Shown piece by piece: positions 1 to 64,000 of a stretch of 64,000 bases of DNA. Every line of letters starts with the position of its first letter. The stretch's first letter is position 1. Source of the DNA: Pseudomonas putida (GTDB taxonomy: Bacteria; Pseudomonadota; Gammaproteobacteria; Pseudomonadales; Pseudomonadaceae); NCBI RefSeq assembly GCF_001636055.1, contig NZ_CP011789.1, positions 4,092,001 to 4,156,000 of the forward strand, in the 5' to 3' direction. The translations under genes and the position numbers were made by a program. The notes beneath the pieces are model-generated. The model searched no databases. It was not told the DNA's origin and saw only the letters and a program-made list of their open reading frames with translations.

Positions 1-2
1 AA

Positions 3-155
3 GCCACCTACACCGAGTTGCGCGCCACCGCCAATCCAAACCACCTGGTGGCCTCCGGCTGGATCGCCATCCCCACCGACACAACGCTCGACGAAGCAGA
101 GGCAGCCAAGATCTTCACCTCCGCCGGAGCCTGGGATCAGCAGACAGCAGCATGA
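3..155 (+). CDS. 3' end of an unidentified phage-type protein (partial)
   Basis: An open frame enters from the left edge and stops with TGA at 153-155, giving the last 50 residues, which end in WDQQTAA. The start is outside the window. Composition is normal GC-rich coding sequence, unlike the AT-rich gene that follows. I do not recognise the family. An 11-codon ORF overlaps the stop (152-187) and is probably not a gene. Confidence 0.45.
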   Translation, partial: ATYTELRATANPNHLVASGWIAIPTDTTLDEAEAAKIFTSAGAWDQQTAA

Positions 156-245
156 AACGCATCAGCGAGGGTATCTGGCACGGATGACCCCGACTCTATG
201 TTAATCCGTCGCACAGGCCGATTATAATAAAATTGCTCAGTGTGC

Positions 246-1082
246 TTACCATTTTATAAGCCCACAGTTCCTCAAGTGAGCATCGCCTACTCGCTTGGGG
301 CAGTTTGTGAATAGCGAGTATTGCTCCATCAATTCCTTCAGTCTTTGCCCGTCGTCACTTATACCATAAAGCAACACACACTCTACTTCGGCCGGCGTAA
401 GCAGAGACTTGATAATCAACACGTATCGCTCTTTCAATACCGCGTCATCTAAATCACACCCATCGACGTATGACAGTAACTGCTCTAAAATAGTGAAGAA
501 TTTTAGTCCATTCTCTTGAGCAGCCGCCAACATTTTGTTCGCGTGCTCCCTAAACAAAAATTCTCTCTCTCGCCTAGTTAAATTACCTTTTGACTCGTTG
601 AAAACCCAGTCAATCCTATCAACGTTGTATTTAAAAGAAAGCCTCTGCGCCACAGCAATCCCAGTGAACACTCTCTGTTCTTCATAGAGGCTCATTGTTT
701 CTAGCGCTTTAGAGTACAGATCAATCAAACCAAAAAATACAGACTCAAAGCTTTGCTGCTTGAATATTTTCGTCTGTTCCTTCTGCATCGAGATAGCTGC
801 ACTTGCCTCTGAGCGAGCCTCCTTAACCTCCTCAGACTGATATTTTAGGCTTTTCACAACAGCAATCAAAGCCATGAAGCTTAGTACAGGATTCAGCACG
901 CCACCCACATAATCACCAAACTGCCCCCACACTTCTTTACTTGAAGAAAACCAACCAAAAAAATTTACAACGTACGCACTAATTACAACAACAACAAAAA
1001 CTCCAGCACATGTAATCATCATCAAGCTAAAGTCTAACTTTAGCTTTGTAAACGCCGCTTTGAGACTTTGATGTATATCCAT
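246..1082 (-). CDS. Putative phage abortive-infection membrane protein (putAbiC-like)
   Basis: 278 aa. The N-terminus has two hydrophobic segments, about residues 18-45 and 60-78. Between them is the motif WGQFGDYVGGVLNPVLSF, characteristic of the Pfam putative phage abortive infection family (PF16872). A charged, partly coiled region (about 80-110) and a soluble C-terminal part follow. Family members are thought to block phage growth from the inner membrane; the mechanism is not established. The gene is clearly more AT-rich than its neighbours and faces away from the phage genes, which suggests horizontally acquired cargo expressed from its own promoter. The assignment rests on motif recognition, not a search. 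Confidence 0.65.
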   Translation of the reverse strand: MDIHQSLKAAFTKLKLDFSLMMITCAGVFVVVVISAYVVNFFGWFSSSKEVWGQFGDYVGGVLNPVLSFMALIAVVKSLKYQSEEVKEARSEASAAISMQKEQTKIFKQQSFESVFFGLIDLYSKALETMSLYEEQRVFTGIAVAQRLSFKYNVDRIDWVFNESKGNLTRREREFLFREHANKMLAAAQENGLKFFTILEQLLSYVDGCDLDDAVLKERYVLIIKSLLTPAEVECVLLYGISDDGQRLKELMEQYSLFTNCPKRVGDAHLRNCGLIKW

Positions 1083-1188
1083 CTTTTCCGCCTAACCCTT
1101 AGCTTTCCGCCTTAAACCAATCATCCTAAACCAAATTGCCACCATGCCGCATCCGGCCACGGAGGGCGGCGCATTCATGGAGATCACC

Positions 1189-1575
1189 ATGAGTACATTC
1201 GCAGTGTTCGGCATGACCGCCGCAGCAGCGCTTGCCGATGCCCGGAAGAAAACCAAGACCACCAAGCCCAGCGGGAAAGCTGGCTGCCCCCCCTTGGACC
1301 TTACCCTGGCCGAGTGGGAAGAGGCGGTGCAGCGCAACGTCGAGGCAATCATGGTCGGCGAGAAAGTCAAGCAGCTCAGCGTCCTCTACGACACCCCGCA
1401 GCACGCGCAGCAGTTCATCGAGCTCGCCAAGCGATCGGGCGCCTACCGCGACCTGAAGATTCGCTGCAAGGCCGCCTTGCTCGACGAAAAGGGCAAAAAG
1501 ATCCTCAGCCCCAAGACCAAGATGCCCGTTATCGGCTGGATGGACTGGAATGCTGAAATGCATAAGGCAGCCTGA
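1189..1575 (+). CDS. Conserved phage-type hypothetical protein
   Basis: 128 aa from the ATG at 1189 (MSTFAVFGMT). GGAG lies 8 nt before it; in-frame ATGs at 1144 and 1177 are possible but have poorer sites. The protein has a basic Lys/Thr-rich segment near residue 25 and a mixed helical body ending IGWMDWNAEMHKAA. I see no catalytic motif. It sits on the opposite strand to the two AT-richer genes on either side, so it probably belongs to the phage backbone rather than to the cargo. Confidence 0.6.
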   Translation: MSTFAVFGMTAAAALADARKKTKTTKPSGKAGCPPLDLTLAEWEEAVQRNVEAIMVGEKVKQLSVLYDTPQHAQQFIELAKRSGAYRDLKIRCKAALLDEKGKKILSPKTKMPVIGWMDWNAEMHKAA

Positions 1576-1601
1576 TCGCTTGATTAGATTCCCAGATGGG
1601 G

Positions 1602-2309
1602 CTAGGCATCCCCCGCCTGATTGGCTTGAGCAGTATCTATTGCCACCCGCTCAACCTCAAATATCAGAGAGTTAGCAAGCTCAATGACAGCGTGCACTTC
1701 AGCAACGGTTGGCTGCACGTCATGATGCGCATAGTTATTACGGTAAACGCCGTAAAAACCACTCAGTAAATTGCGGTAAGCGGTCTTCCTTGGGCCATCC
1801 AAATTTGTGAGAACTGATCCACCGCCGAATATAGTATTAACAAGCTCATCGCCATCTATATTCTGCGCAACTAAAAATCTTTGCCTAAGATGACTAGAAA
1901 GAATTGGGAAAACTTGCCTTATCGCGGCCGCATGGTGCCCGCCATCCAGTAGAGGTATGACGCCCTCCCTCAAGCGCCCGTGCAGGCGCACGGCCTGATC
2001 TTCCAAGGCGAATAGCGAGGCGAACCCACTGGGCATATCACTGTAGATAATGTCCTTGATATCGCTGAAGCATGAATCTTTGAATCCCTGATTCAATCTC
2101 AACTCTATGAACCAGAGGTGACGACCGATATTGCCGAAAGCCCTTGGTTCAACGCCATTTAGCGTCAACAGCCTGTCCACCTCGACCTGCAGGGAAGTGT
2201 ATTTTTCATAAAGCTCTGGAGGCTCCGAAAACTCCCAGCTCCGATGCATATCGAGTGCAATCTCATATGCTAATTGATATTGCCGAATCGCCGCCGTCAA
2301 AGCGCTCAT
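1602..2309 (-). CDS. TIGR02391 (Ymh) family protein with HEPN-like C-terminus
   Basis: 235 aa from ATG 2309, preceded by AGGGAT; an upstream ATG at 2345 lacks a good site. The N-terminal half is helical. The C-terminal half carries the TIGR02391/Hypoth_Ymh signature: FPILSSHLRQRF, NIDGDELVNTIFGG, RNLLSGFYGVYRNNYAHH. RNNYAH fits the R-x4-H motif of HEPN ribonucleases, many of which act in abortive infection or toxin-antitoxin systems. It lies close to the putAbiC-like gene. A role in defence is inferred; no antitoxin-like partner is visible. Its start region is about 55 bp from the divergent gene at 2364. Confidence 0.65.
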   Translation of the reverse strand: MSALTAAIRQYQLAYEIALDMHRSWEFSEPPELYEKYTSLQVEVDRLLTLNGVEPRAFGNIGRHLWFIELRLNQGFKDSCFSDIKDIIYSDMPSGFASLFALEDQAVRLHGRLREGVIPLLDGGHHAAAIRQVFPILSSHLRQRFLVAQNIDGDELVNTIFGGGSVLTNLDGPRKTAYRNLLSGFYGVYRNNYAHHDVQPTVAEVHAVIELANSLIFEVERVAIDTAQANQAGDA

Positions 2310-2363
2310 GTCGTATCCCTGTGATTTGAATCCTGCTATCAGCATATCCGCGAAGGTATCCCC

Positions 2364-2975
2364 ATGCCCACAGAAAACCGATCCAGCAACACAGAGATGG
2401 TCAGCGTGCCGCGCGAGCATGAACTGAAAATTCGACAGACCCCGCTGGCTGACTTGCTCAGCGGCCTCAAGACCGGCGAGGTCCGGGATTGCTCGGATCG
2501 TAATTTCGCCGTGGGCGACACGGTTCTGCTCCGCGAGATCGATGATGCCCTCGACTACACCGGCACGGTTCTACGCCGGACTATCACCCATGTCCAAAAG
2601 CACTATGGCCTGCCGGATCACTTGTGCGTGCTGAGCTACGGCCAGCCAGCCCAGCACCAGGGCGAGCCGGTGGGCGAAGTCGTGGTATTCGGCAAGGGTC
2701 TGCATGAGATTGCTTGGGCTGCTGGGCGCATGCCAAGGCTCGGTGCCAAGCTCTACACCCACCCAGCGCCAGCAGATCCTGGCGAGCCTGAGCGGCTGCG
2801 AGCTGCTTTGAAGTTCTACGCCGACCGGGACCACTTCGCTGAAGACATTGGCAACGAATGGGACAGCGTGAGCGGCGAGCCCGCGAACATCCTCTGGCAC
2901 GAACATGAAGCTTGGTTTGTGGAGGATGGCTCGATTGCCAGGGCTGCGTTGTCGGAAAACTCCGAGGCGGGCTAA
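2364..2975 (+). CDS. Phage protein with N-terminal DUF3850/ASCH-like domain
   Basis: 203 aa; GAAGG lies 7 nt before the ATG. Residues about 18-75 (HELKIRQTPLADLLSG, EVRD, NFAVGDTVLLRE, YTGTVLRR) match DUF3850, an ASCH/PUA-like fold expected to bind RNA or nucleotides. The rest is a phage-type tail with the segment PAQHQGEPVGEVV. The opening SNTEMVS and the PAQH-GEP linker are shared with the gene at 41309-41938 in the second prophage, so the two elements have exchanged or inherited modules. Confidence 0.7.
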   Translation: MPTENRSSNTEMVSVPREHELKIRQTPLADLLSGLKTGEVRDCSDRNFAVGDTVLLREIDDALDYTGTVLRRTITHVQKHYGLPDHLCVLSYGQPAQHQGEPVGEVVVFGKGLHEIAWAAGRMPRLGAKLYTHPAPADPGEPERLRAALKFYADRDHFAEDIGNEWDSVSGEPANILWHEHEAWFVEDGSIARAALSENSEAG

Positions 2976-3009
2976 GGGTGAAAATCGCAGGTCCCTCTGC
3001 GATATCGGA

Positions 3010-3213
3010 TCACACTGGCAAGGAAGGCTGATCTCTTTGTCTCAAAAATTTGACCCAAGCGTCGTATGAACTCTGATACCAGCCAACAGCATCATCCCAG
3101 TCCACACCGCTCACCTCGCCTTTACCAACCAAGTGCCTAAGCCTGGAATTAGAAGCATCTAGATCAAGTAGGTGCCGATGGGACATGTAGCGAAAATCTT
3201 CATTGCTTAGCAT
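3010..3213 (-). CDS. Small phage hypothetical protein, paralogue of 3915-4127
   Basis: 67 aa from ATG 3213 (MLSNEDFRYMSH), with AGGAC 9 nt upstream; the longer open frame to 3387 looks non-coding. The end pattern of W, acidic and alanine residues, then YDAWVKFL, parallels FNAWIEFA in the 3915-4127 product, so the two are probably diverged copies. No function is known. Confidence 0.5.
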   Translation of the reverse strand: MLSNEDFRYMSHRHLLDLDASNSRLRHLVGKGEVSGVDWDDAVGWYQSSYDAWVKFLRQRDQPSLPV

Positions 3214-3459
3214 TGGACTGGTGTCCTGAAGGGCTGGCTCGAGGATACGTGCCGATGTCCCTATGCCATGATTGTGGCACCAAATCGAGGCGCGCAGTGC
3301 GGAATTCCAACAATTCGGACGATTCGGAGGATTAGCATCGAGCACATGTTTACTACATCCCGCAGTAACTTCTCTCCCTCTATTCACTGCCGCGATATCG
3401 CAGCCAGTAGGGGCTGGCTCAGTGTCAGAGCCTGTTCCAGCCCCAGGGTGACGACAGCT

Positions 3460-3759
3460 CTACCCAGCAGACGCTTTGGATGTGACGGCAGGCAAGCCTT
3501 CCGTAGCAATCCGGCGCGCCCGCCCGACACCCCAAGCCATAGCACGGGTCATCGACTCGCCAGGACGGGAGTCAAACGCCTCCTCATGCACCGCCATGCC
3601 TTGAGGTGCATAAACGCCGATGAACATTTGTGTTTGCCCTGTGCGTGAAAGCCTCACCTGGACATCAATATGCGTTCCATCGTCGAGTGTTTCGTCATGA
3701 GTACGGTGGTGAAGCGCTGGATCTGCCCAATCCCAGAACACATTTCCACGAACTCGCAT
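3460..3759 (-). CDS. Small phage hypothetical protein
   Basis: 99 aa (MRVRGNVFWDW), with a strong AAGGAGGG ribosome-binding site 5 nt before the ATG. Mixed composition, no membrane segment and no recognised domain. It is probably transcribed from the AT-rich region between 3760 and 3914. Confidence 0.55.
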   Translation of the reverse strand: MRVRGNVFWDWADPALHHRTHDETLDDGTHIDVQVRLSRTGQTQMFIGVYAPQGMAVHEEAFDSRPGESMTRAMAWGVGRARRIATEGLPAVTSKASAG

Positions 3760-3870
3760 GTGACCCTCCTTAACTTCTTAGCTTTCATCCATTAGAGGGT
3801 CAAAATAAATCGCACAAAAAAAAGCTACAAGTGACTTAGATCAGCAATCTCTTACGAATCGACAGCCGGT

Positions 3871-3909
3871 ATAAAGTTATACAAATGTATCTCTTTTGTA
3901 TAACTTTAT
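3871..3909. repeat. Perfect 15-bp inverted repeat with 9-bp spacer
   Basis: ATAAAGTTATACAAA at 3871-3885 is exactly mirrored by TTTGTATAACTTTAT at 3895-3909. It begins 5 bp after the stop of the minus-strand gene 3915-4127 and lies 112 bp upstream of the minus-strand start at 3759. No U-tract follows on either strand, so a protein-binding operator is as likely as a terminator. Confidence 0.75.
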
Positions 3910-3914
3910 TGGGG

Positions 3915-4127
3915 CTAAGAAGAGCGCTTCTGCACTTTCGTTTCAGCTGTAAGCGAATCAGCAAATTCGATCCAAGCGTTGAACGCAGCACGCTGCGCGT
4001 CGCATGCAGCTTGCCATTCCGGCCCTCCCAAGCGCCCGTAAGCTACCTGATTCATGGTGGTTGATGTGAGCGAATCAAGCTCCCGTAGCAATTTGTAAGC
4101 ACGATATCTTTTTTCTATATCCGGCAT
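3915..4127 (-). CDS. Small phage hypothetical protein, paralogue of 3010-3213
   Basis: 70 aa (MPDIEKRYRAYKLLRELDS), predicted helical, with the W-Q-A-A-C then FNAWIEFA pattern shared with 3010-3213. The ribosome-binding site is weak. The surrounding DNA is AT-rich. No function is known. Confidence 0.5.
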   Translation of the reverse strand: MPDIEKRYRAYKLLRELDSLTSTTMNQVAYGRLGGPEWQAACDAQRAAFNAWIEFADSLTAETKVQKRSS

Positions 4128-4253
4128 GGTCTTTTATCCATTTTGCATAGCAAGGATTTGAGCCTTCCAAGACTTCTGCCCGGTGGACCTCCCCTGGTCT
4201 CACTTATTTCGTCCGATATTAACTAATCCGCCGAATGGCGGCGAGGCGAAGCT

Positions 4254-4355
4254 ATGTCTCAAGCATTTCCATACAAACAACGAGCGCCAGCTCTCCCCCC
4301 ACGAAACCCAACCCGAACCTACACCCGCTGCCGCGCCTGCGGCATGGATTTATGA
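4254..4355 (+). CDS. Possible 33-aa micro-protein
   Basis: ATG 4254 follows GAGGCGAAG at a suitable distance. The ORF ends at TGA 4353-4355, 12 bp before the next gene's GTG start. The end CRACGMDL has a single CxxC knuckle. Position and spacing suggest a real early-operon cistron, but length alone cannot support it. Confidence 0.35.
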   Translation: MSQAFPYKQRAPALPPRNPTRTYTRCRACGMDL

Positions 4356-4367
4356 GAGGTATCAGCT

Positions 4368-4655
4368 GTGAAGAAATCCACCGAATTTCTGCAGGCCGCC
4401 ATCGACGTGCAGGCCGAGCGCGGGAAGCAGTACGACGCGCCTGGCGGTGAGCGCAGCATGGGTCGCACCGTCAAGGCATTCAACGCTATCACCGGCCGGG
4501 ACCTCACCGAGGCCGAAGGCTGGCTGCTGCTGCAGGTGCTGAAGGATGTGCGTCAGTGGCAAAACCCTGACAAGTTCCACGAGGACAGCGCGCTGGATGG
4601 CGTGGCGTATTCCTCACTGAAAGCTGAGGCGCTGGCCGCAGGTGGTGCGAAATGA
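4368..4655 (+). CDS. DUF6378 family phage protein
   Basis: 95 aa with a GTG start at 4368 after GAGAGGT. The sequence pattern ERGKQYDAPGGERSMG, then FNAITGRDLTEAEGW, is typical of the phage DUF6378 family, whose function is unknown. It belongs to the plus-strand small-gene run that leads into the integrase. Confidence 0.7.
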   Translation: MKKSTEFLQAAIDVQAERGKQYDAPGGERSMGRTVKAFNAITGRDLTEAEGWLLLQVLKDVRQWQNPDKFHEDSALDGVAYSSLKAEALAAGGAK

Positions 4656-4671
4656 TCGCAAGGGGGCTGCG

Positions 4672-4872
4672 GTGAACAGCCACCAGTACCAGCCGTTCTC
4701 TGCTCGGGGCTTCGGTAGCTGGCACACCTGCAGCGTCTGCGGAACATCGAAGCACAGCGGCTACTACTGGCTTGGCGGCTACAAGAGCAAGACCGAGCCG
4801 CCCTGCATCGCCTGGAAGATCGACCCAGAGTGGAAGGCCCAGGCCATCCCCGCGCCGATCACCGAAGCATAA
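4672..4872 (+). CDS. Small phage protein with one CxxC motif
   Basis: 66 aa from GTG 4672, with AAGGGGG 6 nt upstream; the open frame continues to a GTG at 4642, which has a poorer site. It contains WHTCSVCGTSKHSGYYW, a single zinc-knuckle-like CxxC, followed by basic residues. I do not recognise it beyond phage small proteins. Confidence 0.5.
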   Translation: MNSHQYQPFSARGFGSWHTCSVCGTSKHSGYYWLGGYKSKTEPPCIAWKIDPEWKAQAIPAPITEA

Positions 4873-4923
4873 CCCTCCCCAACAACTCAAGCCCGCCACG
4901 CGCGGGCATGGAGAGCTATTGCC

Positions 4924-5475
4924 ATGATCATCGATGACGTTATGACCGACAAAATCACGCTTCACGGCCTGGGCTTCGTACAGGTCCAGTTGCAGGGCGA
5001 CCAGCGCCTGCATGTGTGGCACCCCGAGCTGCCCCGCCGCAGCTGCTTCGAGCACTCGGCAATCCACGACCACCGCTTCAACTTCGTATCGCGGATTTTG
5101 GTCGGGAAACAGATCAACCACTGCTACGACATGCGCCGCCTGGATGACGGTGAATTCGTTCTCTATCTGCACGAAGGCGCGCGGCAGGCTGGCGGCGGTA
5201 GACCGTGGACCCCAGACGGCAGGGCCAACATGGTGCACCACTCGACCTGCACCATTGCCGCGGGCGATGTGTACACCACCAGGGCCTACGAGTACCACCG
5301 GACCGAGCCGGGCGGTGACGGCCGAGTGGCCACCATCATGCAGAAGCGCGGCGAATACCCAGCCGGCGCCCACTCCACCTGCCGCTACGGCGTGCAGCCC
5401 GACACAGACTTCGACCGCTATCAATGGCCCGCAGCGCGACTCTGGGAAGTCGTGCGCGAAGTGCTGCTGGCCTGA
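4924..5475 (+). CDS. Cupin-like phage hypothetical protein
   Basis: 183 aa; GGAGAG lies before the ATG. Histidine-rich first motif AIHDHRFNFVSRIL and a later VYTTRAYEYHRTEPG segment resemble the two metal-binding motifs of a cupin barrel. The last 40 residues have no obvious domain. No substrate can be proposed. It lies 39 bp upstream of the DUF4224/integrase pair. Confidence 0.55.
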   Translation: MIIDDVMTDKITLHGLGFVQVQLQGDQRLHVWHPELPRRSCFEHSAIHDHRFNFVSRILVGKQINHCYDMRRLDDGEFVLYLHEGARQAGGGRPWTPDGRANMVHHSTCTIAAGDVYTTRAYEYHRTEPGGDGRVATIMQKRGEYPAGAHSTCRYGVQPDTDFDRYQWPAARLWEVVREVLLA

Positions 5476-5514
5476 TTACCGTACTGCCGCCACCGGCGGC
5501 GTGGAGACCATCCC

Positions 5515-5760
5515 ATGGAAACCGAGATCCTTTCGGACGAAGAGCTGGTGGTGATCACCGGCTACAAACCCCGGGCGTGGCAGCGCCGCTGGTTGAAAGA
5601 AAAAGGCTGGCATTTCGTCGAGAGCCGCGGAGGCCGCCCCCTCGTTGGTCGCCTGTACGCCCGCCAGAAGCTCAGCGGTCTGGTGATCGACACTGTGCCG
5701 GTCGCTGCAGCTCCGCCGCCATCGCCAGCCTGGACCCCTGATTTTTCCCGAGTAAAGTGA
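5515..5760 (+). CDS. DUF4224 protein, small partner upstream of integrase
   Basis: 81 aa (METEILSDEELVVITGYK, then PRAWQRRWLKEKGW). This is the DUF4224 pattern, a small helix-turn-helix-like protein often found directly before phage integrases, and it may act as an excisionase or directionality factor. Its stop is separated from the integrase ATG by one base, so the two are translationally coupled. Confidence 0.75.
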   Translation: METEILSDEELVVITGYKPRAWQRRWLKEKGWHFVESRGGRPLVGRLYARQKLSGLVIDTVPVAAAPPPSPAWTPDFSRVK

Positions 5761-5761
5761 A

Positions 5762-6811
5762 ATGCGCCCAAGGAAGACCGAGAATCGCGACCTGCCACCA
5801 GGCATGTATCGTCGCAAAAGACAAAAAGCCAATGGCAAGGTGTGGGAGGCTCTGTACTACAGGGACAAGTCGGGCAAGGACATTTTCCTTGGCAGTGACC
5901 TGGTGAAGGCCAAGCTGATGTGGGCAGAGCTCGAAGCCAAGTCGGTACCGAAAGAACTGACAACGATGAAAGGGATCTTCGACGAGTACCTGTTGAAGAT
6001 CATCCCAGGCAAGGCCGCCAGGACCCAGAAAGACAACATCTACGAGCTTAAGCAACTGCGCACTGTGTTCGATTCGGCGCCGATCGATGCAATCACGCCG
6101 GCCATGATCGCGCAATACCGCGACTCAAGGTCGGCCAAAACTAGAGCGAACAGGGAAATCGCACTGCTCTCGCACGTTTTCAACACCGCAAGGGAATGGG
6201 GGCTCACCACCCGGGACAACCCGTGCCTGGGCGTGAGGAAGAACAAGGAGAAACCGCGCGACTTCTATGCCAACGAAGCGGTGTGGCAGGCGGTATATGA
6301 GGAGGCCCCACAGGAGCTTAAGGATGCGATGGACCTGGCGTACCTGACCGGCCAGCGGCCATCGGACGTTCTGTCCATGCGAAAGGACGATATGGACGGG
6401 ATCTACCTGCAGGTCAGCCAAGGCAAGACCGGCAAGCGACTGAGGATCGTCCTGGAGGTGGACGGAGCGAAGAACAGTCTTGGGCTGCTGCTGGAGCGGA
6501 TTATGCGCAGGACCAGCGAGCACCTGTCGCCGTTCTTCATCATCAACGAGCACGGCAAGCGCATGAGCTGGCCGATGTTGCGCAACCGGTGGGCGGACGC
6601 CCGGGAGGCCGCCAGGGTGAAAGCTGACGTCGAGAAGAAGCCAGACCTAGCAAACCGAATCGCCCAGTTCCAGTTCCGAGATATCCGACCGAAGGCGGCC
6701 TCGGAGATAAACGATCTGGGCGAGGCAAGCGTGCTGCTGGGGCACTCCAAAGAGGGAATCACGGAGCGTGTCTATCGCCGTGTTGGGGCTATCGCGAAGC
6801 CCTCGAAATAG
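5762..6811 (+). CDS. Tyrosine recombinase integrase of the left element
   Basis: 349 aa. An N-terminal arm-binding and SAM-like domain spans about residues 1-150. The catalytic domain shows Arg in LTGQRPSDVL, a degenerate box II FRDIRPKAASE (Asp in place of the usual first His), GHSKEG, and the nucleophilic Tyr in ITERVYRR. It catalyses integration at the tRNA-Cys 3' end, and its stop lies 100 bp from the att segment at 6912. It is quite different from the integrase at 43465, so two unrelated integrases use the same target. Confidence 0.92.
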   Translation: MRPRKTENRDLPPGMYRRKRQKANGKVWEALYYRDKSGKDIFLGSDLVKAKLMWAELEAKSVPKELTTMKGIFDEYLLKIIPGKAARTQKDNIYELKQLRTVFDSAPIDAITPAMIAQYRDSRSAKTRANREIALLSHVFNTAREWGLTTRDNPCLGVRKNKEKPRDFYANEAVWQAVYEEAPQELKDAMDLAYLTGQRPSDVLSMRKDDMDGIYLQVSQGKTGKRLRIVLEVDGAKNSLGLLLERIMRRTSEHLSPFFIINEHGKRMSWPMLRNRWADAREAARVKADVEKKPDLANRIAQFQFRDIRPKAASEINDLGEASVLLGHSKEGITERVYRRVGAIAKPSK

Positions 6812-6814
6812 GAA

Positions 6815-6848
6815 AGTTTTGGGACTGCACCCAAATAGTTTTGGGACT
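6815..6848. repeat. Direct repeat AGTTTTGGGACT, candidate integrase arm site
   Basis: AGTTTTGGGACT occurs at 6815-6826 and again at 6837-6848, 22 bp apart, between the integrase stop and the att segment. Two helical turns of spacing and the position suggest arm-type recombinase sites. The core TTTGGGAC is also repeated near both ends of the second prophage. Confidence 0.5.
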
Positions 6849-6873
6849 ATCGAGATTTTCCGGCGCACAAATA

Positions 6874-6905
6874 AAAACCCCGCAGACGTTAATCTGCGGG
6901 GTTTT
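6874..6905. terminator. Rho-independent terminator, bidirectional
   Basis: A 13-bp stem (AAAACCCCGCAGA with TCTGCGGGGTTTT) around the 6-nt loop CGTTAA. It would end the integrase transcript on the plus strand. On the minus strand it is the counterpart of the tRNA-Cys terminator at 44541. Confidence 0.85.
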
Positions 6906-6911
6906 CGAAGA

Positions 6912-6961
6912 GTGGAGGCCGAGGTCGGAATCGAACCGGCGTAGACGGATTTGCAATCCGG
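6912..6961. other. attachment site (left end of prophage 2): tRNA-Cys 3' fragment
   Basis: 50 bp identical to 44581-44630. It covers the 3' part of tRNA-Cys from the encoded CCA to the anticodon stem. Identity stops at 6961/44630 and is broken one base before 6912. It is the shared boundary between the left element and the 37.7-kb prophage and no longer encodes a full tRNA. Confidence 0.9.
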
Positions 6962-7051
6962 TCGTAGACCCAGGGAAATCGGTGGTTGTAGGCTGAAAGC
7001 ACCGGAATACCTGGTCTACGCCTTAAGTTCTTGTGCTGGCTGTTCATGCCT

Positions 7052-7084
7052 ATTTGGGACAACCAGTGTCCCAGGTTTGTCCCT
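7052..7084. repeat. Candidate integrase arm sites at the left prophage end
   Basis: ATTTGGGACA (7052-7061) is the reverse complement of TGTCCCAAAT at 44489 and 44500. It is followed by TGTCCCAGGT (7067-7076) and TGTCCCT (7078-7084). Copies of one decamer at both prophage ends, close to the att repeats, fit arm-type integrase binding sites. Confidence 0.55.
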
Positions 7085-7086
7085 CG

Positions 7087-7458
7087 TCAGGCCGGGCGAC
7101 CGATCACCAGAACCTCGATCACATCGCCGGATGCCGCAGCTTCGTTCGGTCCATCACTCAGCAGCAGCGTACCCTTGTTGCGCTTGCCGGTCAGCTCGAC
7201 TGTGGTGGTGGTCACCGTGCCAGGCACAGCGAAGTACCCTCGGTTGGCAACGAACCGGCTGCTGTTCACTACCAGCGGCGGAGAAACGTACGGTGCTGGG
7301 AATGTCAGCGTCACCGCCCCGCCCGCGCCCAAAGTCGCTTGGAGCTTGATCGCTGTCACGCCAGCCTGAGCCATGGCCATGTTCATCTGCCCCACGGTTG
7401 GGCTCTGCTGAGCCCTTGCCATCGCCCGGCGTGCCTGGTGGTTCGGCGAGGTGATCAT
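7087..7458 (-). CDS. Phage hypothetical protein at the distal end of the late operon
   Basis: 123 aa from ATG 7458, overlapping the stop of the preceding gene as ATGA. After a short helical start (MITSPNHQARRAMARAQQ) it is beta-rich (VTLTFPAPYVSPPLVV, TTTTVELTGK). It lies just after the tail spike and a small partner, so an accessory tail or host-interaction role is possible, but the function is unknown. Confidence 0.6.
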   Translation of the reverse strand: MITSPNHQARRAMARAQQSPTVGQMNMAMAQAGVTAIKLQATLGAGGAVTLTFPAPYVSPPLVVNSSRFVANRGYFAVPGTVTTTTVELTGKRNKGTLLLSDGPNEAAASGDVIEVLVIGRPA

Positions 7459-7718
7459 GACGGCACCGCCTGGACGTTGATCTGGATGGTGTTCATGGCC
7501 CCACGCACCCATACCCCAACAGATCCGGGCCACACTTCCACCACCTCGCAGTAGCGCAGCAGTCGGCCCGAGAAGTCATCAGCAGCAGGAATTGTCGCGC
7601 TTTCCTGGACGGTCAGCAGGTTGGAGTTCTTATTCTGAATCTCGAGGCCGGTTCCGACGGGGATACCGCTGCTGCTGTATACGTTGACCCATCCGATATT
7701 GCTCGTGTTGATGTCCAT
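7455..7718 (-). CDS. Phage hypothetical protein downstream of tail spike
   Basis: 87 aa (MDINTSNIGWVNVYSSSG), beta-rich, acidic and free of basic runs. Its start is 8 bp after the spike stop and it overlaps the next gene by 4 bp. It could be a small tail protein or a spike-linked factor; no family is recognised. Confidence 0.6.
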   Translation of the reverse strand: MDINTSNIGWVNVYSSSGIPVGTGLEIQNKNSNLLTVQESATIPAADDFSGRLLRYCEVVEVWPGSVGVWVRGAMNTIQINVQAVPS

Positions 7719-7726
7719 GCAACCTC

Positions 7727-9928
7727 CTATACCGATGCGGAAATTACGAGCCTATTGGCGTCAGACCCATTCGCTGAACGACCTTGGGTTTGAGATATTT
7801 CAACCGTGAGAGAGCCACCATTAGGGATTCTCCTGACCTGGAGGATTGCAGATGGGGACCCGCCGTAGATGATTGCTTGATCCACTTGAACGCCGTTCAG
7901 CATCACCCGGAACACTGTCTCGTCAGCCGCTACCCCACTGGAAAGTGACAGAGAAACCCTGACGATCACATTCCGCATATCAGATTTCGCTACGAAGACA
8001 CCGGTGCCGGTGTTGAACCATTCTGTTTGCAAGTTCAGCAAACCATCGTTCCTAACATCGCTTGGATTGAGGGTGGTAGGCTTGAAAACGCTGAAGGAAG
8101 TCGAGAAGGCTTGAGAGGATTGACGCGCATCAAGCGCGCAGTAGTCGTCATAACCCTGCGGATGAAGCACAGCAACACACTGAAAGAAGTCCGTAGGAAG
8201 ATTGGCAAAAGCAATTGGCGAGACATAGGACGGGGCCCCTATCGAATAGATGATCTTATTTGATACGTGCCCATACAGTCGGTTCGTACCATCAATAGAG
8301 ACGAACTGCCTGCAGTCGGAGCCAAGATTGATGAAGAACGCCGGGTTAGATGTGAGGTAGCCATTGCAGCCCTGCATCGTCAGAACATTTGACGAAACAT
8401 CCTGTGCGACATAAGCGCCAACAGCACCAGCCTCCAGTAAATTGCCAGTCTCTATGTGTGTGCCGTTCATGAAAAATTTACCGAACGAGTTCACATACTC
8501 GATATCGCCAGAAACCGGTTGAAGCTCCGACTTGAAGACGGGATACAGCGGCGTGAAGTTGGCGACACAACCCCCGGTGGTGTACACCAGGCATCCCCAG
8601 TTGTAGGCCACGATGGCCGGGAGGCTTTCCCAAAATGCTTTCCGGGGATCCCCCACTGGCAAGGTGTTGATAGTCGAATACAGAAGGCAGTCATCGAAGT
8701 GCAGGATGGTGTTTTGCCCGTAGCAATGGAATGCCGTCACGCACCACACCGTTTCGCAGGAAGACAAGATATTCTCGCTGTCACCCAGCATGCCAAGGCT
8801 TGGCGTCGTCGCCCATACCGGATCGCCGAAGGTCATGGCATTCCTGGCCTTCCAGAACGAACAACCAAACAGGTGGTTGTGTCGCCCACGAATCCACAGC
8901 GCCTCTCGGTAGGTCACTGAGTAGTCCATGTCAAACGTGAGGTTGTACAGCCTGTTGAAGTTGGTGAGCTTCATCACATAGTTTGCTGTAGCAGCCACAT
9001 CGAACGGACGGATCACGCCGCCTGCGCAGTAAATATCGATCTTCGACCCCACCTCAACAGAGGTCAGGTGGTAGATCCCGGTTGGGATCATGATCGCGAT
9101 GCGAGCGAAGTCAGGCCCTGGAGTCGTCCCGATCAGCGGAATTGCCAGGTTGAATGCGGCCTGAAATGCTGGCGTCCAGTCCCACGTGTCTGGATCGTTC
9201 GCGTCGGGCTTCACGGTAATCAGATTTGCAAACTCCCAAACCGATATAGCCTGAGCATTCAACATCTGCCCAGCCGAGATAATCGAGCTGCGCAATGGCG
9301 ATCGTTTCCAACCAACAAGTGCCGCGCCTTTTGCAGCATTCGTGGGACTAGACAAATCTTGGACCGTATATGGCAGGCTGTCAGGCCCCATATACAGAAC
9401 GTTTGCCGCGTTGTTTATTGGACCTTGCCCAGTTGCCAAAATCTCTGCGACAAAATCAGCAACGTCCTTCCAGTTTGGAACCGAAGTATCCACCCGCTGC
9501 GACGAAGCAATGTTGACGATGCCATTGCCTTTACCTCGATAAAAGCCTGCACCATCCACATCCGAAGCACCGAGGCGCAAAGATCGATTCGTGTAGCGCA
9601 TCAGCTGCTTCAAGGCTTGCCAGATACGGTCAAAGTCGTTGTTAACGGTATTGGCAAGGAAGTCACCATTCTCCTGGTAGTCGTTCAGTCGCTCGAAAGG
9701 GACCTCAAGCGTGAACAGGATCTGCGCATTCAGGGGCGGAGCAGTGGTGAAGATAACGCTGCTGGTTGGGTTTTCCACCCCGGACTGGGTGTAACCCGAG
9801 GTGAGCTCTACCCCATCAACGTAGACCGCAAGGTCAGACGCCTGAATCACCAGGAAGGGTACGGTGAAGATTGTGCTCACGCCGTTGCCGACGTATCGCT
9901 GCTCTGTTGGTCCTGCTGGAACTGCCAT
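7727..9928 (-). CDS. Tail spike/fibre with T7-type N-terminal anchor
   Basis: 733 aa from ATG 9928, with AGGGGG upstream; the frame open to 9997 is not needed. Residues 1-140 (VPAGPTEQRYVGNGVSTIF, VDGVELTSGY, VNNDFDRIWQALKQLMRY) match the virion-anchoring N-terminus of T7-like fibres. The middle (about 270-560) has repeated short hydrophobic beta strands with Asn/Gly turns, as in a right-handed beta helix, followed by a beta-rich C-terminal domain. Such spikes often bind or cut capsule or exopolysaccharide; enzymatic activity is an inference. It determines host specificity. Confidence 0.8.
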   Translation of the reverse strand: MAVPAGPTEQRYVGNGVSTIFTVPFLVIQASDLAVYVDGVELTSGYTQSGVENPTSSVIFTTAPPLNAQILFTLEVPFERLNDYQENGDFLANTVNNDFDRIWQALKQLMRYTNRSLRLGASDVDGAGFYRGKGNGIVNIASSQRVDTSVPNWKDVADFVAEILATGQGPINNAANVLYMGPDSLPYTVQDLSSPTNAAKGAALVGWKRSPLRSSIISAGQMLNAQAISVWEFANLITVKPDANDPDTWDWTPAFQAAFNLAIPLIGTTPGPDFARIAIMIPTGIYHLTSVEVGSKIDIYCAGGVIRPFDVAATANYVMKLTNFNRLYNLTFDMDYSVTYREALWIRGRHNHLFGCSFWKARNAMTFGDPVWATTPSLGMLGDSENILSSCETVWCVTAFHCYGQNTILHFDDCLLYSTINTLPVGDPRKAFWESLPAIVAYNWGCLVYTTGGCVANFTPLYPVFKSELQPVSGDIEYVNSFGKFFMNGTHIETGNLLEAGAVGAYVAQDVSSNVLTMQGCNGYLTSNPAFFINLGSDCRQFVSIDGTNRLYGHVSNKIIYSIGAPSYVSPIAFANLPTDFFQCVAVLHPQGYDDYCALDARQSSQAFSTSFSVFKPTTLNPSDVRNDGLLNLQTEWFNTGTGVFVAKSDMRNVIVRVSLSLSSGVAADETVFRVMLNGVQVDQAIIYGGSPSAILQVRRIPNGGSLTVEISQTQGRSANGSDANRLVISASV

Positions 9929-9951
9929 GGTCGCCCCCTGGTACTGGCGGG

Positions 9952-11580
9952 CTAGTAGTCGACTTGCACCTCGTGCACGCCCGCGTTGGTGCGCCAATGG
10001 TCCTGCCGGGCTTCTGTCGGTTTCCCGACTATCCGGCCAATGCGCACAGGGGTTTGGGCGATTGCGCCGGCACCGGAGTCGATGAAGTCATCGTCCTGGT
10101 CGGTGAGCGCTGGGTTGAAGTCGCGCATCTGGTCCCACAGCGGACCGCGCAGCACAGAGACGTGAGCCCACAGGAAGCGGGCAGAAAGGGGGGACTCCAG
10201 TGCGTCGAGAATGCGCTTCTGCTTGTTGGTGCTGCTGTGCTCTTCCCCTACCCCACAGCCGGTGCCCTTGAGCGCTTGGCGCAGGATGGTGGGCACGAAG
10301 CCGCCCGGGCCGTTTGTCTCCACCACAACGCGCGGAATCTGGTACTTGATCACCAGGTCGCGAACTTGCTGGACCTGGCCACCTGTAATCCTGCTGGTTG
10401 CTTCGTCGAAGGTGGCGATCTCACCCTCAAGGGCCTTGCACACCTGCCAGTACAGCTGGCCGCGCGCGTCGGTGAGGATCAGCGAGAACGCCGACGCATC
10501 GGACTTGATCTTGCCCAGTGAGCAATCCCAGTAGGCGGCAGCGCCGACAATCTGGATGTTGCCCAGGTACATGGCGCATTCGCCGTTTGCGTAGCGAATC
10601 TCCGGCTCAAGGTCGTACGGGATCATGCGCGCCGGGTCGAGACGAACCTCGGTCACTGGCTTGCTGTGCAACTGGTACTGGCTGTCCCATTCGTTGATTG
10701 TCCGGGTCTCGCGGCGGCGCTTCTCCAGCTCCACCATGTCGAATCGGTTGGGCCAGGCGCTGCCGGCGTAGCAGTCAATCAGGGTTCCAGGGGCTTCCAG
10801 GAACTCCAGGGTGCCGTCAGCGTAGCGGTAGTCCTTGTCCTCCACCAGCACACGCGCCAGCTTGCCGATGCCGGAGAACACCACCTCGGGCCTGAACGGC
10901 ACGGCATAGGTCGTGTCCTTGGCCAGCTCGATGCGATGCTCGTCGGCGAACATGCGGATGGTCAGGCAATCCGCGCCCATCGCCTCCAGCTCGTCGTACA
11001 GGCTGTCGTGGGTGTGGGGTGTGCCGATGAATAGCTTGCTGCCGCCCGGCACCAGAATGTGTGTCTGCTCGCCCAGCCGGTACCGAAGCTTCTCCCGCGC
11101 CTCGGGCGTCTGGATGTTGCGTGGCACCTCCACGTCATCGTTCTGGCATTCGTCAGCACGGGCCGAGGTGACGTTCGACAAGATGCCCTTGGCGAACATC
11201 GAGGCGTTCCGGAAGTCGGCGGCGCCCTCAACCCACCACTGCTCGACTGTGCCCTGGTTGGGCGGCAGCAGGTGGCGGGTAAGCGGGTGGTTGCGAATGA
11301 CGTTTTGCGTGTCGCGGCTGGTCTTGTAGGCCGTGCCGTCGGCCTCGGACTGGTGCAGGATGCGAAACGTTGGGTTCCGGTAGTACCGCCAGGCGTTGTA
11401 GATCGCCAGGATGGTGGACTTGCCGAAGCCCCGGAAGCAACGCAAAACGGCCAGAGACCCTTTGGCCTCCAGCCATATCAGTGCCCTGACGTGAATGTCC
11501 GGCACCTCCCACCGCATCCGCTTTGACCAAATCAGGAAGAAGACCAGCAGGCTTACTTTCTTCTCCGGCTCATTGGGCAT
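9952..11580 (-). CDS. Terminase large subunit, T7 gp19-like
   Basis: 542 aa from ATG 11580. Walker A-like FRGFGKST is near residue 50, with an ATPase domain after it. The nuclease half has VVVETNGPGGF and a DDDFIDSGAGAI metal-site segment near the C-terminus. It cuts and pumps DNA into proheads at the connector encoded at 24928-26544. It overlaps the small-subunit gene by 11 bp. As in T7, it lies at the far end of the late genes, not before the connector as in most temperate phages. One copy of the 14-bp hairpin repeat (10016-10029) is inside its 3' coding part. Confidence 0.88.
   Translation of the reverse strand: MPNEPEKKVSLLVFFLIWSKRMRWEVPDIHVRALIWLEAKGSLAVLRCFRGFGKSTILAIYNAWRYYRNPTFRILHQSEADGTAYKTSRDTQNVIRNHPLTRHLLPPNQGTVEQWWVEGAADFRNASMFAKGILSNVTSARADECQNDDVEVPRNIQTPEAREKLRYRLGEQTHILVPGGSKLFIGTPHTHDSLYDELEAMGADCLTIRMFADEHRIELAKDTTYAVPFRPEVVFSGIGKLARVLVEDKDYRYADGTLEFLEAPGTLIDCYAGSAWPNRFDMVELEKRRRETRTINEWDSQYQLHSKPVTEVRLDPARMIPYDLEPEIRYANGECAMYLGNIQIVGAAAYWDCSLGKIKSDASAFSLILTDARGQLYWQVCKALEGEIATFDEATSRITGGQVQQVRDLVIKYQIPRVVVETNGPGGFVPTILRQALKGTGCGVGEEHSSTNKQKRILDALESPLSARFLWAHVSVLRGPLWDQMRDFNPALTDQDDDFIDSGAGAIAQTPVRIGRIVGKPTEARQDHWRTNAGVHEVQVDY
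10016..10029 (-). repeat. Late-operon hairpin repeat, copy 1
   Basis: Read on the minus strand: GTCGGGAAACCGAC, preceded by ATA. A 5-bp stem GTCGG/CCGAC closes a GAAA loop. This copy lies inside the terminase coding sequence, encoding IVGKPT. See copies at 14520, 23820, 27207 and 28498. Confidence 0.7.
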
Positions 11581-11905
11581 TGCTGCGCTGCATCCGCTCG
11601 ATGATGGCCAGGGCTTCGCGCTCAGCCGCCGCAATCTCGCCGTCGAGTTCGTCAATCTTTGCGCCAGCCTCTAGTGCTGGCTTCTGCCGGTTGAGGATAC
11701 CGGCGATGTTCACCACCTTGAGCAGCAGCGTCATGGTTGCGGCGGCGTTCTTCTTGCACCAGTACCTGTCGCCCCGCTCCTGCTGGGTCAGCTCGCCAGG
11801 GGCCTTGTCAGCACCAGGCCACTGGTGCGGATCAACCTCGGTGATCACCACCTCGCCCAGGCGCTCGGTCAGCGCCTGCAGGCGCACAATCTGGTCGTCA
11901 CGCAT
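11570..11905 (-). CDS. Probable terminase small subunit
   Basis: 111 aa, mostly helical (LQALTERLGEVVI, then AATMTLLLKVVNIAGIL, then a coiled C-terminal segment DELDGEIAAAEREALAIIERM). Size, helicity, and overlap with the large-subunit gene fit a T7 gp18-type DNA-recognition subunit. The identity rests mainly on position. It starts 1 bp after the stop of the large internal virion gene. Confidence 0.65.
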   Translation of the reverse strand: MRDDQIVRLQALTERLGEVVITEVDPHQWPGADKAPGELTQQERGDRYWCKKNAAATMTLLLKVVNIAGILNRQKPALEAGAKIDELDGEIAAAEREALAIIERMQRSNAQ

Positions 11906-11906
11906 A

Positions 11907-14474
11907 TCAGTCCCTCCCTACAGCGGCGCCCAGCGACGGGGCGCGATCTGGCAACGTCTCGCCCGGCTCCCACCAGAACTCCTGCCCGAAGTCCTTGCGC
12001 GCGCGCTGGCGCATCTTGCGCAGGTAGCCAGGCGAGAAGTACTCCTGCATCTGGTGAAAGATCATGTGGTCGGTGGCGGCCTTCGTGTACCAGAGGTTCG
12101 CGCCAGGCGTGTGGCTCTTGAGCAGGCGCACCAGGTTGCCCCCGGTGCTATCGACGTTTCCGTCAGCGGCAGTGCCCTTGAGCTTGAAGATGGATTCGAT
12201 ATCGCCTGCGATGGGGCCGCCAATGGCAGCCAGGCCCGACTGCCCGCCTTGGGTCTGGTCGCTGAACAGGAAGTCACCGTACAGGCCCAGCGAGCCACCC
12301 TTGAGGAACGCTGCGGCGCCGAAGCGCAGGCCGGGGACGCCAAGCAAACCATCATCCAGCATGTTCTTGGGGTCTCGCCCTGCAGCGATTTCACCAAGCT
12401 GAATGGCCATGCCGCCCAAGACGGTGGTGCTGGCCATCAAGGCGGTCATATAGCCAGCCCTGCCCCAGCCAGTTTCTTGGGCCATGGCTCGCCGGAAGTG
12501 CCGCATCATCATGGCGATCGAGAAGGACTTGAACTGCCAGAAGCTGCGCATCAACTCTCCGCCGACGTCACCCCGCTCCCAGCGGCCAAGCATGAAGGCC
12601 CGTTCACGGGCGCCTGGCTCGATGATCGCCATGTTCGTTTCGTCCAGCACGGAGCCAAGCAGCTTGGTGGCTGCCTGGTCCTTGAGACGCTTGGGCGTGG
12701 TCTTGAATTGCTGGGCCAACGCAGTCAGCTGGGCTTCGGGGATGCGGTAGATGCTTCCTGCCGTGAGCACCTCATCGCCAACCCCGCGCCAGTCTTCGGG
12801 TTGCGCCAAGCGCCATACAGCCCAGTCAGCATCACTTACGCCCATGGCCTGCAACCGCTTGGCGTCGGCGGGATCCATGCTGGCGAAGTCTTGGAAGCGG
12901 CGCGTCATGCTTCCGATGGTGTCCATCATGGTGGCGCCGAAAGCCCGCTGCGATCCGGCAGTCAAGGCGTTCATGCCAGAGACCTGCATCACCTTGCTGG
13001 CGGCGGTCTGCGAGAACTTGGCAATGCGACCCGAGATTGCCTCACTGGTGCCCAGGCCATCGGCGCCCCAGCGGTTCAGGCTACCGATCATCTGGTTGAG
13101 CCCGAGGCCGGCGCGCATAGCGAGCCTGCGGTCGGCGGCATTGGCCGGGTTCAGCATCCTGGCTTCGTTGGCGAATACCTGCATGACGGGCATGCCGTTC
13201 ATGGATGCGGTAAGGCCCAAGGTGCCCTGGTCGGTGACCGAGGTCAGCACCGCAGAGCCCAGGCGGCTGGCCACGTTCAGGGCTCGGTAGGTGTCGAAGC
13301 CGTTGGCGATGGCTGCCGAGGCTGGTGGCTCGCGGGTGCCGGCCACTTCCTCATACAGGTTCTCGATCCACTTTCGCTGCTTCTCCACCTTATCGCGGGC
13401 CTTCTCCCCCTTCTTTCCCTTGATGAGCAGGGCCTTGTCCATCTGCTGCTTCTGGCCTTCCTCAAGCCAGTAGCGCATTTGGTGGTTGGGATTGGGGCCC
13501 AGGGCTTCGACCAACGAAATGTCACGGGCGGCGCGGTCGATATGGCCGATCAGCAGCTCAAGCATGTTGCGCTCGCCATAGGCCTGCTGGGCGGCAATGA
13601 AGCTCTCGGCGTCCTTGTAGTGGATCTGGCGCGACTCGCTGCCACGGTTGGCGCGCATGCCGTTACCGGCCACGGCGCCGGGCTGCAGCTTGTTCAAGCC
13701 ACCGGTTGCCAGCGTTTCCCAGGCATGCCCCAAGAACTCCGTCAGTTGCTGGTCATTCATGGGGGAGCCGTCTTCGTTCATGTACTTGCCACGGTTCGCC
13801 CATTTCACGTGGTCGCTGACCCACTGATCTCGGTCGCGGGCCACCTTCACCTGCGAGTGATCCCGAGGCATGGCCCAGTCGTTCAGCTTGCCCACGTCGC
13901 CGCCCGCCCGGTTGAAGCGCAGGCGCAGCGATTCGGTCACGTCTTGGAACGACTTGGCCGCAGCCTTGGCCGCGGCGTCGCCGGAGTCCTCGCCGTGCAG
14001 CTCGCGCACTAGCGCAAGGTTGCCTTCCTTGTCCTGGAACAGCCCCATGAACTTGCCTTTGGTCACGTCGATTACGTCTAGCATGCGGCTCAGGGCTTCG
14101 TCGCGAATGGCGCGGGTAGACGACTCGATCGACTGGATGCCGCTCTTGCCGTCGCTGGTGAACGCCAGCATGCGGTCCAGGCCTTCCAATGGCTGGTCGG
14201 GGAAGCGAGCCATGTAGCTCGCGATGCGGTCGTGGGCCAGGATGGTGAGCGCAACGCGCTTCTTCTTGAGGTCGGCTTCGGCCACCAAGTCCTTGGCCGA
14301 CTTCTGGGCCGCCTCGGTCAGCCGATCGGCAGCGGACTTGGACTGCCACTGTGGGTCAGTCTGCGCCAGTTGCTTCATGTTCTGGCGAACGCGGTTCTCT
14401 ATGCCTTTGATTTCTTGCTGGGAGAGGGAACGGCCAATCGCCTGCGTGACGGCCTGGATACATTCGGGACGCAT
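11907..14474 (-). CDS. Large internal virion protein (T7 gp16-position)
   Basis: 855 aa from ATG 14474 (MRPECIQAVTQAIGRSLSQQEI); the open frame reaches 14588 but would cross the hairpin repeat. Long amphipathic helices dominate, with Ala/Gly-rich stretches and Met-rich segments in the second half. Third of three ejection-type proteins in T7 order (14, 15, 16). It is expected to leave the virion and help form the DNA channel across the cell envelope. No lytic transglycosylase motif is apparent, unlike T7 gp16. Shorter than gp16 (about 1,300 aa). Confidence 0.65.
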   Translation of the reverse strand: MRPECIQAVTQAIGRSLSQQEIKGIENRVRQNMKQLAQTDPQWQSKSAADRLTEAAQKSAKDLVAEADLKKKRVALTILAHDRIASYMARFPDQPLEGLDRMLAFTSDGKSGIQSIESSTRAIRDEALSRMLDVIDVTKGKFMGLFQDKEGNLALVRELHGEDSGDAAAKAAAKSFQDVTESLRLRFNRAGGDVGKLNDWAMPRDHSQVKVARDRDQWVSDHVKWANRGKYMNEDGSPMNDQQLTEFLGHAWETLATGGLNKLQPGAVAGNGMRANRGSESRQIHYKDAESFIAAQQAYGERNMLELLIGHIDRAARDISLVEALGPNPNHQMRYWLEEGQKQQMDKALLIKGKKGEKARDKVEKQRKWIENLYEEVAGTREPPASAAIANGFDTYRALNVASRLGSAVLTSVTDQGTLGLTASMNGMPVMQVFANEARMLNPANAADRRLAMRAGLGLNQMIGSLNRWGADGLGTSEAISGRIAKFSQTAASKVMQVSGMNALTAGSQRAFGATMMDTIGSMTRRFQDFASMDPADAKRLQAMGVSDADWAVWRLAQPEDWRGVGDEVLTAGSIYRIPEAQLTALAQQFKTTPKRLKDQAATKLLGSVLDETNMAIIEPGARERAFMLGRWERGDVGGELMRSFWQFKSFSIAMMMRHFRRAMAQETGWGRAGYMTALMASTTVLGGMAIQLGEIAAGRDPKNMLDDGLLGVPGLRFGAAAFLKGGSLGLYGDFLFSDQTQGGQSGLAAIGGPIAGDIESIFKLKGTAADGNVDSTGGNLVRLLKSHTPGANLWYTKAATDHMIFHQMQEYFSPGYLRKMRQRARKDFGQEFWWEPGETLPDRAPSLGAAVGRD

Positions 14475-14519
14475 GGGCTTGCTCCTGTGGGGATGGAGCA
14501 AGCCTATGGCTTGAGGAAA

Positions 14520-14533
14520 GTCGGTTTCCCGAC
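14520..14533 (-). repeat. Late-operon hairpin repeat, copy 2
   Basis: GTCGGGAAACCGAC on the minus strand, exact match to copies 1 and 3. It starts 3 bp after the stop of gene 14536-16464 and lies 46 bp before the next ATG. Confidence 0.75.
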
Positions 14534-14535
14534 GT

Positions 14536-16464
14536 TTAGAGGCCTCGCTGCAGGAAGCAAGCGGCAGCAGCGGCGAACCCACGGGCATCCTGCTGGGCGG
14601 CCTTGATATAGTCGTCGGCCTGGGCCAGCAGCTCGCGAGCGGAGACGGTCACGGGGCGGCCCTCTTCGTCCAGGGCGCCAGTCGGCAGCCGCATATCATC
14701 CACCCGGGTCATGATCTCGTCGGCGAGTTGAATGGTTGGGTCGGAATCGGCCTGGCTGGGTCCGGCCATATCGGCGGGATCGCGCTCTGGTGTCAAAGGT
14801 TTTGCCCCGGATGTAACGCTTTCAGCCTGTTTTGTCGTGTTCCCGGCCTGTTCTGTTACGCCATCAGCAGATTTTGTAACGGCCTTGGGTGAACCGATAT
14901 CCAACCCAGTCGGCTCAGCACGTGGCGCCAGTGCATCCTGCTCGGCAACCAGGCGGGCAATCTCAGCACGGGCAGCGGCTGCCAAATTCAAGCGTTCATT
15001 CCCCTGAGCCACACCGGCAGCCAGCGGCTTAGGCTCGAACCCCTGCATGATTTCGTCGGCGCGAGCCTCAATGCGCGGCTGCAGGCGCTCTGGTGTTTCA
15101 CCACGGGCCAGGGCTGCCAGCTCGCCACGGGATAGTTCGGCAGTACGGTTGCCCTGCAAGGCATCCTCCAGGGCCGTGACGCGCTCGGTAAGCTGCTGGC
15201 GCTCCTGCTCGATGGCTTGGCGCGCGGCCGTCTCGGCCTGCTTGCGGCTCATCCCCTCGCCCTGGGCCTGCTTGGCTCGCTCGCGGAACGTATCGTCCAG
15301 CCCATCCAGCGTGCGCTGCACACCGGCCAGGTCAGCGCGCACGTCGGCCACATTGGGCAGCACGCCCGGCAGGTCCTGCTCCAGTTCGGCACGCAGGGTC
15401 GGCTCCAGCTCAGCACGAGCCGTGGCAATGGCAGCCTCACGGGTCGGTGCTCGCGGCGTTGGCGTCTCGGTGCCGCGCAGGAATTCAGCACTATGAATGC
15501 TGTCCGGTACGGCCACCGGCTCGCCGCGGCTCAGCTGGCCGATGGCAGTGCGCAGCGCCTCCTGGTGGGACATGGCCGAACGCGGATCAACTGGCGCGCC
15601 TGGAGCGGTGTCCACGTCGAAGTGCTGGGTTGTGCGCTCGGTGAGCGCTGCATCCACCTGCTCGGTGGTTGGGCGGCGCATGCCGATACGGCCGATGCCG
15701 AAGAACGCCGCTCCCAGGATTGCATCGGTGGCAAGGGCTGTCCCGTCCATGACGCGATACTGCGCGGCCTGGGCGGTGTAGCCGCCACGCTCCAGCACAG
15801 CAGCAGTAGCGCCGCGACCGGCCATGCCAAGCCCAACGTTCGCGCCCACGGCAATGGCAGCATCTCCAAGAACCGGGCCAACGAAGCGAGCGGCTGGAAG
15901 CACAGCACCTACCCCCATGGTCCCGGCGTCGATCAGCCCCTTGAGCGTGGCGGTGTCTTCGTCGATCCCTTCCGCCATAGCCACACGCTTGCTGGAATAG
16001 CCGGCAGGCGCACCAGCAGCAACGGCAGCGCCGAGAGGGCCAGCGGATACAGCGCCAACCACAGTACGCGGCAACACGGCTGCAGCTTCACCCAGGATCT
16101 GCCCGACAACACCGACCTCAGTGGGATCAGGGCGCAGGTGCATCACCGATTCGGCAGTCTCACGCCCGATCCTGCTGGCCTCTTCCTCGCCGAACTCGCG
16201 CTGGGCCTGGGTCTGCCCTTCCTCGAACTCGGGGAAGTACGATGCACCGATCGACAGGTCGGACTCGATAGCGGCGCTCCCCAGTTGCAGTGCCGCGGTC
16301 TGCACGGTACGTGCAGCCTCGATGCCACCGCGAACAAGGCCAGTGCCGAATGCACCAAGGGCGCCAGTGAAGGCGCCCGGAGAAAGCTTCTCTGTTGTCC
16401 GGTCCAGGCGCTGGTCCTGGCTGGCTACCTCACCTTCATCAACCATTCCGTCGAGCCAGCTCAT
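14536..16464 (-). CDS. Internal virion protein (T7 gp15-position)
   Basis: 642 aa. After an acidic start (MSWLDGMVDEGEVASQDQ) come Gly/Ala-rich hydrophobic stretches about residues 110-220, then long coiled helices with many Arg/Glu (about 350-520) and a Ser/Thr-rich region near 540-600. This composition is typical of podovirus ejection proteins. It overlaps the upstream gene by 4 bp. No enzyme motif is seen. Confidence 0.6.
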   Translation of the reverse strand: MSWLDGMVDEGEVASQDQRLDRTTEKLSPGAFTGALGAFGTGLVRGGIEAARTVQTAALQLGSAAIESDLSIGASYFPEFEEGQTQAQREFGEEEASRIGRETAESVMHLRPDPTEVGVVGQILGEAAAVLPRTVVGAVSAGPLGAAVAAGAPAGYSSKRVAMAEGIDEDTATLKGLIDAGTMGVGAVLPAARFVGPVLGDAAIAVGANVGLGMAGRGATAAVLERGGYTAQAAQYRVMDGTALATDAILGAAFFGIGRIGMRRPTTEQVDAALTERTTQHFDVDTAPGAPVDPRSAMSHQEALRTAIGQLSRGEPVAVPDSIHSAEFLRGTETPTPRAPTREAAIATARAELEPTLRAELEQDLPGVLPNVADVRADLAGVQRTLDGLDDTFRERAKQAQGEGMSRKQAETAARQAIEQERQQLTERVTALEDALQGNRTAELSRGELAALARGETPERLQPRIEARADEIMQGFEPKPLAAGVAQGNERLNLAAAARAEIARLVAEQDALAPRAEPTGLDIGSPKAVTKSADGVTEQAGNTTKQAESVTSGAKPLTPERDPADMAGPSQADSDPTIQLADEIMTRVDDMRLPTGALDEEGRPVTVSARELLAQADDYIKAAQQDARGFAAAAACFLQRGL

Positions 16465-18476
16465 TTTGCCCTCACAATCATCGGTTCGTTGGTCTTGGGG
16501 TCAACCTGGATGCGGCCAGCGTTCAGCAGGTAGTACAGCCCGTCTTTCCCAGGCACTGGCGAAAGCGGCATGTCTTCGAGCTGGCCCAGTGGAAACTCGG
16601 TGCGCTTGGCCAAGCCTTCCAGCTCGATATCGACCACCTTGTCGAACAGCTTGTCGGACATTCCGTAGGGCTTGACGACCTTCTGCCCGGCGCGCTCGGT
16701 GATGCCACCGGTAACGAGCTCGACAGCCTTCTCAGTGGTCTTGCGGTCCGGGTCATCGCCCTGCTCATACGATTTTCCGGTCGATACCGCTGTGCTTGCG
16801 TACAGCGCCTTGAAGCCTTGATACGCCTGCTCTCGCTGCGTGGTGCCCGGCATCAGCGCCGTTCCCACATGGGCATCGAACGCTGCGCGCATCTTCTCTT
16901 CCTTGGGCATCGGCACGGACTTGTCGGCCAGGATCTTCTGGCCCTGCAGCAGCATCTTGGGCACGTCGGTGCCGTCAGCGCCTTTCAGGTCCTTGAACTT
17001 GGCCATGCCAGCAAGCACGGTGATCGGCTGGTCAGCCGCCAGCGGCTTGATGGCCGCCGCGTAATCGGCGCCAGTTGGCGCAGCAGCGGCCAGCGTGCCG
17101 AACACCTGCAGCTTGGTAGCGTCGTCAGCCTGTGCCAGTACCGCGGTCAACATCGCCTGCTCGCCGGGCTTCCACGGACTGCGCGCGACCTCAGGGCCGT
17201 AGGCCTTGCGCATCGAGTTCACCACGTCGTAACGCTGGCCCAACTGTTCGGCCAGCTTGGCCTGGCCTTCCGGAGTGCCGATGCCGCTGATATCCAGCGG
17301 CGGCACGTCTTGCCCGGTGCGCATCGCGTTGAAGGTCAACGGGTCGTCGCGCATCATCTTGAGGTTTTTGTCGACGGCGGTCTGCAGACGGTTCAGGTTG
17401 CTGATCTGTGCGACAGAGCCGCCAGTCTCGGCGATCTGGCGGCGCTTGCTGTCCAGGTACTGCTGCTGCTCGAGCATCGGCTTGCGCAGTAATGCCTGAG
17501 ACTCGTTCATTTCCTGCACGCGGGTGTTGTACTCCCCCGCCATGGATGTTCCGGAAAGCGCAGAACGCCAGCGCTGCTGGTCTGCCACGGTCGGCGGAAT
17601 GCCAGTGGCCGCCTGCCTGTCCATCTGCGCCAGTACGCGCTCGGCCTTCATCTCGCGCATTTCGGCCTGGCGCTGCTGATGCTCTTTCACCTGGTAGATC
17701 CTGCCAGTGACGGTGTTCAGCAACTGGTTGCGCTTCTCCGGATCGAGCTTGTTGGCGTAGAAGCCATCGGCAGCGGTGAGGTCGTGCTCGATCTGTTGCA
17801 GGCTGCCCAGGCCATCGCGGGCCTGAACCACGCGCTGAGTGGCCTGGGTTGTCCAGTTCGCGTCCTTGGCCTCCTGCTTCTTGGCTGCCCACATCTCGCC
17901 GTACGCCAGACGCCCAGCCATGTCCACGTCTTCGCCATCCAGGCGGGCGTTCAGCTTGCCGATATCGGCGCCAGGCATGGCGGCTTCTTTGCCAAGCATG
18001 TCCAGCCGGGTGGCCATGTCGGCCTTGGCGGAATCAGCACGGGCGCCGATGGCCAGCTTGCGCACCCCTTCCTGACCGGCCAGCTGCAGCCGCTGCTGGG
18101 CCAGGCCCACGCCTTCCATCTCAGCTTCGGACAGCCCAGTCACCTGCAGCGGCTCCAGCTTCGCCACCGCGCCCTGGTAGGCTTCCTCCAGCTTGTCGTG
18201 GCTCAAGGTGCCCAGTCGCACCTGCTCAGCCAAATCACTGTTGATGGTGCTAATCTGCGTCTCGCGCTCGAACAAGGCGTTGCTGGCCTTCACCCGGGCG
18301 AGCGCCTGGTCTTCCTTTTGCCGCTGATCGAGAACGCCCAGCGCTGTGCGCTGGACTGTGTCGGCGACCTGCTGTGCCCCGCGGGACTGCAGGCTTGGGT
18401 CCATGGTGATAACGCGGTTCTGCTGGGCTTCGGGCAGAACGCGGGCCACTGCTGGGCCAATCGGGATGGTTGCCAT
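16461..18476 (-). CDS. Internal virion protein
   Basis: 671 aa from ATG 18476, overlapping the preceding stop as ATGA; the frame open to 18536 is not used. Almost entirely alpha-helical and rich in Gln, Ala, Lys and Glu (QQRLQLAGQEGVRKLAIG, LEGLAKRTEFPLGQLEDM). Position between the gp14-like and gp15-like genes marks it as part of the ejected internal core. No family is identified beyond that. Confidence 0.6.
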   Translation of the reverse strand: MATIPIGPAVARVLPEAQQNRVITMDPSLQSRGAQQVADTVQRTALGVLDQRQKEDQALARVKASNALFERETQISTINSDLAEQVRLGTLSHDKLEEAYQGAVAKLEPLQVTGLSEAEMEGVGLAQQRLQLAGQEGVRKLAIGARADSAKADMATRLDMLGKEAAMPGADIGKLNARLDGEDVDMAGRLAYGEMWAAKKQEAKDANWTTQATQRVVQARDGLGSLQQIEHDLTAADGFYANKLDPEKRNQLLNTVTGRIYQVKEHQQRQAEMREMKAERVLAQMDRQAATGIPPTVADQQRWRSALSGTSMAGEYNTRVQEMNESQALLRKPMLEQQQYLDSKRRQIAETGGSVAQISNLNRLQTAVDKNLKMMRDDPLTFNAMRTGQDVPPLDISGIGTPEGQAKLAEQLGQRYDVVNSMRKAYGPEVARSPWKPGEQAMLTAVLAQADDATKLQVFGTLAAAAPTGADYAAAIKPLAADQPITVLAGMAKFKDLKGADGTDVPKMLLQGQKILADKSVPMPKEEKMRAAFDAHVGTALMPGTTQREQAYQGFKALYASTAVSTGKSYEQGDDPDRKTTEKAVELVTGGITERAGQKVVKPYGMSDKLFDKVVDIELEGLAKRTEFPLGQLEDMPLSPVPGKDGLYYLLNAGRIQVDPKTNEPMIVRAK

Positions 18477-18982
18477 CAGCCTGCTCCCCCTGGTTTCGAT
18501 ACGCTGCCGTTGCGACTCGCGGCGCTGGCCTTCCACATGCCGTACGAAGCGCCGGCCTGCAGCACGTTGCCGACGGCCTGTGAGTTGGCCGCCGACTTCT
18601 GCTGGCTGCCGTAGAGCCGCATGTTGCTGGCGTCGACGTAGCCGCGCTTGCGCTGTTCCTCTCCATTGAGGATGGTCATCACGGCATCTTCCTCGGCATT
18701 GCCGTAGATCTGCTCGTTGATGTTCAGCGCGGTGCCCTCGCCCACCTCGACGCCGGATGCTGCCAGCGCGGCGTTTGCCTCGCCTGCCTGGTTGCGGGCC
18801 ATCTTGCGGATGCGATCGGCCTGCACTCGGGCAGCGCTTGCAGCGTTGTCAGCATCGATCTGTGCCTGCTCCGACTGGGCGCTGGCGTTGAGCTGAGACT
18901 GCCGACCCTGCTGAATCGTGTTGTACGTCGAGTAGGCGGTTGCCGCAGCCATAGCCGCGAGCGCAGCCGTTTCAATTCCCAT
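18476..18982 (-). CDS. Internal virion protein, T7 gp14-like position
   Basis: 168 aa from ATG 18982. A hydrophobic N-terminal helix (IETAALAAMAAATAYSTY) is followed by Gln/Ala/Asn-rich helices and a Gly end. Podovirus gp14-type proteins have this design and insert in the host outer membrane at ejection. It overlaps the GNAT gene by 11 bp and the next gene by 1 bp. Confidence 0.65.
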   Translation of the reverse strand: MGIETAALAAMAAATAYSTYNTIQQGRQSQLNASAQSEQAQIDADNAASAARVQADRIRKMARNQAGEANAALAASGVEVGEGTALNINEQIYGNAEEDAVMTILNGEEQRKRGYVDASNMRLYGSQQKSAANSQAVGNVLQAGASYGMWKASAASRNGSVSKPGGAG

Positions 18983-19427
18983 GATCAACCTCCATCGTAA
19001 AGAGCGGGCCCACGTACTTGAAACCAAGGCGCGTGTAGAGCCTGGTGGTGCCATCGGTGTTGATACCCGTGGTGATACCCATGTGGATGTGCTTGGCGCC
19101 CTTGGCCTTGGCCCAGTGCTGGAACGCCAGGATCAGCTTCAAGGCGATCACCCCTTGGCGCTTGCCGGGCTCGATGAACAGCGAGTAGTCGTAAGCCAGC
19201 AGGTCGTCGCTGAACCACTGCTCGGTCACAGCGCCAGCGAACCCTCCAACCACCTCACCGCTGACCTCGGCGGCGAACACCACCCCATAGCCATCGATCA
19301 GTTGCCCAAGGAAGTGCGCCACCTTGTCCGGATTGAACGAGGTGGCGGCGTACGTGCTGGTGTCATGCAGCAAAGTCCCCAGCTCAACCAACCGGGGAAT
19401 GTCAGCGTGTGTTGCTGGACGGATCAT
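18972..19427 (-). CDS. GNAT family N-acetyltransferase inside the particle operon
   Basis: 151 aa with the complete GNAT fold order: MIRPATHADIPRLVELG (motif C), YDYSLFIEPGKRQGVIALKLI (motif A, acetyl-CoA loop R-Q-G-V-I), then TRLYTRLGFKYVGPLFTMEV (motif B). It would acetylate an amine or a protein. Its location between tail-tube B and gp14-like genes, with overlaps, means late expression. The target is unknown: host protein, virion protein or small molecule. Confidence 0.85.
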   Translation of the reverse strand: MIRPATHADIPRLVELGTLLHDTSTYAATSFNPDKVAHFLGQLIDGYGVVFAAEVSGEVVGGFAGAVTEQWFSDDLLAYDYSLFIEPGKRQGVIALKLILAFQHWAKAKGAKHIHMGITTGINTDGTTRLYTRLGFKYVGPLFTMEVDHGN

Positions 19428-19436
19428 GGGGAGCCC

Positions 19437-21599
19437 TCAGTCGTTGATGGTCATCTTCTTGATGACGCAGAGCACGTGGAATGGCAGCGGCTGGTCTTGG
19501 ATGATCTCCAGCTGGGCGCTACCACGGTCCCAGCTGAGGTTCTCGAGGCGCTTTTCACCAGTGAACAGCGGTGGGGCCTGGTCAAGCACATCCTCCCCAA
19601 GGTTGCGGAAGCTGATGGTCTGCTCTACGCCTTGCCCCTTAAGCTTGCAGCCGGTGGTCTCAAGGAAGCGGATGGTCACCTCGCCAATTCGCATGCTGTT
19701 GCCCTGAGCGCTTCCAGCGCCGCCCATGACTTCCGGGGTCAAGGTCTTGATCCTGCTGGAGAAGTGAAGACCCGCCTGAATGTTATTGGCCGTGCGCGGC
19801 AAGGTGATCTGGCCACCGACCACAGTCTGTTGCTGCATGACAACGCCGTCAGCGACGATATCAAGGGTCTTGCCTTCCAGGTGCCCAAGGCCGCCCCAGG
19901 TCGCCTGGCCTGCCTCACTGCTGGCGAATATGCCGTCATCGACCTGGCAGCCCTCAACGAAGCGCTCGATGTGCCGCACGTTCTGGCCATTGATGGTTCG
20001 GCGCACAACGGCCCACACCTGATCACCACCCTCGACAGGGATCGCTGCCACCGATTCAAAGGCGCCATCAGTGATCTGCCTGGCCCAGCCGACAACATCC
20101 TGGTCACGATCCACTGTCATGGTGGCGAGCACGCCATCAGACCGAGCGGCGAAAAGGATGCTCTCCGGCTCCTGCTGGTAGGCCATGGACACCACCCCGG
20201 ACTTGGTCGCGTGCTCGGACAGCACGGACATATCTGGCGAGCCGTAGGCATCCGAGTCGTACTTGTAGGCCATGGCGCGCAGCTTGCGGCCGGCGCGCTG
20301 GACGAAGTACAGCTCGTTGCCGATGCGGATCGGGCGCACGCGGTTGCAGCCATAGACCGACTGATTCTTCACCTGGATGTTTGTGGGGGTGATCGGCTTC
20401 TCGATGCCGCCCGTGATGGTGAACTCGCCGCCGTAGGTCAGCGCAACCAGGGTCTTGACCTGCGACAGGTGCAGGATCGGGTTGATCTGATCCGACGACA
20501 CGGTGAACGAGGTGGCGTCGTCATCCTTGGTGCCCAGTTCGAAGTTCAGCGACTCACCGGTCTTGGAAGCCCATATGGTCTGCGGGAAGTTCGGCGACCC
20601 ACCAACATGCAAACGCTGCTCGAACAGCGTGCCGGTACCAGGGTATCCATCCACGGGATTCCATACGCTGGCCTCAAGCGACCATGCGTTGGCAGGCGAT
20701 GCCGTGGCAGACGTGGGCGCAGAACGGATCACACCCGACACAACGGTCGGGCTGGTGTAGGTGGTGATCTCCAGCAGGCCGCCGTTGATCTTGACGAACT
20801 TGCCCACGTCAGCCGCGCGCCAGCCGTCAGTTGCCAGCGTCATGGTCACGATCGCCCCGACCGGTGTTGCAGCGCCCAAGGTATTGGCTGCCTGCGGGCT
20901 GCCCTTGAGCGACCAGCTAGGGCGGGTTGCGGATGGGAAAGCGTTCAGCACTTCGACGGTGGCCACGGTCGAGCTTGTCACGGCGGTGATCTTGGCCACG
21001 CCAGAGCCGGACCAGACTTCGCGCCCAACGTCAGAGGCCAGGAAGATCACAGCTGCCGACGTAAGCGTGCGGCCCACACCTACCGACGGGTCGCTCAGGG
21101 TCATGGCGGTGGCAACATCGATGCCGCGCTCTGCGAACGGCTTGGTGACAAAGGGCGCAGGGGCCAGGCTCCACTCGGTGTTCGTGATCCGGCGCAGACG
21201 GTTGATCTCCACGCCGTTGTGGAAGACGAACATGGTGTCGGCACCCTGGACATACTCGAGCTGCCCCAGCAGGGTCTGGCCGTATGGGCTCACCAGTTCA
21301 ACCCCGGAGTAGCTGCCGTCGGGGAAGTGAATCCGCACATACAGGTCACCGAACTCGATCATGTACGCCTGCAGCGTGTTGAACACATACGGGATCAGGA
21401 TCGTCTTCCGGTCCGGGTACTTACATGGGCTGCAGTGCAGCGTGCCGTAGCGGCGAACTCCACCACCGTGCACAACAGGCCAGCAGTTCTCCATGATCTC
21501 GGCGCCGTTCTGGTACCGGGCAATATCGGTTCGGCCAAGCATCCGGGGCGACAGTTCGCCCGCGGTGAAGTTGGTCTGGTTGAGCGTCAGGCGCGCCAT
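19437..21599 (-). CDS. Tail tubular protein B / nozzle protein
   Basis: 720 aa. The N-terminus LNQTNFTAGELSPRMLGRTDIARYQNG is typical of podovirus nozzle proteins. The body is beta-rich with an insertion of Thr/Ala/Val-rich repeats (about 200-310) like an Ig or bacterial-surface fold, then propeller-like strands. It forms the tail tip below the adaptor ring. Its ATG overlaps the preceding TGA by one base, giving strict translational coupling. Confidence 0.75.
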   Translation of the reverse strand: MARLTLNQTNFTAGELSPRMLGRTDIARYQNGAEIMENCWPVVHGGGVRRYGTLHCSPCKYPDRKTILIPYVFNTLQAYMIEFGDLYVRIHFPDGSYSGVELVSPYGQTLLGQLEYVQGADTMFVFHNGVEINRLRRITNTEWSLAPAPFVTKPFAERGIDVATAMTLSDPSVGVGRTLTSAAVIFLASDVGREVWSGSGVAKITAVTSSTVATVEVLNAFPSATRPSWSLKGSPQAANTLGAATPVGAIVTMTLATDGWRAADVGKFVKINGGLLEITTYTSPTVVSGVIRSAPTSATASPANAWSLEASVWNPVDGYPGTGTLFEQRLHVGGSPNFPQTIWASKTGESLNFELGTKDDDATSFTVSSDQINPILHLSQVKTLVALTYGGEFTITGGIEKPITPTNIQVKNQSVYGCNRVRPIRIGNELYFVQRAGRKLRAMAYKYDSDAYGSPDMSVLSEHATKSGVVSMAYQQEPESILFAARSDGVLATMTVDRDQDVVGWARQITDGAFESVAAIPVEGGDQVWAVVRRTINGQNVRHIERFVEGCQVDDGIFASSEAGQATWGGLGHLEGKTLDIVADGVVMQQQTVVGGQITLPRTANNIQAGLHFSSRIKTLTPEVMGGAGSAQGNSMRIGEVTIRFLETTGCKLKGQGVEQTISFRNLGEDVLDQAPPLFTGEKRLENLSWDRGSAQLEIIQDQPLPFHVLCVIKKMTIND

Positions 21600-22195
21600 C
21601 AGAAAATCCCCCAGCCATTGCCGAAGCGCGAGGCCAGCAGGTGCTCATTGCCCAGGGTCTGCGGTGGGTCTTCTTGACCATCGGCTGCCTTGGCCTGGCG
21701 GAACAGTTGCGCCAGCTTCTGCTCGCGGCTGTCGCGCTCCGATGTGGACTGAGTCACCGGGTAAGCCAGAACGGCGGCCATGGCAGCAGTCATGAGGTCA
21801 ACCAGGTGCGAATCCCACGTCGCCTCCACCTCGTTGCGGAACACATAGCGCAGTTCAAGCACCATGGTGTCGGCCTGGATGGTCCGCCGCTCAACCAGGT
21901 AGTCGATCTGGCAGCCCCCCGTGCCGACCTCCAGCACACGCAGGCAATCGGCGGGCAGCTCGAACGCGCTGGAGTAGCCGAAGGGCGGAGCTTCTGCCAA
22001 CGGCGCCAGAACCACGCGCTTTATGCAGCAGTTCCAGGGATGGGCGCGCAGGATGCTGTCACGCTGGGAGGGATAGAGGTTCGCGCACAGCTTGGCGCGG
22101 TCCAGGTTCTGCGAGTCCTGGAAGTCGTTGATGGTCTGAGCACCCAGCATCAAGAGCGCGTTGGAGCAGATCGAAACACCGGTTGCCATTGCCAT
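21599..22195 (-). CDS. Tail tubular protein A / head-tail adaptor
   Basis: 198 aa. ICSNALLMLGAQTINDF, then LYPSQRDSILRAHPWNCCIKR and FELPADCLRVLEV form the well-known signature of T7 gp11-type adaptors. It bridges the connector ring and the nozzle. First gene after the terminator at 22210-22237, so its supply depends on read-through or a separate promoter. Confidence 0.85.
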   Translation of the reverse strand: MAMATGVSICSNALLMLGAQTINDFQDSQNLDRAKLCANLYPSQRDSILRAHPWNCCIKRVVLAPLAEAPPFGYSSAFELPADCLRVLEVGTGGCQIDYLVERRTIQADTMVLELRYVFRNEVEATWDSHLVDLMTAAMAAVLAYPVTQSTSERDSREQKLAQLFRQAKAADGQEDPPQTLGNEHLLASRFGNGWGIF

Positions 22196-22209
22196 GCCTT
22201 GTGTCTCCG

Positions 22210-22237
22210 GAAAAAAAGACCGGGGCGCTAGGCCCCG
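22210..22237 (-). terminator. Rho-independent terminator after capsid block
   Basis: On the minus strand a 7-bp stem CCGGGGC/GCCCCGG with a 5-nt loop is followed by seven U. It separates the capsid-side genes from the tail genes. T7 has its main terminator at the same relative place (after gene 10), where it reduces tail-gene expression. Confidence 0.85.
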
Positions 22238-22268
22238 GCAAGTGAAACGACGTCCATGTCAGCCCTGA

Positions 22269-22733
22269 TCAGTTCTGCTGGGCGTACTGCGCAACCAGGG
22301 TGATGACCTGGCCGGCCTGCAGGGCTGCACCAGCCACTACCGAACGCAGCTCGCTTTGGTCGGTTGCCTGGCCGGGAGCCACAACCGCCACGTCGAACAG
22401 CGCGCCGTTGGCGAACTGCGCCTCGGCGGTGGCGCTGCCTGCGGTGGCTACAGAGGTGGCAGCCAGATACCGTGCCGGGACCACCGGGTCGCCCAGGTTG
22501 AGGGTGGAAGAAGCCGCGCCTGCGTTGCAGTAGATCTTGGTGGTTGGCATCAGGCGCGCACCGAAGGGCAGGAAGCCCCACGAGATGTATTCGCCGATGC
22601 CTGGGCCGCCAGATGCGGGCACGGTGTAGGTGCTGACGAACACTTGAATGTCGCCGCCCTGCAGGTTGGGTTTGGTGAGGGTCTGCGGGTAAGCCGTGCG
22701 GGCCGCCGCCAGAGAACCGTTGCCGTTTGCCAT
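22269..22733 (-). CDS. Probable capsid decoration or head-fibre protein
   Basis: 154 aa, Ala/Gly/Thr-rich and beta-rich (GGDIQVFVSTYTVPASG, LNLGDPVVPARYLAAT), no basic runs. It directly follows the major capsid gene and precedes the terminator, the usual place for a highly expressed capsid accessory protein. The role is inferred from context. Confidence 0.5.
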   Translation of the reverse strand: MANGNGSLAAARTAYPQTLTKPNLQGGDIQVFVSTYTVPASGGPGIGEYISWGFLPFGARLMPTTKIYCNAGAASSTLNLGDPVVPARYLAATSVATAGSATAEAQFANGALFDVAVVAPGQATDQSELRSVVAGAALQAGQVITLVAQYAQQN

Positions 22734-22778
22734 GGTGTTACTCCTGAATGGGGTTGAGGACGAGAACAGCGAAGACCC

Positions 22779-23645
22779 TTACGGGTCGTTCGCAGCGATC
22801 TCGACGACCTTCTCTTCTTCCACGCGGACAGCGCCCAGGCTCTGCTTGGCGTAGATCCGGACGTTGAAGCCCTTGCCAGGATCCTTGCCCACCTCGGTGG
22901 TAATGTCCTTGCCCTTGCCAAGCACCACGCCAGACTTGGTCCAGGCGTAGCAGAATCGGGTGCTCCCGGTCTTCGGCAGGCGCTCAGAAGGAATCCAGCG
23001 GAAGCCCATCCAGGTGCCCTTGAGCGTGCCTTCCTGGAGCATCTTCACGCTCATGAAGTCCGCGCTGGTCAGGGTGGTGTCAGCCAGAATGTCCACCAGG
23101 GCGTTGGCGTGGTAGGCCATGTACAGTTCTTCGCCGGCTTCCTCGTCAGCCTCGTTCAGGCGGAAGATCTTCTTGGCCTGGATGATCTTGGCCTTGGTCA
23201 GGCCGGTACCACCCACGGCGATCTTCTGCGAAGCAGGAAGGATCACGCTGCCGGTAGCGCTCGAGCGAGCGGGACCACCGAAGGCCGAGATAATGACGTC
23301 GTCCTTGGCGCGGTTCATGCCAGAAACCATGGCCTGGACGTAGTCCGAGGTGGGGTCAACCAGCATGCGGATCTTGTCCTGGTCGTCGACCATGTCGCCG
23401 TCTTCCCAGTCGTAGAGGTCCACGAACCGGGTGCTGTGCGGTTGGTCATTGATCGGCGTGTCGCCGTGGCGCTGGGTGCGGCGTTGCGCGGTGCGCTGGC
23501 CGAGGCGGTTCACGGACTTGGACATGCCCACGATGTTGGGCTCGATGGTCACCGCCCCTTCGAAGCGGGACATTTTCTGCTGCGCGACGTGCTTGAAGTT
23601 GTCAGCGAACTGCTGCACGAACGCTTCGGTGATTTGCTGGGACAT
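22779..23645 (-). CDS. Major capsid protein
   Basis: 288 aa from ATG 23645 with GGAG 8 nt before; the frame to 23726 is upstream non-coding. MSQQITEAFVQQFADNFKHVAQQ, then VDLYDWEDGDMVDDQDKIRML and FRWIPSERLPKTGSTRFCYAWTK are typical of the HK97-fold podovirus capsid family (Phage_capsid_2). It follows the scaffold gene, as in T7. No maturation protease is nearby. Confidence 0.85.
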   Translation of the reverse strand: MSQQITEAFVQQFADNFKHVAQQKMSRFEGAVTIEPNIVGMSKSVNRLGQRTAQRRTQRHGDTPINDQPHSTRFVDLYDWEDGDMVDDQDKIRMLVDPTSDYVQAMVSGMNRAKDDVIISAFGGPARSSATGSVILPASQKIAVGGTGLTKAKIIQAKKIFRLNEADEEAGEELYMAYHANALVDILADTTLTSADFMSVKMLQEGTLKGTWMGFRWIPSERLPKTGSTRFCYAWTKSGVVLGKGKDITTEVGKDPGKGFNVRIYAKQSLGAVRVEEEKVVEIAANDP

Positions 23646-23819
23646 ACGATGCACTCCAATGCGGATTCGGGATTGCCTTGCCGGGTGTCCGCTGGGCGGG
23701 CCGGGATTCCTGGCGTGCATCGGCATTGCTGCGCCTGGGGCGTTCCGGGTATCTGCGCGCCACCGCAGGCCGGCCCGGTATTGCTACCGGGATGCCTGTG
23801 ATGGTCGGAGTTGCGGGGT

Positions 23820-23833
23820 GTCGGTTTCCCGAC
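23820..23833 (-). repeat. Late-operon hairpin repeat, copy 3
   Basis: GTCGGGAAACCGAC on the minus strand, preceded by AAATA. It sits in the 204-bp gap between scaffold stop and capsid start, where it could be part of the capsid mRNA leader. Confidence 0.75.
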
Positions 23834-23849
23834 TATTTGGCTGGAGCGC

Positions 23850-24686
23850 TTACGCGCCAAAGGTGCGGGAGGCTGGCTTGTTGTACTTGGCTGCGTACAA
23901 CTGATCGAGCTGGCCTTGGATTTGGGCACGCTTGGGATCGTGCGCCGGGAGGTCCTGCAACTGCTGGCGAAGCTCAGCAGTCTTGACGTTGAAGTCCTGT
24001 TCGCTCACCACGCCCTGACTGATCAGCGTGTCTTCGGCCAGCTCCTTGCCGATGTTGGCGGTGAATGCGATGAAGTCAGGGTCGTTGCCATACTTCGCCA
24101 TCAGCGCCTGGAAGTTGCCGGGCTGACCCTCGGGGCTCGCGAACGACTCGGCGGCGCGATACGAGGCCTGCACTCCTGACTTGTAGGTTTGGTCATCAGG
24201 CCATACCGCCTTGAGCGCGGTGGTGCAGTCCTGCTGGCTGAGCTGCACGCCGCCTTCGACCAAGCCAGGCGCCGCCTTCAAGTACTCGCCGATCACATAC
24301 TCGACCTGGGCGTTGGTCATGCCCTTGGCATGGGCCCCCTTGAGGAACGACTGAGTGTTCTCGTCGGCCTTGAACTCTTCCCAGTTGAAGCCCTCGACGC
24401 CTTCAAGCTTGACGCTGTACTCGCCGGCGTCCTTGGGTGGTGCATCGCCAGTGCCCAGGCGCGTCTCCAGCTGCTTGTAGCCCTCGGCAATCTTCCGCGA
24501 CGATGCTTCAAGATCAAGGCTGCCGTCCTCCTTGTTGGTGCGGTACTTCTCGGGGAGCCAGTCGGTATTGGCGCCGCCTGCCATGACAGAGGCCGCTGGT
24601 GGTGCAGCGCCGCCGCCCGGGTCGCCGCCATCGCCTGCTTCGTTGCACAGGAAGTGGCCGAGACGGCCATGGATGAACAGGTTCAT
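23850..24686 (-). CDS. Capsid assembly scaffolding protein
   Basis: 278 aa, acidic and helical, ending in a basic amphipathic segment. LPEKYRTNKEDGSLDLEASSRKIAEGYKQLE is followed by YSVKLEGVEGFNWEEFK and LAEDTLISQGVVSEQDF. This resembles T7 gp9-type scaffolds. Placement between connector and capsid genes supports the call. It is expected to leave the prohead before packaging. Confidence 0.8.
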   Translation of the reverse strand: MNLFIHGRLGHFLCNEAGDGGDPGGGAAPPAASVMAGGANTDWLPEKYRTNKEDGSLDLEASSRKIAEGYKQLETRLGTGDAPPKDAGEYSVKLEGVEGFNWEEFKADENTQSFLKGAHAKGMTNAQVEYVIGEYLKAAPGLVEGGVQLSQQDCTTALKAVWPDDQTYKSGVQASYRAAESFASPEGQPGNFQALMAKYGNDPDFIAFTANIGKELAEDTLISQGVVSEQDFNVKTAELRQQLQDLPAHDPKRAQIQGQLDQLYAAKYNKPASRTFGA

Positions 24687-24688
24687 CG

Positions 24689-24931
24689 TTATTCCTCTTC
24701 GGGTTGGTCTTGCACGCCATTGGCGCGGTTGATGCGGCGCAGTATGTGGTCGAGCACCTCGCGGTGCCCGGCCTGCAGGTAGGTGCGCAGGACAGCGTCA
24801 ATGCCGCCCACGGTTACTGCGTTCTTGCTGAACTTCTGTACCAGTTGATCAAGCACAATCACGCCCTCGGCGTGCTGCTCGAAGACGCGCTTGAACATGT
24901 CGTCCAGTTGCTCGGATGTGTACTGAGTCAC
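24689..24931 (-). CDS. Small Bbp19-like phage protein
   Basis: 80 aa, helical (LDDMFKRVFEQHAEGVIVLDQL, then GHREVLDHILRRINRAN). The order of F-x2-VF, G-x2-VLDxL and a C-terminal HxxVxxxI helix resembles the Bbp19 domain found next to connectors in podoviruses. It overlaps the connector gene by 4 bp. Function is unknown. Confidence 0.55.
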   Translation of the reverse strand: MTQYTSEQLDDMFKRVFEQHAEGVIVLDQLVQKFSKNAVTVGGIDAVLRTYLQAGHREVLDHILRRINRANGVQDQPEEE

Positions 24932-26544
24932 GCTGCTGCCCCCGGTGCTTGTTTAAGTGCGGCCTGGCCAACCATCTGCTGCATGGCCTGCTCTTGCTGC
25001 TGCTCCTGCGCTGCCTGCATTGCCTGCGCCCGCTCGTCACGCACCCGCTGAACGTCAGCCTTGCTGCGCATGACCTCGGACGGAACGCCCAGGGCTTCAC
25101 CACGGAACCGTGCTGCGGCATCGAAATCGACGTTGTCCATGGCGTCAGGCTGGCCACCGGCTTCGGCCTGGGCCTTGGCAGCCATGGCGCACCCGGCGAC
25201 GTACTGGTCGATTGCGGTGACCTCTTCCAGCTTCTGCGCCCTGGCCAGCGGCGACAGGTAGCGGACGGTGTACGGGCGACCGGCCAGCGACTCTGGCGGC
25301 TGACCCAAGATCCCGGCGCGCATGGCGATGCCGAAGCAGCGCTCGATCAGTGGTTGCAGGTACTCGGTCTGCAGGCGGCCATAGACCGGGCCCAGCAGCT
25401 GACGGATCAGGCTGACCCGGGCGTGCACCTCGGTTGCGGTCATTGCTGGGCCGTTCTGGTCGCGCAGTTGGTCGGCCATCATCACCTTGCGGATGGCCAT
25501 CTGCAGGCGAACGATGCGGCTATCGCTGTAGTTGAAGTTCGATCCGCTCTGCAGTGGCTTCATGCTGTCGACCGAGTTGGCCACGATGATCTTGCGCGGG
25601 CCGACCTTCACGGTGCGAGGGTTGAGCACCCCATCATCTTCGGCGATCCACATGCCAGCGATAGCCAGGTCAGCCGCGGCCATGTCCATGCGTACCATCT
25701 CGTTGAGCATGCGCGCATCGGGAAGGGCCTCGGCCACCGGCCCGGTGGCATACACGCTGTCCGGAATCATCATCCAGCGCGGGACTACCACCGGCATCTC
25801 GTGGTAGCCCGACTCGCTTACCAACTTCTTGGCTACCACCTCGACCTTGCAGCTGGCGATCGGCATGTTCTTGGCCAGGCGGGCACCGACCATGTGGGTG
25901 GTGCGCGGGTAGATGGCGTGGACGAACTCGACCAGATCCTGCGGCTTGTCCTTGGCCAGCTTGCGGGTAGTCTCGCTCACGTTGCCTTCGCCGAACTCGT
26001 TGATGGCCTGCTCGGCTGTCAGCTTGTACGAGCGGTAAACGGTATCGATCCTGCCGCCCGGCTTCGATGCCGAGCAGTAGACGCCGGAGATCGGCCACAG
26101 GTCGAAGCTGTAGCCGCCCTTCTCCCGGTCCTGGTCGATGTGCAGGGCGAACCAGCCAGCGCACACCACGTCGAGCAGGCCCTCGAATGCGGCCGAGTCG
26201 AAGTTCGATGCGTGGATGTTCTCCCAAATGATCTCGGCGGAATCGCCAAGCCAGCGGCGTTCGTCCTCGGTGGAGTTGGCAACGTCCATGCCGAACCACA
26301 GCGAGTTGGCCGGCGTCATGCCGGCCTGCACGGACGATGACAGCGTGCGTGCGGCGTCGGTGGTGGTGCCGTCGAAGATCCGCGCCTTGCGGTTCAGCGC
26401 CTCTTGAGCGCTCATCATCTCGCAATAGAACCCATTGCCACGCACCGGGTAGGTGTGGTCGTAGCAGTCGCGCCAGACCTGCTCATGCGGGCTGCGCAGC
26501 GACTTGAGCGTGCTCAGTGTCTTGCAGATCTGGTCAGCGTTCAT
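24928..26544 (-). CDS. Portal / head-to-tail connector protein
   Basis: 538 aa. Signature segments LKSLRSPHEQVWRDCYDHTY, FDGTTTDAARTLSSSVQAGMT, WEN/FALHIDQ and ATEVHARVSLIRQLLGP define the T7 gp8-type connector family (PF12236). The C-terminus is Gln-rich (EQQQEQAMQQM). It forms the dodecameric DNA entry ring. Usual length for this family (about 510-560 aa). ATGA overlap with the gene before it. Confidence 0.92.
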   Translation of the reverse strand: MNADQICKTLSTLKSLRSPHEQVWRDCYDHTYPVRGNGFYCEMMSAQEALNRKARIFDGTTTDAARTLSSSVQAGMTPANSLWFGMDVANSTEDERRWLGDSAEIIWENIHASNFDSAAFEGLLDVVCAGWFALHIDQDREKGGYSFDLWPISGVYCSASKPGGRIDTVYRSYKLTAEQAINEFGEGNVSETTRKLAKDKPQDLVEFVHAIYPRTTHMVGARLAKNMPIASCKVEVVAKKLVSESGYHEMPVVVPRWMMIPDSVYATGPVAEALPDARMLNEMVRMDMAAADLAIAGMWIAEDDGVLNPRTVKVGPRKIIVANSVDSMKPLQSGSNFNYSDSRIVRLQMAIRKVMMADQLRDQNGPAMTATEVHARVSLIRQLLGPVYGRLQTEYLQPLIERCFGIAMRAGILGQPPESLAGRPYTVRYLSPLARAQKLEEVTAIDQYVAGCAMAAKAQAEAGGQPDAMDNVDFDAAARFRGEALGVPSEVMRSKADVQRVRDERAQAMQAAQEQQQEQAMQQMVGQAALKQAPGAAA

Positions 26545-26744
26545 GCCCCGAGGGTCCTTTTTCCTTGCTCAATGACGGTGCCCGCGGCGCCTGCCTGGGA
26601 AAGCAGGCTGCTGCGCTGCTTCTTGGCGCGCGCTGCGGCGGTTTCCTCGTTGGCCTTCTTGGCTGCTTCGTCAGCCGCTTTCTGTGCGGTGACAGCAGGG
26701 TCTTCGGCCTGGACAACCTTGGGCTTGCTTGGCTTCGATCCCAT
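26541..26744 (-). CDS. Small charged phage protein before connector
   Basis: 67 aa. A basic, Ala/Lys/Glu-rich helical stretch (QKAADEAAKKANEETAAARAKK). It overlaps the connector start. Short proteins of this kind are common before podovirus connectors and may be internal or assembly factors; no role can be assigned. Confidence 0.55.
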   Translation of the reverse strand: MGSKPSKPKVVQAEDPAVTAQKAADEAAKKANEETAAARAKKQRSSLLSQAGAAGTVIEQGKRTLGA

Positions 26745-26749
26745 GGCGG

Positions 26750-27151
26750 TTACTCCTTGCTGTAGGCGGCTGGCAGATCCGGCACGAGCCAGCCTTCTTC
26801 GGTCAGCACGGCTTGCTGGCGCTGGGCAGTGACTGGCGCCTTCTCGGTGCTGGGCTGGGGCTTGGCTTCTGGCGCTGGGTCGGGGGTTGGGTCGGCAGGC
26901 TTGGTGAAGGGCTCGCCACCAGCGTTCAGACGTTCGGCCTCGGCCTGTGCGGCTTCCTTGGCTCCTTCGCCAGTGGCCACGAAGTCGCTGAACCAGTCGT
27001 TGGCGGTGGCTGACCAGATGCGCTGGCGCCCGCCGCCATTGTGCTTGGCGGTGTACTCCGGCTCCTTGGCCTCGATGGTGGTCTGCTCGGTGCTGGGCTG
27101 GGTCAGCGGCTGGCCAGGCGTCTGCACCTGGAGATTGTCGGGGGCTGGCAT
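26750..27151 (-). CDS. Phage hypothetical protein, Pro/Thr/Gln-rich
   Basis: 133 aa with two low-complexity Pro-rich segments (residues about 1-30 and 75-105) around a folded-looking centre (NGGGRQRIWSATANDWFSDFVATG). The end is EEGWLVPDLPAAYSKE. First gene after the lysis cassette, 5 bp before the next cistron. Unknown function. Confidence 0.55.
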   Translation of the reverse strand: MPAPDNLQVQTPGQPLTQPSTEQTTIEAKEPEYTAKHNGGGRQRIWSATANDWFSDFVATGEGAKEAAQAEAERLNAGGEPFTKPADPTPDPAPEAKPQPSTEKAPVTAQRQQAVLTEEGWLVPDLPAAYSKE

Positions 27152-27206
27152 GGGTGGGGCCTCGGGGATTGGTATCAGTGAGGCCCCAGCATCATGGGGG
27201 GAAGGC

Positions 27207-27220
27207 GTCGGGTTCCCGAC
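27207..27220 (-). repeat. Late-operon hairpin repeat, copy 4
   Basis: Minus-strand GTCGGGAACCCGAC, a 6-bp stem variant. It begins at the last base of the Rz stop codon (AAATAG), in the 68-bp gap before gene 26750-27151. Confidence 0.75.
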
Positions 27221-27669
27221 TATTTCGACAATGGGCAGGCGGCTTTGACTGTATCGATCAGCGCGTTGAGCTGCCTGATGGCGTCGTCTCCGTCTGGTCC
27301 GACGGAGATAATTCGTTCAGCAGCCGCTGGGTCAAGTTCGGCTCGCGCTTCTGGAGCATCCACGCCGGGATTGGCAGGGGCTCGCAGTGCGCAGTTGGTG
27401 GCGAGGACTGACAGCCGACGCTTGCCAGAAGCGATATCAACACGAAGGCCTGCATTGATCTTGTTCGCACGCTCTCTCTCCTGGGTGTGCTGGGTGTCGA
27501 GCTGGGCCAGCAGTTTGATGGTGTTCTTGCGGCTCTTCTCAGAAGCCACCAATTCTTCGTTTTGGCGCGTTTTCTCTCGAAGCGCAGCCTTGGTATGGTC
27601 GAGCGCCCAAAACGCTCCCAGCGAAGCGACAAGAAGCGCAGCGATGATCGCCAGCAGGTACTTGGTCAT
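27220..27669 (-). CDS. Rz: Rz inner-membrane spanin
   Basis: 149 aa from ATG 27669, which overlaps the endolysin stop (ATGA). One N-terminal membrane anchor (YLLAIIAALLVASLGAFWAL) is followed by a long coiled-coil periplasmic domain (REKTRQNEELVASEKSRKN and onward). Spanins link the two membranes and disrupt the outer membrane after endolysin action. It contains the complete Rz1 gene in another frame. Confidence 0.85.
   Translation of the reverse strand: MTKYLLAIIAALLVASLGAFWALDHTKAALREKTRQNEELVASEKSRKNTIKLLAQLDTQHTQERERANKINAGLRVDIASGKRRLSVLATNCALRAPANPGVDAPEARAELDPAAAERIISVGPDGDDAIRQLNALIDTVKAACPLSK
27258..27455 (-). CDS. Rz1: Rz1 outer-membrane lipoprotein spanin, embedded in Rz
   Basis: 65 aa from ATG 27455, wholly inside Rz in another reading frame. 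MQAFVLISLLASVGC is a lipoprotein signal ending in the lipobox-like SVGC, followed by a short Pro-containing mature part (SSPPTAHCEPLPIPAW). Embedded Rz1 genes with a lipobox and Pro-rich body are the classic lambda arrangement. The -3 Ser is not the most common lipobox residue. Confidence 0.8.
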   Translation of the reverse strand: MQAFVLISLLASVGCQSSPPTAHCEPLPIPAWMLQKREPNLTQRLLNELSPSDQTETTPSGSSTR

Positions 27670-28178
27670 CGTTGAGCCTCGATGCACTTGGCGTGACGCT
27701 CAAGCTGCCTTGTCCAAACCCCAGCACAACGCCTGTTGCCTGGCGTGCTGCAGTCGAAGCCAGCGGCGAAGCGGTACTTGAGCAGGTCGTGGCATGCCTG
27801 CGGGTAGTCACGGGCCAGCAGGTCACGGCGCATCGAGCTGGCACGCCAGGTGCCCATGCCGTACTGGCCGACGAAGTCCATGTAGAGATCGAACTCTTCC
27901 TGGTGCAACTTCACGCCCGGAAGGCTGGCGGCAAACTCGCGCTCGGCCTGGCTGTTGAGGGCGCGGGCCAGCACTTCGGCGCGCTCGCGGGTGATCGTGT
28001 CGCCCATGCGGACGCGGGTGCCGTCTTCCCAGCGTGTCGAGCCATGACCGATGGTGGGCACGTCGCCCTTGGTGGGGATGACGGCCACGTCGGTGAAGCC
28101 CTCATGCGCCTGCCATGCTGCGAAGCCTGCAGCGCTCATGGTCAGCAGGGTCACCGCTACCCGCTGCCGGGCGCTCAT
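27666..28178 (-). CDS. SAR endolysin, GH24 lysozyme
   Basis: 170 aa from ATG 28178. A weakly hydrophobic N-terminal segment (VAVTLLTMSAAGFAAWQA) fits a signal-arrest-release domain, so export does not need the holin. The catalytic region is HEGFTDVAVIPTKGDVPTIGHG with Glu in HEG and the Asp and Thr of GDVPT. The distance Glu to Asp is 4 residues longer than in T4/P22 lysozymes, as in a known phage subgroup. It cuts the glycan strands of peptidoglycan. Overlaps holin and Rz by ATGA on both sides. Confidence 0.85.
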   Translation of the reverse strand: MSARQRVAVTLLTMSAAGFAAWQAHEGFTDVAVIPTKGDVPTIGHGSTRWEDGTRVRMGDTITRERAEVLARALNSQAEREFAASLPGVKLHQEEFDLYMDFVGQYGMGTWRASSMRRDLLARDYPQACHDLLKYRFAAGFDCSTPGNRRCAGVWTRQLERHAKCIEAQR

Positions 28179-28420
28179 CGCTTGCACTGCTCGATCAATG
28201 CCGCGATCCGGGCATCACTCTCCCGCGACTCGCGCCTGTCCTTGCGGATCTGGAACCAGGTGTTGACGGCGAAGCCCAGGGCAGCCAGGACAACGCCGAT
28301 GATGCCGATCCAGTTGGCCTGGGACAGGAAACCGGTGAGCCCCGCTCCCGCACCTGCCCACATGCCCTTGGTCGCCACCGAGGCGCCGACTGCTTCTACG
28401 ATGCCTTCCGGTTTGGACAT
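28175..28420 (-). CDS. Holin, P21 S-like (pinholin type)
   Basis: 81 aa with two hydrophobic segments (about 12-31, ATKGMWAGAGAGLTGFL, and 37-57, IGIIGVVLAALGFAVNTWF) and a charged tail (QIRKDRRESRESDAR). This is the class II holin design. With a SAR endolysin next to it, a pinholin that collapses the membrane potential is expected. GGGAG precedes the ATG. Confidence 0.85.
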   Translation of the reverse strand: MSKPEGIVEAVGASVATKGMWAGAGAGLTGFLSQANWIGIIGVVLAALGFAVNTWFQIRKDRRESRESDARIAALIEQCKR

Positions 28421-28442
28421 GGCTGAACTCCCGCTGAAAAAG

Positions 28443-28464
28443 AAAACCCCGCTCGGTGGCGGGG
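28443..28464 (-). terminator. Terminator before the lysis cassette
   Basis: Minus-strand stem CCCCGC/GCGGGG with a 6-nt loop, followed by TTTTC. It lies between the candidate late regulator region and the holin, the place of lambda tR', where late antitermination would act. Confidence 0.75.
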
Positions 28465-28497
28465 CATCGATGACACGCAGGGTCGGTGCATGGGGGT

Positions 28498-28511
28498 GTC
28501 GGGTTCCTGAC
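28498..28511 (-). repeat. Late-operon hairpin repeat, copy 5
   Basis: Minus-strand GTCAGGAACCCGAC, starting at the last base of the TAG stop of the 56-aa gene, with the same CGAAATAG lead as copy 4. One stem position is changed (G to A, still a G-U pair possible in RNA). Confidence 0.65.
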
Positions 28512-28681
28512 TATTTCGCGAGCCAGTGGTACGCCACCATGCTGATTCCACCAAGCCCCAGCATGACCAGACCAATGCCGTGGGCGATGACTATGTGCCG
28601 GTACAAGCGTGTCACGTTGCGGATATAGCGCTGACGTTGATCTGGCGTCATACGGTGGAACACTCGCGGATTGCATCCCAT
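28511..28681 (-). CDS. 56-aa single-span membrane protein, possible lysis accessory
   Basis: Too short for many gene finders. ATG 28681 to TAG 28511. Basic N-terminal half (RMTPDQRQRYIRNVTRLYRH) and one membrane helix (IVIAHGIGLVMLGLGGISMVAYHW). It lies directly before the terminator and holin. A role as antiholin or second holin is possible but not shown. Confidence 0.6.
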   Translation of the reverse strand: MGCNPRVFHRMTPDQRQRYIRNVTRLYRHIVIAHGIGLVMLGLGGISMVAYHWLAK

Positions 28682-28691
28682 GGTTCTGCCC

Positions 28692-29030
28692 TCAAGGCTT
28701 GAAGTGATAGTCCCACGCCGAGCACATCGGCAGCTTCTCCCGGCCTTCGCCGGTGATCTTGCACCACAGCAGCACCAGGCGTTCGCCCTCGCTGTAACGT
28801 GGCTCGGCGCCCTGCCGCCACCCGATCAGGGTTGTGCGGGCAACACCGATCTCGTCCGCTGCACCCTGGATCGAATACCCGGAGCGCAGCACGGCTGTAA
28901 TCACACGGAACCAGTCGATGCGCTTGGGCCCAGGACGGGACGGCGGCGGCATCACAGGCACGAACGCACGAACCGCCACGGGTGGCGGCTCTGCGAACAG
29001 GGCGAGCTGATCAGGCACTGGCGGCTTCAT
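28692..29030 (-). CDS. HTH protein in the position of a late-gene regulator
   Basis: 112 aa from ATG 29030 (MKPPVPDQLALFAEPPP). Pro-rich start, then a helix-turn-helix (GYSIQGAADEIGVARTTLIGWRQG) and a C-terminal WCKITGEGREKLP segment. It lies after rusA and before terminator and lysis genes, exactly where lambdoid phages keep the Q antiterminator or another late activator. The helix-turn-helix could also belong to an ordinary DNA-binding protein. Overlaps the previous gene by 20 bp. Confidence 0.6.
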   Translation of the reverse strand: MKPPVPDQLALFAEPPPVAVRAFVPVMPPPSRPGPKRIDWFRVITAVLRSGYSIQGAADEIGVARTTLIGWRQGAEPRYSEGERLVLLWCKITGEGREKLPMCSAWDYHFKP

Positions 29031-29451
29031 CGTGCTTGCCTGGCTCACCGCCCAGGGCCTCCAGTGCCAGTTCGGCGAAACGCAGGGAGAGCTTGTTGAG
29101 CGCCGCCCCGGTTTCGTTCTGCCCTTCGGAAAAAGCGCGGATGGCGTAATCGCTTGCGGTACCAGCAGCAATGGCGCAGGTGCTGGCGGTGGTCAGCTCG
29201 ATTGATGGGAATGGCTTCGTGGTCATGGCTGCTGCTCCTGGATTGCTTTGGCGATTGGGTTTTTTTTCGAACCAGTCCTCGGGGAGTGCACTTGCCCAGG
29301 ACCCGGTGAAGAATTCTTCGACATAGGCCCGCTGCAGATCGGCGTGCCACTTCTTGACCCAGGCGGGCGGCTCGGACGAGTCACTTCCGTACATGGCCGT
29401 CATGGCGCCTACCTGCTCAGAAGGGCCTTCGACTACGACTTCGAAGCCCAT
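29011..29451 (-). CDS. Phage hypothetical protein, with a strong internal start
   Basis: 146 aa if started at ATG 29451 (MGFEVVVEGPSEQ). The first part has EPPAWVKKWHADLQRAYVEE and WASALPEDWFEKKPNRQ; the second, from ATG 29226 (MTTKPFPSIEL), has an AGGAG site 7 nt upstream and could be a separate 71-aa cistron. A run of eight A on the coding strand (about 29261-29268) inside FEKKPN might allow frameshifting. Whether this is one gene or two is not decided here. Confidence 0.5.
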   Translation of the reverse strand: MGFEVVVEGPSEQVGAMTAMYGSDSSEPPAWVKKWHADLQRAYVEEFFTGSWASALPEDWFEKKPNRQSNPGAAAMTTKPFPSIELTTASTCAIAAGTASDYAIRAFSEGQNETGAALNKLSLRFAELALEALGGEPGKHDEAASA

Positions 29452-29495
29452 GATCCTGATGCGCAACCGTTGAATGGCTTCAGTGGTAAGGCACT

Positions 29496-29750
29496 TCACT
29501 GGCCACCCCCAAACGCGCACGCGCGCGATGCTGGGTGAACTGGCGCACTCAACCTCCCCATGACTTCGCTCATTTCAGCGATGACCGCCATGAAGCAGCC
29601 GCGTGGATCGCGCATGTTGTCGATCTGGAGCGGGTGAATGCTCTGGCGGTAGCCCATCAGGCCCTCGCCTATGACCTGGTCGGCGCAAATGACGATCACG
29701 CCGTCTACGCCAACTTCGCGGCAGTGCCACATTGGCTTTGTGCTCACCAT
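29496..29750 (-). CDS. Small phage hypothetical protein
   Basis: 84 aa; GGAGG is 6 nt before the ATG and the start overlaps the stop of the 31-aa gene. VDGVIVICADQVIGEGLMGYRQ is hydrophobic beta/alpha; MRDPRGCFMAVIAEMSEVMGRL follows. The tail (HPASRACAFGGGQ) is low complexity. No family is known. Confidence 0.55.
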   Translation of the reverse strand: MVSTKPMWHCREVGVDGVIVICADQVIGEGLMGYRQSIHPLQIDNMRDPRGCFMAVIAEMSEVMGRLSAPVHPASRACAFGGGQ

Positions 29751-29839
29751 GGGAAACCTCCAGTGCGAATCAGGTAATTCACGGCCAGCATGACGATGGT
29801 GCCGAGAGCGGCGCCGGCCAGGATGAGGGTGGTGTTCAT
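29744..29839 (-). CDS. 31-aa membrane micro-protein
   Basis: ATG 29839 with a consensus GGAGG 6 nt upstream, overlapping the rusA stop as ATGA. MNTTLILAGAALGTIVMLAV is one membrane helix; the end is NYLIRTGGFPW. Strict coupling on both sides makes it likely to be translated. Confidence 0.6.
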   Translation of the reverse strand: MNTTLILAGAALGTIVMLAVNYLIRTGGFPW

Positions 29840-30279
29840 GCGGCCTCCTGTGGGCGCGGGGTGATCTTCACGTGCACGCCAGGCGTTTCGCCGTAGCGCT
29901 TGCGCACGATTGCGTCGACGACCTGGACGTCGTCCCTCCAGACGATGCCGTTGAGGCCGTCGAAGATGGCTTTGACGACGTTGTCCATGTCGGGCTTCTT
30001 CGCCGGAAAGATCTCGCCGGCCAGGGCCTGGGCTTTGAACTTCTTGGTTTTCGAGGCCGGGACCGGCAGCACGATGCGCATCTCGACCATGACGGGACAC
30101 TCGATCGGCGGACGGCCTGCCATGGCGCGATCACCGACAACGGCGATCAGCCCCTCATAGCTGGCGGTCTTCTTGGGCGTGAACATGCGTGCGTGGCCAC
30201 CGATGGTGCTGACGCGCGGGCGGCCCTTGCCTACGGGATCGCCTGGGACAACGAACTGGACTGGCTGAACGTCATTCAT
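29836..30279 (-). CDS. rusA: RusA family Holliday-junction endonuclease
   Basis: 147 aa. VPGDPVGKGRPRVSTIGGHARMF opens the family pattern. KKPDMDNVVKAIFDGLNGIVWRDDVQVV holds the catalytic Asp residues. It resolves branched DNA from replication and recombination before packaging. It overlaps the genes on both sides. Confidence 0.92.
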   Translation of the reverse strand: MNDVQPVQFVVPGDPVGKGRPRVSTIGGHARMFTPKKTASYEGLIAVVGDRAMAGRPPIECPVMVEMRIVLPVPASKTKKFKAQALAGEIFPAKKPDMDNVVKAIFDGLNGIVWRDDVQVVDAIVRKRYGETPGVHVKITPRPQEAA

Positions 30280-30460
30280 CGCTTTGCACCCCGTTCTTGC
30301 CCAGTACCAGGTCGTCGGCCAGTTGGTTAAGGCGCTGATCCTCAGCGCGCTTGAGCTCTTCGTCCTGGCGCTTGCCGATGCAGTGGCGGCAGATGTGCCC
30401 TATCAGGCGCCCCAATGGATACCTGTCGCCGCAGCTCACGCAGTTGGTCATCACGGTCAT
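30272..30460 (-). CDS. Small zinc-ribbon phage protein
   Basis: 62 aa from ATG 30460 (a GTG directly before it is possible). NCVSCGDRYPLGRLIGHICRHC has two CxxC pairs 17 residues apart, a zinc ribbon. The C-terminal half is a charged helix. Overlaps rusA by 8 bp. Ninx-like proteins of this sort occur before rusA in lambdoid phages. Confidence 0.6.
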   Translation of the reverse strand: MTVMTNCVSCGDRYPLGRLIGHICRHCIGKRQDEELKRAEDQRLNQLADDLVLGKNGVQSDE

Positions 30461-30753
30461 CACTCGGCCTCCCCTGCGATCACCCGATACATGGTTTCCG
30501 CGTAGCAGCGCCGGCAGGTGTTCCCCATCATCGCGTCAAGGCGGTGTACCTGACCGCACTCGGCACAGGTCACAGGGGTGCTGGCTGGTCGCTCTGCCCA
30601 GGTCCTGAACCCTGCGGCCTGGCGCGCTTTCGAGCACTTGTCATGCTTGCCCTTGTTGCGAGGCGTGCCGCACACGTCGCAGATGACGCTCATGACCCTG
30701 ACCTGCGGATCTACGCCGCGCGGTGCCCGCGTCTGTGGTTGATACTCACGCAT
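30460..30753 (-). CDS. Zinc-ribbon phage protein, paralogue of 41154-41312
   Basis: 97 aa; GGAGAG lies 7 nt before ATG. Two zinc sites: ICDVCGTPRNKGKHDKCSKARQ (residues about 24-45) and VTCAECGQVH/NTCRRCY. The first block is closely similar to ICEICEKPRNRGNHTKCSAERQ in 41154-41312 on the other arm, so the phage has two copies of this module. DNA or RNA binding is plausible. Confidence 0.65.
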   Translation of the reverse strand: MREYQPQTRAPRGVDPQVRVMSVICDVCGTPRNKGKHDKCSKARQAAGFRTWAERPASTPVTCAECGQVHRLDAMMGNTCRRCYAETMYRVIAGEAE

Positions 30754-31501
30754 GGCTGTCTCTCCGAATGCCGAGCTTGGCCAGCAGCAGCGCTCTTGCC
30801 TGCTGGCCGTCCGTGGGGATGTTCTGTGCCGCGATCAGGTCGCGTGCTTCCTGATGGGAGCGAGCCAGTTGGGCCTTCATGCCGCTGTCGTGCTCGATCC
30901 CGCGGTTGATCTTCCCGTCGAGGGGCTGGGCGTTCTCGGCCCGGCGCAGCACGATTGCGTAGTTGCGCTCGAACTGCTGGCGCAGCGGCTTGTCGGTGGA
31001 CTTGGCCTGGCGCAGCTCGAAGGTTCCGGTTTGCTCGGCGGCGATGCGCACAGCCTCGTGGCTGTACTTGCCGAGCAGGGCTTCGTGCCAGGCGCGGTCG
31101 GTATCGGGGAAACCCTGGAGCTTTGTGCACAGGCCACGGAAGACGTTGGCAGCTGGTGGCCACTCGAATTCGGCTGCCCGGTTGACCAGCTCCTGCAGGC
31201 CGTTGGCGAGCTGCTGGCCAGTGAGGCCGCCCAGGATCTTGGCCCAGCTGTGGTCCTGGTCAGCTGATACGCCGAAATTCGACGTCCAGCGGTGGCCGTA
31301 CATCTCCGACATTTTCAGCCACAGCTTGTCCAGCAGCACTTGCGGCAGCTTGTTCTCGCTGCTGTCGCTCAGCGATTGCGGCCCTGACGAGGCCGGGTGC
31401 CGAACGATCTTCGCGCTGGTATCCACCGCCTTTCCCAGTAGGTCCTTGACCCCGGGTGCGGTGCTGATTGGCTTCTGCTTTGGCAGGTCCTTGTGATCCA
31501 T
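30746..31501 (-). CDS. Replication protein P-like helicase loader
   Basis: 251 aa, GGGGGG upstream of ATG 31501. The core LPQVLLDKLWLKMSEMYGHRW, then FGVSADQDHSWAKILGGLTGQQLANGL, then FEWPPAANVFRGLC matches the lambda P family, which brings DnaB to the phage origin. The first 240 nt (including part of this conserved core) overlap the 3' end of the O-like gene in another frame, which is more than usual. Confidence 0.8.
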   Translation of the reverse strand: MDHKDLPKQKPISTAPGVKDLLGKAVDTSAKIVRHPASSGPQSLSDSSENKLPQVLLDKLWLKMSEMYGHRWTSNFGVSADQDHSWAKILGGLTGQQLANGLQELVNRAAEFEWPPAANVFRGLCTKLQGFPDTDRAWHEALLGKYSHEAVRIAAEQTGTFELRQAKSTDKPLRQQFERNYAIVLRRAENAQPLDGKINRGIEHDSGMKAQLARSHQEARDLIAAQNIPTDGQQARALLLAKLGIRRDSHA

Positions 31502-32237
31502 GGGTGTACCCCCCGGCTTGCGCCTGGCGTATGTGGTGTTTCAGGGACTGGGCGAGTTGGTGCTCCCACTGGGCCTGCGACTGCTCCTTGTCGGGGCGTG
31601 CGATCCAGTACGAGCGGAATTCGTTGAGGGTGTCTTCGGGGACGGCTTTGGGGATGGCGTTGCGCAGCGCGGTGGCGTTCCAGGTCTTGGCCTGTGGCTG
31701 CCAGCCGTCATGCATCGCGAAGTAGCCGCGCGCGGTGAGAGTAGTAGGGCTTTTACCGGATTCCGGAAGTAGGTTGCTGCTCGGCGAGTAATGTGGTTGA
31801 AGCTCTGGTTGCTGCTCGTCTTCGGAATTTGTCCGGACGGCGGATTCCGTGGCTTGCGGGGTGCCTTGATCTGGTTGTAGCTCTGGTTGCGCGGTTGGTT
31901 GTAGCTCGGTTGTAGCTGTTTTGGACGGAGCATCACTGCGAGCGTGCGGGAACTGGTACACCATGACGCCCAGGGTCACCAGCAACCCCAGCTTTTCCAG
32001 CCTGCGCATGGCTGATCGGTATGTCTCGCGGGTGATCGGCTTTTGCTTTGGGCGGCCTGGAATGGGGTCAACGGTGAACCCCTCGCGCAGCACCAACTCA
32101 TTCAGCAGGGTCTTGCGCCCTGCTATGCCCGTCGAGAAGTCCATACGGCGCTTGAGGGCACAGTATAACTTGAGCAGCTCTGCAGGCTCACCGGCCAGCA
32201 GATCCCACTCGGATTGATCAAGACGGATGGCAATCAT
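31260..32237 (-). CDS. Replication protein O-like (origin-binding) protein
   Basis: 325 aa. The N-terminal domain (DQSEWDLLAGEPAELLKLYCALKRRMDF, ITRETYRSAMRRLEKLGLLV) is a winged helix. A Gln/Pro/Thr-rich linker follows (residues about 108-160), then a DnaT-like segment (WQPQAKTWNATALRNAIPK, FRSYWIARPDKEQSQAQWEHQLAQSL). Most lambdoid origins lie inside the O gene; the low-complexity linker (about 31760-31920, with repeated ELQP codons) is the best candidate origin here. Confidence 0.75.
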   Translation of the reverse strand: MIAIRLDQSEWDLLAGEPAELLKLYCALKRRMDFSTGIAGRKTLLNELVLREGFTVDPIPGRPKQKPITRETYRSAMRRLEKLGLLVTLGVMVYQFPHARSDAPSKTATTELQPTAQPELQPDQGTPQATESAVRTNSEDEQQPELQPHYSPSSNLLPESGKSPTTLTARGYFAMHDGWQPQAKTWNATALRNAIPKAVPEDTLNEFRSYWIARPDKEQSQAQWEHQLAQSLKHHIRQAQAGGYTHGSQGPAKAEANQHRTRGQGPTGKGGGYQREDRSAPGLVRAAIAERQQREQAAASAAGQAVAENVGDVRPPLDVEFRRIS

Positions 32238-32239
32238 GG

Positions 32240-32551
32240 TCAGTCCCAGCCCAGCGGGCCAGGCCGCTTGCGTTCGGCCTTCAACCCGATCCGCGCCATG
32301 GTTTCCAGGGCGGACAGGTAATCGGCAGTGACGACAACGGCGGTCTGCGGCACAACGCGCAGGCCCAGCAGCGTCAGGACCTGGGCCCAGCGCTGGTACT
32401 CACCGTCGTTCCAGCGCGACACGGTCGATTCGCTGCAACCGGTTTCCAGGGCAATGGCCTTTTGGCTGGTGCGTGCAAGCCGCTGCAAGATCAGCGTCTC
32501 GATCTCGCGGGCTATGTCAGCCGGGTCGGCGTCTAATTCAGTCGTCGACAT
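32240..32551 (-). CDS. CII-like transcriptional activator
   Basis: 103 aa from ATG 32551. The core ARTSQKAIALETGCSESTVSRWNDGEYQRWAQVLTLLGLRVV is a CII-type helix-turn-helix. In lambda, CII activates the repressor and integrase promoters after infection. It starts 2 bp after the cro-like stop and ends 2 bp before the O-like start, exactly the lambda order cro-cII-O-P. Confidence 0.8.
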   Translation of the reverse strand: MSTTELDADPADIAREIETLILQRLARTSQKAIALETGCSESTVSRWNDGEYQRWAQVLTLLGLRVVPQTAVVVTADYLSALETMARIGLKAERKRPGPLGWD

Positions 32552-32553
32552 GA

Positions 32554-32775
32554 TCAGGCCGCCGCCCCGTTCCACGGGAACGCAGGACACAGGTCTTCAC
32601 GCTTCACCTGACCTTCCGTCAGGTTGTCGATCTGGATGGCGCGAGCTGGTGGGATCGGGCGAACGCCAGAGCACCACTGGTTCACGGTTGGTGGGCGGAC
32701 ATCAAGCAGCTTGGCCATTTTGGCCTTGTTGCCCAGGATGCCGGCTGCCTTGGTGGCGGCCTCTGCAGGGGTCAT
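32554..32775 (-). CDS. Cro-like repressor (YdaS/Cro type)
   Basis: 73 aa from ATG 32775 (the frame open to 32817 reads through the promoter). AATKAAGILGNKAKMAKLLDVRPPTVNQWCSGVRPIPPARAIQID is a YdaS/Cro helix-turn-helix. First gene of the leftward early operon, transcribed from the promoter at 32806-32834. It should bind the same 15-bp operators as the repressor. Confidence 0.8.
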   Translation of the reverse strand: MTPAEAATKAAGILGNKAKMAKLLDVRPPTVNQWCSGVRPIPPARAIQIDNLTEGQVKREDLCPAFPWNGAAA

Positions 32776-32805
32776 GGCGAGGGTTCTCCGTTGAGTGACG
32801 GAGAA

Positions 32806-32834
32806 AAAATAAGGCATTGGCTAATTTAAAGCAA
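32806..32834 (-). promoter_or_regulatory. Leftward early promoter (PR-like) with operator in its spacer
   Basis: Minus strand: -35 TTGCTT (32834-32829), 17-bp spacer, -10 TATTTT (32811-32806). The operator TAAGGCATTGGCTAA at 32810-32824 covers the spacer and -10, so repressor binding would block RNA polymerase. Drives cro, cII-like, replication, and by read-through the late genes. Confidence 0.75.
32810..32824. promoter_or_regulatory. Operator 1 (15 bp)
   Basis: TAAGGCATTGGCTAA, an imperfect palindrome of the family TTAGGCA-N-TGCCTAA. It overlaps the leftward promoter -10. Repeated four more times in the immunity region. Confidence 0.7.
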
Positions 32835-32846
32835 GCCATTGCCTAC
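32832..32846. promoter_or_regulatory. Operator 2 (15 bp)
   Basis: CAAGCCATTGCCTAC, centre 22 bp from operator 1, so both lie on one face of the helix. It overlaps the -35 of the leftward promoter. Confidence 0.7.
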
Positions 32847-32867
32847 TCATAGGATCAGAGAGCCTAA

Positions 32868-32882
32868 TTAGGCAATGCTTAC
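32868..32882. promoter_or_regulatory. Operator 3, over the repressor start codon
   Basis: TTAGGCAATGCTTAC; the repressor ATG (32875-32877) is inside it. Binding here would shut off the repressor's own gene, the function of lambda OR3. Confidence 0.65.
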
Positions 32883-33483
32883 AGGTAAAGAATTGGGTGA
32901 AGCGATCGAGGCAGCTCGCATCGCTAAAGGCGTTTCGAAAAAGAAACTCGCGGATGACTTCGGCGTGGCGCCTCCGTCTGTCCAGGGCTGGGTGAAATAC
33001 GGGCGTATTGATAAGGGAAAGCTGTTTCAGCTGATTGAGTACTTCAAGGACGATGTGAAGCCTACGCACTGGGGAATCAGTGCTGACCAGGCCAAGCTGG
33101 TATCCGGCGGGGATTCATGGGTGATGCCCATCCTTGCGGAAACCAAAGTGATAGCAGGTGGTGCCGCACGGAGCTTTCGCATCAAGGAAGCCGGCGGAAT
33201 GAATGCGCTCATCAAGGACATTGTCACGAAGGCAAGCTTCACTGCAGTCCTCAAAGGGGTTGCCGACGAGTTACCGGGGCTGGACCGCGATTCTGCTGCC
33301 GAGCTGGCGGAAACCTTCATGGGCTTTCAGCAACACCCGGAGAAAGTCTTGACCCTGTTTGTCGCCATCGCCGAGGCCGCGTCAGTCGGCGCGCTGGATA
33401 CCGATGAACTGGACGCCTTCATCACGCTGATTCGCAAGCGCAGGAATGAGAAAGTCCACGGAAGCGTTCCAGCAAAGGGGTAG
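32875..33483 (+). CDS. Prophage repressor (CI-like) without S24 peptidase domain
   Basis: 202 aa. N-terminal helix-turn-helix (GKELGEAIEAARIAKGVSKKKLADDFGVAPPSVQGWVKYG), typical CI type. The C-terminal part has no LexA/S24 Ser-Lys self-cleavage domain; instead there is a helical region (SAAELAETFMGFQQHPEKVLTLFVAIAEAASVG). So standard RecA-stimulated cleavage is unlikely and induction may depend on another factor. Transcribed opposite to cro, as in all lambdoid immunity regions. Leader almost absent: operator 3 overlaps the start. Confidence 0.8.
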   Translation: MLTGKELGEAIEAARIAKGVSKKKLADDFGVAPPSVQGWVKYGRIDKGKLFQLIEYFKDDVKPTHWGISADQAKLVSGGDSWVMPILAETKVIAGGAARSFRIKEAGGMNALIKDIVTKASFTAVLKGVADELPGLDRDSAAELAETFMGFQQHPEKVLTLFVAIAEAASVGALDTDELDAFITLIRKRRNEKVHGSVPAKG

Positions 33484-33485
33484 GT

Positions 33486-33959
33486 ATGGGGATCTTCACA
33501 AGGATGTTTCATGCATGGGCTCTGAAGACTCAACGCAAAGAGATGAGTGCGTTTGTGGATCAGTTGGCGGGCATGGACGGCAAGGAGATTGGTTTCTTGG
33601 TTGCCGTGGCGACACATCAGAGAAACGTCCTCGAGGAGGACGGCTTCCGGCTCATGGACCCTCTAGTGGACTATCCAATGAACCCAACCGTAGCCCTGCG
33701 TCTTGGCGGGATTATCAGGGAGTATCAAAAAGCGAAGCAGCCAAGCGATGCTGCCGGAACCATGATTTGGCTTCACACCATGAGGGTTGGAGGTCGCCAT
33801 GAGTTACGCCCATTGGCCAGAGAAATGTGGCGCCAGCTTAGTCGTGGATTCCCCTACGTCGAAGAATCGGCTTTCGAAATCATGCGGCTTACGCTCAAGC
33901 TGCCGAAAACGTCTGGATATGACCGGTTCCCAGCTGGATTGACTCCAGACCCACTTTAG
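33486..33959 (+). CDS. Gene co-transcribed with repressor: candidate lysogenic conversion protein
   Basis: 157 aa, helical, with no membrane segment (MGIFTRMFHAWALKTQRKE, then MDGKEIGFLVAVATHQRNVLEE, VALRLGGIIREYQK). It begins 2 bp after the repressor stop with its own GG-rich site and is followed by a terminator, so it is expressed in the lysogen. Genes at this place often give superinfection exclusion or other host traits. No family is recognised. Confidence 0.6.
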   Translation: MGIFTRMFHAWALKTQRKEMSAFVDQLAGMDGKEIGFLVAVATHQRNVLEEDGFRLMDPLVDYPMNPTVALRLGGIIREYQKAKQPSDAAGTMIWLHTMRVGGRHELRPLAREMWRQLSRGFPYVEESAFEIMRLTLKLPKTSGYDRFPAGLTPDPL

Positions 33960-33984
33960 CGGACACCTCTCTCTACCTGAATCA

Positions 33985-34007
33985 GCCCGCCCCGAGCGGG
34001 CTTTTTT
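33985..34007 (+). terminator. Terminator of the repressor operon
   Basis: GCCCGC/GCGGGC 6-bp stem, loop CCCGA, then six T. It ends the repressor transcript just before the rightward early promoter and insulates it. Confidence 0.9.
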
Positions 34008-34025
34008 GTGTCTGCACGAAAAAAG

Positions 34026-34040
34026 TTAGGCATTACCTAT
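34026..34040. promoter_or_regulatory. Operator 4 (15 bp)
   Basis: TTAGGCATTACCTAT, directly upstream of and touching the -35 of the rightward early promoter. 24 bp centre-to-centre from operator 5. Confidence 0.65.
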
Positions 34041-34068
34041 TTACAACGATTAGGCATTGGCTTACTTT
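34040..34068 (+). promoter_or_regulatory. Rightward early promoter (PL-like)
   Basis: TTTACA (34040-34045), 17-bp spacer, TACTTT (34063-34068). Operator 5 fills the spacer. Drives the plus-strand operon of recombination and accessory genes; controlled by the same repressor as the leftward promoter. Confidence 0.75.
34050..34064. promoter_or_regulatory. Operator 5 (15 bp)
   Basis: TTAGGCATTGGCTTA, between -35 and -10 of the rightward early promoter. Almost the same as operator 1. Confidence 0.7.
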
Positions 34069-34614
34069 TGCCACATCCGGACCAGCACACCGCCCCGGAT
34101 GGCAGCGAGCCGGAGCCGATCCGGTACAGGGGAAGCCTCACCCCGGGTGCGCAGCGTCGAGCACCGCATAAACGAGAGCCGACAGCATGCAGAGCGTGGT
34201 CGGCTGTTGGGCCTCAAGGGCCCCCGAACAAGGAATCGCCCAGTCCACCGTGGCGTGTAACGGAGACCAGCAAGAGAGGATCTAGCGCAAGCCATACAGA
34301 AAGTGCCGGTTCGATTCCGGCTCGTTGGCCGAGGCTTGGTAGGAAGTGATGCGGTTCGATTCCGTGAAAGGGGCTTGGAGTCCAAAAGGCCCGTGGTGGC
34401 GCACGCTAAAACGCCCCTATGCCCTGCCCCGCAGGCTGCATCGGAGTGTGATCTGAATGCGCAGGCTGATGCGCAGCGATGCAGGCTCATAAGCGCGGCG
34501 CCGGCGGGCGAAAGCTGACCGGCTCGGTAGAACCTGACACTTCTCACGCAAGCCGGAGATCAGCACCGGCCAGATCACACCCCGATGCATCCCGCCTAAA
34601 TCGAGGTAACCACC
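34069..34614 (+). other. Gene-free early leader with tRNA T-arm-like hairpins
   Basis: About 550 nt without a credible coding region (open frames here have no ribosome site and odd composition). It contains GCCGG-TTCGATT-CCGGC (34305-34321) and TGCGG-TTCGATT-CCGTG (34350-34366), both with the invariant T-loop sequence of tRNA. There is also a GGGCC-TCAAG-GGCCC hairpin near 34211, and repeats of GCAGGCT around 34430-34490. A full tRNA cannot be folded from either T-arm. A structured antitermination or regulatory RNA is the best explanation. Confidence 0.5.
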
Positions 34615-34869
34615 ATGTTCAATCCAACCGCGCAGAAGGTGTTCGACGAGAACATCGAGCGAGCGCTTGCTGTGCCACCGGGTGAGCTGGTGGCGGCTTC
34701 CGAAACTGAACTGAGCTACGTGGCCGGCATGGCCGCGTATGCCTTGGCCTGCGGCGATATCACTGCCGAGCAGCGCGACCTGATCACCATGCGCATCGAC
34801 ATGGCCCGCTTTCGCTTGCTCGCTCAAGCGTGCCGCACCCATCGACTCGCCTTGGCTGCACTGCCATGA
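34615..34869 (+). CDS. Small phage early protein
   Basis: 84 aa (MFNPTAQKVFDENIERALAV), helical, first gene of the rightward early operon, with GAGGTAACC before the ATG. ELSYVAGMAAYALACGDITAEQRDLI is followed by an Arg-rich end. No family beyond Pseudomonas phage hypotheticals. Confidence 0.65.
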   Translation: MFNPTAQKVFDENIERALAVPPGELVAASETELSYVAGMAAYALACGDITAEQRDLITMRIDMARFRLLAQACRTHRLALAALP

Positions 34870-35021
34870 GCGCCTACGACCGTTGGCTCGACCCGCCCGA
34901 CCTGGACGACGAGCCAGAACCCATGGAAGACGATGCCGAGCCGGACGACGTGCTGTTCGAGGCCGGCGATTGGCGCTCCGATGAGCGCGACATTCTCTTG
35001 GAGCGCCGTTATGCCCAGTAA
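34866..35021 (+). CDS. Small acidic phage protein
   Basis: 51 aa from ATG 34866 (ATGA overlap). Very acidic: WLDPPDLDDEPEPMEDDAEPDD. Such short acidic early proteins may mimic DNA or bind host factors. Too short for family recognition. Confidence 0.55.
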   Translation: MSAYDRWLDPPDLDDEPEPMEDDAEPDDVLFEAGDWRSDERDILLERRYAQ

Positions 35022-35163
35022 ATGCGCGGCGGTGATCGCCGCCACCCTCCCCGACCTGATCAAGGCCCTGCGTTCGCAGGGTCTTTTGTTTCCAGCTTCC
35101 GAGCCCGGCCTGCTGCACCGCATCGAGGTGCGCAAGAACATGCTCGTTGTGAGGTTTCCATGA
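35011..35163 (+). CDS. Small phage protein
   Basis: 50 aa from ATG 35011, overlapping the preceding gene by 11 bp, GGAG 8 nt upstream. MPSKCAAVIAATLPDLIKAL then a basic end RIEVRKNMLVVRFP. Unknown. Confidence 0.5.
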   Translation: MPSKCAAVIAATLPDLIKALRSQGLLFPASEPGLLHRIEVRKNMLVVRFP

Positions 35164-35411
35164 GCGGCTGGCGATCAATCGAAACCGCTCCGCGCGACGG
35201 CACAGAAATCATCTTGCGCAAAGGCGACCGTGTGACAGCCGGTGCCTGGATTGAGTGGGTCAAGTCCGAGTCGCATTTCCACGGCACCACGGGCGTTTAC
35301 CTCGGGGAAACCGAGATCGACTCGGGCGGCAATTGGCATTCGTGGGATGGCGGCTTCTGCGATGACGACGAGCCGACGCACTGGCAACCGCTTCCGGCGC
35401 CGCCTCAATGA
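35160..35411 (+). CDS. DUF551-like phage protein
   Basis: 83 aa, ATGA overlap at the start. WRSIETAPRDGTEIILRKGDR and the end DDDEPTHWQPLPAPPQ are the DUF551 pattern, common in phage early regions. Function is unknown. Confidence 0.7.
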   Translation: MSGWRSIETAPRDGTEIILRKGDRVTAGAWIEWVKSESHFHGTTGVYLGETEIDSGGNWHSWDGGFCDDDEPTHWQPLPAPPQ

Positions 35412-35539
35412 CCGCCGCCCAACGTCGACGCCGCCACATGATCTGGCGCGGCGCCCCTCAATCCCTCCTTGGCTGGGCCGGCTGGCTGACGCTGGTTGCC
35501 CTGGCTGATCTCATTACCCGAACAGGACCAACACAATGA
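35408..35539 (+). CDS. 43-aa membrane micro-protein
   Basis: ATG 35408 to TGA 35539, joined to both neighbours by ATGA. MTAAQRRRRHMIWRGAPQ is basic; LLGWAGWLTLVALADLI is a membrane helix. Coupling on both sides argues that it is real. Confidence 0.6.
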   Translation: MTAAQRRRRHMIWRGAPQSLLGWAGWLTLVALADLITRTGPTQ

Positions 35540-36297
35540 GCGATCTTGCGATCAAGCCCACGTTCAGCCTTGCCCCACAGAACATCGATGAAGCCCTCAA
35601 GTTCGCGGACTTCCTCGCAGCCTCCGACATTGTCCCCAAGGACTTCCAGCGCAAGCCAGCCAACATCCTGGTTGCCGTGCAGTGGGGCATGGAGTTGGGC
35701 CTGCAGCCAATGCAAGCCATGCAGAGCATCGCCGTCATCAACGGGCGGCCAGCGCTGTGGGGTGATGCAGTAATCGCCCTGGTGCGCAGCTCGCCCCTTT
35801 GTGAGTACGTCGTCGAGACGGACGACGGCGAGACCGCTACCTGCCGCGTTAAGCGCCGTGGTGAGGAAGAGCAGGTGCGCACGTTCAGCATGACCGACGC
35901 GAAAGCGGCCGGCCTGGCTGGTAAGCAAGGGCCCTGGAGCCAGTACCCCAAGCGGATGCGCCAGATGCGCGCCCGAGCGTTCGCCCTGCGCGACCTGTTC
36001 CCCGACGTGCTGCGCGGCATGGCTGTCGCCGAGGAAGTCCAGGACATTCCCACCGAGCGCGAGCTGAACCAGGCCCACGTGCGCAGAGCGGAAGAACCGA
36101 AGCAGTTGCCCCCCTACCCCGACAGCAAGCTGGACGAGAACGCCGAGAAGTGGCGATCGATGATCGGCCTCGGACGCACCAGCCCTGAACACCTGCTGGC
36201 CAACCTGACCAGCAAGTACACCGTCACCCCTGAGCAGGTCGAGCGCATCAATGCCTTGGCCCCTATTGATGGAGAGTCCGCCGATGCAAGTGCATAA
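35536..36297 (+). CDS. recT: RecT family single-strand annealing protein
   Basis: 253 aa. FLAASDIVPKDFQRKPANILVAVQWGMELGLQPMQAMQSIAVINGRPALWGDA is the RecT core, and KRMRQMRARAFALRDLFPDVLRG follows. It pairs complementary single strands made by the exonuclease encoded next to it; together they form a Red-like recombination pair. Overlaps the next gene by 14 bp. Confidence 0.92.
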   Translation: MSDLAIKPTFSLAPQNIDEALKFADFLAASDIVPKDFQRKPANILVAVQWGMELGLQPMQAMQSIAVINGRPALWGDAVIALVRSSPLCEYVVETDDGETATCRVKRRGEEEQVRTFSMTDAKAAGLAGKQGPWSQYPKRMRQMRARAFALRDLFPDVLRGMAVAEEVQDIPTERELNQAHVRRAEEPKQLPPYPDSKLDENAEKWRSMIGLGRTSPEHLLANLTSKYTVTPEQVERINALAPIDGESADASA

Positions 36298-37930
36298 CGT
36301 CCAACAGGGAACGCCCGAGTGGCACGCCCTGCGCGCCAGCTACTTCACCGCTTCGGAGGCGCCCGCGATGATGGGCGCCTCGAAGTACCAGACCCGCAAC
36401 GACCTGCTGGCCATGAAGAAGACCGGCATCGTGCCGGAGGTTACCCCGCAGCAGCAGGCGGTGTTCGACCGTGGCCACGCCACCGAAGAGCTGGCCCGCC
36501 CCCTGGTCGAGGAAATGCTCGGCGAAGAGCTGTACCCAATCGTCGGCACCAGCGGCAACCTGCTGGCCTCGATGGACGGGGCCACGATGCTCGGCGACAC
36601 GCTGTTCGAGCACAAGCTGTGGAACCAGAAAGTTGTGGCGATGATTCGAGCTGGTGATCTTGATCCGCACTACTACTGGCAGCTCGAGCAGCAGCTGCTG
36701 GTCAGTGGCGCCGAGCGAGTGATCTTCGTGTGCTCGGACGGCACCAGCGACAACTTCGAACACCTGGAGTACCGGCCAGTCGCCGGTCGTCGCGAGCAAC
36801 TGATCGCAGGCTGGGCCCAGTTCGAGGAAGACTTGGGCAACTTCGAGGTAAAGGAAGCCAAGGTCGAAACCATTGGCTCGGCCCCTGATCAATTGCCGGC
36901 ACTGCGCATCGACGTTACCGGCATGGTCACCGCAAGCAACCTGGACGCGTTCAAGGCCCATGCCCTGGGCGTGATTGCCAACATCAATACCGAGCTGTCG
37001 ACCGACAAAGACTTCGCCGACGCCGATGCCACCGTGAAGTGGTGCGGCGAGGTCGAGGACAAGCTCAAGGCCGCGAAAGAGCACGCACTCAGCCAGACCG
37101 AGAGCATCGACGTGCTGTTCAAGGCGATCGACGATATCGCCGCCGAGACGCGCCGCAAGCGACTGGAGCTGGAAAAGCTGGTCAAGGCCCGCAAGGAAAA
37201 CATCCGCACCGAGATCGTGATGGATGCGGCCAAGGCGCTGCAGGTCCACATCGACCAGATCGACGCCACGCTGGGTGGCCGCATCCGCATGCCGAAGGTG
37301 CTGGCCAACTTCGCCGAAGCCATCAAGGGCAAGAAGCAGGTCAGCAGCCTCAAGGAAGCCGCCGAGGCGGAGCTGGCCCGGGCGAAGATCGAAGCCAGCC
37401 GCATCGGTGACCTGATCCGCCTGAACATTGCCAGCCTCAACGAGTTGGCCCGCCAACACGGCTTCTTGTTCCAGGACGCCCAAGAGCTGGTGATGAAGGC
37501 CAACGACGATCTGGTGCCGCTGATCAAGATGCGGATCAACGACTACGAGCAGGCCGAGCAGCAGAAGCGCGACGACCAGGCACGCCAGCAAGAGGAAGAG
37601 CAGGCCCGCCAGGCTCAGCAACAGCCCGTGCAGCAGGTTCAAGAGCCGGTCCAGCAGCCAGTCAACCAGATCAACAGCCCCGAGCCGGTGGCAGCCGTCA
37701 CGACCTCTGAGACGAAAGCACCGGCAGACGACGGCCAGCGCATCAAGCTGGGCGATATCAGCAACCGCCTGGGCTTCACGCTGACCGCTGACTTCCTGGC
37801 TTCGCTGGGCTTCGAGGCGGTTGCACAAGAGCGCTCGGCCAAGCTGTACCGCGCCAGTGACTTCCTGCGCATCTGCGCCGAGCTGATCAATCACATCGAG
37901 GCTGTAGCGAGCCAGCGCAACGCAGCCTGA
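36284..37930 (+). CDS. YqaJ-type viral exonuclease with long coiled C-terminal part
   Basis: 548 aa from ATG 36284. The N-terminal 200 residues are a YqaJ/lambda-exonuclease nuclease: GTPEWHALRASYFTASEAPAMMG, RGHATEELARPLVEEMLGEE, LEHKLW-type metal site (FEHKLWNQK) and YYWQLEQQLLVSG. After that come about 220 residues of charged coiled helices (DUF1351-like), a Gln-rich linker (QQQPVQQVQEPVQQP) and a small winged domain at the end (RIKLGDISNRLGFTLTADFL). Much longer than lambda Exo (226 aa), so it is a fusion. Confidence 0.85.
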   Translation: MQVHNVQQGTPEWHALRASYFTASEAPAMMGASKYQTRNDLLAMKKTGIVPEVTPQQQAVFDRGHATEELARPLVEEMLGEELYPIVGTSGNLLASMDGATMLGDTLFEHKLWNQKVVAMIRAGDLDPHYYWQLEQQLLVSGAERVIFVCSDGTSDNFEHLEYRPVAGRREQLIAGWAQFEEDLGNFEVKEAKVETIGSAPDQLPALRIDVTGMVTASNLDAFKAHALGVIANINTELSTDKDFADADATVKWCGEVEDKLKAAKEHALSQTESIDVLFKAIDDIAAETRRKRLELEKLVKARKENIRTEIVMDAAKALQVHIDQIDATLGGRIRMPKVLANFAEAIKGKKQVSSLKEAAEAELARAKIEASRIGDLIRLNIASLNELARQHGFLFQDAQELVMKANDDLVPLIKMRINDYEQAEQQKRDDQARQQEEEQARQAQQQPVQQVQEPVQQPVNQINSPEPVAAVTTSETKAPADDGQRIKLGDISNRLGFTLTADFLASLGFEAVAQERSAKLYRASDFLRICAELINHIEAVASQRNAA

Positions 37931-37944
37931 CCGAGGTAACCAAC

Positions 37945-38145
37945 ATGGCCAGCAGCACCGTGGAAGAACTGTACGACCGAATCGAGGAATTCCAGGCCCT
38001 GCTGGCCGCTGCCGAGCTTCACGCCAGCGGCGCCTGGGAAGAAGAGTTCGTCGAAAACATGCGGGCCGCCTTCAAGCGCCATGGCCCGCGCACCCTTCTG
38101 AGCGTTCACCAGCAGAAAAAGCTGGAAGAGATCGCCAAGTACTGA
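37945..38145 (+). CDS. Small helical phage protein
   Basis: 66 aa (MASSTVEELYDRIEEFQALLAAAELHA), predicted two or three helices, acidic. GAGGTAACC site as in 34615. Unknown. Confidence 0.55.
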   Translation: MASSTVEELYDRIEEFQALLAAAELHASGAWEEEFVENMRAAFKRHGPRTLLSVHQQKKLEEIAKY

Positions 38146-38155
38146 GGAAAACTGC

Positions 38156-38974
38156 ATGAAACTTGAGCACCGCGACATCATTGCACGCGCACAACTGCAT
38201 GGCTGCCTGCCTTCGGAGATTGCAGGCGAGCTGTTGGAGCACGACCTGGTCAACCTGGTGATCGACCAGATCCCGAACTTCCGCGACTGGAGCGAAAACA
38301 CCCAGCAGCTGACCATCGAGCGCGTGACCCTCGGCGTTAAAGACTCGGTGCACGTGGCGATCCGCACCATCGCAGCAAATGGCGTGGTTACCATTCCGGT
38401 GGACATCAAACGTGTGCAGGTCGATGCGAAGCACATGACCGTGACGGCAACCGTTGACGGCAAGGACCCGAAGAAACACGACCTTGTCGACCACGCAGGC
38501 CACCTGTGCCTGCTGGTGATGGCTCCGGACAGCTACGACGAAGGGCTTGATGCGATCGTTCCTGACCGCGACCAGAAAGAGTTCCCGCTGCACTCCAGCG
38601 ACCTGACCGGCAATTTGTTCAGCGGGAGAATCCATGAGGGAGCCGAATCCTCTGGTCAGGAACACCCGCTTGGCACCGCCGAAGAACTGGCGCAGCGCAC
38701 CGGCAATGCTGAAAGCAGCGCACAAGTGCACGAAAGCAAGGAGTTCGGCGACTACGCCTACGAAGACGCCCGCGTGCTGATCGTCGCCAAGGCCAACGGC
38801 AAGCCATTCAAGGCGCACTGGGTGCAGAGCCGACTGGCGATCGGCACGGATCAGGCGACCACCCTGCTCTTGCGCCTGCTCGATGACCAGGTGATCGCCG
38901 TCGACAAGGAAGGCGAGTCGGCGCTGGACCACAGCTACAAGGTGATCGCCACCCTTGATGAAGTCGTGGTCTGA
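38156..38974 (+). CDS. Phage protein with C-terminal FtsK-gamma-like domain
   Basis: 272 aa. The first 130 residues are of unknown fold. The last 70 (YAYEDARVLIVAKANGKPF, then WVQSRLAIGTDQATTLLLRL, LDDQVIAVDKEGES) match the winged-helix gamma domain of the DNA translocase FtsK, which reads KOPS/polar chromosome sequences. There is no ATPase motor here. It may bind similar host sites; the use for the phage is unknown. Confidence 0.6.
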   Translation: MKLEHRDIIARAQLHGCLPSEIAGELLEHDLVNLVIDQIPNFRDWSENTQQLTIERVTLGVKDSVHVAIRTIAANGVVTIPVDIKRVQVDAKHMTVTATVDGKDPKKHDLVDHAGHLCLLVMAPDSYDEGLDAIVPDRDQKEFPLHSSDLTGNLFSGRIHEGAESSGQEHPLGTAEELAQRTGNAESSAQVHESKEFGDYAYEDARVLIVAKANGKPFKAHWVQSRLAIGTDQATTLLLRLLDDQVIAVDKEGESALDHSYKVIATLDEVVV

Positions 38975-38993
38975 CACATCCCGATGAACCGCA

Positions 38994-39014
38994 GGCGCCG
39001 CAAGGCGCCTTTTT
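38994..39014 (+). terminator. Intra-operon terminator before methyltransferase
   Basis: GGCGCC-GCAA-GGCGCC stem-loop followed by five T. It lies between 38156-38974 and the methyltransferase, so distal gene expression needs read-through or antitermination. Confidence 0.8.
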
Positions 39015-39040
39015 CATGCCATCGATTCAAGGACGGCAGC

Positions 39041-40843
39041 ATGCTGATCAAGAAAAAACTGACTCACTTCCACTTCTGCTGCGGCCTGGGCGGTGGCGCC
39101 AAGGGTTTCAACAAGGCCAAGCCCATCGTCGGCAACATGCAGGGGGAATGGGAATGCCTGGGAGGTGTCGACGTTGACCCGGCCGGCCTGGCCGACTTCA
39201 AGCGCCTGTCGGGCGTCGACGGCACGTTGATCGATCTGTTCACCCGCGACCAGTACACACGCTTTCACGGCAGGGAGCCGGCAGCCGGCTGGACTGAGGC
39301 TGGCCCCGACGATATCCGCCGCGCTGCGCAGTACCGGCGCCCCGACGCCGTATTCATCAGCTCCCCCTGCAAGGGCGCCAGCGGCCTGCTGTCGGAGAAG
39401 ATGAGCCTGACTCCGAAGTACCAGGCCCTGAACGAGCTCACCTTGCGCTGCATCTGGCTGATGGGTGAGGCCTGGCGCGATGACCCGGTGCCGCTGCTGG
39501 TGTTCGAAAACGTGCCGCGCCTGGCCAGCCGTGGCCGGCACCTGCTGGACCAGATTGGCGCCCTGCTCAGCCACTTCGGCTACGCGGTTGCCGAAACCAC
39601 CCACGATTGCGGCGTCATCGGCGGCCTGGCCCAGAGCCGCAAGCGCTTCTTGCTGGTAGCCCGCCACGTCGAGAAGGTGCCGCCGTTCCTGTACGAGCCG
39701 GAGAAGAAGAGTCTGCGCGCCGTGGGCGACATCCTCGGCCGCATGCCGCTGGCCGGCGATATTGAACAGGCCGGTCCAATGCACCGTGTGCCCGCCCTGC
39801 AATGGAAGACCTGGGTCCGCCTGGCCCTGGTCGAGGCCGGTAAGGACTGGCGCAGCCTGAATGATCTGGCGATCGAGGATGGCTACCTTCGCGACCTGAT
39901 CATCGTCCCCGAATTCCGTGATGGGTTCTTGGGCGTGAACGATTGGTCAGAGACTGCACGGACCGTGGCAGCACGGAGCGGGCCAACAAATGGCAAGTTC
40001 TCGGTCGCCGATCCGCGCGCCAAGGCCGGAGCACTACAGTATCAGCAATACGGCGTGCGCCGCTGGCAGGACACAAGCGGCGCGGTGATTGGCGTCAAGA
40101 GCCCAGGGCAAGGCACGTTCAGTGTTGCTGACCCTCGCCGCGGCGGTGAAGGCTTCGGCAAATACCAGGTCACGCCCTTCGGCGGGACAGCAAACACCGT
40201 GATTGCTGGCAGCACCACAGGCCAAGGTGCCTTTGCCGTCCAGGACCCTCGCTATCACAACTGGCATCCAGGCGCGTCGAGCCGAAAGCTCAACGTGGTC
40301 GCCATGAACCAGACCGCTGGCACCGTGACCGGGTCGCAGCAGGTGGCCAGCGGTGCACTGTCGATCGCAGACCCGCGCCCGGGCATGCGCCGCAGCAAGG
40401 GTGATGCCTACCTGACTGGCGGCCACTATGGGGTTGTTCCCTGGAATGGCCAGGCCGGCGCCGTTTCCGCCAGCGCCATGCACGACAACGGGCGCTGGAG
40501 CGTTGCCGATCCCCGGCTGCCAGAGGCCAACGACCGACTTACCTGCGTGATCGAATCACTCGACGGCACCTGGCACCGCCCATTCACCACGCTGGAGCTG
40601 GCTGCGCTGCAAAGCCTGGTCGAGCCGGAAGAACAGTTGGAACTCGACGGGCTGAGTGATCAGGCCTGGCGCGAGCGCATTGGTAACGCAGTGCCGCCGG
40701 CCGCGGCGGAAGCCATCGCCCATGTTATGGGCACCACCCTGCTCCTGGCCGCCCAGGGCGAAACCTTCATGCTCAGCAGCATGCCAATCTGGGTTCGCCC
40801 GGTTGCGGTGGGCCTGAGCGTTTCTCATCGGGAGAGCGTATGA
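39041..40843 (+). CDS. DNA cytosine-5 methyltransferase with repeated TRD modules
   Basis: 600 aa from ATG 39041. FHFCCGLGGGAKGF is motif I, SSPCKGAS holds the catalytic Pro-Cys (motif IV), VFENVPRL is motif VI, and GLAQSRKRFLLVAR is motif VIII. The C-terminal region has five copies of a roughly 40-residue module marked by SVADPR/AVQDPR/SIADPR (near residues 320, 358, 398, 438, 486). Then WRERIGNAVPPAAAEAIA is motif X. It methylates C5 of cytosine, likely to protect phage DNA from restriction. No cognate endonuclease is nearby. Confidence 0.88.
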   Translation: MLIKKKLTHFHFCCGLGGGAKGFNKAKPIVGNMQGEWECLGGVDVDPAGLADFKRLSGVDGTLIDLFTRDQYTRFHGREPAAGWTEAGPDDIRRAAQYRRPDAVFISSPCKGASGLLSEKMSLTPKYQALNELTLRCIWLMGEAWRDDPVPLLVFENVPRLASRGRHLLDQIGALLSHFGYAVAETTHDCGVIGGLAQSRKRFLLVARHVEKVPPFLYEPEKKSLRAVGDILGRMPLAGDIEQAGPMHRVPALQWKTWVRLALVEAGKDWRSLNDLAIEDGYLRDLIIVPEFRDGFLGVNDWSETARTVAARSGPTNGKFSVADPRAKAGALQYQQYGVRRWQDTSGAVIGVKSPGQGTFSVADPRRGGEGFGKYQVTPFGGTANTVIAGSTTGQGAFAVQDPRYHNWHPGASSRKLNVVAMNQTAGTVTGSQQVASGALSIADPRPGMRRSKGDAYLTGGHYGVVPWNGQAGAVSASAMHDNGRWSVADPRLPEANDRLTCVIESLDGTWHRPFTTLELAALQSLVEPEEQLELDGLSDQAWRERIGNAVPPAAAEAIAHVMGTTLLLAAQGETFMLSSMPIWVRPVAVGLSVSHRESV

Positions 40844-41157
40844 ACCCAACCGCCCAGGCGGCCCTTGACCGGGCCCGCCACCCTACCCCTGCGCCTGTGT
40901 TTTCCACCATGACGGCGCCGAAGCCCGACAAACCCCTGCCGATGCCGGTGCCCACCGGCGTCATCAACCACTTCATGCGTATCCAGGCCCGGGAGGATGC
41001 CCGCGACATGGTGGCATCGCTCAAGGCCAAGCTGAACGACACCAACGGCGTGGCCCAGGTCATCGAGGTGCTCAAGCGTGCCGCCACCGGAAGGCCCGGG
41101 AGCGTGGTGCAGGGCTATCTCGATGTGATCCAGCTGCTGCAGGCGCACGGGCAATGA
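40840..41157 (+). CDS. Phage hypothetical protein
   Basis: 105 aa with ATGA overlap at both ends. A Pro-rich N-terminus (HPTPAPVFSTMTAPKPDKPL), then helices (INHFMRIQAREDARDMVASLKAKL). No known motif. Confidence 0.6.
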   Translation: MNPTAQAALDRARHPTPAPVFSTMTAPKPDKPLPMPVPTGVINHFMRIQAREDARDMVASLKAKLNDTNGVAQVIEVLKRAATGRPGSVVQGYLDVIQLLQAHGQ

Positions 41158-41312
41158 CCGCCCTGCGCCGCAAGACCGAGCACCGCGGCCACCCCATGAA
41201 GCCCATCGACTGCCGCGTCATCTGCGAGATCTGCGAGAAGCCGCGCAACCGGGGCAACCACACAAAATGCAGCGCCGAACGCCAGAGGCGGGCGCAGGAG
41301 AACGCATCATGA
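41154..41312 (+). CDS. Zinc-finger phage micro-protein, paralogue of 30460-30753
   Basis: 52 aa. VICEICEKPRNRGNHTKCSAERQ has C-x2-C and a later His/Cys, as in the gene at 30460-30753 on the left arm. ATGA overlap at both ends. Not long enough for most gene finders. Confidence 0.6.
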   Translation: MTALRRKTEHRGHPMKPIDCRVICEICEKPRNRGNHTKCSAERQRRAQENAS

Positions 41313-41938
41313 GCAACACAGAGATGGTCAGCGCGCCTTTTCATCGCGAAGGCCGGTACATCGTTATCAAGCTCAGCGACTTGGCCAAGGTTCCGCCCGC
41401 AGTCGGCAGGCCGTTTACCGAGCAGCTGACTGCCATTCAGCGCCGCCTTCCTGAGCGCGAGTGTCTAGTGATCGAAAGCGACTGGCCAGAATACGGCCCA
41501 GCCTGGGCTGCCATCGAAGCGCGGGTTACCGGCGAGCCAGCCCAACACCATGGCGAGCCGGTGGCGCTGCCTGATCGAAAGCTGCATGTGCATCAAGGCT
41601 TATCGCACACGGATGCCAAGGCAGACGGCTGGAATGCCTGCCTCGACGAAATCGCCAAGCTGGGTCTGCTCTATGCCCACTCCGATCCTGATGAGGTTGA
41701 GCGGCTGCGCGCGAGCGAAGACAAGTGGTATCAGGATTCCGTAAATCTAACCGTCGAGCGTGATGCCCTGCGCGCCCAGCTGGCCGAGCGGGATGCGCTG
41801 CTTATTGAGTCGCACGACTTACTGAACAGCGGACACCTGGCCGCCGCGAGCACATACGCAAGGCAGCGCGCGTACAGCCTTATCGACAAGATCAAGGCTG
41901 TCACATCCGCCAACGCAGAGCCAGAGGTCAAGCCATGA
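41309..41938 (+). CDS. Modular phage hypothetical protein
   Basis: 209 aa. SNTEMVSAP start and EPAQHHGEPV linker are shared with 2364-2975 of the left element; the rest is different. The C-terminal half is a coiled coil (VERLRASEDKWYQDSVNLTVERDALRAQLAERDALL) and a short helical end. ATGA joins it to the genes on both sides. Confidence 0.6.
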   Translation: MSNTEMVSAPFHREGRYIVIKLSDLAKVPPAVGRPFTEQLTAIQRRLPERECLVIESDWPEYGPAWAAIEARVTGEPAQHHGEPVALPDRKLHVHQGLSHTDAKADGWNACLDEIAKLGLLYAHSDPDEVERLRASEDKWYQDSVNLTVERDALRAQLAERDALLIESHDLLNSGHLAAASTYARQRAYSLIDKIKAVTSANAEPEVKP

Positions 41939-43002
41939 GCCAGAAAATCAAGCCAGGACATGTACTGGTTGAAGTAGTCCAAGGGGTTGAGGGTCCGTCG
42001 TTGAGCATCGGCGATAACGATACGGGTGAGCGGGTGGCCGGGCCGAAGCCTTGGGGCGGCGGGCGCACAATTCACAGCTTCCAGGTTGCTGCGAAGGACC
42101 TGGTCCGGCTGGCAAAAGAGTACGCCAGCGCAGAGCCGAGCGCGCCGGATCTCTTCCAGCAGCGGGTCCAGCCATGGCTGATGGAGTGCTTCGGCGCGAT
42201 GATTGCTGGCGACCGAGAGGAACGTAACCACCGATTCCTCGAAGAAGCCCTAGAGCTGGTCCAGTCGCTAGGTTGCAGCGCTGACGAGGCGCATCAGTTG
42301 GTCGAGTACGTGTACGGCCGCCCGGTGGGCGATCCTTCCCAGGAGGTCGGCGGCGTCATGGTCACCCTGGCCGCTCTGTGCCTGGCCAACGACTTGGATA
42401 TGCACCAGTTGGCCGATACCGAGCTTGCCCGCGTGTGGACGAAGGTCGATCAGATCCGCGAAAAGCAAAAGAGCAAGCCGCAGGTTGGGCCGCTTCCTGG
42501 CGTGTATCCAGGCCGGGAAGCGGCCGCGCCGGTTGAGCGCGATGAGCGTCCCGCGTTTGAGTCGTGGTGCGCAGTCATCGGATACACCCTCAAGACTTCC
42601 GAGCACGGCAATGGCTTCAAGCCCGGCTATGGCTCGGAACTGTTCTCAGCCTGGCAAGCCCGCGCCGCCCTGGAGCGCAAGTCGTCCGACGACATTCCCG
42701 ACTTCACACCCGGCAACGGCAACAAGGCAGAACGCCGGGCCACCGCATTGCTTGCTCAACTGCAGTCCGACCTTACGGCGCGGGATGAGCGCATCGACCG
42801 GTTCGAGCAGGCGCTGATCAAGATTCACAAGAACCTTGGCGGGACTCTTGAGCAGTACGGATACCGGGAAGAAGTTGAGGCGCTGCTGTGGCCAGACCTG
42901 AACAGCCGTCCGGAAGAGCGCGGCACACCGGAAACCGAACCCTGCTCCGGCTGCGGCACTCCGGGTTGGAAAGGTGCCTGCAACAAGTGCATCCCCTACT
43001 GA
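41935..43002 (+). CDS. Phage protein with MazG-like domain and C-terminal zinc knuckle
   Basis: 355 aa. Residues about 78-180 (RNHRFLEEALELVQSLG, YVYGRPVGDPSQEVGGVMVTLAALC) resemble the EExxE/ExxD helices of phage MazG-like nucleotide pyrophosphatases. The end PCSGCGTPGWKGACNKC is a zinc knuckle. Possible role in changing nucleotide pools or ppGpp signals, inferred from family. Confidence 0.6.
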   Translation: MSQKIKPGHVLVEVVQGVEGPSLSIGDNDTGERVAGPKPWGGGRTIHSFQVAAKDLVRLAKEYASAEPSAPDLFQQRVQPWLMECFGAMIAGDREERNHRFLEEALELVQSLGCSADEAHQLVEYVYGRPVGDPSQEVGGVMVTLAALCLANDLDMHQLADTELARVWTKVDQIREKQKSKPQVGPLPGVYPGREAAAPVERDERPAFESWCAVIGYTLKTSEHGNGFKPGYGSELFSAWQARAALERKSSDDIPDFTPGNGNKAERRATALLAQLQSDLTARDERIDRFEQALIKIHKNLGGTLEQYGYREEVEALLWPDLNSRPEERGTPETEPCSGCGTPGWKGACNKCIPY

Positions 43003-43012
43003 GGTCACGACC

Positions 43013-43213
43013 ATGAAAGCACGAACCATCCTCGTCTGCCTGGTCGCCGCCCTGGCCCTGGGCTTCTACATCGGCGCTGTCTCCGGCGCGTTCGCCGTCA
43101 CCGGGGCCGAGCAGCACATCAACCCGCCGCCAGCCGGCGACCAGTTCGACGAAGGGCCGGTGCTGGTGCGACTGCCCGGCGCCAGCACAACCGCTACCCG
43201 GTTCATCTTTTGA
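43013..43213 (+). CDS. Small exported or membrane-anchored protein
   Basis: 66 aa from ATG 43013, GAGGT 8 nt upstream. MKARTILVCLVAALALGFYIGAVSGAFA is a signal or anchor sequence; the rest is short and polar. Could be a superinfection or envelope factor; unknown. Confidence 0.55.
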   Translation: MKARTILVCLVAALALGFYIGAVSGAFAVTGAEQHINPPPAGDQFDEGPVLVRLPGASTTATRFIF

Positions 43214-43222
43214 GGGGGTCAC

Positions 43223-43468
43223 ATGGAACAAGAGGTCATCCACATCCCCGAGCTGGCGAAGATGCTCGGACGCACCGAGTCATCGATACGCAGCGCACGG
43301 CAAGACGATGCCAGTTGGTTGCCGCCGTTCTTCAAGCAAGGCAAGCGACTGTGCTGGCGAGTCTCCACGGTGCGCAAGTTCCTGGAAGAGTACGAGCAAG
43401 GCATGCATGCACCGGCCAAGCCTGGGCGGAAGCGCAACGCGCCGCCAACACTGGCCAGCGTCCGCTAG
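43223..43468 (+). CDS. Excisionase-like DNA-binding protein
   Basis: 81 aa. VIHIPELAKMLGRTESSIRSARQ is a MerR/AlpA-type helix-turn-helix. It is convergent to the integrase gene, overlapping it by 4 bp. Probably the directionality factor that favours excision upon induction, as it is transcribed from the early promoter. Confidence 0.7.
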   Translation: MEQEVIHIPELAKMLGRTESSIRSARQDDASWLPPFFKQGKRLCWRVSTVRKFLEEYEQGMHAPAKPGRKRNAPPTLASVR

Positions 43469-44442
43469 CCGAGCTTGTCGGCCAGTGTGTCAGGGCACAG
43501 ATGCGTGTAGCGCTTGAGCATGCTCATGGTCTTGTGGCCGGTAATGCTGGCCACTTCCATGATCGACAGACCCTTCTCGAAAAGCCTGGACGTTCCTTCA
43601 TGCCGGAGGTCATGGAAGTGCAGGTCTTTCACCATAGCCGCCTTGCAAGCCCGGTTGAAATACTGGCTCACCGAGTGCGGCGCAAGCGAGAACACCTTGC
43701 CATCCAGGCGCGCGGGCAGTCCGTCAAGCAGTGCTCTTGCCCGCGAGGACAGGGGCACCGTGCGACGGGTGCCGTTCTTGGTGTCTTCAAGCAGCACGTG
43801 CTTTGGCTTCACATTCTCGCGACGAAGCCCAAGCAGTTCGCTACGGCGCATGGCCGTCTCAACAGCAAGCTGAATGATCGCCGGCATCTCGGCGTGAATC
43901 TCCCCCGCCTTCTCGATCACACCGGCCAGTTCGAAACTGAGTGGCCGGCGATCGCGCTCCTTTGCCCCCTTGGGCATGCGCAGTTTCATCACCGGGTTGC
44001 TCAGCCCCTCAATACCCCAGTCCTTGATCGCCACCGTGAACAGGTGGCTTATGATCGCCAGGTCGAGACGGACCGTGGCCGTGGACTTCCCCGCCTTGAG
44101 CTCTTCATCCCTGTATGCAGCAAAGTCACTTGATCGCAATGCAGCCAACCCCTTGCTGGCAAGCGGGTGTTTCTTCCACTTGTTGATTCGGGTCTGCTCC
44201 TGCTTTGCGCCCTTCTTCGACGAACTGATCTCGCGGGCGTAGCGGTCCAGGGCTTCGGCCATGGTCGTGCGTTCAGCTTCGCGCATGTCGACGAAGCGGG
44301 CTCGCGACATATCGCCTTCGATTTCCGCCGCCCAGCGCTGGGCCTCGGCCTTGGTGTCGAAGGTCGCAGATAGCGATGGGTATCCTTTGCGGCGGATCTT
44401 CGCCCGCCATGCGCCGCCTGGGCGCTGCTCATATGTGGCCAT
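43465..44442 (-). CDS. Tyrosine recombinase integrase of the second prophage
   Basis: 325 aa from ATG 44442; the frame open to 44625 reads through the terminator and the tRNA. The N-terminal arm-binding domain (YEQRPGGAWRAKIRRKGYPSLSATF) is followed by catalytic Arg in TAMRRSELLGL, HDLRHEG, GHKT and Tyr in MLKRYTHL. It acts at the tRNA-Cys 3' end. Not closely related to the integrase at 5762. Confidence 0.93.
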   Translation of the reverse strand: MATYEQRPGGAWRAKIRRKGYPSLSATFDTKAEAQRWAAEIEGDMSRARFVDMREAERTTMAEALDRYAREISSSKKGAKQEQTRINKWKKHPLASKGLAALRSSDFAAYRDEELKAGKSTATVRLDLAIISHLFTVAIKDWGIEGLSNPVMKLRMPKGAKERDRRPLSFELAGVIEKAGEIHAEMPAIIQLAVETAMRRSELLGLRRENVKPKHVLLEDTKNGTRRTVPLSSRARALLDGLPARLDGKVFSLAPHSVSQYFNRACKAAMVKDLHFHDLRHEGTSRLFEKGLSIMEVASITGHKTMSMLKRYTHLCPDTLADKLG

Positions 44443-44488
44443 GCTGCGGATTTTGCCGACCGTTTGTCGGTCACGCAATTCGCTTCGG

Positions 44489-44509
44489 TGTCCCAAATTT
44501 GTCCCAAAT
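44489..44509. repeat. Candidate integrase arm sites at the right prophage end
   Basis: TGTCCCAAAT at 44489-44498 and 44500-44509, direct repeats with an 11-bp period, between the integrase start and the att repeat. Matches inverted copies at 7052-7084. Confidence 0.6.
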
Positions 44510-44540
44510 ACAGAGGCCGGGGACAATCCGCAGGCATTAA

Positions 44541-44574
44541 AAAAGCCCCGCAAACTCAATGTCTGCGGGGCTTT
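44541..44574 (-). terminator. tRNA-Cys terminator
   Basis: AAAGCCCCGCA/TGCGGGGCTTT 11-bp stem with an 11-nt loop and A/T tails. It follows the tRNA on the minus strand and is supplied by the phage side of the junction; a related version is at 6874-6905. Confidence 0.8.
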
Positions 44575-44580
44575 CGAATG

Positions 44581-44630
44581 GTGGAGGCCGAGGTCGGAAT
44601 CGAACCGGCGTAGACGGATTTGCAATCCGG
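44581..44630. other. attachment site (right end of prophage 2)
   Basis: 50 bp identical to 6912-6961, inside the intact tRNA-Cys gene. Integration kept the tRNA whole at this end. Confidence 0.9.
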
Positions 44631-44655
44631 AGCATAACCACTTTGCTACTCGGCC
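44582..44655 (-). tRNA. tRNA-Cys (GCA)
   Basis: 74 nt on the minus strand. 7-bp acceptor stem GGCCGAG/CTCGGCC, anticodon loop TTGCAAA with GCA, T-arm GCCGG-TTCGATT-CCGAC, discriminator U and encoded CCA. All elements normal for bacterial tRNA-Cys. Target of at least two integrated elements. Confidence 0.97.
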
Positions 44656-44764
44656 TCAAAGTTCGGAGTCAGCTTTCGCTATCTCCTTGAAACCGCTCAG
44701 CTTTTTCAAGTGAGCTGCGTTTCGATGGACGCCATTATGTCGGCATTCCCCTCACCTTGCAACC

Positions 44765-44795
44765 CCCCTGAAGAAAAAAATCTTCAAGGGGTTCA
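44765..44795 (-). terminator. Probable terminator after sohB
   Basis: Minus strand CCCC(T)TGAAG and CTTCAGGGG form a stem with one bulge around a T-rich loop. Position just after the sohB stop supports a terminator, although the usual 3' U-run is weak. Confidence 0.5.
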
Positions 44796-44800
44796 AGGTG

Positions 44801-45826
44801 TTAGCGCAAGCGGCCAAGCCTGCTCCAAAGCCCTACCAAGGTGTTCTCCACGGCACCGCTGGCGGCCACGCCGATGCGCTCCTGCAGGGATTTACGCTCG
44901 GCGTAGCGGACGTGGAACAGGTTGGCGTCGTGGGCGCGGTTGCTGAGGTATTCGTCGCTGGTGCGCAGCTCGTCGACCAGCTTGCGGTTGAGTGCGGCAA
45001 CACCCAGCCACACTTCGCCGGTGGCGACCTCATCGATGTGCAGCTGTGGGCGGTAGCGGGCGACGAAGTCCTTGAACAGTTGGTGAGTGATATCCAGGTC
45101 TTCCTGGAATTTCTCCCGGCCCTTCTCGGTGTTCTCGCCAAACACGGTGACGGTGCGCTTGTATTCGCCGGCCGTGAAGACCTCGAAGTCGACATCGTGC
45201 TTTTTCAGCAGGCGATTGACGTTGGGCAACTGCGCGACGACGCCGATCGAGCCAAGTACGGCGAACGGCGCACTGACGATCTTCTCGCCGATACAGGCCA
45301 TCATGTAGCCGCCGCTGGCCGCGACCTTGTCGATGCACACGGTCAGCGGAATGCCGGCCTGGCGGATACGCGCCAGCTGCGAGGCAGCCAGGCCGTAGCT
45401 GTGCACCAGCCCGCCACCGCTCTCGAGGCGCAGCACCACTTCGTCACGTGGGGTGGCGAGGGTGAGCAGCGCAGTGATTTCGTTGCGCAGGCTCTCGGTG
45501 GCGGAGGCCTTGATGTCGCCGTCGAAGTCCAGCACGAAGACCCGGCCCTTCTCCTCGGGTTTGGCCTTGCCTTTCTTCTTCTGTTTTTCCGTCTTGGCCT
45601 GCTGCTTGCGCAGGGCCTTGAGCTCGGCCTTGTCGAGCAGGCCAGCTTCCAGGCGCTCGCGCAGCTCCTTGTAGAAGGTGTTGAGGCGAGTGACCTGCAA
45701 TTGCCCGCCGGGCTTGCGTCGACCCTTGCCACGCAGGTTGGCGATACCCGAAAGGATGACCAGGATGGCGATCACCACAGTGGCGGTTTTGGCGAGAAAG
45801 CTTGCGTATTCGGCAAGAAACTCCAC
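44801..45826 (-). CDS. sohB: SohB inner-membrane serine protease (S49 family)
   Basis: 341 aa. N-terminal membrane anchor (AKTATVVIAILVILSGIANL), a Lys-rich linker (KALRKQQAKTEKQKKKGKAK), then the S49 domain with nucleophile Ser in CIDKVAASGGYMMA and general-base Lys in FTAGEYKRTV. A periplasmic peptidase for small membrane-derived peptides. Usual length. Host gene flanking the prophage insertion. Confidence 0.92.
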   Translation of the reverse strand: MEFLAEYASFLAKTATVVIAILVILSGIANLRGKGRRKPGGQLQVTRLNTFYKELRERLEAGLLDKAELKALRKQQAKTEKQKKKGKAKPEEKGRVFVLDFDGDIKASATESLRNEITALLTLATPRDEVVLRLESGGGLVHSYGLAASQLARIRQAGIPLTVCIDKVAASGGYMMACIGEKIVSAPFAVLGSIGVVAQLPNVNRLLKKHDVDFEVFTAGEYKRTVTVFGENTEKGREKFQEDLDITHQLFKDFVARYRPQLHIDEVATGEVWLGVAALNRKLVDELRTSDEYLSNRAHDANLFHVRYAERKSLQERIGVAASGAVENTLVGLWSRLGRLR

Positions 45827-46025
45827 ATTGACTCCTTAATAAACCTGCGCCTGCACGACGCGAAACTGATGCAAGCATACCGGTGCGCCTGGGCTGCCGC
45901 CAGCATGGGAAAATGCTGGCAACACAGTTCAAACAACCTTTTCAAACGCTTGTATGTTTTTTCATTGACAGCCTCTCTGGCGCATCCTAACCTCGCAGCA
46001 ACCTCCATCCCGGCCGGACATTCCA

Positions 46026-46739
46026 GTGGGCAACATCTACCTGATCCGACATGGCCAAGCCTCCTTCGGCGCCGACGACTACGATGTCCTGTCGCCGCTG
46101 GGTGTGCGCCAGAGTCAGGCGTTGGGTGAGCACCTGGCTCAACTGGACCTGCACCTGGATCGCTGCGTGGCCGGCGACCTGCGGCGCCAGCAGGACACCG
46201 CACGGCTGACGCTCGACGCAATGGCCGCTATCGGCTGCGCAATCCCGGCCATAGAGACCGACGCAGCCTTCAATGAGTTCGATGCCGACGGCGTGATCCG
46301 CGCCCTGCTCCCTGCCCTGCTGCCAGACGAGCCCGAGGCGCTGCACGTGCTGCGCAATGCTGCGCAGAATCGCAGTGAGTTCCAGCGTCTGTTCGCGCTG
46401 ATGGTGCAGCGCTGGCATGACGGCGAGCACGAGGCTCACGATGGCCTGGAGACCTGGGCCGCGTTCACAGCGCGCGTTGGTGCCGGCCTGCAACGCGTCC
46501 TGGCACAAGCCTCAAGCCGTGACAACATTGCCATCTTCACCTCCGGTGGCAGCATCGCCGCCCTGCTCCACCTGGTCACCGGAATCACCCCAGCCCAGGC
46601 GTTCGCGCTGAACTGGCAGATCATCAACACGTCGCTCAGCCACCTGAAGTTCCGTGGCCGCGATGTGGCATTGACCTCCTTCAACAGCCAGGCCCACGTG
46701 CAGCTGTTGCGGATGCCGGAGCTTCTCACCTATCGATGA
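46026..46739 (+). CDS. Histidine phosphatase family protein
   Basis: 237 aa with a GTG start at 46026. IYLIRHGQAS is the phosphohistidine motif; DLRRQQDTARLT has a second phosphate-binding Arg; IAIFTSGGSIAALLH stands for the second His region, but the usual His is replaced by Ser/Gly, so the substrate pocket may differ. Probably a phosphatase of small metabolites. First of a group of lipid-type enzymes. Confidence 0.8.
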   Translation: MGNIYLIRHGQASFGADDYDVLSPLGVRQSQALGEHLAQLDLHLDRCVAGDLRRQQDTARLTLDAMAAIGCAIPAIETDAAFNEFDADGVIRALLPALLPDEPEALHVLRNAAQNRSEFQRLFALMVQRWHDGEHEAHDGLETWAAFTARVGAGLQRVLAQASSRDNIAIFTSGGSIAALLHLVTGITPAQAFALNWQIINTSLSHLKFRGRDVALTSFNSQAHVQLLRMPELLTYR

Positions 46740-46792
46740 GCCCGGCCTGTTGTGCCCCGTGCACGCGACTTTCACCCAACAAGGAATACACC

Positions 46793-47110
46793 ATGAGCGA
46801 CGTAGCTAAAGCAGTCGAAGCGATGAAAGCCAAGTTCAACCCTGCCGCCGCCGCCGGCCTGGACCTGGTGTTCGGCTTCAACATCACCGACGAAGACAAG
46901 CACTACGCCCTGCTCGTCAAGGACGGCACCTGCGAGATCCAGGAAGGCGAGAACCCTGACGCCAACTGCACCCTGGTTCTGGACAGCGAAACCCTCAAAG
47001 GCATCGTCAGTGGCGAGACCGATGGCATGCAGGCCTTCATGGGCGGCAAGCTGCGCGTCGAAGGCGACATGATGCTGTCGATGAAGCTGAGCGAGCTGTT
47101 CCCGTCCTGA
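46793..47110 (+). CDS. SCP2 sterol-carrier domain protein
   Basis: 105 aa from ATG 46793 with AAGGA before. LDLVFGFNITDEDKHYALLVKDG, then DANCTLVLDSETLKGIVSGETDGMQAFMGGKLRVEGDMMLSMKL is the complete SCP2 fold. Binds fatty acyl groups or other lipids. Fits with the acyl-CoA type kinase and SDR next to it. Confidence 0.9.
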   Translation: MSDVAKAVEAMKAKFNPAAAAGLDLVFGFNITDEDKHYALLVKDGTCEIQEGENPDANCTLVLDSETLKGIVSGETDGMQAFMGGKLRVEGDMMLSMKLSELFPS

Positions 47111-47134
47111 GTGATGCGAACACGCGCATGAAGA

Positions 47135-47168
47135 AAACCGAGGCCTGACAGGCTTCGGTTTTTTTTTG
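47135..47168 (+). terminator. Terminator after SCP2 gene
   Basis: AAAACCGAGGCCT-GAC-AGGCTTCGGTTTT stem with one G-T pair and a run of T. Confidence 0.9.
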
Positions 47169-47311
47169 CCCGCAGCCTGCATGCATCACTCATCAGGGGC
47201 AGTGATCGACCGGCAACACCCGCGTCGATATGACGTTTGGCACGCTTGTCCCAACCCAGGTTGGCCATTAGATTAGCCAATGATCCTTGCGACCGAGAAT
47301 AAGGAATACGC

Positions 47312-48379
47312 ATGACGCTCACCGACCAGTCCACCCAGGTCCGCCCCGGCGAAGAACTCGATGCAGCCATCATCGATCCTTACCTCAAGGCGCATATCCC
47401 GGGCCTCGCAGGCACCCCGAGCATCAGCCAGTTCCCCGGCGGCGCCTCCAACCTCACGTATCTGGTCGCCTACCCCGAGCGCGAGTTCGTGCTGCGTCGT
47501 CCGCCCTTCGGACACAAGGCCAAGTCGGCCCATGACATGGGCCGCGAGTTTCGCATCCTCAACCAGCTCAACGACGGCTTCCCGTTCTGCCCCAAGGCCT
47601 ATGTGCACTGCACCGACGAGTCGTTGATCGGCGGCGAGTTCTACGTGATGGAGCGGGTCAAGGGCATCATCCTGCGCTCGGACCTGCCGCCGGAGCTGAA
47701 CCTCGACGCCAGCCGCACCGAGGCGCTGTGCAAGAGCTTCATCGACCGTCTGGTGGAACTGCACCAGGTCGACTACAACGCCTGCGGCCTGGCCGACCTG
47801 GGCAAGCCCGAAGGCTATGTGCAGCGTCAGATCGAAGGTTGGTCGAGCCGCTACGAAAAAGCCCTGACCCCGGATGCGCCGCGCTGGGAAGAGGTGATCG
47901 CCTGGCTGCGCGAGAAGATGCCCGCCGACCACGCGCGCCCTGGCATCGTGCACAACGACTACCGCTTCGACAACGTCATCCTCGATGCCAGCAACCCCAT
48001 GCGCATCATCGGCGTACTGGACTGGGAGATGGCGACCATCGGTGACCCGCTGATGGACCTGGGCAACAGCCTGGCCTATTGGATCGAGGCCAACGACCCG
48101 GCACCGGTGCAACTGATGCGCCGCCAGCCGAGCAACGCCCCCGGCATGCTGACCCGCCGCCAGTTCGTCGACTATTACGCCGAGCGCGCCGGCATTCGCA
48201 TCGACAACTTCGACTTCTATTACTGCTACGGCCTGTTCCGCCTGGCCGGGATCGTCCAGCAGATCTACTACCGCTTCTTCCACGGCCAGACCCAGGACAA
48301 ACGCTTCGCCCAGTTCATCCACATGAACCGGCTGCTGGAGCAGATGAGCCTGCAACTGATCGGCAAATCCACTCTGTAA
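47312..48379 (+). CDS. Phosphotransferase (APH/ACAD10-type kinase) family protein
   Basis: 355 aa. ISQFPGGASNLTYLVAYPEREFVLRRPPFG is the nucleotide-binding start, VHNDYRFDNVIL the catalytic loop (Asp), IIGVLDWEMATIGDPLMDLG the metal-binding DxD-like motif. In ACAD10/11 and bacterial relatives this kinase phosphorylates 4-hydroxyacyl-CoA for lactone or hydroxy-acid breakdown. Paired with the SDR 24 bp downstream, so a role in hydroxy-fatty-acid metabolism is plausible. Confidence 0.88.
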   Translation: MTLTDQSTQVRPGEELDAAIIDPYLKAHIPGLAGTPSISQFPGGASNLTYLVAYPEREFVLRRPPFGHKAKSAHDMGREFRILNQLNDGFPFCPKAYVHCTDESLIGGEFYVMERVKGIILRSDLPPELNLDASRTEALCKSFIDRLVELHQVDYNACGLADLGKPEGYVQRQIEGWSSRYEKALTPDAPRWEEVIAWLREKMPADHARPGIVHNDYRFDNVILDASNPMRIIGVLDWEMATIGDPLMDLGNSLAYWIEANDPAPVQLMRRQPSNAPGMLTRRQFVDYYAERAGIRIDNFDFYYCYGLFRLAGIVQQIYYRFFHGQTQDKRFAQFIHMNRLLEQMSLQLIGKSTL

Positions 48380-48403
48380 CCGGCGACAACAAGGAAAACC
48401 AGC

Positions 48404-49171
48404 ATGTCCAAGACCCAACTGTTCGACCTTGACGGCAAGATCGCCTTCGTTTCCGGCGCCAGCCGCGGCATCGGCGAAGCCATCGCCCATTTGCTGGCTC
48501 AACAAGGGGCCCATGTGATCGTCTCCAGCCGCAAGCTCGACGGCTGCCAGCAGGTCGCCGACGCAATCATCGCAGCCGGCGGCAAGGCTACACCGGTGGC
48601 CTGCCATATCGGTGAGCTGGACCAGATCCAGCAAGTGTTCGCCGGCATCCGCGAGCAGTTCGGACGCCTGGATATCCTGGTCAACAATGCCGCCACCAAC
48701 CCACAGTTCTGCAACGTACTCGACACCGACGTCAGCGCCTTCCAGAAGACCGTCGACGTGAACATCCGCGGCTACTTCTTCATGTCGGTGGAAGCCGGCA
48801 AGCTGATGCGCGAGCACGGCGGTGGCAGCATCATCAACGTAGCGTCGATCAACGGCGTGACACCGGGCTTGTTCCAGGGCATCTATTCGGTGACCAAGGC
48901 TGCGGTGATCAACATGACCAAGGTCTTCGCCAAGGAGTGCGCGCAGTTCGGCATCCGCTGCAACGCCCTGCTGCCGGGCCTGACCGACACCAAGTTCGCC
49001 TCGGCACTGGTGAAGAACGACGCCATCCTCAACGCCGCCCTGCAGCAGATTCCGCTCAAGCGCGTAGCCGACCCGAGCGAGATGGCCGGCGCGGTGCTGT
49101 ACCTGGCCAGCGACGCGTCGAGCTACACCACCGGCACGGCGCTCAACGTCGACGGCGGCTTCCTTTCCTGA
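48404..49171 (+). CDS. Short-chain dehydrogenase/reductase (SDR)
   Basis: 255 aa. Cofactor motif VSGASRGIGEAIA, NNAATNP, Ser of NVASINGV, catalytic Tyr-x3-Lys in YSVTKAA, end GTALNVDGGFLS. NAD(P)-dependent oxidoreductase acting on an alcohol or ketone, probably acyl-type, given the kinase before it. Same operon as 47312. Confidence 0.92.
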   Translation: MSKTQLFDLDGKIAFVSGASRGIGEAIAHLLAQQGAHVIVSSRKLDGCQQVADAIIAAGGKATPVACHIGELDQIQQVFAGIREQFGRLDILVNNAATNPQFCNVLDTDVSAFQKTVDVNIRGYFFMSVEAGKLMREHGGGSIINVASINGVTPGLFQGIYSVTKAAVINMTKVFAKECAQFGIRCNALLPGLTDTKFASALVKNDAILNAALQQIPLKRVADPSEMAGAVLYLASDASSYTTGTALNVDGGFLS

Positions 49172-49993
49172 TCAGCCCTTGCGCGCCTGCAGCGTGTAGC
49201 TCAACGGCAGGCGCTCGGGCCGCTCCGCCAGGCGCCACTCGCCGTCGGCGCCCTTGAGCATCTGCCCGGGCAACGCCTCCCACGGGATGCTCGGGTGCTC
49301 GACCAGGGCGGTCAGTTGCATGCCTTGTTCAAGCAGCGCCGTGATGATTTCGCCAAGGCCGCGGTTCCAGGAATGGGTCTCGGTTTGTGCCAGGCGATGT
49401 TCGCTTTCGACGTAGGTCTGGTCGCTGTGGAAGATGAGCGGCGCCTCATGCTCGAAGTACGGGAAGTCGACCTGCAGGCGATCGGCGTGGGTTTCGTCGA
49501 GCGTCCACAACATCGGGTGCCCCTCACGCAGGAACAGCCGCCCGCCCGGCTTGAGCAATGCCGCGACATTCTGCGCCCAGCGCTGGATGTCCGGCAGCCA
49601 GCACAGTGCGCCGATCCCGGTGTAGATCAAGTCATAACTCGCCTTGGGCAGCACCTCGCTGGCACGGTAGACATCCGCCTCGACATAGTCGATATCGGTG
49701 CCACAGCGCTCGGCCAGCAACCGCGCCTGCGCCAGCGATGCGGGCGAAAAGTCCAGCCCGCTGACCTGCGCGCCCAGCCGCGCGAGCGACAAGGTGTCGG
49801 TGCCGATGTGGCATTGCAGGTGCAGGGTCTTGAGGCCTTGTATATTGCCCAGGCGCGGCAGGTCGAAGCGCACGACTTCGGAAAGATGCGTGGCAGACTG
49901 CACGAAGCATTCGACTTCATAGCCCGGCGAGGCGGCGTGCAACGGCGCCCGCTCGTCCCAATTGGCGCGGTTGAGTTCCAGTGACGGATTCAT
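49172..49993 (-). CDS. Class I SAM-dependent methyltransferase
   Basis: 273 aa from ATG 49993. TLHLQCHIGTDTLSLARLGAQVSGLDFS is the SAM-binding motif (the first GxGxG is replaced by QCHIGTD, a known UbiE-like subgroup). DLIYTGIGALCWLPDI and FLREGHPMLW follow. Substrate is unknown. Its stop abuts the SDR stop in convergent orientation. Confidence 0.85.
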   Translation of the reverse strand: MNPSLELNRANWDERAPLHAASPGYEVECFVQSATHLSEVVRFDLPRLGNIQGLKTLHLQCHIGTDTLSLARLGAQVSGLDFSPASLAQARLLAERCGTDIDYVEADVYRASEVLPKASYDLIYTGIGALCWLPDIQRWAQNVAALLKPGGRLFLREGHPMLWTLDETHADRLQVDFPYFEHEAPLIFHSDQTYVESEHRLAQTETHSWNRGLGEIITALLEQGMQLTALVEHPSIPWEALPGQMLKGADGEWRLAERPERLPLSYTLQARKG

Positions 49994-50077
49994 GGACACT
50001 TCCCTGTGCGGAAAACCGCCACGTTAACCGGCCAGGAGGCAGGCCGACAACCAGCCATTCAGGGAGAGAACGCCAGC

Positions 50078-50449
50078 ATGAAGACCTACAAGGGCGGCTG
50101 CCTGTGCGGTGCAATCCGCTTCGAGGCCGATGGACCAGCGGGCAATCCCCACCACTGCTCGTGCCGCTGGTGCCAGCAGCACACCGGAGCACTGGTGGCG
50201 AGCTGGGTGGAGTTCGATCGTGCGCAAGTGCGCTGGGTCGGTGCCGGCGGTGCGCTTGACACCTGGCGCTCTTCGGATTATTCCAGCCGGGCATTTTGCC
50301 GATGCTGCGGCAGTTCGGTAGGCGCGATCGACGATGCACCGACGGTGGCGTTGCTGCTGGGGTGTTTCGATGAGATCGAGGACGAGCGCCTGGTACCGAC
50401 CGGGCACTCGTTCGAGGACCGCTGCCCAAGGTGGATGCAGCGGGGTTGA
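50078..50449 (+). CDS. GFA (glutathione-dependent formaldehyde-activating enzyme) family protein
   Basis: 123 aa from ATG 50078. GGCLCGAIRF, HHCSCRWCQQHTGA and FCRCCGSSVG are the three zinc-binding Cys groups of the GFA/CENP-V fold. Exact reaction is not known for most members; the group includes carbon-sulfur lyases and S-hydroxymethyl-glutathione binders. Confidence 0.88.
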   Translation: MKTYKGGCLCGAIRFEADGPAGNPHHCSCRWCQQHTGALVASWVEFDRAQVRWVGAGGALDTWRSSDYSSRAFCRCCGSSVGAIDDAPTVALLLGCFDEIEDERLVPTGHSFEDRCPRWMQRG

Positions 50450-50482
50450 TGGGGCTTTCCAGGACCGCCGTGCGGCCCGAGG

Positions 50483-52579
50483 TTACAACGACAGACTCAT
50501 GCTCACACTCAGGTTGCGCGGCTCGCCCGGCATGTTCCACGCCGCGTTGTAGCCGCGTTCGTAGTACTTGCGGTCGAAGACGTTGTTCAGGTTCACCCCG
50601 AAACTCAACTGCTCGCTGGCCTTGTAGTGCGCCAGCAAGTCCAGCGTGCTGTACGCCGGCAGGCGCAGGTCACCGCCCGCCTGCCCGGAGCGCTCACCCA
50701 CGTAGTTGGCCGAGGCGCCGACATCCGAGCCACGCAGCCAGCCGTTCTGGAACTCGTGCACCACCATCAGGCTGCCGCTGTGCCGAGGAATGCCCAGCAG
50801 GTCGCTGCCCTTGGGCAGTGCGGCATCGCCCTTGGTGACCTCGGCATCGATGTAGGCATAGGCACCGATCACCCGCACGGCCTCGGTGAGCTGCCCGCTG
50901 AACTGCACGTCCAGCCCCTGGCTGTGCGCCTTGCCCGCGGCGATGCTTTCACCAAAGGCATCGGTGGTGACGACGTTTTCCTTGTCGATGCTGAACAACG
51001 CGACAGTCGCACCGAGCCGGCTATCGAACAGGTCGAGCTTCAGACCCGTCTCGTAGCCCAGCCCCTTCTCCGGCTTGTACACCTGGCCCTGGGTGCCGAT
51101 GGCGTTGGGCTTGAACGAGGTGGAAGCATTGGCGAACACCCCCACTTCCGGCGTCCATTGATACAACAGCCCCACACGCGGCGTAGCGACTTCCTTGACC
51201 TGGCTGTTGCTTACCCCGGTGGCACGGTTCAGCGCCGTCTGCTCGACCCGTTCCAGGCGCACGCCGAGCAGGCCACGCCAGCGCTCGTCGAAGATGATCT
51301 GGTCTTGCAGGTTGAGCGCCTGGCTTTCGGTGCGTTCGAAGAAGTCATTGGGGTTGATCAGCGGCGGCTTGGGCTGGCCGTAGACCGGCTGGTAGATATC
51401 CAGCCCATAGCCGAGCGACGTAGCGCTCTGTGGGTATTTCTGGCTGTTGCGGTAGTTCTCGTACTCCAGGCCGATCAGGCTCTGGTGCTGCCAGCCGAGG
51501 AAATCGAACTGCCCGTGCAGTTCGGCCTGGGTAATGTTGTCGTTCCACTCGAAATTGCGTTCGCGGTAGAAACGGCTGATCGCCTGGCCGTCCACCCGCG
51601 ACGGCTCCGAACTGTTGCCGCGCAGGTGGCCCTGGGTGTAGTGGTTGGCCAGGCGCAGTTTCCAGTTGTCGTTCAGGTAGCGTTCCAGGGCCAGGTCCAG
51701 GGTCTGGTTGTCGTTGCGAATGTGGCCGTCGCTGGGCTCGCCGAGAAAGGTCGAGCGCTTCACGGATCCCAACTGGTTGTTGACCGCCGGAATACCCCGG
51801 TCGAACACCGATTCGGTGCGCGAGAATTCGGCATCCAGCAACAACCGTGTGTCAGGGTCGAGTTGCCAGCTCAGCGACGGGCTGACGATCTGTCGGCGGC
51901 TGTCGACGTGATCGCGGAAGCTGCCGTTATCTTCCACTGCCAGATTGACGCGCGACAGCAGGCGCCCCTCCTCGTCCAGCGGCGTGTTGACGTCGAGGCT
52001 GCCGCGGTAGCGATCCCACGTGCCGGCGCTGGCCTTCAGGCGCGTGAACGCCTCCTCCTGCGGACGCTTGCTGACGATATTGACCAGGCCACCCGGATCG
52101 CCGCGCCCGTACAGGCTGGCGGCCGGGCCCTTGAGCACCTCGATGCGCTCGATGGTGGAGGTGTCCGGTGCACTGTAGCTGCCGCGGTTGATGGCAAAGC
52201 CGTTCTTGTACAGCTCGCCGGTGGTAAAACCGCGCACGCTGTAGTTGAGGAAGGTCAAGCCACCGAAATTGTTCTGCCGGGTGACGCCACCGGCAAAGTC
52301 CAGGGCACGGTCGATGCGCGTGCTGTTGAGGTCTTCAAGCACCTGGCTGGGCACCACGGCGATGCTCTGCGGCGTGTCGCGCACATCGGTATCGGTGCGC
52401 GTCGCGGTGCTCGAGCGGGTGGCGCGATAGCCCTGCACAGGGCCGTCGGCGCGCTCCAGCAGATGACTGTCGCTGACGGTCAGGGCCTCGAGTATTACAG
52501 GTTCGGCAGCACTGCCGGGCAGGCCGAACACAGACAGGGAAAAACCCAGGCAGAACCGGGCGGGGAAAACTTTCATCAA
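50483..52579 (-). CDS. TonB-dependent siderophore receptor
   Basis: 698 aa with signal peptide (ARFCLGFSLSVFGLPGSAAEP). Plug domain: DTPQSIAVVPSQVLEDL, SVRGFTTGELYKNGF, IERIEVLKGPAASLYGRGDPGGLVNIVSKRP. 22-strand barrel, ending in LSVSMSLSL with its last strand. No N-terminal signalling domain, so not FecA-type. Imports an Fe-siderophore. AGGAG 8 nt before ATG. Divergent from the HTH-PAS-PAS gene 147 bp away, which may regulate it. Confidence 0.93.
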   Translation of the reverse strand: MMKVFPARFCLGFSLSVFGLPGSAAEPVILEALTVSDSHLLERADGPVQGYRATRSSTATRTDTDVRDTPQSIAVVPSQVLEDLNSTRIDRALDFAGGVTRQNNFGGLTFLNYSVRGFTTGELYKNGFAINRGSYSAPDTSTIERIEVLKGPAASLYGRGDPGGLVNIVSKRPQEEAFTRLKASAGTWDRYRGSLDVNTPLDEEGRLLSRVNLAVEDNGSFRDHVDSRRQIVSPSLSWQLDPDTRLLLDAEFSRTESVFDRGIPAVNNQLGSVKRSTFLGEPSDGHIRNDNQTLDLALERYLNDNWKLRLANHYTQGHLRGNSSEPSRVDGQAISRFYRERNFEWNDNITQAELHGQFDFLGWQHQSLIGLEYENYRNSQKYPQSATSLGYGLDIYQPVYGQPKPPLINPNDFFERTESQALNLQDQIIFDERWRGLLGVRLERVEQTALNRATGVSNSQVKEVATPRVGLLYQWTPEVGVFANASTSFKPNAIGTQGQVYKPEKGLGYETGLKLDLFDSRLGATVALFSIDKENVVTTDAFGESIAAGKAHSQGLDVQFSGQLTEAVRVIGAYAYIDAEVTKGDAALPKGSDLLGIPRHSGSLMVVHEFQNGWLRGSDVGASANYVGERSGQAGGDLRLPAYSTLDLLAHYKASEQLSFGVNLNNVFDRKYYERGYNAAWNMPGEPRNLSVSMSLSL

Positions 52580-52726
52580 CGACGCTCCTAAATTTCATGT
52601 AATAACATAACAATTTATGAACGATGCGAGGAATACCCGGATGAGAAAAAACCGCATTTGCCCGTCAACCTGAAGTTTACGGCTCGGGTATACTCGCGTT
52701 TCCGGCCCGCTTCCAGGAACCGCCCC

Positions 52727-53800
52727 ATGGTTGAAAACAGCTTTGCCTTTCGCCTCAAGGAATTGCTCGAACACCACAAGCTGACCCTGCAAGCCGTGGG
52801 CACCGCCCTGGGCATTTCACGCACCGCGGTGCACAAGTGGACTCGCGGTGGCGAAATCGACTACGACAACCTGCGCAAGCTCGCCGCTTTTCTCAAGGTC
52901 AACTGGATCTGGCTGCGCTACGGTGAAGAAGCCTTGCAGAGCGTCCAGCAGGCCGAGGTGGTAGAGCTGCCGATGACCGACGTGCGGCGCCGCTACACCG
53001 CCGAGATCATGGAAAGTGAAACCCGCATGAAACTGGCCCAGGAAGGCGCACGCATCGTCACCTGGGAGTGGAACCTGGTCACCGATGCAGTCACCTACTC
53101 GCCCAACGTCGAGGCGGTGTATGGCTGGCCAGTGCAGCGCAACGAAGAGTTCTGGGCGCATATCCACCCGGACGACATTCCGCCGATGCAGGCCATGTAC
53201 GCCCAGGCCGTTGCCGACGGCACCGGTTGCGAATGCGATTTTCGCATCACCCGCCCCGACGCCAGCCAATGCTGGATCGCCTCGCGCGCCACCGTGCTGG
53301 CCGACAGCGCCGGGCGCGCGGTGAAGATGGTCGGCATCAGCATGGACACCACCGAACGCAAAGTCGCCGAAGAAGAATTGCGCCAGAGCGAGGCGCGCTT
53401 TCGCACCATCTTCGAGTTCGCCTGGGGCGCGCTGGCCTACATCGATCCCGACGGCAGCTGGCAGCGGGTCAACGGCAGCTTCTGCGAACTGCTGGGCTAC
53501 CGCGAAGACGAGCTCTACGGCACTACCTTCCAGCAATTGACCCATCCCGACGACCTGCCGCACAACCTGCACTTGCTGCAGCGCCTGCTTGACGGCGAGA
53601 TCGACCGCTACGAAGTGGAAAAACGCGTACGCCACAAAAACGGCCACTACCTGTGGGTCCGCGCGCGCACTTCGTTGCAGCGCCAGGCCGACGGGCAACC
53701 CGAGCACCTGATCAGCGTATTCACGAACATCACCGCCGAACGCGAAGAACATGAACGGCTGCAAGCACATATCGCCAGGCTCGAGGCACGGCTGGGCTGA
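52727..53800 (+). CDS. HTH-PAS-PAS regulator
   Basis: 357 aa from ATG 52727. N-terminal HTH (RLKELLEHHKLTLQAVGTALGISRTAVHKWTRGGEIDYDNLRKLAAFL), linker, PAS 1 (about 100-220: ITWEWNLVTDAVTYSPNVEAVYGW, HPDDIPPM), PAS 2 (about 225-345: FRTIFEFAWGALAYIDPDGSW, LLGYREDELYGTTFQQLTHPDDL) and PAC ends. No kinase, GGDEF or EAL domain follows, so it acts as a one-component sensor-regulator. Unusual order: XRE-type DNA-binding domain before two PAS domains. Target is unknown; the neighbouring receptor is the first candidate. Confidence 0.8.
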   Translation: MVENSFAFRLKELLEHHKLTLQAVGTALGISRTAVHKWTRGGEIDYDNLRKLAAFLKVNWIWLRYGEEALQSVQQAEVVELPMTDVRRRYTAEIMESETRMKLAQEGARIVTWEWNLVTDAVTYSPNVEAVYGWPVQRNEEFWAHIHPDDIPPMQAMYAQAVADGTGCECDFRITRPDASQCWIASRATVLADSAGRAVKMVGISMDTTERKVAEEELRQSEARFRTIFEFAWGALAYIDPDGSWQRVNGSFCELLGYREDELYGTTFQQLTHPDDLPHNLHLLQRLLDGEIDRYEVEKRVRHKNGHYLWVRARTSLQRQADGQPEHLISVFTNITAEREEHERLQAHIARLEARLG

Positions 53801-53818
53801 TTCAGGGGGAGAGCTGCG

Positions 53819-54517
53819 ATGCTACCGGGAAGTGCGTCACTCGACAGCCAGCGTCAACAGCGGGTACAGCGCCGCGGCACGGTGGGGCTGTATTTCGTTG
53901 CCGCCTTGTCGGTACTCGCCGGCATGACCGATGCCATCGGCTTCATGGCCACGGGCGATTTCGTTTCGTTCATGAGCGGCAACACCACGCGCCTGGCGGT
54001 CTCGCTGGGCAGCGCCGAGCCTGGGCCGGTGCTGCGCCTGGCGCTGGTGATCGCGGCGTTCGTGCTAGGCAACGCACTGGGGGTGATCGTTGCCGCCAGA
54101 AGCGGCCGGCGTCACTGGCCCTTGCTGTGTGTGATCGCCCTGCTACTGGCGGTCGCCGGCATGCTGCCAGAGCCCATGCAACTGCTCGCGCTACTGGCGG
54201 CGGTGACCGCGATGGGCATGATCAATGCGGTGGTCGAGGAAGTGAACGGCCTGCCGATCGGCCTGACCTACGTCACCGGCGCGCTGTCGCGGTTCGGCCG
54301 CGGGCTGGGCCGCACCCTGTTGGGCCAACAACGGCTGGGGTGGCGCGTACAACTGGTGCCCTGGAGCGGCATGTTCATCGGCGCAGTGCTGGGTGTGTTG
54401 CTGGAGCAACGCTTCGAGCGAGCGGCACTGCTGGCCAGCGCGCTGACCGCCCTGCTGCTCGCCGTGGTCTCGTGGAAGATTCCACGGCGCTGGCAACTGC
54501 GCTACATGCCTCGCTGA
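53819..54517 (+). CDS. DUF1275 (YoaK) family membrane protein
   Basis: 232 aa with about six membrane helices. AALSVLAGMTDAIGFMATGDFVSFMSGNTTRLA is the DUF1275 signature; MGMINAVVEEVNGLPIGLTYVTGAL a second one. Inner-membrane protein of unknown transport role. 18 bp after the regulator gene. Confidence 0.9.
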   Translation: MLPGSASLDSQRQQRVQRRGTVGLYFVAALSVLAGMTDAIGFMATGDFVSFMSGNTTRLAVSLGSAEPGPVLRLALVIAAFVLGNALGVIVAARSGRRHWPLLCVIALLLAVAGMLPEPMQLLALLAAVTAMGMINAVVEEVNGLPIGLTYVTGALSRFGRGLGRTLLGQQRLGWRVQLVPWSGMFIGAVLGVLLEQRFERAALLASALTALLLAVVSWKIPRRWQLRYMPR

Positions 54518-54518
54518 C

Positions 54519-54869
54519 TCACAGGCAGGTTGCCGCCGCAGCCTTGCGCTGCAGAGCAACCATGTCGTTCTTGCGGGCGTAGTAATCGACCCGGGTCCCG
54601 CCAGCCTGCGGGTAGACGTCAACGAAGGATTCCGCCTCGCGGGTGTACACCGTCAAGCCACCGCCCTTGCGCGTGTCCAGGTAACCACTGGCGTCAACGC
54701 CGAAGCGCGATTCTTCCTGCCAACTGAACTGGATGCACTGGGCCACCAGCTCCGGCGCTTTCTGCGAGTCGAGGCGCGCGCTGGGCTGGCCGTTGCGCGC
54801 GGCCTCCATGGTCGACGAAGCGCAGCCAATCAACATCAGGGCTGCAGTCATCGGCAGTAGTGCTCGCAT
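54519..54869 (-). CDS. Small predicted lipoprotein
   Basis: 116 aa from ATG 54869. Lipoprotein signal RALLPMTAALMLIGCASS (lipobox LIGC). Mature part with CIQFSWQEESRFGVDASGYLDTRK and Cys near the end (TCL). Function unknown; conserved in Pseudomonas. Confidence 0.8.
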   Translation of the reverse strand: MRALLPMTAALMLIGCASSTMEAARNGQPSARLDSQKAPELVAQCIQFSWQEESRFGVDASGYLDTRKGGGLTVYTREAESFVDVYPQAGGTRVDYYARKNDMVALQRKAAAATCL

Positions 54870-55076
54870 GTTCCATCCTCGGGGCAAAAAGAAGCGACTG
54901 TAGCACTGGCGGTGATCGCGCGTGAATGCTCGTGCAGCGCAGCGGCATTCAACCCGGCGCTACCTGACCGGTGCCCACACCGGATCCTCTGCCACCAGCG
55001 CCGTGCCCGAGTCGGTGGTTAGACGAACGACATCGGCATGGTGCCCATCTGCCAATCGCTCACTCGTTCACGAGCA

Positions 55077-55105
55077 AGCCCGCGCCCACGAGAGTGGCGC
55101 GGGCT
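55077..55105 (-). terminator. Probable terminator of the aromatic catabolic operon
   Basis: AGCCCGCGCC/GGCGCGGGCT 10-bp stem with a 9-nt loop, 6 bp after the porin stop. No strong U-tract, but stem and place fit. Confidence 0.6.
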
Positions 55106-55110
55106 GTGCT

Positions 55111-56442
55111 TTAAAACAGCGGCAGGCTGTAGGTGATGTAGAGACGGTTCTCGTCCAGGTCACGCTGGTTGGCGTAGGTGCTGCGCAAGCTGGCGTTGCG
55201 CCAGGAGAACGACAGCCCCTTGAACATCTCGCCCTGCACCGCGTAGGTCACCCAGAAATCGCGCTCCCACTCATGCTGGTCACCCTGCGCCGACTTGGTG
55301 TTGTCGCCGCGCTGGTAGGCCAGCAGCGTGGTCAGGCCCGGAATGCCGACAGCGGCGAAGTTGTAGGTGTGCTGCGCCACCCAGGTCCGCTCGCCGGCCT
55401 TCTGGAAACGTGCACCGGTCTGGCGGTCGGTGATCAGGTAGGTGGCCGAGCCATCGCCCTGGTTGACGAAGGGAAAGTCGCTGTCGCCTTCAAGCTGCTG
55501 GTAGCCCAGGCTGAAACCGTGGCCGCCGAGGCTGTAGGTGAACAGCCCGGCAAACGCCTGGTTATCGACCTTGCCGTTGTTGCCGAAACCGGCACTGCGG
55601 TACCCCTCGGCCCGTCCAGCCACACTGCCGTTGCGCCCCGACGGACCACTGTCGAAATAGCGCAGGTCAGCCTTGAGGCTGCCCACCGGCAAGGCCAACT
55701 GGTGCACCAGGCCGACGAAGTGCTGGCGATAGAAGTCCTCCAGCTCACCGTAGTAGTACTGCAAGGTCAGGTCGCGGCTCACGGCGTAATCGACGCCGAA
55801 GAAGTTGAACGCATTGCTGCGCTTACCGAACGGCCCACCCGCTCCGGCAATCGCCATGCCTTCGTTGTTCGACGAGTTGCGGCTCTTGACTCGCTGGATC
55901 TGCCCGCCGGTGAACGTGAAGTTCTCCAGGTCGCGCGAGGTGATCTGCAGGCCTTCGAAGGTTTCCGGCAACAGGCGACCGTCGTTGAGGGTCAGCACCG
56001 GCATCTTCGGACGCAAGGTGCCGAGCCGCGCTTCGGTCTTGGCAACGCGCAGCTTGCCAGTCACGCCCAAGGTGCTGAACTCGTCCACCGCACGACCATC
56101 GCTGGCGGTGGGAAACACCAGGCCACCGCGGTTGGTGCTCTGCGGGTTGTAGTGGGTGCCCTTGCCCGAATCCAGACGGATGCCAAGCATGCCCAGAGCA
56201 TCGACACCGACACCGACGGCGCCCTCGGTGTAGCCGGAAGTGAAGTCGAACAGAAAGCCCTGGCCCCACTCCTCCTGCTTGGACGGGTTGGCGCTGCCGC
56301 TGCGGTTGTCCTGGTTGAAGTAGATGTTGCGCATTTCCAGGCGCGCATGGGAATCCTCGATCAGGCCAGCGGCCTGGCTGGTCAGGGGGGCCAGCGCCAG
56401 GGCGATCAGCCCGGGAGCGAAAGAAGATCGTTTGCAAGACAT
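55111..56442 (-). CDS. OprD family outer-membrane porin
   Basis: 443 aa from ATG 56442, GAGGAG upstream. Signal sequence up to SQAA, then GLIEDSHARLEMRNIYFNQDNR, the usual OprD start; EWGQGFLFDFTSGYTEGAVGVGVDALG; end DENRLYITYSLPLF. OprD porins of the OpdK group take up aromatic acids. Last gene of the operon (after the permease), so it probably lets the pathway's substrate through the outer membrane. Confidence 0.9.
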   Translation of the reverse strand: MSCKRSSFAPGLIALALAPLTSQAAGLIEDSHARLEMRNIYFNQDNRSGSANPSKQEEWGQGFLFDFTSGYTEGAVGVGVDALGMLGIRLDSGKGTHYNPQSTNRGGLVFPTASDGRAVDEFSTLGVTGKLRVAKTEARLGTLRPKMPVLTLNDGRLLPETFEGLQITSRDLENFTFTGGQIQRVKSRNSSNNEGMAIAGAGGPFGKRSNAFNFFGVDYAVSRDLTLQYYYGELEDFYRQHFVGLVHQLALPVGSLKADLRYFDSGPSGRNGSVAGRAEGYRSAGFGNNGKVDNQAFAGLFTYSLGGHGFSLGYQQLEGDSDFPFVNQGDGSATYLITDRQTGARFQKAGERTWVAQHTYNFAAVGIPGLTTLLAYQRGDNTKSAQGDQHEWERDFWVTYAVQGEMFKGLSFSWRNASLRSTYANQRDLDENRLYITYSLPLF

Positions 56443-56554
56443 GCTGTGTGCTCCTCGTTTCTTGTTGTTATGTGCAGCGCCGAACGCCAGGCGCAGGCAA
56501 GCCGCGCCCGACGCCGCTTCTGTCAGGAAGCGGGCGCTGGTACTCATTCAGGGA

Positions 56555-57910
56555 TCAGGAGTGCGCGGGAGGTGCTTCAGCCGGCCAGGCCGCAGATGGC
56601 CGGATGCTCAGCCGGTACAGCACGAAGATCGCCGCCGCACCTGCCACCACGGGAATGGCCAGCCAGTGGAAGAACACCACCGGCGTACCGGCCGCGGCGA
56701 TCAGCCAGGCCCCCAGGGTCGAGCCGACGATGGAGCCGGAACGCCCGCAGGCCATGGCCCAGCTGACCCCTGTGACGCGGGCCGTGGTCGGGTAGAGGGT
56801 CGCCGACACCAGGTTAAGGCCGTTCTGCGCACCGGCCACGCCGAAACCGATCAGGAACACCGCCGCCGCCAGGCCATAGATATCGCCCATCAGGTAGCCG
56901 GTGACCGCGATCACCACCGCCGCCCCCAGGTAGGAGCAGGCCAGCACACGATAAGGCCCGACACGGTCCATCAGCAGCGCCAGCAGGATCGCGCCGACCG
57001 TGCCGCCCAGCGGCACCATCGCACCGACACGCGCGGCATGGGCGATGTCGTAACCGGCGTCCTTGAGCAGGCTCGGCAGCCAGCTGGTCAGGAGGTAGAA
57101 GACGAACAGCGAGCAGAAGAACGCCAGCCACAACAGCAGCGTGCGCACCGCGCGGCCCTCGATGAACAGGTGCGAGATCGGCGAACGCACCTGCGCCGGG
57201 CGCTCGTCGTCGAGGATGGTCACCCCGGCATAGCTACTGCCGGTGATGCGCTCGACCACCTTGCGCAAGGCATCGCCATGCTTGGGGCTCGAAGCCATGA
57301 AGCGCACCGATTCAGGCATCAGCCAGGCCAGCAACGGCAGCATGGCCAGCGGCACGATACCGCCGATCATCAGCACGCCACGCCAGCCGAACAGCGGGAT
57401 GATCTGCGCCGCAAGCATGCCGCCCAGCGCAAGGCCCGCGGTGAAGCCGCTCCAGCTCAGGGTGACCATGATCATCCGCCGCCGCGCCGGGGAATACTCC
57501 GAGCTCAGGGTGATGCAGGTGGGCATCGCCCCGCCCAAGCCAATACCGGTGACAAAACGCAATACGGTCAGCGACTCGATCGAGTGGGCATAGGCCGAGG
57601 CCAGGGTGCCGACGCCGAACACCAGCACCGACACCAGCAGCACGCGCTTGCGCCCGATGGCATCGGCGATGGGCCCGAACACCAGGCTACCGACCAACAG
57701 GCCGAACAGACCGGCACCGAAGGCCGGCGACAATTGTGCCGGTAGCAGGCCCCATTCCTCACGCAGGGCCGGGGCGATGTAGCCGATCGCGGCGGTGTCG
57801 AAGCCGTCGACCAGAACGATCAGGAAACACAGGGTAAGAACGATGATCTGGTAAGGCGAGATGCGCGCGTTATCGATGATCTCGCCGATTCGGGCAGTGT
57901 GCTGGCTCAT
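56555..57910 (-). CDS. MFS transporter, aromatic acid:H+ symporter (AAHS) family
   Basis: 451 aa from ATG 57910, 12 membrane helices. LVDGFDTAAIGYIAPAL holds the DGFD motif of AAHS permeases (PcaK, BenK). GPIADAIGRKRVLL is the MFS loop 2-3 motif. Imports aromatic acids such as hydroxybenzoates. Between porin and catabolic genes. Confidence 0.92.
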   Translation of the reverse strand: MSQHTARIGEIIDNARISPYQIIVLTLCFLIVLVDGFDTAAIGYIAPALREEWGLLPAQLSPAFGAGLFGLLVGSLVFGPIADAIGRKRVLLVSVLVFGVGTLASAYAHSIESLTVLRFVTGIGLGGAMPTCITLSSEYSPARRRMIMVTLSWSGFTAGLALGGMLAAQIIPLFGWRGVLMIGGIVPLAMLPLLAWLMPESVRFMASSPKHGDALRKVVERITGSSYAGVTILDDERPAQVRSPISHLFIEGRAVRTLLLWLAFFCSLFVFYLLTSWLPSLLKDAGYDIAHAARVGAMVPLGGTVGAILLALLMDRVGPYRVLACSYLGAAVVIAVTGYLMGDIYGLAAAVFLIGFGVAGAQNGLNLVSATLYPTTARVTGVSWAMACGRSGSIVGSTLGAWLIAAAGTPVVFFHWLAIPVVAGAAAIFVLYRLSIRPSAAWPAEAPPAHS

Positions 57911-57971
57911 GGTATTTCCCCTTTTTATTAGGCTTGTGGTTGGGGCAAAGCATTGGCAAGGCGTTGTGGTT

Positions 57972-58985
57972 TCAGGGTCGCAGCAGGTCCAGGGCAACGT
58001 CGACGATCATGTCTTCCTGACCGCCCACCATCTTGCGACGGCCGAGCTCGACGAGGATGTCCACGGTGTTCAGGCCGTAGCGGCGAGCAGCGATCTCAGC
58101 GTGGCGCAGGAAGCTGGAATACACCCCGGCGTAGCCGAGCGCCAGGGTTTCGCGGTCAACCCGCACCGGGCGATCCTGCAAGGGCCGGACGATATCGTCG
58201 GCCGCATCCATCAGCCGATACAGGTCGGTGCCGTGATTCCAGCCCAGGCGTTCGGCGGCCGCGATGAACACCTCCAGCGGCGCGTTGCCGGCACCAGCCC
58301 CCATGCCGGCAAGGCTGGCGTCGATGCGATCGCAGCCCGCCTCCACCGCGGTGATCGAGTTGGCCACGCCCAGGCTGAGGTTGTGGTGGGCATGCATGCC
58401 GGTCTCGGTGGACGGGTCGAGCACCGCCTTGAACGCCTGGAAGCGCTCGCGTACATCCTGCATGTTCATCGCGCCGCCCGAGTCGGCCATGTACACGCAG
58501 GTGGCGCCGTAGCTTTCCATCAGCTTCGCCTGCTGCGCCAACGGCTCGGGCGCCAGCATATGGCTCATCATCAGAAAACCCACGGTGTCCATGCCCAGCT
58601 CGCGGGCGTACTCGATGTGCTGGCGCGAGACATCGGCTTCGGTGCAGTGGGTGGCGATGCGCACCACCCGGGCACCAGCGTTGTAGGCATTCTTGAGGTC
58701 ATGCACGGTGCCGATGCCAGGCAGCAGCAGCGTGGTGATCTTCGCGTGGCTGATGACCTCAGCCACCGCTTCGATGTACTCGAGGTCCGAGTGCCGGCCA
58801 AAGCCATAGTTGAAGCTCGAGCCTTGCAGGCCGTCACCGTGGGCGACCTCGATCGAATCGACCTTGGCCTGGTCCAGCGCGCGGGCGATGTCGCGGGCCT
58901 GCTCCAAGGTGTACTGATGGCGGATGGCATGGCTGCCGTCGCGCAGGGTGACATCGGAAATATAGAGTTTCTTGCCGGCGTTCAT
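57972..58985 (-). CDS. dmpG: 4-hydroxy-2-oxovalerate aldolase
   Basis: 337 aa. [15 protein letters not shown] is the HMGL-type metal-binding start with Asp; [16 protein letters not shown] has the His residues that bind metal. Splits 4-hydroxy-2-oxovalerate to pyruvate and acetaldehyde and channels the aldehyde to the dehydrogenase next to it. 4 bp from that gene. Confidence 0.95.
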
Positions 58986-58989
58986 GTGT

Positions 58990-59925
58990 TCAGCCCTCCA
59001 CGAACTGGGTAGCGGCGATACGCTCGGCGCAGGCCACGGCCGCCGAGGTCATGATGTCCAGGTTGCCGGCGTAGGCCGGCAGGTAGTGCGCGGCGCCCTC
59101 GACCTCGAGAAACACCGAAGTCTTCAGGCCGCTGCGCAGCCCCAGCCCCGGAACATTCACCGGCTGGTCTGCCGGGATCACCTCGAACTGCACCTGCTGC
59201 TTGAGGCGATAGCCGGGCACGTAGGCCTGCACGGCCTCGACCATCGCCAGGATCGAGCGCTCGACCGCCGCCTGATCTGCCGGCTCCGACAGCACGAACA
59301 CAGTGTCGCGCATCATCAGCGGCGGCTCGGCGGGATTGAGGACGATGATCGCCTTGCCCTTCTGTGCCCCGCCGAGTTTCTCGATGGCATGGGAAGTGGT
59401 CTCGGTGAATTCGTCGATATTGGCCCGGGTGCCGGGGCCTGCCGATTTGCTGCTGATCGAGGCGACGATTTCACCGTAATGCACCTTGGCCACGTGCGAC
59501 ACCGCAGCGACGATCGGTATGGTGGCCTGGCCGCCGCAGGTGACCATGTTGATGTTCGGCGCGGCCAGTTCAGCATCCAGGTTGATCGCCGGAATGGTGA
59601 ACGGGCCAATGGCGGCGGGCGTCAGGTCGATGACCTTGACCCCGTGCTCCTGCAACAGCGCGTTGTGGCGACCGTGGGCACCGGCGCTGGTGGCGTCGAA
59701 GACGATACGGATATCCTTGAAACCCGGCAGCGCCAGCAGGCCCTCGACACCCTTGGCGGTGGTCGCCACGCCCAGGCGCTCGGCCCGCGCCAGGCCATCG
59801 GAGGCCGGGTCGATGCCAACCATGGCGCCCATCTTCAGGTGCTGGCCGTTGCGCAGGATCTTGATCATCAGGTCGGTGCCGATATTGCCCGAACCGATGA
59901 TGGCAACGCTGATCTTGTCGTTCAT
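58990..59925 (-). CDS. dmpF: Acetaldehyde dehydrogenase (acylating)
   Basis: 311 aa. [18 protein letters not shown] is the NAD site; [12 protein letters not shown] holds the catalytic Cys. Makes acetyl-CoA from acetaldehyde in complex with the aldolase. Correct length for DmpF/MhpF/BphJ. Confidence 0.95.
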
Positions 59926-59941
59926 TGTCGTGGTCCTGTGT

Positions 59942-60139
59942 TCAGGCTTTGGCACGGCGTTCGGCGAGGGTCTGGCCACCGGCGGCCCACTGGGTCTCGG
60001 GGATTTCCTGCAACAGGACGCGCACGCTCTCGACCGATACTTCGAGGCTGTCGGCAATGGCCAGGGTGACCTTGTCCAGCAGCGCACGCTTCTTCTCGGG
60101 CGTGCGGCCTTCAGCGATATGGATGATGGCAATAGGCAT
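59942..60139 (-). CDS. 4-oxalocrotonate tautomerase
   Basis: 65 aa from ATG 60139. Pro-1 ([21 protein letters not shown]) is the catalytic base; Arg residues ([12 protein letters not shown]) complete the site. Changes 2-hydroxymuconate to 2-oxo-3-hexenedioate. Too short for a 300-nt gene cut-off, but complete. Confidence 0.93.
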
Positions 60140-60153
60140 CTCAGGTACTCCTG

Positions 60154-60957
60154 TCAGCGTTGGCCGGATGAGATGAAGCGCATCGACACGCTGCCCAGGT
60201 GCTGGTAGCGCACGGTGACGTTGTCGCCCGCCTGCACTGCAATGGCCTCGGTGATGCCGCCGGTCATGATGAAGGTGCCCGCCGGCAGCTCGCGGCCCTT
60301 GGCGCCGAGCATGTTGGCGAGCATCGCCACGCTCTGCGCCGGGTGCCCGAGCACCGCGGCACCGGCTCCGGTGGCGACCACTTCGCCGTTCTTTTCCAGC
60401 ACGACGCCCAGGCACTTCAGGTCGACGCCCTCGACCCCGGACATGCGCCCGCCCGTGACGAAACGTGCCGACGAGGTGTTGTCGGCAATCACGCTCTTGA
60501 GGTCGAAACGGAAGTTCTCGTAGCGCGAATCGATCACTTCGACCGCCGGCACGATGAAGTCGGTGGCCGCCAGCACGTCGCCAACATGCACACCCGGCCC
60601 CTTGAGCGGGTGCTTGAGGACGAAGGCGATCTCGGCCTCGACCTTGGGGTGGATCAGGCTGTCGACATCGATGGCCGCGCCGTCGAGGCTCGAGCCGTAG
60701 TCGGTGAGAAAGCCGTGAATCGGATCGGTGACGCCCATCTGCTTCATCTTTGCGAACGAGGTCAGGCCCATCTTCAGGCCGGCGATACGCACGCCACGGG
60801 CCTGCTTGCGGGCGCGGATGGCATCCTGGATGGCATAGGCGTCGTCCCAGTCCATGTCGGGGTGGGCGTCGGTGATCTTGGCCACCGCCTCACGCTTGAG
60901 TTCGGCGTTTTCCAGGTGTTCGGCCAGTTGGGCGATGGTGGCTTGGGACAGGTTCAT
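60154..60957 (-). CDS. dmpH: 4-oxalocrotonate (2-oxo-3-hexenedioate) decarboxylase
   Basis: 267 aa, similar along its length to XylI/DmpH: GLKMGLTSFAKMKQMGV, IHPKVEAEIAFV, VEVIDSRYENFRFDL, TGAGAAVLGHPAQSVAMLANML. Releases CO2 to give 2-hydroxypenta-2,4-dienoate and works in complex with the hydratase encoded beside it. Confidence 0.94.
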   Translation of the reverse strand: MNLSQATIAQLAEHLENAELKREAVAKITDAHPDMDWDDAYAIQDAIRARKQARGVRIAGLKMGLTSFAKMKQMGVTDPIHGFLTDYGSSLDGAAIDVDSLIHPKVEAEIAFVLKHPLKGPGVHVGDVLAATDFIVPAVEVIDSRYENFRFDLKSVIADNTSSARFVTGGRMSGVEGVDLKCLGVVLEKNGEVVATGAGAAVLGHPAQSVAMLANMLGAKGRELPAGTFIMTGGITEAIAVQAGDNVTVRYQHLGSVSMRFISSGQR

Positions 60958-60969
60958 AGGGGTTTTCCT

Positions 60970-61752
60970 TCAAACGAAGCGAACAGCGGCCGAGCCGATG
61001 CCGCCGAGGCTGATACGCAGTTGGTCACCGGCCTGCACCGGCACCATGGCCGCCAGCGAACCGGAGAGAATCACCTCGCCCTTGTTCAGCGCGATGCCGA
61101 GGCGGCCGAGGGTGTTGGCCAACCAGGCCACGGCGTTGGCCGGATGGCCAAGCGCGGCGGCACCGGCGCCGGTGGCGACGATCTCGCCGTTCTTTTCCAG
61201 GGTCATGCCGACACAGGCCAGGTCCACATCACGCGGATCAACACTGCGGTCCCCCAGCACGAAGGCAGCGGCGGAGGCGTTGTCGGCGACGGTGTCCTGG
61301 ATGCGGATCTTCCAGTCGCGAATGCGCGAGTCGACGATCTCGAAGCACGGCATCACATAGGCGGTGGCGCGCAGCACATCGGCGACAGTGACGCCCGGGC
61401 CCTGCAGAGACTCCTTGAGCACGAAGGCGATCTCGCCCTCGGCCTTGGGCGCGATGAGGCCGTCGATAGCGATGGCCGCGCCATCGGCGTGGAGCATGTC
61501 GCTGAGCAGGTGACCGAAGTCTGGCTGGTCGACGCCGAGCATGTTCATCACCACCTGACTGGTGACGCCGATCTTCTTGCCCAGCACCCGCTCGCCTGCA
61601 TCGAGGCGCGGCTGGATCATCGCCAGCTGCACCTGGTAGGCCTGCTCCAGGGTGATGTCGGGGTGGGTTTCGGTCAGCGGCGCCAGGGCCTGGCCACACG
61701 CCAGGGCCTGGTGCAGTTGCTGGCCGGCGCGCTGGATGTCGTCAAGGTTCAT
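60970..61752 (-). CDS. dmpE: 2-oxopent-4-enoate hydratase
   Basis: 260 aa from ATG 61752. GKKIGVTSQVVMNMLGVDQPDFGHLLSDM is the XylJ/DmpE form of the same fold as the decarboxylase; EIVDSRIRDWKIRIQDTVADN and LGHPANAVAWLANTLG follow. Adds water to 2-hydroxypenta-2,4-dienoate. Paralogue of 60154-60957. Confidence 0.94.
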   Translation of the reverse strand: MNLDDIQRAGQQLHQALACGQALAPLTETHPDITLEQAYQVQLAMIQPRLDAGERVLGKKIGVTSQVVMNMLGVDQPDFGHLLSDMLHADGAAIAIDGLIAPKAEGEIAFVLKESLQGPGVTVADVLRATAYVMPCFEIVDSRIRDWKIRIQDTVADNASAAAFVLGDRSVDPRDVDLACVGMTLEKNGEIVATGAGAAALGHPANAVAWLANTLGRLGIALNKGEVILSGSLAAMVPVQAGDQLRISLGGIGSAAVRFV

Positions 61753-61762
61753 GGAGTGCTCC

Positions 61763-63223
61763 TCACAGGCGGACGCAGACGTTGCGCAATTCGGTGTAGA
61801 ACTCCAGCGAGTGCACACCCCCCTCACGGCCGATGCCCGACTGCTTGGCGCCGCCGAAGGCGGTGCGCAGATCGCGCAGGAACCACGCGTTGATCCAGCA
61901 GATGCCAACATCCAGCGCGCTGCCCAAGCGGTGGGCGACCTGCAGGTCGCGGGTCCAGACACTGGCAGCCAGCCCGTAAGGAGTATCGTTGGCCAGGGCC
62001 ACGGCCTCTTCCTCGGTGTCGAACGGCGCGATGTGGCAGCAGGGGCCGAAGATCTCTTCGCGGATCACCGCCGAGGTTTCCGGCAGGCCGGTCCAGATGG
62101 TCGGCTCGAACCAGGCGCCTTCGGCCAGGTGCGCCGGCACCTGGGGAATGCCGCCGCCGCACACCACGGTGGCGCCATCGGCGATAGCCTGGCGGGCGTA
62201 GGACAGCACCTTCTCGCGGTGCCCGAGGGAGATCAGCGGCCCCATGGTGGTGCCATGGGCGTTCGGATCGCCCACCACGATGCTCGCGGCGTGCGCCTTG
62301 AAGGCCTCGACGAAGCGCTCGAACAATGGCCGCTGCACGTAGATGCGTTCAGTCCCCAGGCACACCTGCCCACTGTTCTCGAACACTGCGCGCCCCAGCC
62401 CCTTGACGGCTTTCTCAAGGTCGGCGTCGGCGAAGACGATGCCGGCGTTCTTGCCGCCCAGCTCCAGCGAGACCGGGCGAATGCCCTTGGCCGCAGCCTT
62501 CATGATGACCTCGCCAGTCCCGGTCTCGCCGGTGAAGGTCACGCCATCGACATCCGGGTGCGAGGTCAGGAAGGCCCCCGCCGAATCGGCGCCAAAGCCA
62601 TGCACCACGTTGTACACGCCCGGCGGCACTCCGGCCTCGTTCATCACCTCGCCCAGCAGCGTGGCAGTGGCCGGGGTTTCTTCGGATGGCTTGACCACCA
62701 CGGTGTTGCCGCAGGCCAGGGCCGGGCCGACCTTCCATGTCATCAGCAGCAGCGGCAGGTTCCACGGGCAGACCACGCCGATCACACCGCGCGGTGCTCG
62801 CACGGCGTAGTTGACCGCCTTGCCACCGTCTGGGGTGTCCATCACGAAGCTTTCGGTCGGTACGTTGCGGATCAGGTCGGCGAACACCTTGAAGTTGGCG
62901 GCGCCTCGCGGAATGTCGAGGTGCCCGGCCAAGTGTGCAGGCTTGCCGGTGTCGGCCACTTCGGCCGCGACGAACTCGGCGTGGCGACGCTCTATGCCCT
63001 CGGCGACCTTGTGCAGCAGCGCAGTACGCTGGGCGACCGTCATCGTCCCCCAAGGGCCTTTGAGGGCGGCACGGGCAGCGGCCACGGCGGCATCGACTTC
63101 GGCTTGCCCCGCTTCGTGGACGAGGCCGATGACACTGTTGTCGGCAGGGTTGCGGTTTTCGAAGGTGCGGGCACTGGAGACCCACTCGCCATTGATGAAA
63201 TGACGAAACGCTTGCGCAGGCAT
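61763..63223 (-). CDS. 2-hydroxymuconic semialdehyde dehydrogenase
   Basis: 486 aa from ATG 63223. FINGEWVSS start, PWNLPLLLMTWKVGPALACGN NAD site, catalytic Glu of VSLELGGKNAG and Cys of NSGQVCLGTERIYV. Same family as XylG/DmpC. Oxidises the ring-cleavage semialdehyde to 2-hydroxymuconate. No hydrolase branch is seen in the window. Confidence 0.94.
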   Translation of the reverse strand: MPAQAFRHFINGEWVSSARTFENRNPADNSVIGLVHEAGQAEVDAAVAAARAALKGPWGTMTVAQRTALLHKVAEGIERRHAEFVAAEVADTGKPAHLAGHLDIPRGAANFKVFADLIRNVPTESFVMDTPDGGKAVNYAVRAPRGVIGVVCPWNLPLLLMTWKVGPALACGNTVVVKPSEETPATATLLGEVMNEAGVPPGVYNVVHGFGADSAGAFLTSHPDVDGVTFTGETGTGEVIMKAAAKGIRPVSLELGGKNAGIVFADADLEKAVKGLGRAVFENSGQVCLGTERIYVQRPLFERFVEAFKAHAASIVVGDPNAHGTTMGPLISLGHREKVLSYARQAIADGATVVCGGGIPQVPAHLAEGAWFEPTIWTGLPETSAVIREEIFGPCCHIAPFDTEEEAVALANDTPYGLAASVWTRDLQVAHRLGSALDVGICWINAWFLRDLRTAFGGAKQSGIGREGGVHSLEFYTELRNVCVRL

Positions 63224-63243
63224 GATCGGTAGTCCTCTGTTTT

Positions 63244-63951
63244 TTATTCGAATACGGTGTCGCTGGCTTCCGGATCGCCGGCAGTGAGGTATTCCCACAT
63301 CCGCTCGTAGATCCGCCCGCCACGGGTGGCGCGTTGCGCGCAGGCCTGGGCATCGAGCAACGGGCCGCGCTCGGCCAGGCCTGCGGCCTGCAGTTGCAGC
63401 TCGATGCGCGCGGCGTCCTCCAGGTACCAAGTCAGGGTCAGGGCCTCGACCAGCGAATCGCCGGCGACGATGGCACCGTTACCGCGCATGGCCAGGGCCT
63501 TGCCTTGGCCGAACAGCTCAGCCAGCGCGCTGGCCTGGGCATCGTCACGCAGCAACTGGACGTCGTCCCACAGCGGGATCGACGGCTGGAAGTAACTGCC
63601 CATGCCATGCCGCGGCTGTGGCGTGAGGCCGGCGCAGGACAGCGCCATCACCTGCGCCGGCATGCTGCGGATCACTGCGCCCAGGTCGGCGCGGCGACGG
63701 TAGAGCTGCTGGTGGATGCGCACCTCGCCCAGCACGCCGTCTGGCAGCGGCCCATGGACCGGCACCACGGTGCCCGGCTCGCCCACGCCGATCAGGCCCA
63801 TCGGGCGCGCTGCACAGACCAGGAAGTACTCGGCGTCCAGGCGCAGGCTGCAATGCCCGTAGGCATGCGCCAGGCCGGCGCGGCCCAACGCGCGGGCCGC
63901 CATGCGCACCTGGCGTTGCTGCGCCTGGCTGGCAATCGGCTGGCCGCTCAT
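63244..63951 (-). CDS. Class II aldolase-family decarboxylase (CmtD/DhbB-like)
   Basis: 235 aa. LAHAYGHCSLRLDAEYFLVCA, then HQQLYRRRADLGAVIRSMP (His metal ligands), ALAMRGNGAIVAGDSLVEA. In p-cumate and 2,3-dihydroxybenzoate pathways this family decarboxylates the carboxylated ring-cleavage product to 2-hydroxymuconic semialdehyde. Between the probable dioxygenase and the semialdehyde dehydrogenase, so the same role fits. ATGA overlap with the gene before. Confidence 0.85.
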   Translation of the reverse strand: MSGQPIASQAQQRQVRMAARALGRAGLAHAYGHCSLRLDAEYFLVCAARPMGLIGVGEPGTVVPVHGPLPDGVLGEVRIHQQLYRRRADLGAVIRSMPAQVMALSCAGLTPQPRHGMGSYFQPSIPLWDDVQLLRDDAQASALAELFGQGKALAMRGNGAIVAGDSLVEALTLTWYLEDAARIELQLQAAGLAERGPLLDAQACAQRATRGGRIYERMWEYLTAGDPEASDTVFE

Positions 63952-64000
63952 GCCTTGAACTCCGGGATATCGGGTTTCGAACCCCAGGCGCAGTACGACG
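63948..64000 (-). CDS. 3' end of a probable extradiol ring-cleavage dioxygenase (partial)
   Basis: Only the last 16 codons (SYCAWGSKPDIPEFKA) and TGA are in the window. The position before a CmtD/DhbB-like decarboxylase predicts a CmtC/DhbA-type extradiol dioxygenase. The sequence seen is too short to prove this. Confidence 0.45.
   Translation of the reverse strand, partial: SYCAWGSKPDIPEFKA

Follow-up and report, generated by a model that had tools for sequence, protein, structure and literature searches.

A 14-mer that recurs along the late genes of a Pseudomonas putida prophage raises the question of what such a repeat does there; the initial annotation had offered an RNA hairpin for processing or mRNA stability, a binding site of a phage late regulator, or a recombination marker. 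The stretch of DNA analysed (64,000 nucleotides, hereafter the window) lies within a 5.8-Mb genome and holds a prophage with a T7-like virion module. Its virion and lysis genes comprise terminase, internal virion proteins, tail tubular proteins, capsid, protease, head-tail adaptor, spanin and endolysin, with the late genes coded on the minus strand, and the same prophage also encodes an integrase, replication genes and a CII-like regulator. The element that hosts the repeats is a T7-like temperate podovirus prophage. Megablast against a phage collection gave no near DNA match. At gathering score, Rfam recognised tRNA alone, and a tRNA-Cys gene lies at 44582-44655. A RecE-like exonuclease gene on the opposite strand (36251-37930) is also present in an otherwise different phage record (G168).

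The five positions first reported, their single orientation and the division into three exact and two near-exact copies were all borne out. The copies read GTCGGGAAACCGAC on the minus strand, which is the coding strand of the late genes, and are exact at 10016, 14520 and 23820, with one mismatch at 27207 and two at 28498 (Table 1). The exact 14-mer occurs three times in the whole 5.8-Mb genome, always within the window, and a backward control gave no match. With up to three mismatches, the window holds 11 matches against 6.3 expected, and 6 of 100 shuffles reach as many, so the count alone is unremarkable. Two copies begin at a TAG stop, as had been described, namely 27207 (Rz-like ORF, 27220-27687) and 28498 (a 56-aa ORF, 28511-28681, read by eye). 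The position at or near gene ends does not apply to copy 10016, which lies inside the terminase frame about 60 nt before the stop.

Table 1. Positions in the window of the five elements and of neighbouring features
Feature	Position	Strand	Remark
Candidate late activator, 112-aa HTH protein	28692..29030	-	putative start codon
Element 1 operator GTCAGGAACCCGAC	28498..28511	-	before putative holin
Element 1 -10-like GACCCT	28479..28484	-	start site expected at ~28472; fixed 13-nt spacing
Intrinsic-terminator-like hairpin and T-run	28437..28465	-	directly after element 1
Element 2 operator GTCGGGAACCCGAC	27207..27220	-	first G is the end of the TAG stop of the Rz-like ORF
Element 2 -10-like GATGCT	27188..27193	-	start site expected at ~27181
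Element 2 predicted hairpin	27155..27188	-	5' arm 27180-27188 overlaps -10/start site
Element 2 hairpin 3' arm	27155-27163	-	predicted to mask next start (27151)
Element 3 operator GTCGGGAAACCGAC	23820..23833	-	before major capsid gene
Element 3 -10-like GACCAT	23801..23806	-	start site expected at ~23794
Element 4 operator GTCGGGAAACCGAC	14520..14533	-	before internal virion protein gene
Element 4 -10-like TAGGCT	14501..14506	-	start site expected at ~14494
Element 4 predicted start-masking hairpin	14476..14504	-	arms 14495-14504 and 14476-14485; start codon 14474
Terminase large subunit	9952..11655	-	contains element 5
Element 5 operator GTCGGGAAACCGAC	10016..10029	-	within terminase large-subunit frame, before tail-fibre gene
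Element 5 -10-like GACCAT	9997..10002	-	start site expected at ~9990

The 14-mer is one half of a bipartite element, AAATA-GTCRGGANNCCGAC-N13-NANN(A/C)T; the initial annotation had caught this half and overlooked the box that follows after 13 nt. With one mismatch allowed, the full bipartite pattern has five matches in the whole 5.8-Mb genome, all perfect and identical to the five reported copies, and the reversed pattern, used as control, has six. Neither the 14-mer nor the bipartite pattern is found elsewhere on the chromosome. A similar density on the host chromosome, which had been named as evidence against a phage signal, is therefore not observed, and the many chromosomal copies of a REP element, already discounted, are missing as well.

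The exact 16-mer TAGTCGGGAAACCGAC was found in at least 120 stretches of viral contigs. Among the matches listed, 91 of 97 unique exact-motif sites carry an A...T hexamer at offset 13, as do 21 of 24 mutually dissimilar ones; at the other offsets from 0 to 24, the same listed matches give at most 14 (of 97) and 3 (of 24). Similarly, 62 of 85 dissimilar near-matches have the hexamer at offset 13, against at most six at the other offsets listed (5-21). Among the 23 that miss this offset, two have the box one base earlier and several are reverse readings of palindromic copies or chance-looking coding matches. The logo of the 62 sites, which had been selected for the A and T, reads AAATA-GTCGGGANNCCGAC-N13-NANN(A/C)T. 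The upstream AAATA varies in some lineages, and the hexamer of some enteric-type relatives is TAGAAT, TAAAAT or TAAACT.

The A and T of the hexamer fall at the two most conserved positions of the sigma70 -10 box, and the spacing sets the dyad over the -35 position. Judged by sequence only, the element resembles activator-dependent late promoters of the Mu C / P2 Ogr kind: a sigma70-type -10 is combined with a putative binding site lying at or close to -35, a consensus -35 is absent, and one phage has several copies along the coding strand of its late genes. The constant 13-nt gap to a sigma70-spaced hexamer and the existence of stem-breaking variants suggest late promoters in which a 14-bp operator replaces the -35. 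We consider it quite probable that the repeats are the operator half of such promoters, served by a small phage HTH activator and the host sigma70 polymerase; the bipartite spacing and the stem-breaking variants favour the binding site of a late regulator among the three readings first proposed. Both promoter activity and the start sites are what we infer from these features. In the proposed layout, AAATA would be followed by a 14-bp imperfect dyad centred at about -32.5 instead of a -35 hexamer, by 13 variable bases and by a sigma70-type -10 with A at -11 and T at -7. The dyad would be bound after induction, probably by a dimer of a small HTH protein of the phage (most likely the 28692-29030 product), and the host sigma70 RNA polymerase would thereby be recruited to five late-region starts, which would serve holin/lysis, the gene after Rz, the major capsid, an internal virion protein and the tail fibre. 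Where the next start codon is close by, RNA read through from upstream would fold and mask it, and RNA begun at the late promoter would lack the 5' arm and be translated.

Promoters of a T7-type polymerase or of a phage sigma factor were rejected, a gene for either not being found: T7-type RNA polymerase was detected in 0/33 phage records and 0/3 genomes (T7 control positive), and phage sigma70 region 2 in 0/33 phage records (control genomes positive 10/14). From the known positions of T7 promoters, T7-type promoters occupy a similar set of late borders; however, the box is sigma70-like here and there is this lack of a detected phage polymerase.

In the alternative that the 14-mer acts in RNA, it would form a hairpin for mRNA processing or stability, or a boxB-like site. 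Its arms are near-complementary, and in some divergent lineages both arms have changed (GCCGG/CCGGC, GACGG/CCGTC), the double change GCCGG/CCGGC being compatible with an operator as well as with a hairpin. However, stem-breaking variants are frequent and tend to follow the site class, with GTCGGGAAACCGTC (T.T) before the internal virion gene and GTCAGGATTCCGAC and GTCAGGAAACCGAC in enteric-type relatives; another variant, GTCAGG..., has an A.C mismatch. T.T and A.C mismatches are common although the scan itself demanded 4/5 pairs, and the stem is not intact in all copies, as it would be in a boxB-like site. Moreover, the centre reads AA, AC, AT, TT or TC, varying even within one phage, the 13-nt spacing to the sigma70-like box is constant over variable sequence, and a second hairpin, seen in the start-masking classes, has its 5' arm over or next to the -10-like box. 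The variants fit an imperfect operator better than a hairpin. With broken stems, a varying centre and a fixed distance to the box over dissimilar spacers, the RNA reading of the initial annotation is weakened, and we give it scarcely any weight.

The overlap of the element with the terminase gene was analysed in 31 of 46 terminase sequences, the other 15 being dropped since the frame as cut held a stop. Entropy is zero at the three fourfold sites in the operator, against a median of 1.36 bits and a minimum of 0.41 at the 102 other terminase fourfold sites; among the scored sites, invariant ones are found only in the operator. Free variation (1.38) is seen at a threonine codon with its third base immediately beyond the operator. 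At the operator centre, the codon switches between Lys, Ile and Asn (25/5/1) while the DNA sequence of its neighbours does not change. The -10 box has its T at a synonymous third base, and this base is T in 31/31 sequences though C would encode the same residue. Synonymous sites frozen despite a changing Lys/Ile/Asn codon indicate selection on the nucleic acid.

Relatives were collected by capsid and terminase, taking the best 80 of each (160 loci, 154 used), and scanned for sites with at least 4/5 pairs and 10/14 identities. In the 154 loci, 318 sites lie on the coding strand; of the 11 found on the opposite strand, eight are perfect palindromes. One mononucleotide shuffle gave 24 sites. In these relatives, the elements follow the HTH gene and Rz, precede the genes for capsid and internal virion protein, and lie within the end of the terminase gene. 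Instead of the lack of border conservation in sister phages that had been put forward as a possible objection, conservation at the same borders is clear. A recombination marker is disfavoured, as the copies stay at the same gene borders across relatives and their synonymous sites within terminase are frozen. Across 36 T7-like contigs (31-85 kb), 146 matches were obtained against nine for the backward control, some one-mismatch matches here and in the other-phage records being probably due to chance. Two to six matches are present in 32/36 of the contigs, on one strand per contig, the exception being the reverse reading of one G190 site. No element reached the score cut in the distant relatives L207, L208, L215, L216, L227, L230 and L231, and L233 has one weak element. 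Within the genus, a 17-mer occurs in 4/149 genomes. Seven of the 120 first-scan loci listed (L007, L036, L040, L047, L058, L094, L104) that share a 16-mer-containing sequence without a -10 box were rejected as chance, unrelated matches; L016 and L068, where the -10 box is absent, were also taken as chance. At L041:11317 (minus), the element is oriented opposite to the spanin-like and small-terminase-like genes on either side of it.

The likeliest trans-factor is the 112-aa HTH protein, a candidate by linkage. Its family was detected by profile search in 35/36 T7-like contigs, the profile having drawn sequences from four of those 36, and it is the only regulatory-looking family common to all five genomes compared. 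In two lineages, an altered operator is accompanied by an altered HTH. One T7-like contig with three elements (G219, the record of L307) has no detectable HTH homologue. The predicted model has an HTH fold with a pLDDT of 93-98 over residues 41-100, and the N-terminal part of the protein is variable. The structural match list of this model includes the C proteins of restriction-modification systems, which are small HTH dimers with sites at or near -35, according to the available text of PMC6237814. C-boxes, however, have two dimer sites and control restriction-modification genes, and no link to such genes was seen here.

The product matches PHROG 16553, which is named 'transcriptional repressor', and the dyad could be an operator by which the late promoters are shut in the lysogen. 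It overlies the -35 region, and repression of a promoter through coverage of its -35 is the mechanism proposed for C.Kpn2I in the same available text. However, the HTH gene immediately precedes the first late site, and promoters without a -35 should be very weak, leaving little to repress. We regard repression as very unlikely.

Another explanation is antitermination of the Q/AlpA type, in which the dyad would be a loading site for a protein that travels with the polymerase past terminators further along; the A...T box may then serve as a -10 or as a pause element dependent on sigma. The HTH gene occupies the Q position, and the element through which AlpA acts is part of its promoter, a terminator lying further downstream (PMC7969949 and PMC9371919, available text). 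An HTH protein, a putative binding element in the promoter and a terminator-like hairpin after the first promoter recall AlpA/Q. Among unique sites with a box, a simple finder placed a terminator directly after the first site in 27/35 cases and at 13/22 enteric-type sites before terminase. The terminator-like hairpin of the first site lies a few bases after the expected start, and that of the 13 enteric-type sites is the masking hairpin itself. However, the corresponding counts are 0/48 for capsid, 0/25 for internal virion, 1/25 after Rz, 0/21 for lysis-side and 3/61 for terminase sites. In class D a terminator can be recognised by eye, but its loop exceeds the length that the finder accepts, and it was therefore not counted. 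In addition, the AlpA motif is GGGACGN5GGTA and lies between -35 and -10, whereas the present element, which differs in sequence and position, lacks a -35, is repeated along the operon and is mostly terminator-free. In the absence of a -35, initiation itself should need help, and in one enteric-type member the HTH core is preceded by fewer than ten residues, which leaves little for a Q-like ring. Antitermination seems to us an unlikely account of the repeats; the candidate activator of the late promoters might also antiterminate.

In several site classes, a second hairpin is predicted. Its 5' arm extends between the -10 box and roughly the expected start site, and its 3' arm covers the next Shine-Dalgarno or start. 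Masking was calculated as the energy predicted to be needed to open the start in read-through versus promoter-begun RNA, with up to 14 sites per class and ten arm shuffles. Before the internal virion gene, the predicted medians are 20.5 versus 6.8 kcal/mol, and 13/14 sites are above all ten shuffles. Comparable predictions were obtained for the enteric-type site upstream of terminase (14.0 versus 3.0 kcal/mol; 14/14), the after-Rz sites (14.0 versus 5.2 kcal/mol; 13/14), the lysis-side site (19.2 versus 9.8 kcal/mol; 11/14) and class C (12.1 versus 4.9 kcal/mol; 5/5). No masking is predicted at terminase (2/14), capsid (1/14) and first sites (0/14), and some small site classes are mixed. In the window, the internal-virion (16.2 versus 6.0), after-Rz (13.6 versus 3.7) and terminase (10.7 versus 6.4) copies are predicted to lie above their shuffles, and the capsid and holin copies are not. 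This predicted start-masking arrangement gives an independent placement of the transcription start, within the hairpin. The hairpin of the internal-virion site shows no covariation above shuffles, because its arms hardly vary. The capsid leader (window 23645-23820, with a putative capsid start) is long and has in relatives a conserved hairpin and a GATACCCG stretch; this hairpin does not mask the start.

The arrangement predicted here is known from T4 gene e, where promoter DNA encodes the 5' arm and masking hits read-through RNA only; soc, 49 and I-TevI are named as further masked starts in the available text (PMC3014915). Masking of this type is predicted here for four T7-like site classes and class C. 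However, the T4 late promoter is TATAAATA, whereas an operator and a sigma70-like -10 are present here, and the masking device recurs here at several borders of one phage. In promoter layout, a close comparison is with the C-dependent late promoters of Mu (Plys, PI, PP, Pmom), which use one phage activator and the host RNA polymerase and have non-consensus -10/-35 (PMC4461284, available text). As here, several late promoters belong to one phage. However, Mu C sites lie upstream of -35 (with an overlap at mom), whereas in the present element the place of the -35 is taken by the 14-bp dyad.

Other-phage records with class C and class D sites, judged siphophage-like by eye from their reading frames, carry one perfect element each, or two in G151. 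The class C loci (L072:12214-12460 and L345-L352) share a conserved 61-aa ORF without a PHROG match. In 9/9 of them a perfect copy lies 46 nt upstream of the start of this ORF, which sits near an integrase-like gene. In class D (L050, L059, L080, L082, L100, L101, L102, L121), the element is followed by a strong intrinsic terminator and then by a small membrane protein or KilA-N-like gene; in L100 it lies, by eye, between tail genes I and J. An HTH homologue was detected in 0/15 single-copy phage records, a further record (G169) giving a weak match (E 0.0013), and in none of seven host-genome records with such copies, among which G039 and G179 look like one genome and the G178 copy is without the box. 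A single-sequence HTH search had given one weak match in 36. The single copies in siphophage-like Pseudomonas phages are perhaps borrowed promoters. More speculatively, and with a rather low probability in our view, they would be eavesdropping promoters that turn on an interference or exclusion gene upon the late activator of a co-resident T7-like phage. Satellite P4, which responds to P2, is a comparable case of phage-to-phage sensing.

The 14-mer was not found in print in open-licence PMC papers, and no publication was recognised as describing the element in the available text of the broader open-licence PMC literature. Three papers were rejected as prior descriptions on their available text: PMC5923468 deals with lytic T7 relatives that have their own polymerase, PMC10386132 gives no promoter information, and in PMC10134795 T7-like prophages are detected via their RNA polymerase.

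The elements probably represent a late promoter family that has its own activator and, in several places, incorporates start masking. If true, this would explain how late genes are switched on in widespread temperate T7-like phages in which a T7-type RNA polymerase is not detected. It would also supply a promoter that is both compact and highly specific, together with a candidate activator to test, and the single copies in other phages would provide a directly testable possible sensor between competing phages.
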